This document shows positions 1 to 64,000 of a stretch of 64,000 nt of DNA, piece after piece. The DNA lies in assembly GCF_022965805.1 (NCBI RefSeq), contig NW_027331025.1, positions 1 through 64,000 of the forward strand. The letters run 5' to 3'. The DNA is from Primulina eburnea. Its lineage: Eukaryota; Streptophyta; Magnoliopsida; Lamiales; Gesneriaceae. A model generated the notes under the pieces. It had not been told where the DNA came from, made no database searches, and saw nothing but the letters and a program-made list of their open reading frames with translations. Made by a program: the position numbers and the translations under genes. Numbering within the stretch: position 1 is the stretch's first letter; the number at the start of each line of letters is the position of its first letter.

Positions 1-27
1 TCGGGAGATGGTATCTCCGTAGATCCG
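1..27 (+). pseudogene. Left stub of the interrupted host retrotransposon pol gene
   Basis: Nine codons in frame 1 read SGDGISVDP. They continue directly into SKVEAV at 7372 once the 28-7366 insertion and one copy of ATCCG are ignored. This is the conserved stretch between reverse transcriptase and RNase H in Ty3/gypsy pol. The rest of gag, protease and reverse transcriptase of this host element must lie to the left of the window. What is seen is the codon continuity across the insertion; that the full element lies outside is inference. Confidence 0.85.
23..27. repeat. Target site duplication, left copy (ATCCG)
   Basis: ATCCG directly precedes the first base of the 5' LTR and is repeated exactly after the 3' LTR at 7367-7371. 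Five-base duplications are typical of Ty3/gypsy integration. The perfect match shows that the two LTRs still bound one original insertion. Confidence 0.95.
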
Positions 28-81
28 TGTAGTATCCCGATGCCTAAATTGAGTAATTATTGGATTAATTATATTCTGCGA

Positions 82-351
82 GTTCGGAAGGAACGAACCA
101 GGATCGGACCGTCCGAAGAGGTTCGGATCGTCCGAAGTGGGTTCGGATGGACCGTTCGGTTCGGTGTCAGACCGAGTCTTGTCAACAGTAGACCGTGTCA
201 GGGTTCGGATCGTCCGAAGAGGTTCGGATCGTCCGAAGACAGGTGGCTGGACACGTGGAAGACATGCAGAGTTCGGAACGTCCGAAGTGGATCGGATCGT
301 CCGAAGTGCACAGGATCGGATCTTCCGAAGTGGATCGGATCGTCCGATCGT
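82..351. promoter_or_regulatory. Cluster of palindromic repeats in U3 of the 5' LTR
   Basis: About eight copies of a 15-bp imperfect palindrome with consensus TTCGGATCGTCCGAA occur here. Exact or near-exact copies lie at about 104-117, 122-136, 204-218, 223-237, 272-286, 292-305, 316-329 and 335-348. The cluster ends a few bases before the TATA box. Repeated dyad sites in this position are what an enhancer binding a dimeric factor would look like, but the factor is unknown. The same cluster is present in the 3' LTR (about 6078-6347). Confidence 0.7.
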
Positions 352-355
352 CGTC

Positions 356-363
356 TATAAATA
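356..363 (+). promoter_or_regulatory. TATA box of the 5' LTR
   Basis: TATAAATA within CTATAAATAGAGG is a good plant TATA box. It lies immediately downstream of the palindrome cluster. Transcription would be expected to start about 25-35 bases later, near 385-395, marking the U3/R boundary. The start site itself is inferred. Confidence 0.75.
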
Positions 364-1374
364 GAGGCGCGAGGCTTCACTTTTCAATTACCAATTCCGA
401 GAGTTCCAGAGCGTTTTAGTCGTTTCTGATGGGTTTCTAGCTTTTCCCGAGGTTCGGGCACTAGCAGGGAGCTACTGGCTTTGTAGCGGAGCTGTGCTCT
501 AGTTGGGAGCTAGCGGCATCAGTGGGCTGACTACGGACGCAGGTATGGTTCTAGGTTCCCTTGAGATTTGGAAGTATCTATTAGTCTAGTTAAGGCTTTT
601 AGATGTGGTTTAGTGATATGGTATCACTTGGATTGTAGGCTTGATTCTAGGGCTGATTACTAGGATCTACTGGTTTGAGGTACGGAAGTACTATCCGAGA
701 TATCCTGGTTGAGTATGCTTTACTATGTGTTGCATGTTTATGTGTTGCATTATTATCTGACATATGATGCATGGTTTATTATGCGGCATTTGCATAATCA
801 TGTTGGGCCTGTTTATCTTTTGAGATAGCCTGTTCAGAGGGTGCTCAGCCCTCGGTTGTTGTGGATGGTTGGACCCCGTTGGCCGACGGTGGTCAGGATA
901 CCGGTATATCCACAGGTTTATGGTATGGGAGCCACCTCCTGGTGCGATGGCGCAGAGTGCTACATACCTTGACGTCATTTGCCTGAGCAGTTTTTCGTTA
1001 TACCCAGACCCTGGTATCCAGTACATTTTGCATACATGCATGTCATAGTCTTGTATACTCATTCTTTCGGTACTGAGCGTTTTATGCTCACGTCCTCGGT
1101 TTATCTCTGTTTTGGACACCCTATTCGATGGGGCAGGTCTCAGGTTGGACGGTCCAGGAGGGAGAGGACAGGGAGCTAGCAGGGGTTGACCTGTAGTTGC
1201 TGGTATTTTATTCTTGGGATTTAGTTTGATTTGGTTGTTTTAGTATTCGTACTTACTGATTCGATCGGGCTGTATATGTTGTTTTTCCGCTGTTTATCTG
1301 ATTCAGTTTTATTAAGTTAATTGCATGCTTAAGTTCTGATTAGTAGGTGATTCTGGAACGGGTCACTACATTTA

Positions 1375-1386
1375 TGGTATCAGAGC
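1375..1386 (+). promoter_or_regulatory. Primer binding site (initiator tRNA-Met)
   Basis: TGGTATCAGAGC starts four bases after the 5' LTR and is complementary to the 3' end of plant initiator tRNA-Met. It primes minus-strand DNA synthesis. This primer is the usual one for plant Tekay/Del chromoviruses. The following 67 bases (1387-1453) are the untranslated leader before the gag start and show nothing else. Confidence 0.9.
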
Positions 1387-1453
1387 ATGCATTAAGATTT
1401 TGGGGATTTAGAACTGTTCTTTTGGGTCTAATCTCTGGTGACTTTTTGTAGAG

Positions 1454-4402
1454 ATGTCTGGTTTTGACGACGATGCTAGTAGTCATGGCAGCGTGGGACG
1501 CTGGGGAGACCGCGACGATCGGGAGCGTCGTCGAGAGCATCGGGAACGTCGTCCACACCGACGAGATGAGCCTCGGAGTTTCAGTATGCATAGGTTCTTG
1601 CAGATGGGGCCGAAACCTCTTTCGGGCGGCGAGACTCCGGATGTTGCGGAGAACTGGCTTGAGAGGATGGAGAGCTGTTTCAAGTCTTTCCAGTGCTCGG
1701 CGGAGCAGCAGATGGATACCCTTGATTTCTTGCTGGAGGGCGGTGCACGTAAGTGGTGGAGGTCTACCTCTGCACCGATAGTTCAGCGACAGGGCCGAGT
1801 TCTTTGGGCCGATTTCCGAGCTGCTTTCATGCTGCTTTACTTTCCGCCAGCTCTTCTGCAGACCAAGGCGATTGAGTTGATCAATCTGAAGCAGGGGAGT
1901 TTGTCTGTTGATGAGTATCAGCAGAAGTTCTTTGAGTTGCTCCCATATGTTCCGCACGTCAGTGACAATGCGGTGGCCAAGTATAATCATTTTCTTCAGG
2001 GCCTCAATCAGGAGATTTATGATCGGGTCGTGGTCTGTGATGATCCGACGTCGTATGAGGGCCTTGTGAACCGTTGTCGCCAGGCAGAGGGCAGTTTGCT
2101 GAGGGGTCGAGCCATGCAGTCTGCTCGTCCTACTAGTTCTTTGGGTCCCCGTGCCCAATCATTTAAGAAGGCTGGATCTACTTCTTCTTCCTCTGGATCT
2201 GGAGGAGTTCACCATTTTGGGAAGAAGAAGGGCCCGTGTCAGCATTGCGGGAAGGACCATCCGACAGAGCGTTGTCGCAGAGTTGCGGGTGCTTGTTTCA
2301 GGTGCGGTGAGATGGGCCACATGAAGAGAGATTGTCCACAGATGGGTGGAGGATCAGGATCTGGTTCTCAGGCTTCAGTTCATCAGAGGCCACAGCAGGG
2401 ACAGTCTACTCAGGGCTCTAACCTCCGACCGCGTACTCAAGGGCAGGTCTTTGCTCTTAACCAGGATCAGGCTGCTGAGGAGAACGAGAGAGTTATTGCA
2501 GGTATTTGTAATTTATGTGGGTTACCTGCTTACGTTCTCATTGATACTGGTGCATCGCATTCATTTATATCTGCGAGGTTTGCTAAGCGTCATGCTTTAC
2601 CTTTCACTTCTTTGGACATTGTGGTATCTGTTTCCACACCGATGGGTCATTCGGTGTTAGCTAAACGTCTAGTGATGGGTTGTCCTCTAGAGTTTGAGGG
2701 TAATATCTTAACTGCTAATTTGATGATTCTTGCGATGGAGGATTTTGATTGCATTCTGGGAATAGATGTGCTGACTGTGTATAGAGCTACTGTGGACTGT
2801 TACCAGAAGTTCGTGCAGTTTCGTCCAGTGGAGGGCGACAGTTGGTTTTTCTATGGAGAGGGAGCGCGACCCCCGATGCCTGTGGTTTCTGCTCTGAAAG
2901 CCTGTCGTGCCTTAGAGTCGGGCGGGGAAGGCTACCTTATCTATGCTATTGATTCGTCCGCAGACAGTGTCGGGGTCAGTGACATTCCAGTGGTTTGCGA
3001 TTTTCCGGATGTTTTTCCCGAGGAGATTCCTGGTTTTCCTCCAGTTCGGGAAGTGGATTTCAGCATTGATTTAGTGCCAGGCACGGCACCAATCTCCAGA
3101 GCTCCTTATCGTTTAGCTCCATCAGAGATGCAAGAATTGAAACAGCAGTTGCAGGATCTTCTTGACAAGGGGTATATTCGACCCAGTGTGTCCCCGTGGG
3201 GAGCACCAGTTCTTTTTGTCAAAAAGAAGGATGGTTCTATGCGGCTCTGCATAGATTATCGGCAGTTGAATCGTGCTACGATAAAGAATAAGTATCCGTT
3301 GCCACGGATTGATGATTTATTTGATCAACTGCAAGGTACCTCTGTGTATTCCAAGATCGATTTAAGGTCTGGTTATCATCAACTTCGAGTTCATCAGGGA
3401 GATATATCAAAGACTGCATTCAGGACCCGGTATGGGCATTATGAGTTTCTGGTTATGCCTTTTGGGGTGACGAATGCACCAGCAGTTTTTATGGATCTGA
3501 TGAATCGGGTATTTCGAGACTTCTTGGATAAATTTGTTGTGGTGTTCATAGATGATATCTTAATCTATTCGCGTGATCAGCGAGAACACGTACAACACTT
3601 GAGAATTATTTTACAGATACTTCGCGAGAATCAGCTTTATGCGAAGTTGAGTAAATGCGAGTTTTGGATTGACAGGGTTGTATTCCTTGGTCATGTTATT
3701 TCTAGCGAGGGAGTTTCAGTTGACCCGAGCAAGGTGGAGGCGGTATTGAACTGGTCGCGTCCGACGACAGTAGCCGAGATCCGCAGTTTTCTGGGATTGG
3801 CTGGGTATTATCGCCGCTTCATTGTCAACTTCTCTCAGATTGCTAAGCCACTTACTCAGCTCACTCGGAAAGATGTTTCATTTGAGTGGACATCAGAGTA
3901 CGAAGAGAGTTTCTTGGAGCTTCGCAGACGGTTGACATCTGCGCCTGTTTTGGCCTTACCGGCTGGATCTGGTGGTTTTAGTGTTTACACCGACGCCTCT
4001 TTGCAGGGTCTAGGGTGTGTTTTGATGCAGAATGAGCATGTGATTGCTTATGCGTCGAGGCAGTTGAAGCCTCATGAGGAGAACTATCCTGTTCATGATC
4101 TGGAATTAGCAGCGATCGTTTTTGCTTTGAAAATCTGGCGCCATTATCTGTATGGTGAGCGATTTGAGATTTTCACCGATCATAAGAGTTTGAAGTATCT
4201 GTTCACTCAGGCAGAGTTGAACATGCGTCAGCGTCGCTGGATGGATCTACTCAAGGATTATGATTGTGAGATCAAGTATCATCCAGGATCTGCGAATCTC
4301 ACGGCTGATGCTCTTAGTACGCAAGGTGAGATTGTCTGCTCTTCAGACTTGTGCTGTATCTGGGATTATTCAGGATTTCTGTTCGATGGGATTCAATTAT
4401 AA
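1454..4402 (+). CDS. gag-pol: Gag-Pol polyprotein, N-terminal part through RNase H (frameshifted)
   Basis: A 982-codon frame encodes Gag and the first Pol domains. An Arg-rich N-terminus (about 20-41) is followed by the retrotransposon Gag domain (about 55-215). Next come two zinc knuckles: a degenerate CX2CX3HX4C at 262-274 and a canonical CX2CX4HX4C at 281-294. The aspartic protease has DTGAS at 364-368. Reverse transcriptase spans about 545-735, with FIDD at 698-701 as the YXDD-type active site. RNase H spans about 840-955, with D847, E884, D909 and D952 in place. Gag and Pol are one frame without an internal stop, as is common in this group, so protease would release the parts. After residue 955 an extra A at about 4319 shifts the frame and 27 unrelated residues follow to the stop. 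Everything before that looks intact. The start is the first ATG in frame after the leader. Confidence 0.93.
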
Positions 4403-5882
4403 GCATCGGAAGGGATCAGAGAGTATGCGTGTGGCTACTATTTTGTCTGAACCAGTGTTGTACTCTCGGATTAGAGATGCTCAGATGTCTGATTCTAAGG
4501 TTCAGAAATTAGCTCGGTTGGCTGATGGAGATAATACTTCTGGTTTCCACTATCAGTCTCAGGGTCTTTTGTGCTTATCTGGTCGTGTTGTTGTACCGGA
4601 GGATGACACTTTGAGGGAGGAGATTTTGTCCCAGGCTCATCGTAGCAAGTTGAGTGTTCATCCGGGGAGCAACAAGATGTATAAAGATTTAAGGACTCGA
4701 TTTTGGTGGAAAGGTATGAAACGCAATGTTTATCAGTATGTCTCCAAGTGCCTGGTCTGTCAGCAGGTAAAGGCAGAGTATCGACGACCTGGAGGTTTGT
4801 TGCAGAATCTTCCTATTCCGGAGTGGAAGTGGGAGCATATCACGATGGACTTCGTGACTCACTTGCCTATGTCTGTGGGGAATAGAGATGCTATCTGGGT
4901 TGTAGTAGATCGGCTTACCAAGTCTGCCCATTTTCTTCCGTATAACAGAGATTTCACTTTCGATCGGATGGCACGGTTGTACATTCAGGAGATTGTACGG
5001 TTTCATGGTGTGCCTGTGAGTATCGTTAGTGACAGAGATCCTCGATTTACGTCTAGATTTTGGGGTAGCTTTCAGCAAGCTTTGGGCACTACTTTGAGTT
5101 TGAGTACTGCGTATCACCCAGAGACTGACGGACAGTCAGAGAGGACTATTCGTACGCTTGAGGATATGTTGAGATCTTGTGTGATGGATTTCGGGCCAGC
5201 TTGGCAGGATCATTTGCCACTGATAGAGTTTGCATACAACAACAGCTTTCATAGGAGTATTGGTATGTCTCCGTTTGAAGCGTTGTATGGTCGACGTTGT
5301 CGTACTCCTCTGTTCTGGGAGGAAGTCGGAGAACGACAGGTCGAGGGTCCAGAATTGATTCAGCAGGCCAAGGATAAAGTTCTTGTGATCAAGCAGCGGA
5401 TTAAGACTGCTCAGGATCGACAAGCGAGTTATGCGAACACCAAGCGCAGGCCTCTTCATTTTGATGCAGGCGAGAAAGTGTTTCTCAAGGTATCACCTTT
5501 TCGGAGGATTCTGAGATTTGGACTCAAGGGTAAGCTATCTCCGAGATTCATTGGTCCTTTTGAGATCTTGGAATGTGTGGGAGATTTGGCCTACAGATTA
5601 GCCTTGCCACCGTATCTGTCTAGTGTTCACAATGTGTTTCATGTGTCCTTGTTGAGACGATACGTAGCGGATGAGTCCCATGTTTTGCATCCGACAGAAG
5701 TTCAGTTGAATCCGGATTTGTCTTTTGTAGAAAGACCGGTTTCGATCTTAGACCGGAAGGATAAGGTACTGCGGAATAAGACTATTCCTCTTGTCTTAGT
5801 GCAGTGGCAGCGCCGAGGTACTGAAGAAGCTACTTGGGAACTAGAGAGTCGCATGCGGTCAGAGCATCCTGAGTTGTTCTAG
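4319..5882 (+). CDS. pol: Pol C-terminal part: integrase with chromodomain
   Basis: This frame is the continuation of pol after the shift. It is open from 4260, but the first roughly 19 codons of that open stretch overlap the RNase H end in another frame and are not real protein. Using residue numbers from 4260, the integrase has an HHCC zinc finger (H127, H134, C164, C167). The catalytic triad D197, D258, E294 has exactly 35 residues between the second Asp and Glu. A GPF/Y-type module (IGPFEIL, 431-437) follows, and a chromodomain-like C-terminus lies at about 495-540, containing ATWE. Integrase joins the new DNA copy to the host chromosome; the chromodomain is thought to steer chromoviruses to heterochromatin. 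It cannot be translated from the gag start in this copy unless the ribosome shifts frame or the extra base is an error. Confidence 0.92.
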
Positions 5883-6011
5883 TTGTAGCATTTTCAGTTA
5901 TGATTGTAATTTCAGTTGGGCTTTCAATTTGTAATTCATTCTTGAGATGAATGTATTGATTGTTCAGAATTGTTATTCTTCAGACTCGATTTCGCGGACG
6001 AAATCCTTTTT
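5883..6011 (+). other. 3' untranslated region of the inserted element
   Basis: This AT-rich stretch lies between the pol stop and the polypurine tract. Its only notable element is TTCGCGGACGAA at 5991-6002, nine bases before the purine tract. A near-identical motif stands at the same place in the host element (9383-9394). Confidence 0.7.
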
Positions 6012-6023
6012 AGAGGGGGAGAA
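6012..6023 (+). promoter_or_regulatory. Polypurine tract of the inserted element
   Basis: AGAGGGGGAGAA abuts the first base of the 3' LTR. It is the RNase H-resistant primer for plus-strand synthesis. Confidence 0.92.
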
Positions 6024-7366
6024 TGTAGTATCCCGATGCCTAAATTGAGTAATTATTGGATTAATTATATTCTGCGAGTTCGGAAGGAACGAACCAGGAT
6101 CGGACCGTCCGAAGAGGTTCGGATCGTCCGAAGTGGGTTCGGATGGACCGTTCGGTTCGGTGTCAGACCGAGTCTTGTCAACAGTAGACCGTGTCAGGGT
6201 TCGGATCGTCCGAAGAGGTTCGGATCGTCCGAAGACAGGTGGCTGGACACGTGGAAGACATGCAGAGTTCGGAACGTCCGAAGTGGATCAGATCGTCCGA
6301 AGTGCACAGGATCGGATCTTCCGAAGTGGATCGGATCGTCCGATCGTCGTCTATAAATAGAGGCGCGAGGCTTCACTTTTCAATTACCAATTCCGAGAGT
6401 TCCAGAGCGTTTTAGTCGTTTCTGATGGGTTTCTAGCTTTTCCCGAGGTTCGGGCACTAGCAGGGAGCTACTGGCTTTGTAGCGGAGCTGTGCTCTAGTT
6501 GGGAGCTAGCGGCATCAGTGGGCTGACTACGGACGCAGGTATGGTTCTAGGTTCCCTTGAGATTTGGAAGTATCTATTAGTCTAGTTAAGGCTTTTAGAT
6601 GTGGTTTAGTGATATGGTATCACTTGGATTGTAGGCTTGATTCTAGGGCTGATTACTAGGATCTACTGGTTTGAGGTACGGAAGTACTATCCGAGATATC
6701 CTGGTTGAGTATGCTTTACTATGTGTTGCATGTTTATGTGTTGCATTATTATCTGACATATGATGCATGGTTTATTATGCGGCATTTGCATAATCATGTT
6801 GGGCCTGTTTATCTTTTGAGATAGCCTGTTCAGAGGGTGCTCAGCCCTCGGTTGTTGTGGATGGTTGGACCCCGTTGGCCGACGGTGGTCAGGATACCGG
6901 TATATCCACAGGTTTATGGTATGGGAGCCACCTCCTGGTGCGACGGCGCAGAGTGCTACATACCTTGACGTCATTTGCCTGAGCAGTTTTTCGTTATACC
7001 CAGACCCTGGTATCCAGTACATTTTGCATACATGCATGTCATAGTCTTGTATACTCATTCTTTCGGTACTGAGCGTTTTATGCTCACGTCCTCGGTTTAT
7101 CTCTGTTTTGGACACCCTATTCGATGGGGCAGGTCTCAGGTTGGACGGTCCAGGAGGGAGAGGACAGGGAGCTAGCAGGGGTTGACCTGTAGTTGCTGGT
7201 ATTTTATTCTTGGGATTTAGTTTGATTTGGTTGTTTTAGTATTCGTACTTACTGATTCGATCGGGCTGTATATGTTGTTTTTCCGCTGTTTATCTGATTC
7301 AGTTTTATTAAGTTAATTGCATGCTTAAGTTCTGATTAGTAGGTGATTCTGGAACGGGTCACTACA
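6024..7366 (+). repeat. 3' LTR of the inserted element
   Basis: A 1343-bp copy of 28-1370 with the same TGTAGT/ACTACA ends. It differs at 6290 (A for G294) and 6944 (C for T948); both differences are transitions at CpG sites. It includes its own palindrome cluster (about 6078-6347) and TATA box (6352-6359). No gene lies in it. Confidence 0.95.
6352..6359 (+). promoter_or_regulatory. TATA box of the 3' LTR
   Basis: TATAAATA is the exact counterpart of 356-363. If active, transcripts would run out of the element through the rest of the LTR into the host element pol sequence at 7372. Confidence 0.7.
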
Positions 7367-7371
7367 ATCCG
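7367..7371. repeat. Target site duplication, right copy (ATCCG)
   Basis: This is an exact repeat of 23-27, directly after the terminal ACTACA of the 3' LTR. The host pol frame resumes in phase at the next base. Confidence 0.95.
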
Positions 7372-9288
7372 AGTAAAGTGGAAGCTGTGATTAGTTGGCC
7401 GAGACCGACTTCTGTACCTGAAATACGCAGTTTCATGGGTCTCGCGGGATACTATAGACGATTCATCCAAGATTTCTCCCGTATTGCGAAGCCAATTACG
7501 CAATTGACACAGAAGAATGCACCGTTCTTATGGTCTGAGGAGTGTGAGTCTAGCTTTTTGGAATTGAAGAAGAGGCTGACCAGCGCACCTGTCCTGATGA
7601 TTCCTTCAGGTACGGGTAATTTTGTTGTATATTGTGATGCTTCTCACAGAGGTTTGGGATGTATTCTTATGCAGCGAGGGCATGTGGTTGCATATGCCTC
7701 GAGACAATTGAAGACTCACGAGACGCGATACCCCATTCATGATCTTGAATTGGCGGCTATTGTATTTGCGCTGAAGATCTGGCGCCATTATCTTTATGGC
7801 GAGAAATTCGAGATCTATTCAGACCACAAAAGCTTAAAGTACTTGTTTTCTCAGTCGGAGTTGAATATGCGACAGCGTAGATGGCTTGATCTGTTAAAAG
7901 ATTTTGATTGCGAGATCAAATATTACCCGGGAAAGTCAAATGCAGCGGCAGACGCCTTGAGTCGAAAGGTATGTGCCTTATCTTTATCGACGATAGGTGT
8001 TACGAAACTCGTTGAAAATTGCTGTTTTGCTGGATTAGAATTTGATACAGATAGGAAGCCACTACGACTTGCTACTATTCAAGTCGAGCCAAACTTGATC
8101 AGAAGAATAAAAGAAGCACAAAGAACAGATCAGAATGTGCAGAGATCGATTCAGATGGTCAGAACAGGACACGTATCAGAATATCGGGTGCGGGAGAATG
8201 TGTTGTACGTAAATAACCGTCTGGTGGTGCCGGATGTTTCAGAGTTGAGACATCAGATTATGTCTGAAGCACATTGTAGTCAGTTTAGTATTCATCCTGG
8301 TGGCCGAAAGATGTACAATGATCTGAAGACACAGTTCTGGTGGAAGCAGATGAAGTCAGACATTGCGGAATTTGTATCTAAATGCTTGAATTGCCAACAA
8401 GTGAAGGCCGAGAGGAAGAAGCCAGGAGGGTTACTTCAGAGTTTGTCTATTCCTGAATGGAAATGGGACCACATCTCCATGGATTTTGTGACGAAGTTAC
8501 CCCGATCTTCTCGAGGCTGCGATGCGATTTGGGTCGTTATCGACCGACTGACCAAATCAGCTTGTTTTATTCCGTATAGAATGACTTACAGACATGATCA
8601 AATGGCGGAGATATATGTTCGAGAGGTAGTCAAATTACATGGTGTGCCGAAGTCTATCGTATCAGATCGTGATCCACGATTCACTTCACACTTTTGGCAC
8701 AGTTTACAGCAGGCCTTAGGTACGACTTTACACCTGAGTACTGCTTATCATCCTCAGACAGACGGACAGTCAGAGCGGACTATCCAGACATTAGAGGATA
8801 TGTTGAGAGCCGTAGTACTAGACTTTGGTACTAGTTGGCAAGATTCCCTACCTCTTTGTGAATTCTCCTATAATAACAGCTATCAGACGAGCATTGAGAT
8901 GGCACCGTTTGAAGCGTTATATGGCAAGAAGGGCAGATCTCCGCTATACTGGGATGATATCTCAGAAGTACCAGAACTGGGGCCAGATATGATTCGTGAC
9001 ATGACAGAGAAGGTGAAACTCATTCAGAAGAGGATGAAGACAGCACAGGATAGGCAAGCCAAATACGCCAATATCAGACGTAGACCGTTAGTATTTGAGG
9101 CAGGAGATAGAGTATTCTTAAAGATTTCTCCATTCAGAGGCGTTGTTCGATTTGGTAAACGCGGGAAACTATCTCCTCGATACATTGGTCCTTACGAGAT
9201 TCTTGAAAAGATTGGCGATCGAGTTCGAGGACGAACTTATGTCTTCATGGCATCGAAGAAGCGACTTGGGAGACAGAAGCCAGCATGA
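7372..9288 (+). pseudogene. pol: Host element pol: RNase H and integrase, broken at both ends
   Basis: This is the right part of the Tekay-like host element pol gene, continuing the codons at 1-27. Numbering from the GTG at 7378, RNase H has D88, E124, D149 and D192. The integrase zinc finger is H299, H306, C336, C339. The catalytic triad is D369, D430, E466, again with 35 residues between the last two. The GPY motif is near 604-606. No stop or frameshift occurs from 7372 to about 9221, so this region decayed little before or after the insertion. After residue about 614 a deletion has removed the linker and most of the chromodomain, with 24 bp of filler in its place. Translation then enters a wrong frame and ends at 9288. 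The left half, with gag, protease and RT, lies outside the window. Confidence 0.93.
9222..9245 (+). repeat. 24-bp filler copied from the element's own 3' UTR
   Basis: The 24 bases here are identical to 9381-9404. They sit exactly at the deletion that truncates integrase. The copy at 9381-9404 is in its expected place just before the polypurine tract, so this one is the copied filler. Such templated filler is typical of error-prone double-strand-break repair. Confidence 0.85.
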
Positions 9289-9317
9289 GACAGAAACACC
9301 CCGAGTTATTTCAATGA
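9246..9317 (+). pseudogene. Chromodomain tail remnant of the host element
   Basis: Read from 9246 in a different frame from the integrase, this encodes a 23-residue tail containing EEATWE and KHPELF and ending at TGA 9315-9317. It closely matches the C-terminus of the inserted element's chromodomain (TEEATWE, EHPELF). It is out of frame with the upstream integrase because of the deletion and filler at 9222-9245. Confidence 0.88.
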
Positions 9318-9404
9318 TGTGAGTATTTATCCAGTTTTAGATGATAATGCTGTTTTAAATACTCTAATTGATTTATATCAAGTTCGAGGACGAACTTATG
9401 TCTT
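9318..9404 (+). other. 3' untranslated region of the host element
   Basis: A short AT-rich stretch after the pol stop. It ends with the source copy of the 24-bp repeat (9381-9404), which includes TTCGAGGACGAA at 9383-9394. Confidence 0.7.
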
Positions 9405-9417
9405 AGAGGGGGAGAAA
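9405..9417 (+). promoter_or_regulatory. Polypurine tract of the host element
   Basis: AGAGGGGGAGAAA directly precedes the TGTAATG start of the 3' LTR. It is almost identical to the tract at 6012-6023, supporting close relationship of the two elements. Confidence 0.9.
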
Positions 9418-9519
9418 TGTAATGCCCAAGATTTTATAACACGTTAGTTTGAGATATGAATGCAACCAGATTATGTTGAGATTTAAAAGTTAAATATGTA
9501 AATTTTTGGGCGAAAGTGA

Positions 9520-9748
9520 CTCGCCCGGGCGGACGCTTTTGACGCCCGAGCGAGAATGCCTCGGAGAAGGGTCGAGAGTCACTCGCCCGGGCGGATGTTT
9601 TTGACCGCCCGAGCGAGGCTGCTGGAATGGGCGAAGGCCGAGAGTTGTTCGCCCGGGCGGACGTTTTTGCTCGCCCGAGCGAGCGTGTAAATTAGTCCAA
9701 GGCCGAGAGTTTCTCGCCCGGGCGGAAATTTATGTCCGCCCGAGCGAG
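9520..9748. promoter_or_regulatory. Four tandem GC-rich hairpin repeats in U3 of the host LTR
   Basis: Four units at 9520-9554, 9582-9617, 9649-9683 and 9713-9748 are spaced 62-67 bp apart. Each has an arm TCGCCCGGGCGG, a loop of about 8-11 bases and a return arm close to CCGCCCGAGCGA. The arms pair almost fully, and some units have small arm differences. The cluster ends about 50 bp before the TATA run. This layout resembles the palindrome cluster in the inserted element, although the sequence is different. Confidence 0.75.
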
Positions 9749-9795
9749 AGCCGTGTACATCCAAGGATTTGCCATGTGTACGAAAACATGCAAAG

Positions 9796-9805
9796 TATAT
9801 ATATA
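9796..9805 (+). promoter_or_regulatory. Probable TATA box of the host LTR
   Basis: TATATATATA lies about 50 bp downstream of the hairpin cluster and is the best TATA candidate in this LTR. Its role is inferred from position. Confidence 0.55.
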
Positions 9806-11477
9806 GATTGGCCTCGAAATTCCCTTCATTCAGCAACAGAAATCGTGATTTCAGAGGAAGAAGAGCTTCCAACTTTCTTCAAGGCTTTGTATTGTGATTT
9901 TTTCAAGTCTTAGCCACCCAAACTTTAATCCGATTTTAGGGTTGAACTCCTCTCTTTATTTGCTACAAGTTGATGTAAGTATTGTTCAATTCTAGCATGT
10001 TTTGAGAATTACATATTGGGGAAATGCTGATATGCTTATATATATGTGTTCTTGAGAGAATTGTTATCGTAGAAACGCAATCGGATCGAAGAACGGATAT
10101 CGTATGTTATTATTATGATTTTTCAGCATGTATAGAAGGAAGTATATGCAGATTTTGAGATCTTGTCTTGGATATGGTGATGATTATGAATTGAGGAATG
10201 ATACAATTTTGATTAGGGAGAATTGGATTGACCGGTATCGAGAAATACACCGTTATGCCGTCAATGGTGTTGAAATGTACTAGTGAATTGATAGTATATG
10301 TATTGATTGGGTTAGGAATTGATGAAACACATATTACATTGCTATTTCAGATTGGTGTCGACGACTTTGACATCGAGTAATTGGCATCGACAGATAGTGT
10401 GCGACGAAAGGTATAAGTCATGTTTTGTTTGGGGAGATGTAACTCAATTAAGATATTATTTGAGTTTCCCAACCAAAATCACATACGAGTATTATTAAAT
10501 ATTTTGTAACATGTTTAAGAATTGTGTATAGCATTATATTCAATCTTTTAACATGTTATGCTTTGATTTCAGAATTGTATTCAAGCATGTATGATCAGTA
10601 TGATATTCAGCCATGAATATGATTATACGTTGTTTACATATTGATATTCATTGCATTTGAGATAGGAGAGTCTTTGACAGGCATTGTCAAATATCTAGAC
10701 GTTTCGGTGTATCTCAGCATAGGAGTAGGCATTACTCTTATTGCCGCCGTTGATACAGCTCAGACCGAAGTCTAGGAATGAGACGTACATTACCCCGATT
10801 GGAGGGTAGGTAGTGACGTCTTATTCACCCCGGGATCCCTAGAGTTCTAGTCGAGTCGAGTCCAGACATGGTTTGATTCGCATTGCATTGCATGTGCATA
10901 TGATGTCATTCATGATAACATGTTTCATGTTTAATTGATTATATGCATGTATACATGTTTATACTGGGATTTGTTCTCACCGGTTTTCCGGTTGTTGTTA
11001 TGTCTGTATGTGTGCATAACAACAGGTGGGGCAGGATCTGGGTCACGCAGAGGATGAGAGATGGACATAGCGTGGTGATCTCGGGCTTAGCAGAAAAACT
11101 AGTAGTTGTACTTTGACATGTACTGTATTTTATTACTAGTTGTTCAGAGTAGTTGGAACAAGACATATTGTACCTTATGTTTGTATTTTAAATAAGGCAT
11201 GTATGTTGTTTATATACCTTAGATTTAATATTAAAAAGCGAAAAATTTGACCCACTTTTATATTAACGATCCATTTTATCCCAAAGACAAAGTTAGAACC
11301 CGGGTCCCCACACAAGTAGTAGATTACAACAATATTGAGCAAAGTTTAGCCCATAAAGTAATCCGAAAATAGAATCCCTCCCCTTCTTAGTCCTAGGCAA
11401 CCCCAGAATAAAGTGCATAGAAATGTTAATCCAAGTTCTTTTAAGAATAGCACGCGAAAGTGTTCCCAAAGTTCTAT

Positions 11478-14400
11478 TTACAACTTCAGTTTGTCCATCC
11501 GTTTGAGGATGACAAGTAGTAGATTACAACAATATGGAGCAAAGTTTAGCCCATAAAGTAATCCAAAAATAGAATCCCTCCCCTTCTTAGTCCTAGGCAA
11601 CCCCAAAATAAAGTCCATAGAAATGTCAATCAATGTTCTTTTAAGAATAGCACGCACAAGTGTTCCCAAAGTTCTATTTACAACTTCAGTTTGTCCATCC
11701 GTTTGGGGATGACAAGTAGTAGATTACAACAATATTGAGCAAAGTTTAGCCCATATAAGTTTTATTGACAACTTCAGTTTGTCCATCCGTTTGAGGATGA
11801 CAAATAGTAGATTACAACAATATTGAGCAAAGTTTAGCCCATAAAGTAATCCAAAAATAGAATCCCTCCCCTTCTTAGTCCTAGGCAACCCCAAAATAAA
11901 GTGCATAGAAATGTCAATCCAAGTTCTTTTTAAGAATAGCACGCAAAAGTGTTCCCAAAGTTCTATTTACAACTTCAGTTTGTCCATCCGTTTGAGGATG
12001 ACAAGTAGTAGATTACAACTTTATTGTGCAAAGTTTAGCCCATAAAGTAATCCAAAAATAGAATCCCTCCCCTTCTTAGTCCTAGGCAACCCAAAATAAA
12101 GTCCATAGAAATGTCAATCCAAGTTCTTTTTAAGAATAGCACGCAAAAGTGTTCCCAAAGTTCTATTGACAACTTCAGTTTGTCCATCCGTTTGAGGATG
12201 ACAAGTAGTAGATTACAACAATATTGAGCAAAGTTTAGCACATAAAGTGATTTCCAAAAATAGAATCTTTCACCTTCTTAGTCCTAGGCAACCCCAAAAT
12301 AAAGTCCATAGAAATGTCAGTCCAAGTTCTTTTAAGAATAGCACGCAAAAGTGTTCCCAAAGTTCTATTTACAACTTCAGTTTGTCCATCCGTTTGAGGA
12401 TGACAAGTAGTAGATTACAACAATATGGAGCAAAGTTTAGCCCTTAAAGTAATCCAAAAATAGAATCCCTCCCCTTCTTAGTCCTAGGCAACCCCAAAAT
12501 AAAGTCCATAGAAATGTCAATCAAAGTTCTTTTAAGAATAGCACGCACAAGTGTTCCCAAAGTTCTATTTACAACTTCAGTTTGTCCATCCGTTTGGAGA
12601 TGACAAAGAGTAGATTACAACAATATTGAGTAAAGTTTAGCCCATATAAGTTCTATTGACAACTTCAGTTTATCCATCCGTTTGGGGATGACAAGTAGTA
12701 GATTACAACAATATTGAGCAAAGTTTAGCCCATATAAATTTTATTGACAACTTCAGTTTGTCCATCCGTTTGAGGATGACAAATAGTAGATTACAACAAT
12801 ATTGAGCAAAGTTTAGCCCATAAAGTAATCCAAAAATAGAATTCCTCCCCTTCTTAGTCCTAGGCAACCCCAAAATAAAGTGCATAGAAATGTCAATCCA
12901 AGTTCTTTTTAAGAATAGCACGCAAAAGTGTTCCCAAAGTTCTATTTACAACTTCAGTTTGTCCATCCGTTTGAGGATGACAAGTAGTAGATTACAACTT
13001 TATTGTGCAAAGTTTAGCCCATAAAGTAATCCAAAAATAGAATCCCTCCCCTTCTTAGTCCTAGGCAACCCCAAAATAAAGTCCATAGAAATGTCAATCC
13101 AAGTTCTTTTTAAGAATAGCACGCAAAAGTGTTCCCAAAGTTCTATTGACAACTTCAGTTTGTCCATCCGTTTGAGGATGACAAGTAGTAGATTACAACA
13201 ATATGGAGCAAGGTTAGGCCATAAAGTAATCCAAAAATAGAATCCCTCCCCTTCTTAGTCCTAGGCAACCCCAAAATAAAGTGCATAGAAATGTCAATCC
13301 AAGTTCTTTTATGAATAGCACGCAAAAGTGTTCCCAAAGTTCTATTTACAACTTCAGTTTGTCCATCCGTTTGGGGATGACAAGTAGTAGATTACAACAA
13401 TATTGAGCAAAGTTTAGCCCATAAAGTAATCCGAAAATAGAATCCCTCCCCTTCTTTTAAGAATAGCACGCAAAAGTGATCCCAAAGTTCTATTGACAAC
13501 TTCAGTTTGTCCATCTGTTTGAGGATGACAAGTAGTAGATTGCAACAATATTGTGCAAAGTTTAGCCCATAAAGTAATCCAAAAATAGAATCCCTCCCCT
13601 TCTTAATCCTAGGCAACCCCAAAATAAAGTCCATAGAAATGTCAATCCAAGTTCTTTTTAAGAATAGCACGCAAAAGTGTTCCCAAAGTTCTATTTATAA
13701 CTTCAGTTTGTCCATCCGTTTGAGGATGACAAGTAGTAGATTACAACAATATTGAGCAAAGTTTAGCACATAAAGTAATCCAAAAATAGAATCCCTCACC
13801 TTCTTAGTCCTAGGCAACCCCAAAATAAAGTCCATAGAAATGTCAGTCCAAGTTCCTTTAAGAATAGCACGCAAAAGTGTTCCCAAAGTTCTATTTACAA
13901 CTTCAGTTTGTCCATCCGTTTGAGGATGACAAGTAGTAGATTACAACAATATGGAGCAAAGTTTAGCCCATAAAGTAATCCAAAAATAGAATTCCACCCC
14001 TTCTTAGTCCTTGGCAACCCCAAAATAAAGTCCATAGAAATGTCAATCCAAGTTCTTTTTAAGAATAGCACGCAAAAGTGTTCCCAAAGTTCTATTTTAC
14101 AACTTCAGTTTGTCCATCCGTTTGAGGATGACAAGTAGCAGATTACAACAATATTGAGCAAAGTTTAGCCCATAAAGTAATCCAAAAATAGAATCCCTCC
14201 CCTTCTTAGTCCTAGGCAACCCAAAAATAAAGTCCATAGAAATGTCAATCCAAGTTCCTTTTAAGAATAGCACGCAAAAGTGTTCCCAAAGTTCTATTTA
14301 CAACTTCAGTTTGTCCATCCGTTTGGGGATGACAAGTAGTAGATTACAACAATATTGAGCAAAGTTTAGCCCATAAAGTAATCCGAAAATAGAATCCCTC

Positions 14401-17400
14401 CCCTTCTTAGTCCTAGGCAACCCCAGAATAAAGTGCATAGAAATGTTAATCCAAGTTCTTTTAAGAATAGCACGCGAAAGTGTTCCCAAAGTTCTATTTA
14501 CAACTTCAATTTGTCCATCCGTTTGAGGATGACAAGTAGTAGATTACAACAATATGGAGCAAAGTTTAGCCCATAAAGTAATCCAAAAATAGAATCCCTC
14601 CCCTTCTTAGTCCTAGGCAACCCCAAAATAAAGTCCATAGAAATGTCAATCAATGTTCTTTTAAGAATAGCACGCACAAGTGTTCCCAAAGTTCTATTTA
14701 CAACTTCAGTTTGTCCATCCGTTTGGGGATGACAAGTAGTAGATTACAACAATATTGAGCAAAGTTTAGCCCATATAAGTTTTATTGACAACTTCAGTTT
14801 GTCCATCCGTTTGAGGATGACAAATAGTAGATTACAACAATATTGAGCAAAGTTTAGCCCATAAAGTAATCCAAAAATAGAATCCCTCCCCTTCTTAGTC
14901 CTAAGCAACCCCAAAATAAAGTGCATAGAAATGTCTATCCAAGTTCTTTTTAAGAATAGCACGCAAAAGTGTTCCCAAAGTTCTATTTACAACTTCAGTT
15001 TGTCCATCCGTTTGAGGATGACAAGTAGTAGATTACAACTTTATTGTGCAAAGTTTAGCCCATAAAGTAATCCAAAAATAGAATCCCTCCCCTTCTTAGT
15101 CCTAGGCAACCCCAAAATAAAGTCCATAGAAATGTCAATCCAAGTTCTTTTTAAGAATAGCACGCAAAAGTGTTCCCAAAGTTCTATTGACAACTTCAGT
15201 TTGTCCATCCGTTTGAGGATGACAAGTAGTAGATTAAAACAATATTGAGCAAAGGTTAGCACATAAAGTGATTTCCAAAAATAGAATCTTTCGCCTTCTT
15301 AGTCCTAGGCAACCCCAAAATAAAGTCCATAGAAATGTCAGTCCAAGTTCTTTTAAGAATAGCACGCAAAAGTGTTCCCAAAGTTCTATTTACAACTTCA
15401 GTTTGTCCATCCGTTTGAGGATGACAAGTAGTAGATTACAACAATATGGAGCAAAGTTTAGCCCTTAAAGTAATCCAAAAATAGAATCCCTCCCCTTCTT
15501 AGTCCTAGGCAACCCCAAAATAAAGTCCATAGAAATGTCAATCAAAGTTCTTTTAAGAATAGCACGCACAAGTGTTCCCAAAGTTCTATTTACAACTTCA
15601 GTTTGTCCATCCGTTTGGAGATGACAAAGAGTAGATTACAACAATATTGAGCAAAGTTTAGCCCATATAAGTTCTATTGACAACTTCAGTTTATCCATCC
15701 GTTTGAGGATGACAAATAGTAGATTACAACAATATTGAGCAAAGTTTAGCCCATAAAGTAATCCAAAAATAGAATCCCTCCCCTTCTTAGTCCTAGGCAA
15801 CCCCAAAATAAAGTGCATAGAAATGTCAATCCAAGTTCTTTTTAAGAATAGCACGCAAAAGTGTTCCCAAAGTTCTATTTACAACTTCAGTTTGTCCATC
15901 CGTTTGAGGATGACAAGTAGTAGATTACAACTTTATTGTGCAAAGTTTAGCCCATAAAGTAATCCAAAAATAGAATCCCTCCCCTTCTTAGTCCTAGGCA
16001 ACCCCAAAATAAAGTCCATAGAAATGTCAATCCAAGTTCTTTTTAAGAATAGCACGCAAAAGTGTTCCCAAAGTTCTATTGACAACTTCAGTTTGTCCAT
16101 CCGTTTGAGGATGACAAGTAGTAGATTACAACAATATGGAGCAAGGTTAGGCCATAAAGTAATCCAAAAATAGAATCCCTCACCTTCTTAGTCCTAGGCA
16201 ACCCCAAAATAAAGTGCATAGAAATGTCAATCCAAGTTCTTTTATGAATAGCACGTAAAAGTGTTCCCAAAGTTCTATTTACAACTTCAGTTTGTCCATC
16301 CGTTTGGGGATGACAAGTAGTAGATTACAACAATATTGAGCAAAGTTTAGCCCATAAAGTAATCCGAAAATAGAATCCCTCCCCTTCTTTTAAGAATAGC
16401 TCGCAAAAGTGATCCCAAAGTTCTATTGACAACTTCAGTTTGTCCATCTGTTCGAGGATGACAAGTAGTAGATTGCAACAATATTGTGCAAAGTTTAGCC
16501 CATAAAGTAATCCAAAAATAGAATCCCTCCCCTTCTTAATCCTAGGCAACCCCAAAATAAAGTCCATAGAAATGTCAATCCAAGTTCTTTTTAAGAATAG
16601 CACGCAAAAGTGTTCCCAAAGTTCTATTTACAACTTCAGTTTGTCCATCCGTTTGAAGATGACAAGTAGTAGATTACAACAATATTGAGCAAAGTTTAGC
16701 ACATAAAGTAAACCAAAAATAGAATCCCTCACCTTCTTAGTCCTAGGCAACCCCAAAATAAAGTCCATAGAAATGTCAGTCCAAGTTCCTTTAAGAATAG
16801 CACGCAAAAGTGTTCCCAAAGTTCTATTTACAACTTCAGTTTGTCCATCCGTTTGAGGATGACAAGTAGTAGATTACAACAATATGGAGCAAAGTTTAGC
16901 CCATAAAGTAATCCAAAAATAGAATTCCTCCACTTCTTAGTCCTTGGCAACCCCAAAATAAAGTCCATAGAAATGTCAATCCAAGTTCTTTTTAAGAATA
17001 GCACGCAAAAGTGTTCCCAAAGTTCTATTTTACAACTTCAGTTTGTCCATCCGTTTGAGGATGACAAGTAGTAGATTACAACAATATTGAGCAAAGTTTA
17101 GCCCATAAAGTAATCCAAAAATAGAATCCCTCCCCTTCTTAGTCCTAGGCAACCCAAAAATAAAGTCCATAGAAATGTCAATCCAAGTTCTTTTTAAGAA
17201 TAGCACGCAAAAGTGTTCCCAAAGTTCTATTTACAACTTCAGTTTGTCCATCCGTTTGGGGATGACAAGTAGTAGATTACAACAATATTGAGCAAAGTTT
17301 AGCCCATAAAGTAATCCGAAAAGAGAATCCCTCCCCTTCTTAGTCCTAGGCAACCCCAGAATAAAGTGCATAGAAATGTTAATCCAAGTTCTTTTAAGAA

Positions 17401-20400
17401 TAGCACGCGAAAGTGTTCCCAAAGTTCTATTTACAACTTCAGTTTGTCCATCCGTTTGAGGATGACAAGTAGTAGATTACAACAATATGGAGCAAAGTTT
17501 AGCCCATAAAGTAATCCAAAAATAGAATCCCTCCCCTTCTTAGTCCTAGGCAACCCCAAAATAAAGTCCATAGAAATGTCAATCAATGTTCTTTTAAGAA
17601 TAGCACGCACAAGTGTTCTCAAAGTTCTATTTACAACTTCAGTTTGTCCATCCGTTTGGGGATGACAAGTAGTAGATTACAACAATATTGAGCAAAGTTT
17701 AGCCCCTATAAGTTTTATTGACAACTTCAGTTTGTCCATCCGTTTGAGGATGACAAATAGTAGATTACAACAATATTGAGCAAAGTTTAGCCCATAAAGT
17801 AATCCAAAAATAGAATCCCTCCCCTTCTTAGTCCTAGGCAACCCCAAAATAAAGTGCATAGAAATGTCAATCCAAGTTCTTTTATGAATAGCACGCAAAA
17901 GTGTTCCCAAAGTTCTATTTACAACTTCAGTTTGTCCATCCGTTTGGGGATGACAAGTAGTAGATTACAACAATATTGAGCAAAGTTTAGCCCATAAAGT
18001 AATCCGAAAATAGAATCCCTCCCCTTCTTTTAAGAATAGCTCGCAAAAGTGATCCCAAAGTTCTATTGACAACTTCAGTTTGTCCATCTGTTCGAGGATG
18101 ACAAGTAGTAGATTGCAACAATATTGTGCAAAGTTTAGCCCATAAAGTAATCCAAAAATAGAATCCGTCCCCTTCTTAATCCTAGGCAACCCCAAAATAA
18201 AGTCCATAGAAATGTCAATCCAAGTTCTTTTTAAGAATAGCACGCAAAAGTGTTCCCAAAGTTCTATTTACAACTTCAGTTTGTCCATCCGTTTGAAGAT
18301 GACAAGTAGTAGATTACAACAATATTGAGCAAAGTTTAGCACATAAAGTAAACCAAAAATAGAATCCCTCACCTTCTTAGTCCTAGGCAACCCCAAAATA
18401 AAGTCCATAGAAATGTCAGTCCAAGTTCCTTTAAGAATAGCACGCAAAAGTGTTCCCAAAGTTCTATTTACAACTTCAGTTTGTCCATCCGTTTGAGGAT
18501 GACAAGTAGTAGATTACAACAATATGGAGCAAAGTTTAGCCCATAAAGTAATCCAAAAATAGAATTCCTCCACTTCTTAGTCCTTGGCAACCCCAAAATA
18601 AAGTCCATAGAAATGTCAATCCAAGTTCTTTTTAAGAATAGCACGCAAAAGTGTTCCCAAAGTTCTATTTTACAACTTCAGTTTGTCCATCCGTTTGAGG
18701 ATGACAAGTAGTAGATTACAACAATATTGAGCAAAGTTTAGCCCATAAAGTAATCCAAAAATAGAATCCCTCCCCTTCTTAGTCCTAGGCAACCCAAAAA
18801 TAAAGTCCATAGAAATGTCAATCCAAGTTCTTTTTAAGAATAGCACGCAAAAGTGTTCCCAAAGTTCTATTTACAACTTCAGTTTGTCCATCCGTTTGGG
18901 GATGACAAGTAGTAGATTACAACAATATTGAGCAAAGTTTAGCCCATAAAGTAATCCGAAAAGAGAATCCCTCCCCTTCTTAGTCCTAGGCAACCCCAGA
19001 ATAAAGTGCATAGAAATGTTAATCCAAGTTCTTTTAAGAATAGCACGCGAAAGTGTTCCCAAAGTTCTATTTACAACTTCAGTTTGTCCATCCGTTTGAG
19101 GATGACAAGTAGTAGATTACAACAATATGGAGCAAAGTTTAGCCCATAAAGTAATCCAAAAATAGAATCCCTCCCCTTCTTAGTCCTAGGCAACCCCAAA
19201 ATAAAGTCCATAGAAATGTCAATCAATGTTCTTTTAAGAATAGCACGCACAAGTGTTCTCAAAGTTCTATTTACAACTTCAGTTTGTCCATCCGTTTGGG
19301 GATGACAAGTAGTAGATTACAACAATATTGAGCAAAGTTTAGCCCCTATAAGTTTTATTGACAACTTCAGTTTGTCCATCCGTTTGAGGATGACAAATAG
19401 TAGATTACAACAATATTGAGCAAAGTTTAGCCCATAAAGTAATCCAAAAATAGAATCCCTCCCCTTCTTAGTCCTAGGCAACCCCAAAATAAAGTGCATA
19501 GAAATGTCAATCCAAGTTCTTTTTAAGAATAGCACGCAAAAGTGTTCCCAAAGTTCTATTTACAACTTCAGTTTGTCCATCCGTTTGAGGATGACAAGTA
19601 GTAGATTACAACTTTATTGTGCAAAGTATAGCCCATAAAGTAATCCAAAAATAGAATCCCTCCCCTTCTTAGTCCTAGGCAACCCCAAAATAAAGTCCAT
19701 AGAAATGTCAATCCAAGTTCTTTTTAAGAATAGCACGCAAAAGTGTTCCCAAAGTTCTATTGACAACTTCAGTTTGTCCATCCGTTTGAGGATGACAAGT
19801 AGTAGATTACAACAATATTGAGCAAAGTTTAGCACATAAAGTGATTTCCAAAAATAGAATCTTTCACCTTCTTAGTCCTAGGCAACCCCAAAATAAAGTC
19901 CATAGAAATGTCAGTCCAAGTTCTTTTAAGAATAGCACGCAAAAGTGTTCCCAAAGTTCTATTTACAACTTCAGTTTGTCCATCCGTTTGAGGATGACAA
20001 GTAGTAGATTACAACAATATGGAGCAAAGTTTAGCCCATAAAGTAATCCAAAAATAGAATCCCTCCCCTTCTTAGTCCTAGGCAACCCCAAAATAAAGTC
20101 CATAGAAATGTCAATCAAAGTTCTTTTAAGAATAGCACGCACAAGTGTTCCCAAAGTTCTATTTACAACTTCAGTTTGTCCATCCGTTTGGAGATGACAA
20201 GTAGTAGATTACAACCATATTGAGCAAAGTTTAGCCCATATAAGTTCTATTGACAACTTCAGTTTATCCATCCGTTTGAGGATGACAAATAGTAGATTAC
20301 AACAATATTGAGCAAAGTTTAGCCCATAAAGTAATCCAAAAATAGAATCCCTCCCCTTCTTAGTCCTAGGCAACCCCAAAATAAAGTGCATAGAAATGTC

Positions 20401-22003
20401 AATCCAAGTTCTTTTTAAGAATAGCACGCAAAAGTGTTCCCAAAGTTCTATTTACAACTTCAGTTTGTCCATCCGTTTGAGGATGACAAGTAGTAGATTA
20501 CAACTTCATTGTGCAAAGTTTAGCCCATAAAGTAATCCAAAAATAGAATCCCTCCCCTTCTTAGTCCTAGGCAACCCCAAAATAAAGTCCATAGAAATGT
20601 CAATCCAAGTTCTTTTTAAGAATAGCACGCAAAAGTGTTCCCAAAGTTCTATTGACAACTTCAGTTTGTCCATCCGTTTGAGGATGACAAGTAGTAGATT
20701 ACAACAATATGGAGCAAGGTTAGGCCATAAAGTAATCCAAAAATAGAATCTCTCCCCTTCTTAGTCCTAGGCAACCCCAAAATAAAGTGCATAGAAATGT
20801 CAATCCAAGTTCTTTTATGAATAGCACGCAAAAGTGTTCCCAAAGTTCTATTTACAACTTCAGTTTGTCCATCCGTTTGGGGATGACAAGTAGTAGATTA
20901 CAACAATATTGAGCAAAGTTTAGCCCATAAAGTAATCCGAAAATAGAATCCCTCCCCTTCTTTTAAGAATAGCTCGCAAAAGTGATCCCAAAGTTCTATT
21001 GACAACTTCAGTTTGTCCATCTGTTCGAGGATGACAAGTAGTAGATTGCAACAATATTGTGCAAAGTTTAGCCCATAAAGTAATCCAAAAATAGAATCCC
21101 TCCCCTTCTTAATCCTAGGCAACCCCAAAATAAAGTCCATAGAAATGTCAATCCAAGTTCTTTTTAAGAATAGCACGCAAAAGTGTTCCCAAAGTTCTAT
21201 TTACAACTTCAGTTTGTCCATCCGTTTGAAGATGACAAGTAGTAGATTACAACAATATTGAGCAAAGTTTAGCACATAAAGTAAACCAAAAATAGAATCC
21301 CTCACCTTCTTAGTCCTAGGCAACCCCAAAATAAAGTCCATAGAAATGTCAGTCCAAGTTCCTTTAAGAATAGCACGCAAAAGTGTTCCCAAAGTTCTAT
21401 TTACAACTTCAGTTTGTCCATCCGTTTGAGGATGACAAGTAGTAGATTACAACAATATGGAGCAAAGTTTAGCCCATAAAGTAATCCAAAATAGAATTCC
21501 TCCACTTCTTAGTCCTTGGCAACCCCAAAATAAAGTCCATAGAAATGTCAATCCAAGTTCTTTTTAAGAATAGCACGCAAAAGTGTTCCCAAAGTGATAT
21601 TTTACAACTTCAGTTTGTCCATCCGTTTGAGGATGACAAGTAGTAGATTACAACAATATTGAGCAAAGTTTAGCCCATAAAGTAATCCAAAAATAGAATC
21701 CCTCCCCTTCTTAGTCCTAGGCAACCCAAAAATAAAGTCCATAGAAATGTCAATCCAAGTTCTTTTTAAGAATAGCACGCAAAAGTGTTCCCAAAGTTCT
21801 ATTTACAACTTCAGTTTGTCCATCCGTTTGGGGATGACAAGTAGTAGATTACAACAATATTGAGCAAAGTTTAGCCCATAAAGTAATCCGAAAAGAGAAT
21901 CCCTCCCCTTCTTAGTCCTAGGCAACCCCAAAATAAAGTGCATAGAAATGTTAATCCAAGTTCATTTAAGAATAGCACGCACAAGTGTTCCCAAAGTTCT
22001 ATT
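11478..22003 (-). repeat. Higher-order repeat block A (about 2.93 kb period, four copies)
   Basis: Matching monomer subtypes recur at 11478, 14498, 17431 and 19071, giving copies of 3020, 2933, 1640 and about 2933 bp. The 2933-bp unit fits 13 full monomers plus two 88-bp and one 148-bp deleted monomers. The first copy has one extra 88-bp monomer near 12661-12748. The 1640-bp copy fits seven full, one 88-bp and one 148-bp monomer, so it lost an internal segment of 1293 bp. The repeat fades after about 22000. Confidence 0.85.
13339..13486 (-). repeat. 148-bp deleted monomer (representative)
   Basis: A monomer that lacks about 53 bp between CCCCTTCTT and TTAAGAATAGC. The deleted form recurs once per block A copy, near 16272, 17912 and 20845, so it arose once and spread with the higher-order repeat. 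Confidence 0.85.
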
Positions 22004-23054
22004 TACAACTTCAGTTTGTCCATCCGTTTGAGGATGACAAGTAGTAGATTACAACAATATTGAGCAAAGTTTAGCCCATAAAGTAATCCAAAAATAGAAT
22101 CCCTCCCCTTCTTAGTCCTAGGCAACCCCAAAATAAAGTCCATAGAAATGTCAATCCAAGTTCTTTTTAAGAATAGCACGCAAAAGTGTTCCCAAAGTTC
22201 TATTTACAACTTTAGTTTGTCCATCCGTTTGAGGATGACAAGTAGTAGATTACAACAATATTGAGCAAAGTTTAGCCCATAAAGTTATCCAAAATAGAAT
22301 CCCTCACCTTCTTAGTCCTAGGCAACACCAAAATAAAGTCCATAGAAATGTCAGTCTAAGTTCTTTTAAGAATAGCACGCAAAAGTGTTCCCAAAGTTCT
22401 ATTTACAACTTCAGTTTTTCCATCCGTTTGAGGATGACAAGTAGTAGATTACAACAATATGGAGCAAAGTTTAGGCCATAAAGTAATCCAAAAATAGAAT
22501 CCCTCCCCTTCTTAGTCCTAGACAACCCCAAAATAAAGTCCATAGAAATGTCAATCCAAGTACTTTTAAGAATAGCACGCACAAGTGTTCCCAAAGTTCT
22601 ATTTACAACTTCAGTTTGTCCATCCGTTTGAGGATGACAAGTAGTATATTACAACAATATTGAGCTGAGTTTAGCCATAAAGTAATCCAAAAATAAAATC
22701 CATCCCCTTCTTAGTCCTTGGCAACCCCAAAATAAAGTCCATAGAAATGTCAATCCAAGTTCATTTTAAGAATAGCACGCAAAAGTGTTCCCAAAGTTCT
22801 ATTGACAACTTCAGTTTGTCCATCCGTTTGAGGATGACAAGTAGTAGATTACAACAATATTGAGCAAAGTTTAGCCCATAAAGTAATCCAAAAATAGAAT
22901 CCCTTCCCTTCTTAGTCCTAGGCAACCCTAAAATAAAGTCCAGAGAAATGTCAATCCAAGTTCTTTTTAAGAATAGCACGCAAAAGTGTTCCCAAATTTC
23001 TATTGACAACTTCAGTTCGTCCATCCGTTTGAGGATGACAAGTAGTAGATTACA

Positions 23055-23490
23055 ACTTATTGTGCAAATTTAGCCCATAAAAGTAATCCAAAAATAGAAT
23101 CCTCCCCTTCTTAGTCCTAGGCAACCACCAAAAATAAGTCATAGAAATGTCATCCAAGTTCTTTTTAAGAATTCAAGGCACGCAAAAGGTGGTCCCAAAG
23201 TTCTATTTACAACTTCATGTTGTCCAGTCCGTTTGAGGGATGACAAGTAGTAGATTAGCAACTCATTGTGAGCAAAAGTTTAGCCCATAAAGTAATCCAA
23301 AAGAGATCCCTCCCCTTCTTAGTCCTAGGCAACCCCAGAATAAAGTGCATAGAAAGTTAATCCAAGTTTCTTTTAAGATAAGCAACGCGAAAGTGTTCCA
23401 AGTTCTATTTCCACTTCAGTGTTGTCATCCGTTTGAGGATGACAGTAGTAGATTACAACAATATGGACTAAGTTTAGCCCATAGGATGAC
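23055..23490. other. Patch of clustered indels in the array
   Basis: About two monomers carry many single-base insertions and deletions not seen in neighbours (for example AAGGCACGCAAAAGGTGG and a 20-base jump at 23480). Adjacent monomers are clean. This fits low-accuracy raw read sequence left by gap filling rather than natural decay. Confidence 0.65.
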
Positions 23491-24180
23491 AAGTAGTAGA
23501 TTACAACAATATTGAGCAAAGTTTAGCTCATAAAGTAATCCAAAAATAGAATCCCTCCCCTTCTTAGTCCTAGGCAACCCCAAAATAAAGTCTATAGAAA
23601 TGTCAATCCAAGTTCTTTTTAAGAATAGCACGCAAAAGTGTTCCCAAAGTTCTATTTACAACTTTATTTTGTCCATCCGTTTGAGGATGGCAAGTAGTAG
23701 ATTACAACAATATTGAGCAAAGTTTAGCCCATAAAGTAATCCAAAAATAGAATCCCTCACCTTCTTAGTCCTAGGCAACCCCAAAATAAAGTCCATAGAA
23801 ATGTCAGTCTAAGTTCTTTTAAGAATAGCACGCAAAAGTGTTCCCAAAGTTCTATTGACAACTTCAGTTTTTCCATCCGTTTGAGGATGACAAGTAGTAG
23901 ATTACAACAATATGGAGCAAAGTTTAGCCCATAAAGTAATCCAAAAATAGAATCCCTCCCCTTCTTAGTCCTAGGCAACCCCAAAATAAAGTCCATAGAA
24001 ATGTCAATCCAAGTTCTTTTTAAGAATAGCACGCAAAAGTGTTCCCAAAGTTCTATTTACAATTTCAGTTTGTCCATCCGTTTGAGGATGACAAGTAGTA
24101 GATTACAACTTTATTGTGCAAAGTTTAGCCCATAAAGTAATCCAAAAATAGAATCCCTCCCCTTCTTAGTCCTAGGCAAC

Positions 24181-24250
24181 CCCAAAATAAAGTAATCCAA
24201 AAATAGAATCCCTCCCCTTCTTAGTCCTAGGCTACCCCAAAATAAAGTAG
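24181..24250. repeat. Rearranged monomer with breakpoints at ATAAAGT
   Basis: The sequence passes from AAAATAAAGT straight to AATCCAAAA, repeats the middle of the monomer, then passes from AAAATAAAGT to AGTAGATT. ATAAAGT occurs at two places in every monomer (CATAAAGTAATCC and AAATAAAGTCC), so recombination between these two sites explains the duplicated middle. Confidence 0.8.
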
Positions 24251-27200
24251 TAGATTACAACAATATGGAGCAAAGTTTAGCCCATAAATTAATCCGAAAA
24301 TAGAATCCCTCCCCTTCTTAGTCCTAGGCAACCCTAAAATAAAGTCCATAGAAATGTCAATCCAAGTTCTTTTAAGAATAGCACGCACAAATGTTCCCAA
24401 AGTTCTATTTACAACTTCAGTTTGTCCATCCGTTTGAGGATGACAAGTAGTAGATTACAACAATATGGAGCAAAGTTTAGCCCATAAAGTAATGAAAAAA
24501 TAGAATCCCTTCCCTTCTTAGTCCTAGGCAACCCCAAAATAAGGTCCATAGAAATGTCAATCCAAGTTCTTTTAAGAATAGCACGCACAAGTGTTCCCAA
24601 AGTTCTATTTACAACTTCAGTTTGTCCATCCGTTTGGGGATGACAAGTAGTAGATTACAACAATATTGAGCAAAGTTTATCCCATATAAGTTCTATTGAC
24701 AACTTCAGTTTGTCCATCCGTTTGAGGATGACAAATAGTAGATTACAACAATATTGAGCAAAGTTTAGCCCATAAAGTAATCCAAAAATAGAATCCCTCC
24801 CCTTCTTAGTCCTAGGCAACCCCAGAATAAAGTCCATAGAAATGTCAATCCAAGTTCTTTTTAAGAATAGCACGCAAAAGTGTTCTCAAAGTTCTATTTA
24901 CAACTTCAGTTTGTCCATCCGTTTGAGGATGACAAGTAGTAGATTACAAAAATATTGAGCAAAGTTTAGCCCATAAAGTAATCAAAAAATAGAATCCCTC
25001 ACCTTCTCAGTCCTAGGCAACCCCAAAATAAAGTGCATAGAAATGTCAATCCAAGTTCTTTTTAAGAATAGGACGCAAAAGTGTTCCCAAAGTTCTATTT
25101 ACAACTTCAGTTTGTCCATCCGTTTGAGAATGACAAGTAGTAGATTACAACAATATTGAGCAAAGGTTAGGCCATATAAGTTCTTTGACAACTTCAGTTT
25201 TTCCTTCCGTTTGAGGATGACAAGTAGTAGATTACAACAATATTGAGCAAAGTTTAGCCCATAAAGTAATACAAAAATAGAATCCCTCACCTTCTAGTCC
25301 TAGGCAACCCCAAAATAAAGTCCACAGAAATGTCAGTCCAAGTTCTTTTAAGAATAGCACGCAAAAGTGTTCCCAAAGTTCTATTTACAACTTCAGTTTG
25401 TCCATCCGTTTGGGGATGACAAGTAGTAGATTACAACAATATGAGCAAAGTTTAGCCCATATAAGTTCTATTGACAACTTCAGTTTGTCCATCCGTTTGA
25501 GGATGACAAATAGTAGATTACAACAATATTGAGCAAAGTTTAGCCCATAAAGTAATCCAAAAATAGAATCCCTCCCCTTCTTAGTCCTAGGCAACCCAAG
25601 AATAAAGTCCATAGAAATGTCAATCCAAGTTCTTTTTAAGAATAGCACGCAAAAGTGTTCTCAAAGTTCTATTTACAACTTCAGTTTGTCCATCCGTTTG
25701 AGGATGACAAGTAGTAGATTACAACAATATTGAGCAAAGTTTAGCCATAAAGTAATCCAAAAATAGAATCCCTCCCCTTCTTAGTCCTAGGCAACCCCAA
25801 AATAAAGTGCATAGAAATGTCAATCCAAGTTCTTTTTAAGAATAGCACGCAAAAGTGTTCCCAAAGTTCTATTTACAACTTCAGTTTGTCCATCCGTTTG
25901 AGGATGACAAGTAGTAGATAACAACAATATGGAGCAAAGTTTAGCCCATATAAGTTCTATTGACAACTTCAGTTTGTCCATCCGTTTGAGGATGACAAGT
26001 AGTAGATTACAACAATATTGAGCAATGTTTAGCCCATAAAGTAATCCAAAAATAGAATCCCTCCCCTTCTTAGTCCTAGGCAACCCCAAAATAAAGTGCA
26101 TAGAAATGTCAATCCAAGTTCTTTTTAAGAATAGCACGCACAAGTGTTCCCAAAGTTCTATTTACAACTTCAGTTAGTCCATCCGTTTGAGGATGACAAG
26201 TAGTAGATTACAACAATATTGAGCAAAGTTTAGCCCATAAAGTAATCCAAAAATAGAATCCCTCTCCTTTTTAGTCCTAGTCAACCCCAAAATAAAGTCC
26301 ATAGAAATGTCAATCCAAGTTCTTTTTAAGAATAGCACGCAAAAGTATTCTCAAAGTTCTATTTACAACTTCAGTTAGTCCATCCGTTTGAGGATGACAA
26401 GTAGTAGATTACAACAATATGGAGCAAAGTTTAGCCCATAAAGTAATCCAAAAATATAATCCCTCCCCTTCTTAGTCCTAGGGAACCCCAAAATAAAGTC
26501 CATAGAAATGTCAATCCAAGTTTTTTTAAGAATAGCACGCACAAGTGTTCCCAAAGTTCTATTTACAACTTCAGTTTGTCCATCCGTTTGAGGATGACAA
26601 GTAGTAGATTACAACAATATTGAGCAAAGTTTAGCCCATAAAGTAATCCAAAAATAGAATCCCACACCTTCTTAGTCCTAGGCAACCCGAAAATAAAGTC
26701 CATAGAAATGTCAATCCAAGTTCTTTTTAAGAATAGCACGCAAAAGTGTTCCTAAATTTCTATTGACAACTTCAGTTCGTCCATCCGTTTGAGGATGACA
26801 AGTAGTAGATTACAACTTTATTGTGCAAATTTAGCCCATAAAGTAATCCAAAAATAGAATCCCTCACCTTCTTAGTCCTAGGCAACCCCAAAATAAGGTC
26901 CATAGAAATGTCAGTCCAAGTTCTTTTTAAGAATAGCACGCAAAAGTGTTCCCAAAGTTCTATTGACAACTTCAGTTCGTCCATCCGTTTGAGGATGACA
27001 AGTAGTAGATTACAACTTTATTGTGCAAAGTTTAGCCCATAAAGTAATCCAAAAATAGAATCCCTCACCTTCTTAGTCCTAGGCAACCCCAAAATAAAGT
27101 CCATAGAAATGTCAATCCAAGTTCTTTTTAAGAATAGCACGCAAAAGTGTTCCCAAAGTTCTATTTACAACTTCAGTTTGTCCATCCGTTTGAGGATGAC

Positions 27201-30200
27201 AAATAGTAGATTACAACAATATTGAGCAAAGTTTAGCCCATAAAGTAATCCAAAAATAGAATCCCTCCCCTTCTTAGTCCTAGGCAACCCCAAAATAAAG
27301 TCTATAGAATTGTCAATCCAAGTTCTATTTAAGAATAGCACGCAAAAGTGTTCTCAAAGTTCTATTTACAACTTCAGTTTGTCCATCCGTTTGAGGATGA
27401 CAAGTAGTAGATTACAACAATATTGAGCAAAGTTTAGCCCATAAAGTAATCCAAAAATAGAATCCCTCACCTTCTCAGTCCTAGGCAACCCCAAAATAAA
27501 GTGCATAGAAATGTCAATCCAAGTTCTTTTTAAGAATAGCACGCAAAAGTGTTCCCAAAGTTCTATTTACAACTTCAGTTTGTCCATCCGTTTGAGAATG
27601 ACAAGTAGTAGATTACAACAATATTGAGCAAAGGTTAGGCCATATAAGTTCTTTGACAACTTCAGTTTGTCCATCGGTTTGAGGATGACAAGTAGTAGAT
27701 TACAACAATATTGAGCAAAGTTTAGCCCATAAAGTAATCCAAAAATAGAATCCCTCCCTTCTTAGTCCTAAGCAACCCCAAAATAAAGTGCATAGAAATG
27801 TTAATCCAAGTTCTTTTAAGAATAGCACGCACAAGTGTTCCCAAAGTTCTATTTACAACTTCAGTTTGTCCATCCGTTTGAGGATGACAAGTAGTAGATT
27901 ACAACAATATTGAGCAAAGTTTAGCCCATAAAGTAATCCAAAAATAGAATCCCACACCTTCTTAGTCCTAGGCAACCCTAAAATAAAGTCCATAGAAATG
28001 TCAATCCAAGTTCTTTTTAAGAATAGCACGCAAAAGTGTTCCTAAATTTCTATTGACAACTTCAGTTCGTCCATCCGTTTGAGGATGACAAGTAGTAGAT
28101 TACAACTTTATTGTGCAAATTTAGCCCATAAAGTAATCCAAAAATAGAATCCCTCACCTTCTTAGTCCTAGGCAACCCCAAAATAAGGTCCATAGAAATG
28201 TCAGTCCAAGTTCTTTTTAAGAATAGCACGCAAAAGTGTTCCCAAAGTTCTATTGACAACTTCAGTTCGTCCATCCGTTTGAGGATGACAAGTAGTAGAT
28301 TACAACTTTATTGTGCAAAGTTTAGCCCATAAAGTAATCCAAAAATAGAATCCCTCACCTTCTTAGTCCTAGGCGACCCCAAAATAAAGTCCATAGAAAT
28401 GTCAGTCCAAGTTCTTTTAAGAATAGCAAGCAAAAGTGTTCCAAAAGTTCTATTTACAACTTCAGTTTGTCCATCCGTTTGAGCATGACAAGTAGTAGAT
28501 TACAACAATATGAAGCAAAGTTTAGCCCATAAAGTAATCCAAAAATATAATCCCTCCCCTTCTTAGTCCTAGGCAACCCCAAAATAAAGTCCATAGAAAT
28601 GTCAATCCAAGTTCTTTTAAGAATAGCACGCACAAGTGTTCCCAAAGTTCTATTTACAACTTCAGTTTGTCCATCCGTTTGAGGATGACAAGTAGTAGAT
28701 TACAACAATATTGAGCAAATTTTAGCTATAAAGTAATCCAAAAATAGAATCCCTCCCCTTCTTAGTCCTAGGCAACCCCAAAATAAAGGGCATAGAAATG
28801 TCAATCCAAGTTCTTTTTAAGAATAGCACGCAAAAGTGTTCCCAAAGTTCTATTTACAACTTCAGTTTGTCCATCTGTTTGAGGATGACAAGTAGTAGAT
28901 TACAACAATATTGAGCAAAGTTTAGCCATAAAGTAATCCAAAAATAGAATCCCTCCCCTTCTTAGTCCTAGGCAACACCAAAATAAAGGGCATAGAAATG
29001 TCAATCCAAGTTCTTTTTAAGAATAGCACGCAAAAGTGTTCCCAAAGTTCTATTGACAACTTCAGTTCGTCCATCCGTTTGAGGATGACAAGTAGTAGAT
29101 TACAACTTTATTGTGCAAAGTTTAGCCCATAAAGTAATCCAAAAATAGAATCCCTCCCCTTCTTAGTCCTAGGCAACCCCAAAATAAAGTCCATAGAAAT
29201 GTCAATCCAAGTTCTTTTTAAGAATAGCACGCAAAAGTGTTCCCAAAGTTCTATTGACAACTTCAGTTCGTCCATCCGTTTGAGGATGACAAGTAGTAGA
29301 TTACAACTTTATTGTGCAAAGTTTAGCCCATAAAGTAATCCAAAAATAGAATCCCTCCCCTTCTTAGTCCTAGGCAACCCCAAAATAAAGTCCATAGAAA
29401 TGTCAATCCAAGTTCTTTTTAAGAATAGCACGCAAAAGTGTTCCCAAAGTTCTATTTACAACTTCAGTTTGTCCATCCGTTTGAGGATGACAAATAGTAG
29501 ATTACAACTATATTGAGCAAAGTTTAGCCCACAAAGTAATCCAAAAATAGAATCCCTCCCCTTCTTAGTCCTAGGCAACCCCAAAATAAAGTCTATAGAA
29601 ATGTCAATCCAAGTTCTTTTTAAGAATAGCACGCAAAAGTGTTCTCAAAGTTCTATTTACAACTTCAGTTTGTCCATCCGTTTGAGGATGACAAGTAGTA
29701 GATTACAACAATATTGAGCAAAGTTTAGCCCATAAAGTAATCCAAAAAAAGAATCCCTCACCTTCTCAGTCTTAGGCAACCCCAAAATAAAGTGCATAGA
29801 AATGTCAATCCAAGTTCTTTTTAAGAATAGCACGCAAAAGTGTTCCCAAAGTTCTATTTACAACTTCAGTTTGTCCATCCGTTTGAGAATGACAAGTAGT
29901 AGATTACAACAATATTGAGCAAAGGTTAGGCCATATAAGTTCTTTGACAACTTCAGTTTGTCCATCGGTTTGAGGATGACAAGTAGTAGATTACAACAAT
30001 ATTGAGCAAAGTTTAGCCCATAAAGTAATCCAAAAATAGAATCCCTCCCCTTCTTAGTCCTAGGCAACCCCAAAATAAAGTGCATAGAAATGTTAATCCA
30101 AGTTCTTTTAAGAATAGCACGCACAAGTGTTCCCAAAGTTCTATTTACAACTTCAGTTTGTCCATCCGTTTGAGGATGACAAGTAGTAGATTACAACAAT

Positions 30201-33200
30201 ATTGAGCAAAGTTTAGCCCATAAAGTAATCCAAAAATAGAATCCCTCCCCTTCTTAGTCCTAGGCAACCCCAAAATAAAGTGCATAGAAATGTTAATCCA
30301 AGTTCTTTTAAGAATAGCACGCACAAGTGTTCCCAAAGTTCTATTTACAACTTCAGTTTGTCCATCCGTTTGAGGATGACAAGTAGTAGATTACAACAAT
30401 ATTGAGCAAAGTTTAGCCCATAAAGTAATCCAAAAATAGAATCCCACACCTTCTTAGTCCTAGGCAACCCTAAAATAAAGTCCATAGAAATGTCAATCCA
30501 AGTTCTTTTTAAGAATAGCACGCAAAAGTGTTCCTAAATTTCTATTGACAACTTCAGTTCGTCCATCCGTTTGAGGATGACAAGTAGTAGATTACAACTT
30601 TATTGTGCAAATTTAGCCCATAAAGTAATCCAAAAATAGAATCCCTCACCTTCTTAGTCCTAGGCAACCCCAAAATAAGGTCCATAGAAATGTCAGTCCA
30701 AGTTCTTTTTAAGAATAGCACGCAAAAGTGTTCCCAAAGTTCTATTGACAACTTCAGTTCGTCCATCCGTTTGAGGATGACAAGTAGTAGATTACAACTT
30801 TATTGTGCAAAGTTTAGCCCATAAAGTAATCCAAAAATAGAATCCCTCACCTTCTTAGTCCTAGGCGACCCCAAAATAAAGTCCATAGAAATGTCAGTCC
30901 AAGTTCTTTTAAGAATAGCAAGCAAAAGTGTTCCAAAAGTTCTATTGAGAACTTCAGTTTGTCCATCTGTTTGAGGATGACAAGTAGTAGATTACAACAA
31001 TATTGAGCAAAGTTTAGCCCATACACTAATCCAAAAATAGAATCCCTCCCCATCTTAGTCCTAGGCAACCCCAAAATAAAGTCCATAGAAATGTCAATCC
31101 TAGTTCTTTTTAAGAATAGCACGCAAAAGTGTTCTCAAAGTTCTATTTACAACTTCAGTTTGTCCATCCGTTTGAGCATGACAAGTAGTAGATTACAACA
31201 ATATGAAGCAAAGTTTAGCCCATAAAGTAATCCAAAAATATAATCCCTCCCCTTCTTAGTCCTAGGCAACCCCAAAATAAAGTCCATAGAAATGTCAATC
31301 CAAGTTCTTTTAAGAATAGCACGCACAAGTGTTCCCAAAGTTCTATTTACAACTTCAGTTTGTCCATCCGTTTGAGGATGACAAGTAGTAGATTACAACA
31401 ATATTGAGCAAATTTTAGCCATAAAGTAATCCAAAAATAGAATCCCTCCCCTTCTTAGTCCTAGGCAACCCCAAAATAAAGGGCATAGAGATGTCAATCC
31501 AAGTTCTTTTTAAGAATAGCACGCAAAAGTGTTCCCAAAGTTCTATTTACAACTTCAGTTTGTCCATCTGTTTGAGGATGACAAGTAGTAGATTACAACA
31601 ATATTGAGCAAAGTTTAGCCATAAAGTAATCCAAAAATAGAATCCCTCCCCTTCTTAGTCCTTGGCAACCCCAAAATAAAGTCCATAGAAATGTCAATCC
31701 AAGTTCTTTTTAAGAATAGCACGCAAAAGTGTTCCTAAAGTTCTATTGACAACTTCAGTTTGTCCATCGGTTTGAGGATGACAATTAGTAGATTACAACA
31801 ATATTGAGCAAAGTTTAGCCCATACACTAATCCAAAAATAGAATCCCTCCCCATCTTAGTCCTAGGCAACCCCAAAATAAAGTCCATAGAAATGTCAATC
31901 CAAGTTCTTTTTAAGAATAGCACGCAAAAGTGTTCTCAAAGTTCTATTTACAACTTCAGTTTGTCCATCCGTTTGAGCATGACAAGTAGTAGATTACAAC
32001 AATATGAAGCAAAGTTTAGCCCATAAAGTAATCCAAAAATATAATCCCTCCCCTTCTTAGTCCTAGGCAACCCCAAAATAAAGTCCATAGAAATGTCAAT
32101 CCAAGTTCTTTTAAGAATAGCACGCACAAGTGTTCCCAAAGTTCTATTTACAACTTCAGTTTGTCCATCCGTTTGAGGATGACAAGTAGTAGATTACAAC
32201 AATATTGAGCAAATTTTAGCTATAAAGTAATCCAAAAATAGAATCCCTCCCCTTCTTAGTCCTAGGCAACCCCAAAATAAAGGGCATAGAAATGTCAATC
32301 CAAGTTCTTTTTAAGAATAGCACGCAAAAGTGTTCCCAAAGTTCTATTTACAACTTCAGTTTGTCCATCTGTTTGAGGATGACAAGTAGTAGATTAAAAC
32401 AATATTGAGCAAAGTTTAGCCATAAAGTAATCCAAAAATAGAATCCCTCCCCTTCTTAGTCCTAGGCAACACCAAAATAAAGGGCATAGAAATGTCAATC
32501 CAAGTTCTTTTTAAGAATAGCACGCAAAAGTGTTCCCAAAGTTCTATTGACAACTTCAGTTCGTCCATCCGTTTGAGGATGACAAGTAGTAGATTACAAC
32601 TTTATTGTGCAAAGTTTAGCCCATAAAGTAATCCAAAAATAGAATCCCTCCCCTTCTTAGTCCTAGGCAACCCCAAAATAAAGTGCATAGAAATGTCAAT
32701 CCAAGTTCTTTTTAAGAATAGCACGCAAAAGTGTTCCCAAAGTTCTATTTACAACTTCAGTTTGTCCATCCGTTTGAGGATGACAAATAGTAGATTACAA
32801 CTATATTGAGCAAAGTTTAGCCCACAAAGTAATCCAAAAATAGAATCTCTCCCCTTCTTAGTCCTAGGCAACCCCAAAATAAAGTCTATAGAAATGTCAA
32901 TCCAAGTTCTTTTTAAGAATAGCACGCAAAAGTGTTCTCAAAGTTCTATTTACAACTTCAGTTTGTCCATCCGTTTGAGGATGACAAGTAGTAGATTACA
33001 ACAATATTGAGCAAAGTTTAGCCCATAAAGTAATCCAAAAATAGAATCCCTCACCTTCTTAGTCCTAGGCAACCCCAAAATAAAGTCCACAGAAATGTCA
33101 GTCCAAGTTCTTTTAAGAATAGCACGCAAAAGTGTTCCCAAAGTTCTATTTACAACTTAAGTTTGTCCATCCGTTTGGGGATGACAAGTAGTAGATTACA

Positions 33201-34949
33201 ACAATATTGAGCAAAGTTTAGCCCATATAAGTTCTATTGACAACTTCAGTTTGTCCATCCGTTTGAGGATGACAAATAGTAGATTACAACAATATTGAGC
33301 AAAGTTTAGCCCAAAAAGTAATCCAAAAATAGAATCCCTCCCCTTCTTAGTCCTAGGCAACCCCAAAATAAAGTCCATAGAAATGTCAATCCAAGTTCTT
33401 TTTAAGAATAGCACGCAAAAGTGTTCCCAAAGTTCTATTGACTACTTCAGTTTGTCCATCAGTTTGAGAATGACAAGTAGTAGATTACAACAATATTGAG
33501 CAAAGGTTAGGCCATATAAGTTCTATTGACAACTTCAGTTTTTCCATCCGTTTGAGGATGACAAGTAGTAGATTACAACAATATTGAGCAAAGTTTAGCC
33601 CATAAAGTAATCCAAAAATAGAATCCCTCCCCTTCTTAGTCCTAGGCAACCCCAAAATAAAGTGCATAGAAATGTTAATCCAAGTTCTTTTAAGAATAGC
33701 ACGCACAAGTGTTCCCAAAGTTCTATTTACAACTTCAGTTTGTCCATCCGTTTGAGGATGACAAGTTGTAGATTACAACAATATTTAGCAAAGTTTAGCC
33801 CATAAAGTAATCCAAAAATAGAATCCCTCACCTTCTTAGTCCTAGGCAACCCCAAAATAAAGTCCACAGAAATGTCAGTCCAAGTTCTTTTAAGAATAGC
33901 ACGCAAAAGTGTTCCCAAAGTTCTATTTACAACTTAAGTTTGTCCATCTGTTTGAGGATGACAAGTAGTAGATTACAACAATATGGAGCAAAGTTTAGCC
34001 CATAAAGTAATGCAAAAATAGAATCCCTCCCCTTCTTAGTCCTAGGCAACCCCAAAATAAAGTCCATAGAAATGTCAATCCAAGTTCTTTTAAGAATAGC
34101 ACGCAAAAGTGTTCCCAAAGTTCTATTTACAACTTCAGTTTTTCCATCCGTTTGGGGATGACAAGTAGTAGATTACAACAATATTGAGCAAAGTTTAGCC
34201 CATATAAGTTCTATTGACAACTTCAGTTTGTCCATCAGTTTGAGGATGACAAGTAGTAGATTACAACAATATTGAGCAATGTTTAGCGCATAAAGTAATC
34301 CAAAAATAGAATCCCTCCCCTTCTTAGTCCTAGGCAACCCCAAAATAAAGTGCATAGAAATGTCAATCCAAGTTCTTTTTAAGAATAGCAAGCACAAGTG
34401 TTCCCAAAGTTCTATTTACAACTTCAGTTTGTCCATCCGTTTGAGGATGACAAGTAGTAGATTACAACAATATTGAGCAAAGTTTAGCCATATAAAGTAA
34501 TCCAAAAATAGAATCCCTCCCCTTCTTAGTCCTAGGCAACCCCAAAATAAAGTGCATAGAAATGTCAGTCCAAGTTCTTTTAAGAATAGCACGCAAAAGT
34601 GTTCCCAAAGTTCTATTTACAACTTCAGTTTGTCCATCCGTTTGAGGATGACAAGTAGTAGATTACAACAATATGGAGCAAAGTTTAGCCCATAAAGTAA
34701 TGCAAAAATAGAATCCCTTCCCTTCTTAGTCCTAGGCAACCCCAAAATAAAGTCCATAGAAATGTCAATCCAAGTTCTTTTAAGAATAGCACGCACAAGT
34801 GTTCCCAAAGTTCTATTTACAACTTCAGTTTGTCCATCCGTTTGGGGATGACAAGTAGTAGATTACAACTATATTGAGCAAAGTTTATCCCATATAAGTT
34901 CTATTGACAACTTCAGTTTGTCCATCCGTTTGAGGATGACAAATAGTAG

Positions 34950-37900
34950 ATTACAACAATATTGAGCAAAGTTTAGCCCATAAAGTAATCCAAAAATAGA
35001 ATCCCTCCCCTTCTTAGTCCTAGGCAACCATAGAATAAAGTCCATAGAAATGTCAATCCAAGTTCTTTTTAAGAATAGCACGCAAAAGTGTTCTCAAAGT
35101 TCTATTTACAACTTCAGTTTGTCCATCCGTTTGAGGATGACAAGTAGTAGATTACAACAATATTGAGCAAAGTTTAGCCCATAAAGTAATCCAAAAATAG
35201 AATCCCTCACCTTCTCAGTCCTAGGCAACCCCAAAATAAAGTGCATAGAAATGTCAATCCAAGTTCTTTTTAAGAATAGCACGCAAAAGTGTTCCCAAAG
35301 TTCTATTTACAACTTCAGTTTGTCCATCCGTTTGAGAATGACAAGTAGTAGATTACAACAATATTTAGCAAAGGTTAGGCCATATAAGTTCTTTGACAAC
35401 TTCAGTTTTTCCATCCGTTTGAGGATGACAAGTAGTAGATTACAACAATATTAAGCAAAGTTTAGCCCATAAAGTAATCCAAAAATAGAATCCCTCCCCT
35501 TCTTAGTCCTAGGCAACCCCAAAATAAAGTGCATAGAAATGTTAATCCAAGTTCTTTTAAGAATAGCACGCACAAGTGTTCCCAAAGTTCTATTTACAAC
35601 TTCAGTTTGTCCATCCGTTTGAGGATGACAAGTAGTAGATTACAACAATATTGAGCAAAGTTTAGCCCATAAAGTAATCCAAAAATAGAATCCCTCACCT
35701 TCTTAGTCCTAGGCAACCCCAAAATAAAGTCCACAGAAATGTCAGTCCAAGTTCTTTTAAGAATAGCACGCAAAAGTGTTCCCAAAGTTCTATTTACAAC
35801 TTCAGTTTGTCCATCCGTTTGGGGATGACAAGTAGTAGATTACAACAATATTGAGCAAAGTTTAGCCCATATAAGTTCTATTGACAACTTCAGTTTGTCC
35901 ATCCGTTTGAGGATGACAAATAGTAGATTACAACAATATTGAGCAAAGTTTAGCCCATAAAGTAATCCAAAAATAGAATCCCTCCCCTTCTTAGTCCTAG
36001 GCAACCCAAGAATAAAGTCCATAGAAATGTCAATCCAAGTTCTTTTTAAGAATAGCACGCAAAAGTGTTCTCAAAGTTCTATTTACAACTTCAGTTTGTC
36101 CATCCGTTTGAGGATGACAAGTAGTAGATTACAACAATATTGAGCAAAGTTTAGCCATAAAGTAATCCAAAAATAGAATCCCTCCCCTTCTTAGTCCTAG
36201 GCAACCCCAAAATAAAGTGCATAGAAATGTCAATCCAAGTTCTTTTTAAGAATAGCACGCAAAAGTGTTCCCAAAGTTCTATTTACAACTTCAGTTTGTC
36301 CATCCGTTTGAGGATGACAAGTAGTAGATAACAACAATATGGAGCAAAGTTTAGCCCATATAAGTTCTATTGACAACTTCAGTTTGTCCATCCGTTTGAG
36401 GATGACAAGTAGTAGATTACAACAATATTGAGCAATGTTTAGCCCATAAAGTAATCCAAAAATAGAATCCCTCCCCTTCTTAGTCCTAGGCAACCCCAAA
36501 ATAAAGTGCATAGAAATGTCAATCCAAGTTCTTTTTAAGAATAGCACGCACAAGTGTTCCCAAAGTTCTATTTACAACTTCAGTTTGTCCATCCGTTTGA
36601 GGATGACAAGTAGTAGATTACAACAATATTGAGCAAAGTTTAGCCCATAAAGTAATCAAAAAATAGAATCCCTTCCTTTTTAGTCCTAGTCAACCCCAAA
36701 ATAAAGTCCATAGAAATGTCAATCCAAGTTCTTTTTAAGAATAGCACGCAAAAGTATTCTCAAAGTTCTATTTACAACTTCAGTTTGTCCATCCGTTTGA
36801 GGATGACAAGTAGTAGATTACAACAATATGGAGCAAAGTTTAGCCCATAAAGTAATCCAAAAATATAATCCCTCCCCTTCTTAGTCCTAGGGAACCCCAA
36901 AATAAAGTCCATAGAAATGTCAATCCAAGTTCTTTTAAGAATAGCACGCACAAGTGTTCCCAAAGTTCTATTTACAACTTCAGTTTGTCCATCCGTTTGA
37001 GGATGACAAGTAGTAGATTACAACAATATTGAGCAAAGTTTAGCCCATAAAGTAATCCAAAAATAGAATCCCACCCCTTCTTAGTCCTAGACAACCCTAA
37101 AATAAAGTCCATAGAAATGTCAATCCAAGTTCTTTTTAAGAATAGCACGCAAAAATGTTCCTAAATTTCTATTGACAACTTCAGTTCGTCCATCCGTTTG
37201 AGGATGACAAGTAGTAGATTACAACTTTATTGTGCAAATTTAGCCCATAAAGTAATCCAAAAATAGAATCCCTCACCTTCTTAGTCCTAGGCAACCCCAA
37301 AATAAGGTCCATAGAAATGTCAGTCCAAGTTCTTTTAAGAATAGCAAGCAAAAGTGTTCCAAAAGTTCTATTGAGAACTTCAGTTTGTCCATCTGTTTGA
37401 GGATGACAAGTAGTAGATTACAACAATATTGAGCAAAGTTTAGCCCATAAACTAATCCAAAAATAGAATCCCTCCCCTTCTTAGTCCTAGGCAACCCCAA
37501 AATAAAGTCCATAGAAATGTCAATCCAAGTTCTTTTTAAGAATAGCACGCAAAAGTGTTCTCAAAGTTCTATTTACAACTTCAGTTTGTCCATCCGTTTG
37601 AGCATGACAAGTAGTAGATTACAACAATATGAAGCAAAGTTTAGCCCATAAAGTAATCCAAAAATATAATCCCTCCCCTTCTTAGTCCTAGGCAACCCCA
37701 AAATAAAGTCCATAGAAATGTCAATCCAAGTTCTTTTAAGAATAGCACGCACAAGTGTTCCCAAAGTTCTATTTACAACTTCAGTTTGTCCATCCGTTTG
37801 AGGATGACAAGTAGTAGATTACAACAATATTGAGCAAATTTTAGCCCATAAAGTAATCCAAAAATAGAATCCCTCCCCTTCTTAGTCCTAGGCAACCCCA

Positions 37901-38980
37901 AAATAAAGGGCATAGAAATGTCAATCCAAATTCTTTTTAAGAATAGCACGCAAAAGTGTTCCCAAAGTTCTATTGACAACTTCAGTTCGTCCATCCGTTT
38001 GAGGATGACAAGTAGTAGATTACAACTTTATTGTGCAAAGTTTAGCCCATAAAGTAATCCAAAAATAGAATCCCTCCCCTTCTTAGTCCTAGGCAACCCC
38101 AAAATAAAGTCCATAGAAATGTCAATCCAAGTTCTTTTTAAGAATAGCACGCAAAAGTGTTCCCAAAGTTCTATTTACAACTTCAGTTTGTCCATCTGTT
38201 TGAGGATGACAAGTAGTAGATTACAACAATATTGAGCAAAGTTTAGCCATAAAGTAATCCAAAAATAGAATCCCTCCCCTTCTTAGTCCTTGGCAACCCC
38301 AAAATAAAGTCCATAGAAATGTCAATCCAAGTTCTTTTTAAGAATAGCACGCAAAAGTGTTCCTAAAGTTCTATTGACAACTTCAGTTTGTCCATCGGTT
38401 TGAGGATGACAAGTAGTAGATTACAACAATATTGAGCAAAGTTTAGCCCATAAAGTAATCCAAAAATAGAATCCCTCCCCTTCTTAGTCCTAGGCAACCC
38501 CAAAATAAAGTGCATAGAAATGTTAATCCAAGTTCTTTTAAGAATAGCACGCACAAGTGTTCCCAAAGTTCTATTTACAACTTCAGTTTGTCCATCCGTT
38601 TGAGGATGACAAGTAGTAGATTACAACAATATTGAGCAAAGTTTAGCCCATAAAGTAATCCAAAAATAGAATCCCTCACCTTATTAGTCCTAGGCAACCC
38701 CAAAATAAAGTCCACAGAAATGTCAGTCCAAGTTCTTTTAAGAATAGCACGCAAAAGTGTTCCCAAAGTTCTATTTACAACTTCAGTTTGTCCATCCGTT
38801 TGAGGATGACAAGTAGTAGATTACAACAATATGAAGCAAAGTTTAGCCCATAAAGTAATGCAAAAATAGAATCCCTCCCCTTCTTAGTCCTAGGCAACCC
38901 CAAAATAAAGTCCATAGAAATGTCAATCCAAGTTCTTTTAAGAATAGCACGCACAAGTGTTCCCAAAGTTCTATTTACAA
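34950..38980 (-). repeat. Segmental duplication, left copy (partner 46590-50820)
   Basis: The monomer subtype order matches 46590-50820 at an offset of 11636. Near 37300 the offset changes to 11837, a difference of exactly one 201-bp monomer present only in the right copy. The duplication spans about 20 monomers. Confidence 0.8.
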
Positions 38981-41900
38981 CTTCAGTAACTCAGTTTGTC
39001 CATCCGTTTGAGGATGACAAGTAGTAGATTACAACAATATTGAGCAAAGTTTTAGCCCATAAAGTAATCCAAAATAGAATCCCTCCCCTTCTTAGTCCTA
39101 GGCAACCCCAAAATAAAGTCCATAGAAATGTCAATCCAAGTTCTTTTTAAGAATAGCACGCAAAAGTGTTCCCAAAGTTCTATTTACAACTTCAGTTTGT
39201 CCATCCGTTTGAGGATGACAAGTAGTAGATTACAACAATATGAGCAAAGTTTAGCCCATAAAGTAATCCAAAAATAGAATCCCTCCCCTTCTTAGTCCTA
39301 GGCAACCCCAAAATAAAGTCCATAGAAATGTCAATCCAAGTTCTTTTTAAGAATAGCACGCAAAAGTGTTCCCAAAGTTCTATTGACACTTCAGTTTGTC
39401 CATCTGTTTGAGGATGACAAGTAGTAGATTACAACAATATTGAGCAAAGTTTAGCTCATAAAGTAATCCAAAAATAGAATCCCTCCCCTTCTCAGTCCTA
39501 GGCAACCCCAAAATAAAGTGCATAGAAATGTCAATCCAAGTTCTTTTTAAGAATAGCACGCAAAAGTGTTCCCAAAGTTCTATTTACAACTTCAGTTTGT
39601 CCATCCGTTTTGAGAATGACAAGTAGTAGATTACAACAATATTGAGCAAAGGTTAGGCCATATAAGTTCTATTGACAACTTCAGTTTTTCCATCTGTTTG
39701 AGGATGACAAGTAGTAGATTACAACAATATTGAGCAAAGTTTAGCCCATAAAGTAATCCAAAAATAGAATCCCTCCCTTCTTAGTCCTAGACAACCCCAA
39801 AATAAAGTGCATAGAAATGTTAATCCAAGTTCTTTTAAGAATTGCACGCACAAGTGTTCCCAAAATTCTATTTACAACTTCAGTTTGTCCATCCGTTTGA
39901 GGATGACAAGTAGTAGATTACAACAATATTGAGCAAAGTTTAGCCCATAAAGTAATCCAAAAATAGAATCCCTCCCCTTCTTAGTCCTAGGCAACCCCAA
40001 AATAAAGTCCATAGAAATGTCAATCCAAGTTCTTTTTAAGAATAGCACGCAAAGTGTTCCCAAAGTTCTATTGACAACTTCAGTTTGTCCATCCGTTTGA
40101 GGATGACAAGTAGTAGATTACAACAATATTGAGCAAAGTTTAGCCCATAAAGTAATCCAAAAATAGAATCCCTCCCCTTCTTAGTCCTAGGCAACCCCAA
40201 AATAAAGTCCATAGAAATGTCAATCCAAGTTCTTTTTAAGAATAGCACGCAAAAGTGTTCCCAAAGTTCTATTTACAACTTCAGTTTGTCCATCCGTTTG
40301 AGGATGACAAGTAGTAGATTACAACAATATGGAGCAAAGTTTAGCCCATAAAGTAATGCAAAAATAGAATCCCTCCCCTTCTTAGTCCTAGGCAACCCCA
40401 AAATAAAGTCCATAGAAATGTCAATCCAAGTTCTTTTTAAGAATAGCACGCAAAAGTGTTCCCAAAGTTCTATTGACTACTTCAGTTTGTCCATCTGTTT
40501 GAGGATGACAAGTAGTAGATTACAACAATATTGAGCAAAGTTTAGCCCATAAAGTAATCCAAAAATAGAATCCCTCCCCTTCTCAGTCCTAGGCAACCCC
40601 AAAATAAAGTGCATAGAAATGTCAATCCAAGTTCTTTTAAGAATAGCACGCAAAAGTGTTCCCAAAGTTCTATTTACAACTTCAGTTTGTCCATCCGTTT
40701 GAGAATGACAAGTAGTAGATTACAACAATATTGAGCAAAGGTTAGGCCATATAAGTTCTATTGACAACTTCAGTTTTTCCATCCGTTTGAGGATGACAAG
40801 TAGTAGATTACAACAATATTGAGCAAAGTTTAGCCCATAAAGTAATCCAAAAATAGAATCCCTCCCCTTCTTAGTCCTAGGCAACCCCAAAATAAAGTCC
40901 ATAGAAATGTCAATCCAAGTTCTTTTAAGAATAGCACGCAAAAGTGTTCCCAAAGTTCTATTGACAACTTCAGTTTGTCCATCCGTTTGAGGATGACAAG
41001 TAGTAGATTACAACAATATTGAGCAAAGTTTAGCCCATAAAGTAATCCAAAAATAGAATCCCTCCCCTTCTTAGTCCTAGGCAACCCCAAAATAAAGTCC
41101 ATAGAAATGTCAATCCAAGTTCTTTTAAGAATAGCACGCAAAAGTGTTCTCAAAGTTCTATTTACAACTTCAGTTTGTCCATCCGTTTGAGGATGACAAG
41201 TAGTAGATTACAACATTATTGAGCAAAGTTTAGCCCATAAAGTAATCCAAAAATAGAATCCCTCCCCTTCTTAGTCCTAGGCAACCCCAGAATAAAGTCC
41301 ATAGAAATGTCAATCCAAGTTCTTTTTAAGAATAGCACGCAAAAGTGTTCTCAAAGTTCTATTTACAACTTCAGTTTGTCCATCCGTTTGAGGATGACAA
41401 GTAGTAGATTACAACAATATTGAGCAAAGTTTAGCCCATAAAGTAATCCAAAAATAGAATCCCTCACCTTCTCAGTCCTATGCAACCCCAAAATAAAGTG
41501 CATAGAAATGTCAATCCAAGTTCTTTTTAAGAATAGCACGCAAAAGTGTTCCCAAAGTTCTATTTACAACTTCAGTTTGTCCATCCGTTTGAGGATGACA
41601 AGTAGTAGATAACAACAATATGGAGCAAAGTTTAGCCCATATAAGTTCTATTGACAACTTCAGTTTGTCCATCCGTTTGAGGATGACAAGTAGTAGATTA
41701 CAACAATATTGAGCAATGTTTAGCCCATAAAGTAATCCAAAAATAGAATCCCTCCCCTTCTTAGTCCTAGGCAACCCCAAAATAAAGTGCATAGAAATGT
41801 CAATCCAAGTTCTTTTTAAGAATAGCACGCACAAGTATTCCCAAAGTTCTATTTACAACTTCAGTTTGTCCATCCGTTTGAGAATGACAAGTAGTAGATT

Positions 41901-42579
41901 ACAACAATATTGAGCAAAGTTTAGCCCATAAAGTAATCCAAAAATAGAATCCCTCACCTTCTCAGTCCTAGGCAACCCCAAAATAAAGTGCATAGAAATG
42001 TCAATCCAAGTTCTTTTTAAGAATAGCACGCAAAAGTGTTCCCAAAGTTCTATTTACAACTTCAGTTTGTCCATCCGTTTGAGAATGACAAGTAGTAGAT
42101 TACAACAATATTGAGCAAAGGTTAGGCCATATAAGTTCTATTGACAACTTCAGTTTTTCCATCTGTTTGAGGATGACAAGTAGTAGATTACAACAATATT
42201 GAGCAAAGTTTAGCCCATAAAGTAATCCAAAAATAGAATCCCTCCCCTTCTTAGTCCTAGGCAACCCCAAAATAAAGTGCATAGAAATGTTAATCCAAGT
42301 TCTTTTAAGAATAGCACGCACAAGTGTTCCCAAAGTTCTATTTACAACTTCAGTTTGTCCATCCGTTTGAGGATGACAAGTAGTAGATTACAACAATATT
42401 GAGCAAAGTTTAGCCCATAAAGTAATCCAAAAATAGAATCCCTCACCTTCTTAGTCCTAGGCAACCCCAAAATAAAGTCCACAGAAATGTCAGTCCAAGT
42501 TCTTTTAAGAATAGCACGCAAAAGTGTTCCCAAAGTTCTATTTACAACTTCAGTTTGTCCATCCGTTTGAGGATGACAA

Positions 42580-43570
42580 GTAGTAGATTACAACAATATG
42601 AGCAAAGTTTAGCCCATAAAGTAATGCAAAAATAGAATCCCTCCCCTTCTTAGTCCTAGGCAACCCCAAAATAAAGTCCATAGAAATGTCAATCCAAGTT
42701 CTTTTAAGAATAGCACGCACAAGTGTTCCCATCCTCAAAGTTCTATTTACAACTTCAGTTTGTCCATCCGTTTGAGGATGACAAGTAGTAGATTACAACA
42801 ATATTGAGCAATTTTAGCCCATAAAGTAATCCAAAAATATAATCCCTCCCCTTCTTAGTCCTAGGCAACCCCAAAATAAAGGGCATAGAAATGTCAATCC
42901 AAGTTCTTTTAAGAATAGCACGCAAAAGTGTTCCCAAAGTTCTATTTACAACTTCAGTTTGTCCATCCGTTTGAGGATGACAAGTAGTAGATTACAACAA
43001 TATTGATGCAAAGTTTAGCCATAAAGTAATCCAAAATAGAATCCCTCCCCTTCTTAGTCCTAGGCAACCCCAAAATAAAGTCCATAGAAATGTCAATCCA
43101 AGTTCTTTTTAAGAATAGCACGCAAAAGTGTTCCCAAAGTTCTATTTACAACTTCAGTTTGTCCATACTGTTTGAGGATGACAAAGTAGTAATTACAACA
43201 ATATGGAGCAAAGTTAGCCCATAAAGTAATCCAAAAAATAGAATCCCTCCCCTTCTTAGTCCTAGGCAACCCCAGAATATAGTCCATAGAAATGTTCAAT
43301 CCAAGTTCTTTTTAAGATTAGCACGCAAAAGTGTTCCCAAATTCATATTGACAATCAGTCGTCCATCCGTTTGAGGATGACAAGGATGACAAGTAGTAGA
43401 TTACAACTTTATTGTGCACATTTAGCCCATAAAGTAATCCAAAAATAGAATCCTCACCTTCTTAGTCCTAGGCAACCCCAAAAATAAGTCCATAGAAATG
43501 TCAGTCCTCCAAGTTCTTTTTAAGGAATAGCCACACGCCAAAGTGTTCCCAAAGTTCTATTTACACTTCA
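42580..43570. other. Second patch of clustered indels in the array
   Basis: Sparse oddities from 42590 (an added CATCC at about 42730) become dense between about 43000 and 43570 (for example CACACGCCAAAG and a duplicated GATGACAAG at 43376-43391). This resembles the patch at 23055-23490 and probably marks weak assembly. Confidence 0.6.
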
Positions 43571-46500
43571 GTTTGTCCATCCGTTTGAGGATGACAAGTA
43601 GTAGATTACAACAATATTGAGCAAAGTTTAGCCCATAAAGTAATCCAAAAATAGAATCCCTCACCTTCTTAGTCCTAGGCAACCCCAAAATAAAGTCCAC
43701 AGAAATGTCAGTCCAAGTTCTTTTAAGAATAGCACGCAAAAGTGTTCCCAAAGTTCTATTTACAACTTCAGTTTGTCCATCCGTTTGAGGATGACAAGTA
43801 GTAGATTACAACAATATGGAGCAAAGTTTAGCCCATAAAGTAATGCAAAAATAGAATCCCTCCCCTTCTTAGTCCTAGGCAACCCCAAAATAAAGTCCAT
43901 AGAAATGTCAATCCAAGTTCTTTTTAAGAATAGCACGCACAAGTGTTCCCAAAGTTCTATTTACAACTTCAGTTTGTCCATCCGTTTGAGGATGACAAGT
44001 AGTAGATTACAACAATATTGAGCAAAGTTTAGCCCATAAAGTAATCCAAAAATAGAATCCCTCCCCTTCTTAGTCCTAGGCAACCCCAGAATAAAGTCCA
44101 TAGAAATGTCAATCCAAGTTCTTTTTAAGAATAGCACGCAAAAGTGTTCTCAAAGTTCTATTTACAACTTCAGTTTGTCTATCCGTTTGAGGATGACAAG
44201 TAGTAGATTACAACAATATTGAGCAAAGTTTAGCCCATAAAGTAATCCAAAAATAGAATCCCTCACCTTCTCAGTCCTAGGCAACCCCAAAATAAAGTGC
44301 ATAGAAATGTCAATCCAAGTTCTTTTTAAGAATAGCACGCAAAAGTGTTCCCAAAGTTCTATTTACAACTTCAGTTTGTCCATCCGTTTGAGAATGACAA
44401 GTAGTAGATTACAACAATATTGAGCAAAGGTTAGGCCATATAAGTTCTTTGACAACTTCAGTTTTTCCATCCGTTTGAGGATGACAAGTAGTAGATTACA
44501 ACAATATTAAGCAAGTTTAGCCCATAAAGTAATCCAAAAATAGAATCCCTCCCCTTCTTAGTCCTAGGCAACCCCAAAATAAAGTGCATAGAAATGTCAA
44601 TCCAAGTTCTTTTTAAGAATAGCACGCACAAGTGTTCCCAAAGTTCTATTTACAACTTCAGTTTGTCCATCCGTTTGAGGATGACAAGTAGTAGATTACA
44701 ACATATTGAGCAAAGTTTAGCCCATAAAGTAATCCAAAAATAGAATCCCTCACCTTCTTAGTCCTAGGCAACCCCAAAATAAAGTCCACTAGAAATGTCA
44801 GTCCAAGTTCTTTTAAGAATAGCACGCAAAAGTGTTCCCAAAGTTCTATTTACAACTTCAGTTTGTCCATCCGTTTGAGGATGACAAGTAGTAGATTACA
44901 ACAATATTGAGCAAAGTTTAGCCCATAAAGTAATCCAAAAATAGAATCCCTCCCCTTCTTAGTCCTAGGCAACCCCAAAATAAAGTCCATAGAAATGTCA
45001 ATCCAAGTTCTTTTTAAGAATAGCACGCAAAAGTGTTCTCAAAGTTCTATTTACAACTTCAGTTTGTCCATCCGTTTGAGGATGACAAGTAGTAGATTAC
45101 AACAATATGAGCAAAGTTTAGCCCATAAAGTAATCCAAAAATAGAATCCCTCCCCTTCTTAGTCCTAGGCAACCCCAAAATAAAGTGCATAGAAATGTCA
45201 ATCCAAGTTCTTTTAAGAATAGCACGCAAAAGTGTTCCCAAAGTTCTATTTACAACTTCAGTTTGTCCATCCGTTTGAGGATGACAAGTAGTAGATAACA
45301 ACAATATGAGCAAAGTTTAGCCCATATAAGTTCTATTGACAACTTCAGTTTGTCCATCCGTTTGAGGATGACAAGTAGTAGATTACAACAATATTGAGCA
45401 ATGTTTAGCCCATAAAGTAATCCAAAAATAGAATCCCTCCCCTTCTTAGTCCTAGGCAACCCCAAAATAAAGTGCATAGAAATGTCAATCCAAGTTCTTT
45501 TTAAGAATAGCACGCACAAGTGTTCCCAAAGTTCTATTTACAACTTCAGTTTGTCCATCCGTTTGAGGATGACAAGTAGTAGATTACAACAATATTGAGC
45601 AAAGTTTAGCCCATAAAGTAATCAAAAAATAGAATCCCTCTCCTTTTTAGTCCTAGTCAACCCCAAAATAAAGTCCATAGAAATGTCAATCCAAGTTCTT
45701 TTTAAGAATAGCACGCAAAAGTAGTTCTCAAAGTTCTATTTACAACTTCAGTTTGTCCATCCGTTTGAGGATGACAAGTAGTAGATTACAACAATATGGA
45801 GCAAAGTTTAGCCCATAAAGTAATCCAAAAATATAATCCCTCCCCTTCTTAGTCCTAGGGAACCCCAAAATAAAGTCCATAGAAATGTCAATCCAAGTTC
45901 TTTTAAGAATAGCACGCACAAGTGTTCCCAAAGTTCTATTTACAACTTCAGTTTGTCCATCCGTTTGAGGATGACAAGTAGTAGATTACAACAATATTGA
46001 GCAAAGTTTAGCCCATAAAGTAATCCAAAAATAGAATCCCTCCCCTTCTTAGTCCTAGACAACCCCAAAATAAAGTGCATAGAAATGTTAATCCAAGTTC
46101 TTTTAAGAATTGCACGCACAAGTGTTCCCAAAGTTCTATTTACAACTTCAGTTTGTCCATCCGTTTGAGGATGACAAGTAGTAGATTACAACAATATTTA
46201 GCAAAGTTTAGCCCATAAAGTAATCCAAAAATAGAATCCCTCACCTTCTTAGTCCTAGGCAACCCCAAAATAAAGTCCACAGAAATGTCAGTCCAAGTTC
46301 TTTTAAGAATAGCACGCAAAAGTGTTCCCAAAGTTCTATTTACAACTTCAGTTTGTCCATCCGTTTGAGGATGACAAGTAGTAGATTACAACAATATGGA
46401 GCAAAGTTTAGCCCATAAAGTAATGCAAAAATAGAATCCCTCCCCTTCTTAGTCCTAGGCAACCCCAAAATAAAGTCCATAGAAATGTCAATCCAAGTTC

Positions 46501-48600
46501 TTTTTAAGAATAGCACGCACAAGTATTCCCAAAGTTCTATTTACAACTTCAGTTTGTCCATCCGTTTGAGGATGACAAGTAGTAGATTACAACAATATTG
46601 AGCAAAGTTTAGCCCATAAAGTAATCCAAAAATAGAATCCCTCCCCTTCTTAGTCCTAGGCAACCCCAGAATAAAGTCCATAGAAATGTCAATCCAAGTT
46701 CTTTTTAAGAATAGCACGCAAAAGTGTTCTCAAAGTTCTATTTACAACTTCAGTTTGTCCATCCGTTTGAGGATGACAAGTAGTAGATTACAACAATATT
46801 GAGCAAAGTTTAGCCCATAAAGTAATCCAAAAATAGAATCCCTCACCTTCTCAGTCCTAGGCAACCCCAAAATAAAGTGCATAGAAATGTCAATCCAAGT
46901 TCTTTTTAAGAATAGCACGCAAAAGTGTTCCCAAAGTTCTATTTACAACTTCAGTTTGTCCATCCGTTTGAGAATGACAAGTAGTAGATTACAACAATAT
47001 TGAGCAAAGGTTAGGCCATATAAGTTCTTTGACAACTTCAGTTTTTCCATCCGTTTGAGGATGACAAGTAGTAGATTACAACAATATTAAGCAAAGTTTA
47101 GCCCATAAAGTAATCCAAAAATAGAATCCCTCCCCTTCTTAGTCCTAGGCAACCCCAAAATAAAGTGCATAGAAATGTTAATCCAAGTTCTTTTAAGAAT
47201 AGCACGCACAAGTGTTCCCAAAGTTCTATTTACAACTTCAGTTTGTCCATCCGTTTGAGGATGACAAGTAGTAGATTACAACAATATTGAGCAAAGTTTA
47301 GCCCATAAAGTAATCCAAAAATAGAATCCCTCACCTTCTTAGTCCTAGGCAACCCCAAAATAAAGTCCACAGAAATGTCAGTCCAAGTTCTTTTAAGAAT
47401 AGCACGCAAAAGTGTTCCCAAAGTTCTATTTACAACTTCAGTTTGTCCATCCGTTTGGGGATGACAAGTAGTAGATTACAACAATATTGAGCAAAGTTTA
47501 GCCCATATAAGTTCTATTGACAACTTCAGTTTGTCCATCCGTTTGAGGATGACAAATAGTAGATTACAACAATATTGAGCAAAGTTTAGCCCATAAAGTA
47601 ATCCAAAAATAGAATCCCTCCCCTTCTTAGTCCTAGGCAACCCAAGAATAAAGTCCATAGAAATGTCAATCCAAGTTCTTTTTAAGAATAGCACGCAAAA
47701 GTGTTCTCAAAGTTCTATTTACAACTTCAGTTTGTCCATCCGTTTGAGGATGACAAGTAGTAGATTACAACAATATTGAGCAAAGTTTAGCCATAAAGTA
47801 ATCCAAAAATAGAATCCCTCCCCTTCTTAGTCCTAGGCAACCCCAAAATAAAGTGCATAGAAATGTCAATCCAAGTTCTTTTTAAGAATAGCACGCAAAA
47901 GTGTTCCCAAAGTTCTATTTACAACTTCAGTTTGTCCATCCGTTTGAGGATGACAAGTAGTAGATAACAACAATATGGAGCAAAGTTTAGCCCATATAAG
48001 TTCTATTGACAACTTCAGTTTGTCCATCCGTTTGAGGATGACAAGTAGTAGATTACAACAATATTGAGCAATGTTTAGCCCATAAAGTAATCCAAAAATA
48101 GAATCCCTCCCCTTCTTAGTCCTAGGCAACCCCAAAATAAAGTGCATAGAAATGTCAATCCAAGTTCTTTTTAAGAATAGCACGCACAAGTGTTCCCAAA
48201 GTTCTATTTACAACTTCAGTTTGTCCATCCGTTTGAGGATGACAAGTAGTAGATTACAACAATATTGAGCAAAGTTTAGCCCATAAAGTAATCAAAAATA
48301 GAATCCCTCTCCTTTTTAGTCCTAGTCAACCCCAAAATAAAGTCCATAGAAATGTCAATCCAAGTTCTTTTTAAGAATAGCACGCAAAAGTATTCTCAAA
48401 GTTCTATTTACAACTTCAGTTTGTCCATCCGTTTGAGGATGACAAGTAGTAGATTACAACAATATGGAGCAAAGTTTAGCCCATAAAGTAATCCAAAAAT
48501 ATAATCCCTCCCCTTCTTAGTCCTAGGGAACCCCAAAATAAAGTCCATAGAAATGTCAATCCAAGTTCTTTTAAGAATAGCACGCACAAGTGTTCCCAAA
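43560..48600 (-). repeat. Tandem pair of about 2.6-kb higher-order units
   Basis: Monomer subtypes at 43560-46130 recur at 46140-48600. The offset is 2580 bp at the left and about 2668 at the right. The change equals one 88-bp short monomer, present near 47460-47520 and absent from the first unit. Confidence 0.75.
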
Positions 48601-50820
48601 GTTCTATTTACAACTTCAGTTTGTCCATCCGTTTGAGGATGACAAGTAGTAGATTACAACAATATTGAGCAAAGTTTAGCCCATAAAGTAATCCAAAAAT
48701 AGAATCCCACCCCTTCTTAGTCCTAGGCAACCCTAAAATAAAGTCCATAGAAATGTCAATCCAAGTTCTTTTTAAGAATAGCACGCAAAAATGTTCCTAA
48801 ATTTCTATTGACAACTTCAGTTCGTCCATCCGTTTGAGGATGACAAGTAGTAGATTACAACTTTATTGTGCAAATTTAGCCCATAAAGTAATCCAAAAAT
48901 AGAATCCCTCACCTTCTTAGTCCTAGGCAACCCCAAAATAAGGTCCATAGAAATGTCAGTCCAAGTTCTTTTTAAGAATAGCACGCAAAAGTGTTCCCAA
49001 AGTTCTATTGACAACTTCAGTTCGTCCATCCGTTTGAGGATGACAAGTAGTAGATTACAACTTTATTGTGCAAAGTTTAGCCCATAAAGTAATCCAAAAA
49101 TAGAATCCCTCACCTTCTTAGTCCTAGGCGACCCCAAAATAAAGTCCATAGAAATGTCAGTCCAAGTTCTTTTAAGAATAGCAAGCAAAAGTGTTCCAAA
49201 AGTTCTATTGAGAACTTCAGTTTGTCCATCTGTTTGAGGATGACAAGTAGTAGATTACAACAATATTGAGCAAAGTTTAGCCCATAAACTAATCCAAAAA
49301 TAGAATCCCTCCCCTTCTTAGTCCTAGGCAACCCCAAAATAAAGTCCATAGAAATGTCAATCCAAGTTCTTTTTAAGAATAGCACGCAAAAGTGTTCTCA
49401 AAGTTCTATTTACAACTTCAGTTTGTCCATCCGTTTGAGCATGACAAGTAGTAGATTACAACAATATGAAGCAAAGTTTAGCCCATAAAGTAATCCAAAA
49501 ATATAATCCCTCCCCTTCTTAGTCCTAGGCAACCCCAAAATAAAGTCCATAGAAATGTCAATCCAAGTTCTTTTAAGAATAGCACGCACAAGTGTTCCCA
49601 AAGTTCTATTTACAACTTCAGTTTGTCCATCCGTTTGAGGATGACAAGTAGTAGATTACAACAATATTGAGCAAATTTTAGCCCATAAAGTAATCCAAAA
49701 ATAGAATCCCTCCCCTTCTTAGTCCTAGGCAACCCCAAAATAAAGGGCATAGAAATGTCAATCCAAATTCTTTTTAAGAATAGCACGCAAAAGTGTTCCC
49801 AAAGTTCTATTGACAACTTCAGTTCGTCCATCCGTTTGAGGATGACAAGTAGTAGATTACAACTTTATTGTGCAAAGTTTAGCCCATAAAGTAATCCAAA
49901 AATAGAATCCCTCCCCTTCTTAGTCCTAGGCAACCCCAAAATAAAGTCCATAGAAATGTCAATCCAAGTTCTTTTTAAGAATAGCACGCAAAAGTGTTCC
50001 CAAAGTTCTATTTACAACTTCAGTTTGTCCATCTGTTTGAGGATGACAAGTAGTAGATTACAACAATATTGAGCAAAGTTTAGCCATAAAGTAATCCAAA
50101 AATAGAATCCCTCCCCTTCTTAGTCCTTGGCAACCCCAAAATAAAGTCCATAGAAATGTCAATCCAAGTTCTTTTTAAGAATAGCACGCAAAAGTGTTCC
50201 TAAAGTTCTATTGACAACTTCAGTTTGTCCATCGGTTTGAGGATGACAAGTAGTAGATTACAACAATATTGAGCAAAGTTTAGCCCATAAAGTAATCCAA
50301 AAATAGAATCCCTCCCCTTCTTAGTCCTAGGCAACCCCAAAATAAAGTGCATAGAAATGTTAATCCAAGTTCTTTTAAGAATAGCACGCACAAGTGTTCC
50401 CAAAGTTCTATTTACAACTTCAGTTTGTCCATCCGTTTGAGGATGACAAGTAGTAGATTACAACAATATTGAGCAAAGTTTAGCCCATAAAGTAATCCAA
50501 AAATAGAATCCCTCACCTTATTAGTCCTAGGCAACCCCAAAATAAAGTCCACAGAAATGTCAGTCCAAGTTCTTTTAAGAATAGCACGCAAAAGTGTTCC
50601 CAAAGTTCTATTTACAACTTCAGTTTGTCCATCCGTTTGAGGATGACAAGTAGTAGATTACAACAATATGAAGCAAAGTTTAGCCCATAAAGTAATGCAA
50701 AAATAGAATCCCTCCCCTTCTTAGTCCTAGGCAACCCCAAAATAAAGTCCATAGAAATGTCAATCCAAGTTCTTTTAAGAATAGCACGCACAAGTGTTCC
50801 CAAAGTTCTATTTACAACTT
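46590..50820 (-). repeat. Segmental duplication, right copy (partner 34950-38980)
   Basis: This carries the same series of monomer subtypes as 34950-38980, with one extra monomer at about 48970-49170. Its right end overlaps the start of the 8955-bp-offset duplication. Confidence 0.8.
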
Positions 50821-53800
50821 CAGTTTGTCCATCCGTTTGGGGATGACAAGTAGTAGATTACAACAATATTGAGCAAAGTTTAGCCCATATAAGTTCTATT
50901 GACAACTTCAGTTTGTCCATCCGTTTGAGGATGACAAATAGTAGATTACAACAATATTGAGCAAAGTTTAGCCCATAAAGTAATCCAAAAATAGAATCCC
51001 TCCCCTTCTTAGTCCTAGGCAACCCCAAAATAAAGTCCATAGAAATGTCAATCCAAGTTCTTTTTAAGAATAGCACGCAAAAGTGTTCCCAAAGTTCTAT
51101 TTACAACTTCAGTTTGTCCATCCGTTTGAGGATGACAAGTAGTAGATTACAACAATATGGAGCAAAGTTTAGCCCATAAAGTAATGCAAAAATAGAATCC
51201 CTCCCCTTCTTAGTCCTAGGCAACCCCAAAATAAAGTCCATAGAAATGTCAATCCAAGTTCTTTTTAAGAATAGCAAGCAAAAGTGTTCCCAAAGTTCTA
51301 TTGACTACTTCAGTTTGTCCATCTGTTTGAGGATGACAAGTAGTAGATTACAACAATATTGAGCAAAGTTTAGCTCATAAAGTAATCCAAAAATAGAATC
51401 CCTCCCCTTCTCAGTCCTAGGCAACCCCAAAATAAAGTGCATAGAAATGTCAATCCAAGTTCTTTTTAAGAATAGCACGCAAAAGTGTTCCCAAAGTTCT
51501 ATTTACAACTTCAGTTTGTCCATCCGTTTGAGAATGACAAGTAGTAGATTACAACAATATTGAGCAAAGGTTAGGCCATATAAGTTCTATTGACAACTTC
51601 AGTTTTTCCATCTGTTTGAGGATGACAAGTAGTAGATTACAACAATATTGAGCAAAGTTTAGCCCATAAAGTAATCCAAAAATAGAATCCCTCCCCTTCT
51701 TAGTCCTAGACAACCCCAAAATAAAGTGCATAGAAATGTTAATCCAAGTTCTTTTAAGAATTGCACGCACAAGTGTTCCCAAAATTCTATTTACAACTTC
51801 AGTTTGTCCATCCGTTTGAGGATGACAAGTAGTAGATTACAACAATATGGAGCAAAGTTTAGCCCATAAAGTAATGCAAAAATAGAATCCCTCCCCTTCT
51901 TAGTCCTAGGCAACCCCAAAATAAAGTCCATAGAAATGTCAATCCAAGTTCTTTTAAGAATAGCACGCACAAGTGTTCCCAAAGTTCTATTTACAACTTC
52001 AGTTTGTCCATCCGTTTGGGATGACAAGTAGTAGATTACAACAATATTGAGCAAAGTTTAGCCCATATAAGTTCTATTGACAACTTCAGTTTGTCCATCC
52101 GTTTGAGGATGACAAATAGTAGATTACAACAATATTGAGCAAAGTTTAGCCCATAAAGTAATCCAAAAATAGAATCCCTCCCCTTCTTAGTCCTAGGCAA
52201 CCCAAAAATAAAATCCATAGAAATGTCAATCCAAGTTCTTTTTAAGAATAGCACGCAAAAGTGTTCCCAAAGTTCTATTTACAACTTCAGTTTGTCCATC
52301 CGTTTGAGGATGACAAGTAGTAGATTACAACAATATGGAGCAAAGTTTAGCCCATAAAGTAATGCAAAAATAGAATCCCTCCCCTTCTTAGTCCTAGGCA
52401 ACCCCAAAATAAAGTCCATAGAAATGTCAATCCAAGTTCTTTTTAAGAATAGCACGCAAAAGTGTTCCCAAAGTTCTATTGACTACTTCAGTTTGTCCAT
52501 CTGTTTGAGGATGACAAGTAGTAGATTACAACAATATTGAGCAAAGTTTAGCCCATAAAGTAATCCAAAAATAGAATCCCTCCCCTTCTCAGTCCTAGGC
52601 AACCCCAAAATAAAGTGCATAGAAATGTCAATCCAAGTTCTTTTTAAGAATAGCACGCAAAAGTGTTCCCAAAGTTCTATTTACAACTTCAGTTTGTCCA
52701 TCCGTTTGAGAATGACAAGTAGTAGATTACAACAATATTGAGCAAAGGTTAGGCCATATAAGTTCTATTGACAACTTCAGTTTTTCCATCCGTTTGAGGA
52801 TGACAAGTAGTAGATTACAACAATATTGAGCAAAGTTTAGCCCATAAAGTAATCCAAAAATAGAATCCCTCCCCTTCTTAGTCCTAGGCAACCCTAAAAT
52901 AAAGTGCATAGAAATGTCAGTCCAAGTTCTTTTAAGAATAGCACGCAAAAGTGTTCCCAAAGTTCTATTTACAACTTCAGTTTGTCCATCCGTTTGAGGA
53001 TGACAAGTAGTAGATTACAACAATATGGAGCAAAGTTTAGCCCATAAAGTAATGCAAAAATAGAATCCCTCCCCTTCTTAGTCCTAGGCAACCCCAAAAT
53101 AAAGTCCATAGAAATGTCAATCCAAGTTCTTTTTAAGAATAGCACGCAAAAGTGTTCCCAAAGTTCTATTGACTACTTCAGTTTGTCCATCTGTTTGAGG
53201 ATGACAAGTAGTAGATTACAACAATATTGAGCAAAGTTTAGCCCATAAAGTAATCCAAAAATAGAATCCCTCCCCTTCTCAGTCCTTGGCAACCCCAAAA
53301 TAAAGTCCATAGAAATGTCAATCCAAGTTCTTTTTAAGAATAGCACGCAAAAGTGTTCCTAAAGTTCTATTGACAACTTCAGTTTGTCCATCGGTTTGAG
53401 GATGACAAGTAGTAGATTACAACAATATTGAGCAAAGTTTAGCCCATAAAGTAATCCAAAAATAGAATCCCTCCCCTTCTTAGTCCTAGGCAACCCCAAA
53501 ATAAAGTGCATAGAAATGTTAATCCAAGTTCTTTTAAGAATAGCACGCACAAGTGTTCCCAAAGTTCTATTTACAACTTCAGTTTGTCCATCCGTTTGAG
53601 GATGACAAGTAGTAGATTACAACAATATTGAGCAAAGTTTAGCCCATAAAGTAATCCAAAAATAGAATCCCTCACCTTATTAGTCCTAGGCAACCCCAAA
53701 ATAAAGTCCACAGAAATGTCAGTCCAAGTTCTTTTAAGAATAGCACGCAAAAGTGTTCCCAAAGTTCTATTTACAACTTCAGTTTGTCCATCCGTTTGAG

Positions 53801-55040
53801 GATGACAAGTAGTAGATTACAACAATATGAAGCAAAGTTTAGCCCATAAAGTAATGCAAAAATAGAATCCCTCCCCTTCTTAGTCCTAGGCAACCCCAAA
53901 ATAAAGTCCATAGAAATGTCAATCCAAGTTCTTTTAAGAATAGCACGCACAAGTGTTCCCAAAGTTCTATTTACAACTTCAGTTTCTATTGACAAACTTC
54001 AGTTCGTCCATCCGTTTGAGGATGACAAGTAGTAGATTACAACTTTATTGTGCAAAGTTTAGCCCATAAAGTAATCCAAAAATAGAATCCCTCCCCTTCT
54101 TAGTCCTAGGCAACCCCAAAATAAAGTCCATAGAAATGTCAATCCAAGTTCTTTTTAAGAATAGCACGCAAAAAGTGTTCCCAAAGTTCTATTTACAACT
54201 TCAGTTTGTCCATCTGTTTGAGGATGACAAGTAGTAGATTACAACAATATGGAGCAAAGTTTAGCCCATAAAGTAATGCAAAAATAGAATCCCTCCCCTT
54301 CTTAGTCCTAGGCAACCCCAAAATAAAGTCCATAGAAATGTCAATCCAAGTTCTTTTTAAGAATAGCACGCAAAAGTGTTCCCAAAGTTCTATTGACTAA
54401 CTTCAGTTTGTCCATCTGTTTGAGGATGACAAGTAGTAGATTACAACAATATTGAGCAAAGTTTAGCTCATAAAGTAATCCAAAAATAGAATCCCTCCCC
54501 TTCTCAGTCCTAGGCAACCCCAAAATAAAGTGCATAGAAATGTCAATCCAAGTTCTTTTTAAGAATAGCACGCAAAAGTGTTCCCAAAGTTCTATTTACA
54601 ACTTCAGTTTGTCCATCCGTTTGAGAATGACAAGTAGTAGATTACAACAATATTGAGCAAAGGTTAGGCCATATAAGTTCTATTGACAACTTCAGTTTTT
54701 CCATCTGTTTGAGGATGACAAGTAGTAGATTACAACAATATTGAGCAAAGTTTAGCCCATAAAGTAATCCAAAAATAGAATCCCTCCCCTTCTTAGTCCT
54801 AGACAACCCCAAAATAAAGTGCATAGAAATGTTAATCCAAGTTCTTTTAAGAATTGCACGCACAAGTGTTCCCAAAATTCTATTTACAACTTCAGTTTGT
54901 CCATCCGTTTGAGGATGACAAGTAGTAGATTACAACAATATGGAGCAAAGTTTAGCCCATAAAGTAATGCAAAATAGAATCCCTCCCCTTCTTTAGTCCC
55001 TAGGCAACCCCCAAAATAAAGTCCATAGAAATGTCAATCC
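49250..55040 (-). repeat. Duplication at 8955-bp offset, left copy
   Basis: Subtypes and breakpoints match 58205-64000 at 8955 bp, almost base for base up to about 53985. Inside it a 3159-bp unit begins at 50200 and restarts at 53359; its size fits 14 full plus four 88-bp monomers. The second unit is rearranged at about 53985-54180. Confidence 0.82.
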
Positions 55041-55775
55041 AAGTTCTTTAAGAATATAGCACGCACAAGTGTCCACAAAGTTCTATTTACAACTTCAGTT
55101 TGTCCATACCGTTTGGATGACAAGTAGTAGATTACAACAATATGAGCACAGTTTAGCCCATATAAGTTCTATTGACCCACTTCAGTTTGTCCCCTTATCC
55201 GTTTGAGGATGACAAATAGTAGATTACAACATATTGAGCAAAGTTTAGCCCATAAAGTAATCCAAAAATAGAATCCCTCCCCTTCTTAGTCCTAGGCAAC
55301 CCCAAAAATAAAATCCATAGAAATGTCAATCCAAGTTCTTTTTAAGAATAGCACGCAAAAGTGTTCCCAAAGTTCTATTTACAACTTCAGTTTGTCCATC
55401 CGTTTGAGGATGACAAGTAGTAGATTACAACAATATGGACTGCAAAGTTTAGCCCATAAAGTAATCCAAAAATAGAATCCCTCCCCCTTCTTAGTCCTAG
55501 GCAACCCCAAAATAAAGTCCATAGAAATGTCAATCCAAAGTTCTTTTAAGAATAGCACCGCAAAAGTGTTCCCAAAGTTCTATTTACAACTTCAGTTTGT
55601 CCCATCCGTTGAGGATGACAAGTAGTAGATTACAACAAATATGGAGCAAAGTTTAGCCCATCAAAGTAATCCAAAAATAGAATCCCTCCCCTTCTTAGTC
55701 CTAGCAACCCCAAAATAAAGTCCATAGAAATGTCAATCCAAGTCTTTTAAGAATAGCACGCAAAAAGTGTTCCCA
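54960..55775. other. Third patch of clustered indels in the array
   Basis: About four monomers contain many single-base errors in homopolymers and elsewhere (for example CCCCCTTC, CACCGCAAAAG, GTCCACAAAG). It lies between two blocks that are otherwise clean, so a join of low-accuracy sequence is likely. Confidence 0.65.
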
Positions 55776-56177
55776 AAGTTCTATTTACAACTTCAGTTTG
55801 TCCATCCGTTTGAGGATGACAAGTAGTAGATTACAACAATATTGAGCAAAGTTTAGCCCATAAAGTAATCCAAAAATAGAATCCCTCCCCTTCTTAGTCC
55901 TAGGCAACCCCAAAATAAAGTGCATAGAAATGTTAATCCAAGTTCTTTTAAGAATAGCACGCACAAGTGTTCCCAAAGTTCTATTTACAACTTCAGTTTG
56001 TCCATCCGTTTGAGGATGACAAGTAGTAGATTACAACAATATTGAGCAAAGTTTAGCCCATAAAGTAATCCAAAAATAGAATCCCTCACCTTATTAGTCC
56101 TAGGCAACCCCAAAATAAAGTCCACAGAAATGTCAGTCCAAGTTCTTTTAAGAATAGCACGCAAAAGTGTTCCCAAA

Positions 56178-56377
56178 GTTCTATTTACAACTTCAGTTTG
56201 TCCATCCGTTTGAGGATGACAAGTAGTAGATTACAACAATATTGAGCAAAGTTTAGCCCATAAAGTAATGCAAAAATAGAATCCCTCCCCTTCTTAGTCC
56301 TAGGCAACCCCAAAATAAAGTCCATAGAAATGTCAATCCAAGTTCTTTTAAGAATAGCACGCACAAGTGTTCCCAAA
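56178..56377 (-). repeat. Representative full 200-bp monomer
   Basis: The monomer runs from GTTCTATTTACAAC to TTCCCAAA. Order on the plus strand: the reverse complement of TEVVNRTL, of [11 protein letters not shown], then of ITLWAKL, the junction at CCAAAAATAGAATCC, then the reverse complements of [10 protein letters not shown] and [11 protein letters not shown], and last LLRAILK across the monomer boundary. Because 200 is not a multiple of three, reading frames do not persist from monomer to monomer. Confidence 0.9.
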
Positions 56378-56465
56378 GTTCTATTTACAACTTCAGTTTG
56401 TCCATCCGTTTGGGGATGACAAGTAGTAGATTACAACAATATTGAGCAAAGTTTAGCCCATATAA
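56378..56465 (-). repeat. Representative 88-bp short monomer
   Basis: A monomer with about 112 bp missing: CCCATA joins directly to TAAGTTCTATTGAC. The same junction occurs at more than 40 places in the array (for example near 11750, 20235, 36357, 47506, 58150, 63000). A second flavour has GGTTAGGCCATATAAG (for example near 33515, 51580, 60530). Confidence 0.9.
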
Positions 56466-58204
56466 GTTCTATTGACAACTTCAGTTTGTCCATCCGTTTG
56501 AGGATGACAAATAGTAGATTACAACAATATTGAGCAAAGTTTAGCCCATAAAGTAATCCAAAAATAGAATCCCTCCCCTTCTTAGTCCTAGGCAACCCCA
56601 AAATAAAGTCCATAGAAATGTCAATCCAAGTTCTTTTTAAGAATAGCACGCAAAAGTGTTCTCAAAGTTCTATTTACAACTTCAGTTTGTCCATCCGTTT
56701 GAGCATGACAAGTAGTAGATTACAACAATATGAAGCAAAGTTTAGCCCATAAAGTAATCCAAAAATATAATCCCTCCCCTTCTTAGTCCTAGGCAACCCC
56801 AAAATAAAGTCCATAGAAATGTCAATCCAAGTTCTTTTAAGAATAGCACGCACAAGTGTTCCCAAAGTTCTATTTACAACTTCAGTTTGTCCATCCGTTT
56901 GAGGATGACAAGTAGTAGATTACAACAATATTGAGCAAATTTTAGCCCATAAAGTAATCCAAAAATAGAATCCCTCCCCTTCTTAGTCCTAGGCAACCCC
57001 AAAATAAAGGGCATAGAAATGTCAATCCAAATTCTTTTTAAGAATAGCACGCAAAAGTGTTCCCAAAGTTCTATTGACAACTTCAGTTCGTCCATCCGTT
57101 TGAGGATGACAAGTAGTAGATTACAACTTTATTGTGCAAAGTTTAGCCCATAAAGTAATCCAAAAATAGAATCCCTCCCCTTCTTAGTCCTAGGCAACCC
57201 CAAAATAAAGTCCATAGAAATGTCAATCCAAGTTCTTTTTAAGAATAGCACGCAAAAGTGTTCCCAAAGTTCTATTTACAACTTCAGTTTGTCCATCTGT
57301 TTGAGGATGACAAGTAGTAGATTACAACAATATTGAGCAAAGTTTAGCCATAAAGTAATCCAAAAATAGAATCCCTCCCCTTCTTAGTCCTTGGCAACCC
57401 CAAAATAAAGTCCATAGAAATGTCAATCCAAGTTCTTTTTAAGAATAGCACGCAAAAGTGTTCCTAAAGTTCTATTGACAACTTCAGTTTGTCCATCGGT
57501 TTGAGGATGACAAGTAGTAGATTACAACAATATTGAGCAAAGTTTAGCCCATAAAGTAATCCAAAAATAGAATCCCTCCCCTTCTTAGTCCTAGGCAACC
57601 CCAAAATAAAGTGCATAGAAATGTTAATCCAAGTTCTTTTAAGAATAGCACGCACAAGTGTTCCCAAAGTTCTATTTACAACTTCAGTTTGTCCATCCGT
57701 TTGAGGATGACAAGTAGTAGATTACAACAATATTGAGCAAAGTTTAGCCCATAAAGTAATCCAAAAATAGAATCCCTCACCTTATTAGTCCTAGGCAACC
57801 CCAAAATAAAGTCCACAGAAATGTCAGTCCAAGTTCTTTTAAGAATAGCACGCAAAAGTGTTCCCAAAGTTCTATTTACAACTTCAGTTTGTCCATCCGT
57901 TTGAGGATGACAAGTAGTAGATTACAACAATATTGAGCAAAGTTTAGCCCATAAAGTAATGCAAAAATAGAATCCCTCCCCTTCTTAGTCCTAGGCAACC
58001 CCAAAATAAAGTCCATAGAAATGTCAATCCAAGTTCTTTTAAGAATAGCACGCACAAGTGTTCCCAAAGTTCTATTTACAACTTCAGTTTGTCCATCCGT
58101 TTGGGGATGACAAGTAGTAGATTACAACAATATTGAGCAAAGTTTAGCCCATATAAGTTCTATTGACAACTTCAGTTTGTCCATCCGTTTGAGGATGACA
58201 AGTA

Positions 58205-61200
58205 GTAGATTACAACAATATTGAGCAAAGTTTAGCCCATAAACTAATCCAAAAATAGAATCCCTCCCCTTCTTAGTCCTAGGCAACCCCAAAATAAAGT
58301 CCATAGAAATGTCAATCCAAGTTCTTTTTAAGAATAGCACGCAAAAGTGTTCTCAAAGTTCTATTTACAACTTCAGTTTGTCCATCCGTTTGAGCATGAC
58401 AAGTAGTAGATTACAACAATATGAAGCAAAGTTTAGCCCATAAAGTAATCCAAAAATATAATCCCTGCCCTTCTTAGTCCTAGGCAACCCCAAAATAAAG
58501 TCCATAGAAATGTCAATCCAAGTTCTTTTAAGAATAGCACGCACAAGTGTTCCCAAAGTTCTATTTACAACTTCAGTTTGTCCATCCGTTTGAGGATGAC
58601 AAGTAGTAGATTACAACAATATTGAGCAAATTTTAGCCCATAAAGTAATCCAAAAATAGAATCCCTCCCCTTCTTAGTCCTAGGCAACCCCAAAATAAAG
58701 GGCATAGAAATGTCAATCCAAATTCTTTTTAAGAATAGCACGCAAAAGTGTTCCCAAAGTTCTATTGACAACTTCAGTTCGTCCATCCGTTTGAGGATGA
58801 CAAGTAGTAGATTACAACTTTATTGTGCAAAGTTTAGCCCATAAAGTAATCCAAAAATAGAATCCCTCCCCTTCTTAGTCCTAGGCAACCCCAAAATAAA
58901 GTCCATAGAAATGTCAATCCAAGTTCTTTTTAAGAATAGCACGCAAAAGTGTTCCCAAAGTTCTATTTACAACTTCAGTTTGTCCATCTGTTTGAGGATG
59001 ACAAGTAGTAGATTACAACAATATTGAGCAAAGTTTAGCCATAAAGTAATCCAAAAATAGAATCCCTCCCCTTCTTAGTCCTTGGCAACCCCAAAATAAA
59101 GTCCATAGAAATGTCAATCCAAGTTCTTTTTAAGAATAGCACGCAAAAGTGTTCCTAAAGTTCTATTGACAACTTCAGTTTGTCCATCGGTTTGAGGATG
59201 ACAAGTAGTAGATTACAACAATATTGAGCAAAGTTTAGCCCATAAAGTAATCCAAAAATAGAATCCCTCCCCTTCTTAGTCCTAGGCAACCCCAAAATAA
59301 AGTGCATAGAAATGTTAATCCAAGTTCTTTTAAGAATAGCACGCACAAGTGTTCCCAAAGTTCTATTTACAACTTCAGTTTGTCCATCCGTTTGAGGATG
59401 ACAAGTAGTAGATTACAACAATATTGAGCAAAGTTTAGCCCATAAAGTAATCCAAAAATAGAATCCCTCACCTTATTAGTCCTAGGCAACCCCAAAATAA
59501 AGTCCACAGAAATGTCAGTCCAAGTTCTTTTAAGAATAGCACGCAAAAGTGTTCCCAAAGTTCTATTTACAACTTCAGTTTGTCCATCCGTTTGAGGATG
59601 ACAAGTAGTAGATTACAACAATATGAAGCAAAGTTTAGCCCATAAAGTAATGCAAAAATAGAATCCCTCCCCTTCTTAGTCCTAGGCAACCCCAAAATAA
59701 AGTCCATAGAAATGTCAATCCAAGTTCTTTTAAGAATAGCACGCACAAGTGTTCCCAAAGTTCTATTTACAACTTCAGTTTGTCCATCCGTTTGGGGATG
59801 ACAAGTAGTAGATTACAACAATATTGAGCAAAGTTTAGCCCATATAAGTTCTATTGACAACTTCAGTTTGTCCATCCGTTTGAGGATGACAAATAGTAGA
59901 TTACAACAATATTGAGCAAAGTTTAGCCCATAAAGTAATCCAAAAATAGAATCCCTCCCCTTCTTAGTCCTAGGCAACCCCAAAATAAAGTCCATAGAAA
60001 TGTCAATCCAAGTTCTTTTTAAGAATAGCACGCAAAAGTGTTCCCAAAGTTCTATTTACAACTTCAGTTTGTCCATCCGTTTGAGGATGACAAGTAGTAG
60101 ATTACAACAATATGGAGCAAAGTTTAGCCCATAAAGTAATGCAAAAATTGAATCCCTCCCCTTCTTAGTCCTAGGCAACCCCAAAATAAAGTCCATAGAA
60201 ATGTCAATCCAAGTTCTTTTTAAGAATAGCAAGCAAAAGTGTTCCCAAAGTTCTATTGACTACTTCAGTTTGTCCATCTGTTTGAGGATGACAAGTAGTA
60301 GATTACAACAATATTGAGCAAAGTTTAGCTCATAAAGTAATCCAAAAATAGAATCCCTCCCCTTCTCAGTCCTAGGCAACCCCAAAATAAAGTGCATAGA
60401 AATGTCAATCCAAGTTCTTTTTAAGAATAGCACGCAAAAGTGTTCCCAAAGTTCTATTTACAACTTCAGTTTGTCCATCCGTTTGAGAATGACAAGTAGT
60501 AGATTACAACAATATTGAGCAAAGGTTAGGCCATATAAGTTCTATTGACAACTTCAGTTTTTCCATCTGTTTGAGGATGACAAGTAGTAGATTACAACAA
60601 TATTGAGCAAAGTTTAGCCCATAAAGTAATCCAAAAATAGAATCCCTCCCCTTCTTAGTCCTAGACAACCCCAAAATAAAGTGCATAGAAATGTTAATCC
60701 AAGTTCTTTTAAGAATTGCACGCACAAGTGTTCCCAAAATTCTATTTACAACTTCAGTTTGTCCATCCGTTTGAGGATGACAAGTAGTAGATTACAACAA
60801 TATGGAGCAAAGTTTAGCCCATAAAGTAATGCAAAAATAGAATCCCTCCCCTTCTTAGTCCTAGGCAACCCCAAAATAAAGTCCATAGAAATGTCAATCC
60901 AAGTTCTTTTAAGAATAGCACGCACAAGTGTTCCCAAAGTTCTATTTACAACTTCAGTTTGTCCATCCGTTTGGGATGACAAGTAGTAGATTACAACAAT
61001 ATTGAGCAAAGTTTAGCCCATATAAGTTCTATTGACAACTTCAGTTTGTCCATCCGTTTGAGGATGACAAATAGTAGATTACAACAATATTGAGCAAAGT
61101 TTAGCCCATAAAGTAATCCAAAAATAGAATCCCTCCCCTTCTTAGTCCTAGGCAACCCAAAAATAAAATCCATAGAAATGTCAATCCAAGTTCTTTTTAA

Positions 61201-64000
61201 GAATAGCACGCAAAAGTGTTCCCAAAGTTCTATTTACAACTTCAGTTTGTCCATCCGTTTGAGGATGACAAGTAGTAGATTACAACAATATGGAGCAAAG
61301 TTTAGCCCATAAAGTAATGCAAAAATAGAATCCCTCCCCTTCTTAGTCCTAGGCAACCCCAAAATAAAGTCCATAGAAATGTCAATCCAAGTTCTTTTTA
61401 AGAATAGCACGCAAAAGTGTTCCCAAAGTTCTATTGACTACTTCAGTTTGTCCATCTGTTTGAGGATGACAAGTAGTAGATTACAACAATATTGAGCAAA
61501 GTTTAGCCCATAAAGTAATCCAAAAATAGAATCCCTCCCCTTCTCAGTCCTAGGCAACCCCAAAATAAAGTGCATAGAAATGTCAATCCAAGTTCTTTTT
61601 AAGAATAGCACGCAAAAGTGTTCCCAAAGTTCTATTTACAACTTCAGTTTGTCCATCCGTTTGAGAATGACAAGTAGTAGATTACAACAATATTGAGCAA
61701 AGGTTAGGCCATATAAGTTCTATTGACAACTTCAGTTTTTCCATCCGTTTGAGGATGACAAGTAGTAGATTACAACAATATTGAGCAAAGTTTAGCCCAT
61801 AAAGTAATCCAAAAATAGAATCCCTCCCCTTCTTAGTCCTAGGCAACCCTAAAATAAAGTGCATAGAAATGTCAGTCCAAGTTCTTTTAAGAATAGCACG
61901 CAAAAGTGTTCCCAAAGTTCTATTTACAACTTCAGTTTGTCCATCCGTTTGAGGATGACAAGTAGTAGATTACAACAATATGGAGCAAAGTTTAGCCCAT
62001 AAAGTAATGCAAAAATAGAATCCCTCCCCTTCTTAGTCCTAGGCAACCCCAAAATAAAGTCCATAGAAATGTCAATCCAAGTTCTTTTTAAGAATAGCAC
62101 GCAAAAGTGTTCCCAAAGTTCTATTGACTACTTCAGTTTGTCCATCTGTTTGAGGATGACAAGTAGTAGATTACAACAATATTGAGCAAAGTTTAGCCCA
62201 TAAAGTAATCCAAAAATAGAATCCCTCCCCTTCTCAGTCCTTGGCAACCCCAAAATAAAGTCCATAGAAATGTCAATCCAAGTTCTTTTTAAGAATAGCA
62301 CGCAAAAGTGTTCCTAAAGTTCTATTGACAACTTCAGTTTGTCCATCGGTTTGAGGATGACAAGTAGTAGATTACAACAATATTGAGCAAAGTTTAGCCC
62401 ATAAAGTAATCCAAAAATAGAATCCCTCCCCTTCTTAGTCCTAGGCAACCCCAAAATAAAGTGCATAGAAATGTTAATCCAAGTTCTTTTAAGAATAGCA
62501 CGCACAAGTGTTCCCAAAGTTCTATTTACAACTTCAGTTTGTCCATCCGTTTGAGGATGACAAGTAGTAGATTACAACAATATTGAGCAAAGTTTAGCCC
62601 ATAAAGTAATCCAAAAATAGAATCCCTCACCTTATTAGTCCTAGGCAACCCCAAAATAAAGTCCACAGAAATGTCAGTCCAAGTTCTTTTAAGAATAGCA
62701 CGCAAAAGTGTTCCCAAAGTTCTATTTACAACTTCAGTTTGTCCATCCGTTTGAGGATGACAAGTAGTAGATTACAACAATATGAAGCAAAGTTTAGCCC
62801 ATAAAGTAATGCAAAAATAGAATCCCTCCCCTTCTTAGTCCTAGGCAACCCCAAAATAAAGTCCATAGAAATGTCAATCCAAGTTCTTTTAAGAATAGCA
62901 CGCACAAGTGTTCCCAAAGTTCTATTTACAACTTCAGTTTGTCCATCCGTTTGGGGATGACAAGTAGTAGATTACAACAATATTGAGCAAAGTTTAGCCC
63001 ATATAAGTTCTATTGACAACTTCAGTTTGTCCATCCGTTTGAGGATGACAAATAGTAGATTACAACAATATTGAGCAAAGTTTAGCCCATAAAGTAATCC
63101 AAAAATAGAATCCCTCCCCTTCTTAGTCCTAGGCAACCCCAAAATAAAGTCCATAGAAATGTCAATCCAAGTTCTTTTTAAGAATAGCACGCAAAAGTGT
63201 TCCCAAAGTTCTATTTACAACTTCAGTTTGTCCATCCGTTTGAGGATGACAAGTAGTAGATTACAACAATATGGAGCAAAGTTTAGCCCATAAAGTAATG
63301 CAAAAATTGAATCCCTCCCCTTCTTAGTCCTAGGCAACCCCAAAATAAAGTCCATAGAAATGTCAATCCAAGTTCTTTTTAAGAATAGCAAGCAAAAGTG
63401 TTCCCAAAGTTCTATTGACTACTTCAGTTTGTCCATCTGTTTGAGGATGACAAGTAGTAGATTACAACAATATTGAGCAAAGTTTAGCTCATAAAGTAAT
63501 CCAAAAATAGAATCCCTCCCCTTCTCAGTCCTAGGCAACCCCAAAATAAAGTGCATAGAAATGTCAATCCAAGTTCTTTTTAAGAATAGCACGCAAAAGT
63601 GTTCCCAAAGTTCTATTTACAACTTCAGTTTGTCCATCCGTTTGAGAATGACAAGTAGTAGATTACAACAATATTGAGCAAAGGTTAGGCCATATAAGTT
63701 CTATTGACAACTTCAGTTTTTCCATCTGTTTGAGGATGACAAGTAGTAGATTACAACAATATTGAGCAAAGTTTAGCCCATAAAGTAATCCAAAAATAGA
63801 ATCCCTCCCCTTCTTAGTCCTAGACAACCCCAAAATAAAGTGCATAGAAATGTTAATCCAAGTTCTTTTAAGAATTGCACGCACAAGTGTTCCCAAAATT
63901 CTATTTACAACTTCAGTTTGTCCATCCGTTTGAGGATGACAAGTAGTAGATTACAACAATATGGAGCAAAGTTTAGCCCATAAAGTAATGCAAAAATAGA
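58205..64000 (-). repeat. Duplication at 8955-bp offset, right copy (runs off window)
   Basis: This is the partner of 49250-55040. It contains a 3159-bp unit at 59155-62313 and the start of a second at 62314. Unlike the left copy, the second unit here is not rearranged. The array is still in full register at the last base. Confidence 0.82.

Follow-up and report, generated by a model that had tools for sequence, protein, structure and literature searches.

The window analysed here, 64,000 nucleotides of the Primulina eburnea genome (assembly GCF_022965805.1, contig NW_027331025.1, positions 1 to 64,000), runs out in a long tandem array, and so raises the question of what such a satellite was made from. 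According to the original prediction, drawn from the letters alone, the array is a 52-kb satellite of about 270 monomer equivalents in one orientation, and its entire monomer is a rearranged piece of the catalytic-core coding region of a retrotransposon integrase. We think it very probable that the satellite arose from a single fragment of a decayed Ty3/gypsy integrase gene, which was then amplified in several steps; a retrotransposon protein gene, rather than the non-coding ends of the element, would have been turned into satellite DNA. The founding rearrangement of a satellite is seldom readable, and here the protein code marks the loss, the join and the order of the pieces.

The head-to-tail array is at least 52.7 kb long (52,688 bp), since it is still running at the right end of the window, and is composed of ~200/201-bp units with ~88-bp and ~149-bp units interspersed among them. 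Most TRF periods are close to 200/201 or 87/88 bp, and composite ones also occur (148, 288, 349, 401 and 489 among them); from 12 kb onward the GC content is 36-37% and the skew steadily negative. Each of nine anchor words was counted 167-274 times on the plus strand, and none of them appears as its reverse complement anywhere in the window, which bears out the single orientation. A looser anchor, placed at 303 positions (302 intervals), also broke some units into ~43 + 157 bp, and only the 195 intervals of 199-202 bp were aligned to give the consensus unit of 201 bp; the mean pairwise identity of these full-size units is 0.953 (3000 sampled pairs). When the array from 11313 to 64000 was tiled on this consensus with jumps allowed, every part of it found a place, at 2.4% mismatch with 65 inserted bases and 56 jumps, in agreement with the predicted extent. 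Copy number at sampled consensus positions is 284-290 in the part that the short units retain and 238-245 elsewhere; these figures, and the quotient 52,688/200 = 263, fit the predicted number of monomers. At the one locus covered, this is a long, one-orientation, head-to-tail array of near-identical units, as expected of a satellite. The features of the window are collected in Table 1.

Table 1. Features of the window, numbered from its first nucleotide.
Feature	Position	Strand	Basis and remarks
Satellite array	11313..64000	minus (integrase sense)	TRF, anchor words, consensus tiling, tblastn; continues past right window edge
Example of an 88-bp unit	11720..11807	minus	anchor to anchor, junction 11756; one of 44
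TRF row with one 149-bp-type unit	13304..13604	minus	junction 13455
Disturbed patch	23238..24249	minus	three once-only jumps and local 48-bp and 55-bp duplications (TRF, tiling)
3' LTR (TG...CA) of outer Ty3/gypsy element	9418..11312	plus	bounds by eye; 5' LTR outside window
3' internal part of outer Ty3/gypsy element	7367..9417	plus	ORF 7378-9288, Pfam
Inner young LTR retrotransposon	28-7366		interrupts outer element; LTR comparison, ORFs, Pfam

All 201 consensus bases fall inside two pieces of a Ty3/gypsy integrase core, A and B, on the minus strand (6 bases in both), as the claim for the entire monomer had it; one frame of this strand gives a 27-residue reading and another a 23-residue reading. 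Set side by side, the pieces match the Ty3 Gag-Pol chain 7q5b_A at E 3.7e-6, B at 1169-1191 and A at 1258-1289, and neither passes alone (i-E 1.5 and 0.25); three matches of the joined peptide to lectin chains (E 0.004-0.3) were taken as chance. In a large protein database, where 1749 of 1823 candidates pass 1e-3 and the organism-named ones among the 120 listed are all plants, the joined peptide matches a Primulina polyprotein at E 3.0e-29. The translated similarity on which the prediction had been made to depend is present in both of these searches, and again in the tblastn matches described below. Both pieces could be paired by script in 115 of the 120 listed relatives, with a gap between B and A of 53 residues in 114 of them and 100 in one; the highest identity among these 115 belongs to P0009, from Primulina huaijiensis (Gesneriaceae), with 22/23 residues in B and 41/46 in A. 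By E-value alone, P0001 from Senna tora comes first among those listed (2.3e-54), a lead it owes to containing two integrase copies; P0001-P0003, the best by E-value, were considered as tandem units and turned out, by eye, to be proteins with two separate integrase copies instead. Three short unit peptides matched 0 Pfam families, a result that speaks against the integrase similarity; Rfam gave 0 matches at the gathering threshold, the monomer DNA patterns occurred in 0 viral and 0 genome contigs (neither collection being of plants), and the 11 pattern matches of P0009 in the viral contigs include no relative. On the protein matches, the unit derives from identifiable retrotransposon sequence, which places the array among the retrotransposon-derived satellites.

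It had further been supposed that each unit carries recognisable integrase motifs; both motifs are indeed widespread on the minus strand of the array, but they are not found in every unit. At up to 2 substitutions the 11-residue motif occurs 228 times and the 15-residue motif 264 times on that strand (106 and 155 places exactly); the plus strand has 0 of either, as does one base-shuffled array. The part with the 11-residue motif is missing from 44 short units, and the two motifs lie in different frames of the 201-bp consensus.

What the unit has lost can be followed with pieces of the Primulina protein P0009 as tblastn queries (E<=0.01). Within the array, A gives 285 HSPs and B 243, all on the minus strand, and there are 0 for the 53 residues between B and A and 0 for each of the two flanking stretches of 60 residues. 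The left flank, with its two other integrases, serves as positive control, and there every one of the five queries finds a match (B once, the others twice each). From these matches and the consensus coverage together, the unit reads as an internally deleted fragment of the integrase core, of ~122 codons minus 53-54 internal ones, joined head to tail. We take the residues of the catalytic triad to be those in SMDF, SDRD and GQTE. In P0009, by our own count, the first D of SDRD and the E of GQTE are exactly 35 residues apart, and according to the accessible text of PMC3059260 integrases of this kind follow D,D(35)E as a rule. The missing segment holds the second D, and the unit would therefore retain the first D and the E and have lost the second catalytic aspartate; no complete D,D(35)E triad is present in the array, whose unit is derived from an integrase and is not itself one.

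Two junctions found the unit. The B-to-A junction reads TCTATTTTTGGATT in the consensus; the donor upstream of the deletion would, to judge from the codons, read TATTTTTG and then T (a valine codon), and downstream of it TATTTTTGG (Tyr-Phe-Trp), a pattern compatible with deletion between short direct repeats. At the A-to-B junction, AACTTGGATTGAC, two bases and perhaps more can be assigned to both sides. The overlaps at both of these junctions are deduced from the codons. Later events are recorded by the jumps in the tiling: 44 of the 56 are one and the same junction, from consensus 40 to 154, which produces the 88-bp units (B is wholly deleted, and of A only the middle survives), 4 are a second junction, from 71 to 125, which produces the 149-bp units, and the remaining 8 are single and fall outside both types. 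By eye, both common deletions sit at short repeats of the consensus: AAAGT, in which one base is changed or added, and TTCTT. That these junctions are held in common argues that each was a single event that spread, and the two later deletions thereby trace spread within the array. The 88-bp units are scattered from 11756 to 63695; the 149-bp junctions, at 13455, 16388, 18028 and 20961, are confined to the left 10 kb of the array.

Copying of longer blocks is equally evident, with 77% of the array inside exact repeats of at least 200 bp. There are 247 maximal exact pairs, the longest of 2791 bp (51195 and 60150); a pair of 1765 bp (59077 and 62236) comes next, then two of 1681 bp, and offsets among the top 25 by length range from 1.6 to 24.0 kb. 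Mean identity, taken over the 195 full-size units, is flat, at 0.952-0.956, for lags 1-24, without a regular higher-order repeat; the array thus shows block duplication of an irregular kind. C>T changes stand at 3.1% in CG (only 4 sites), 1.3% in CHH (66 sites) and 0.35% in CHG (3 sites), and A/T transitions at 0.5%; with so few CG sites, methylation-type decay is not claimed.

We propose a multi-step model for how this satellite might have arisen, built on the composition of the unit, the order of its pieces, the shared junctions and the exact block copies, all of which are read directly from the array. A ~122-codon stretch of the core (WIDISMDF to RAILKKNL) would first have been shortened by 53-54 codons from its interior, the second catalytic aspartate among them, probably by deletion between short direct repeats around TATTTTTG. 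What was left would then have been joined head to tail, through tandem duplication or a small circle, its ends overlapping by two bases or slightly more. Unequal exchange, conversion or rolling-circle amplification may have expanded the product to an array of at least 52.7 kb; the 88-bp and 149-bp deletions would have arisen once each and spread, and blocks of up to 2.8 kb would have been copied recently. LTR retrotransposons would have inserted at the left of the array as a fourth step, whose place in the sequence of events is likewise our inference.

A possible extension of this origin, and one that is compatible with it, is that the array is centromeric and its donor a centromeric (CRM-clade) retrotransposon, which would add a place and a role; we regard this as a tentative suggestion that may well prove wrong. 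The style of the donor's motifs is, we presume, CRM-like, and this counts for it. Three relatives (P0009, P0010 and P0012) have no Pfam chromodomain match at E<=0.1; a chromodomain is not expected in groups A and B of CRM, to go by the accessible part of PMC3059260, and that of PMC3648361 describes maize tandem repeats that stem from centromeric elements. Against this, such silence from Pfam says little, because the chromodomain of the inner flanking element itself scores just 18.7 bits against a cut-off of 25.1; a fourth relative, P0008, is cut off too early to be informative, and the flat identity profile over lags 1-24 shows no regular higher-order repeat. The bolder form of the idea, that the integrase gene of a centromeric retrotransposon, bearing a centromere-targeting function, itself became the centromeric satellite of a Gesneriaceae plant, strikes us as improbable.

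It is very unlikely that, instead of being a satellite in its own right, the array is a tandem-repeat domain borne within a retrotransposon, comparable to the short repeats in the 3' UTR of Ogre elements. Many satellites of Lathyrus sativus were seeded by carriers of this sort, as far as the available text of PMC7004042 goes, and a Ty3/gypsy element does touch the array on its left. This outer element, whose ORF (7378-9288) encodes RNase H, an H2C2 zinc finger and an SH3-like domain, with rve below the Pfam cut-off, ends in an LTR whose terminal CA is directly adjoined by the array; the array begins there in mid-unit, at 11313, and so lies outside the element, which, because the boundary falls mid-unit, was apparently inserted into the array. 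LTR retrotransposons are, moreover, usually shorter than 52.7 kb. Neither neighbouring element is the donor, since the peptide of the satellite shares 19/42 and 11/27 residues with the inner integrase and 21/44 with the outer one (piece A only), far below the identities with P0009. The unit is integrase coding sequence, and not the Tat-lineage 3' UTR tandem repeat from which an Ogre-type satellite is made.

That the block structure or the length of the array is an artefact of assembly we consider highly improbable: exact copies of up to 2791 bp are hard for assemblers, but the sampled units differ pairwise by ~5% and the longest exact pairs are spaced at unequal offsets (8955, 3159, 11837 and 7264), unlike a single stutter.

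As for coding capacity, the array contains no ORF of 120 aa or more (shorter ones are not listed), and divergence at codon positions 1, 2 and 3 is 0.023, 0.018 and 0.028 in A and 0.035, 0.026 and 0.014 in B; relative to the neutral expectation, N/S stands at 0.78, somewhat below 1, for copies that are not independent. In units shorter by one T, A and B come to lie in one frame, with ~81 codons between stops by hand reading. The fused 81-aa query gave 581 matches (120 listed), and HPQTD followed by ISMDF within 70 aa was found in 0 of 323 proteins, as was the deletion join; BLAST also gave 106 HSPs spanning the fused junction, 20 of which were inspected, and since the order test on the same proteins was negative we interpret them as alignments extended through gaps on intact integrases. 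We attach next to no credence to a short integrase-like peptide still encoded by the array and in use, for example against integration, which the one-T-shorter units would favour, given the stop codon before STTC in the consensus, the lack of long ORFs, the codon-position divergences and the fused order seen in none of the 323 proteins examined. To judge by its sequence, the array is non-coding and a coding function unlikely; it behaves as repetitive DNA that is probably heterochromatic, a chromatin role we suggest by inference.

We judge the array to belong with the known retrotransposon-derived satellites, its source region being uncommon. The portion of a 2022 review available to us (PMC9659126) tabulates LTRs, UTRs, TIRs, LINE ORF2, gag and Tnp2 transposase as sources; no row there names integrase, some rows give no region and one gives 'any region'. 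The accessible text of that review also holds that any part of an element may become a satellite source, and this lowers the novelty of an integrase-derived one. The description of the source as unusual was a fair one; coding-region satellites from gag, LINE ORF2 and CACTA transposase are on record in the same portion, and the catalytic core of an LTR-retrotransposon integrase joins these, in a list dominated by LTRs, UTRs and other already-repeated parts. In the open-access literature, as far as its accessible text extends, we recognised no integrase-derived satellite and no satellite of Gesneriaceae.

Among the closest parallels are CRM1TR and CRM4TR of maize (PMC3648361, in part), tandem arrays likewise wholly derived from Ty3/gypsy sequence, with later LTR-element insertions and local homogenisation; theirs, however, come from LTR and UTR and have longer units with internal repeats, whereas here the source is integrase coding sequence. 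The Ogre-derived satellites of Lathyrus sativus (PMC7004042) and PisTR-A of pea (PMC9659126) also expanded from Ty3/gypsy sequence but, in the sections available, were seeded by pre-existing short tandem repeats of the 3' UTR, a seed not seen here. The cereba gag repeat of Aegilops speltoides and rye E3900 are tandem repeats tied to a coding part of an LTR retrotransposon, that part being gag and not integrase, and the wheat case is tabled as a CAA microsatellite; the Jozin-derived satellite of Chenopodium stems, like ours, from the coding region of an enzyme that moves its element (Tnp2 transposase), but from a class II CACTA transposon (all in the consulted portion of PMC9659126). Among the centromeric repeats of sugarcane, Ss51, Ss68 and Ss166 show similarity to Ty3/gypsy proteins and Ss262 matches gag-pol over a short stretch; integrase-only tandem units are not named in the available part of PMC5278356. 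Some satellites of Salvia (Lamiales) show partial similarity to other sequences (PMC9460151, in part), and an integrase-derived satellite is absent from the accessible portions of PMC12371157, PMC6444444 and PMC12692304.

The inner element on the left has LTRs of 1343 bp with 2 differing positions (one LTR compared 2 bases short), a target-site duplication ATCCG, and a gag-pol region in two overlapping ORFs (1454-4402 and 4260-5882). A search with the first ORF scored 7988 candidates, of which 83 pass; the best by E-value is from Trifolium repens (50% over 93%), and in the upper rows the highest local identities are from Primulina and Henckelia (70-85% over 11-30%), with Dorcoceras at 58% over 62%. 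These three genera are Gesneriaceae, as is the nearest relative of the satellite's integrase. Both LTRs of the inner element carry clusters of a palindromic 19-bp unit (GGTTCGGATCGTCCGAAGA type) at 100-347 and 6096-6343, just upstream of a TATAAATA, and the LTR of the outer element contains a GC-rich minisatellite at 9508-9749, with a ~65-bp period and 3.7 copies.
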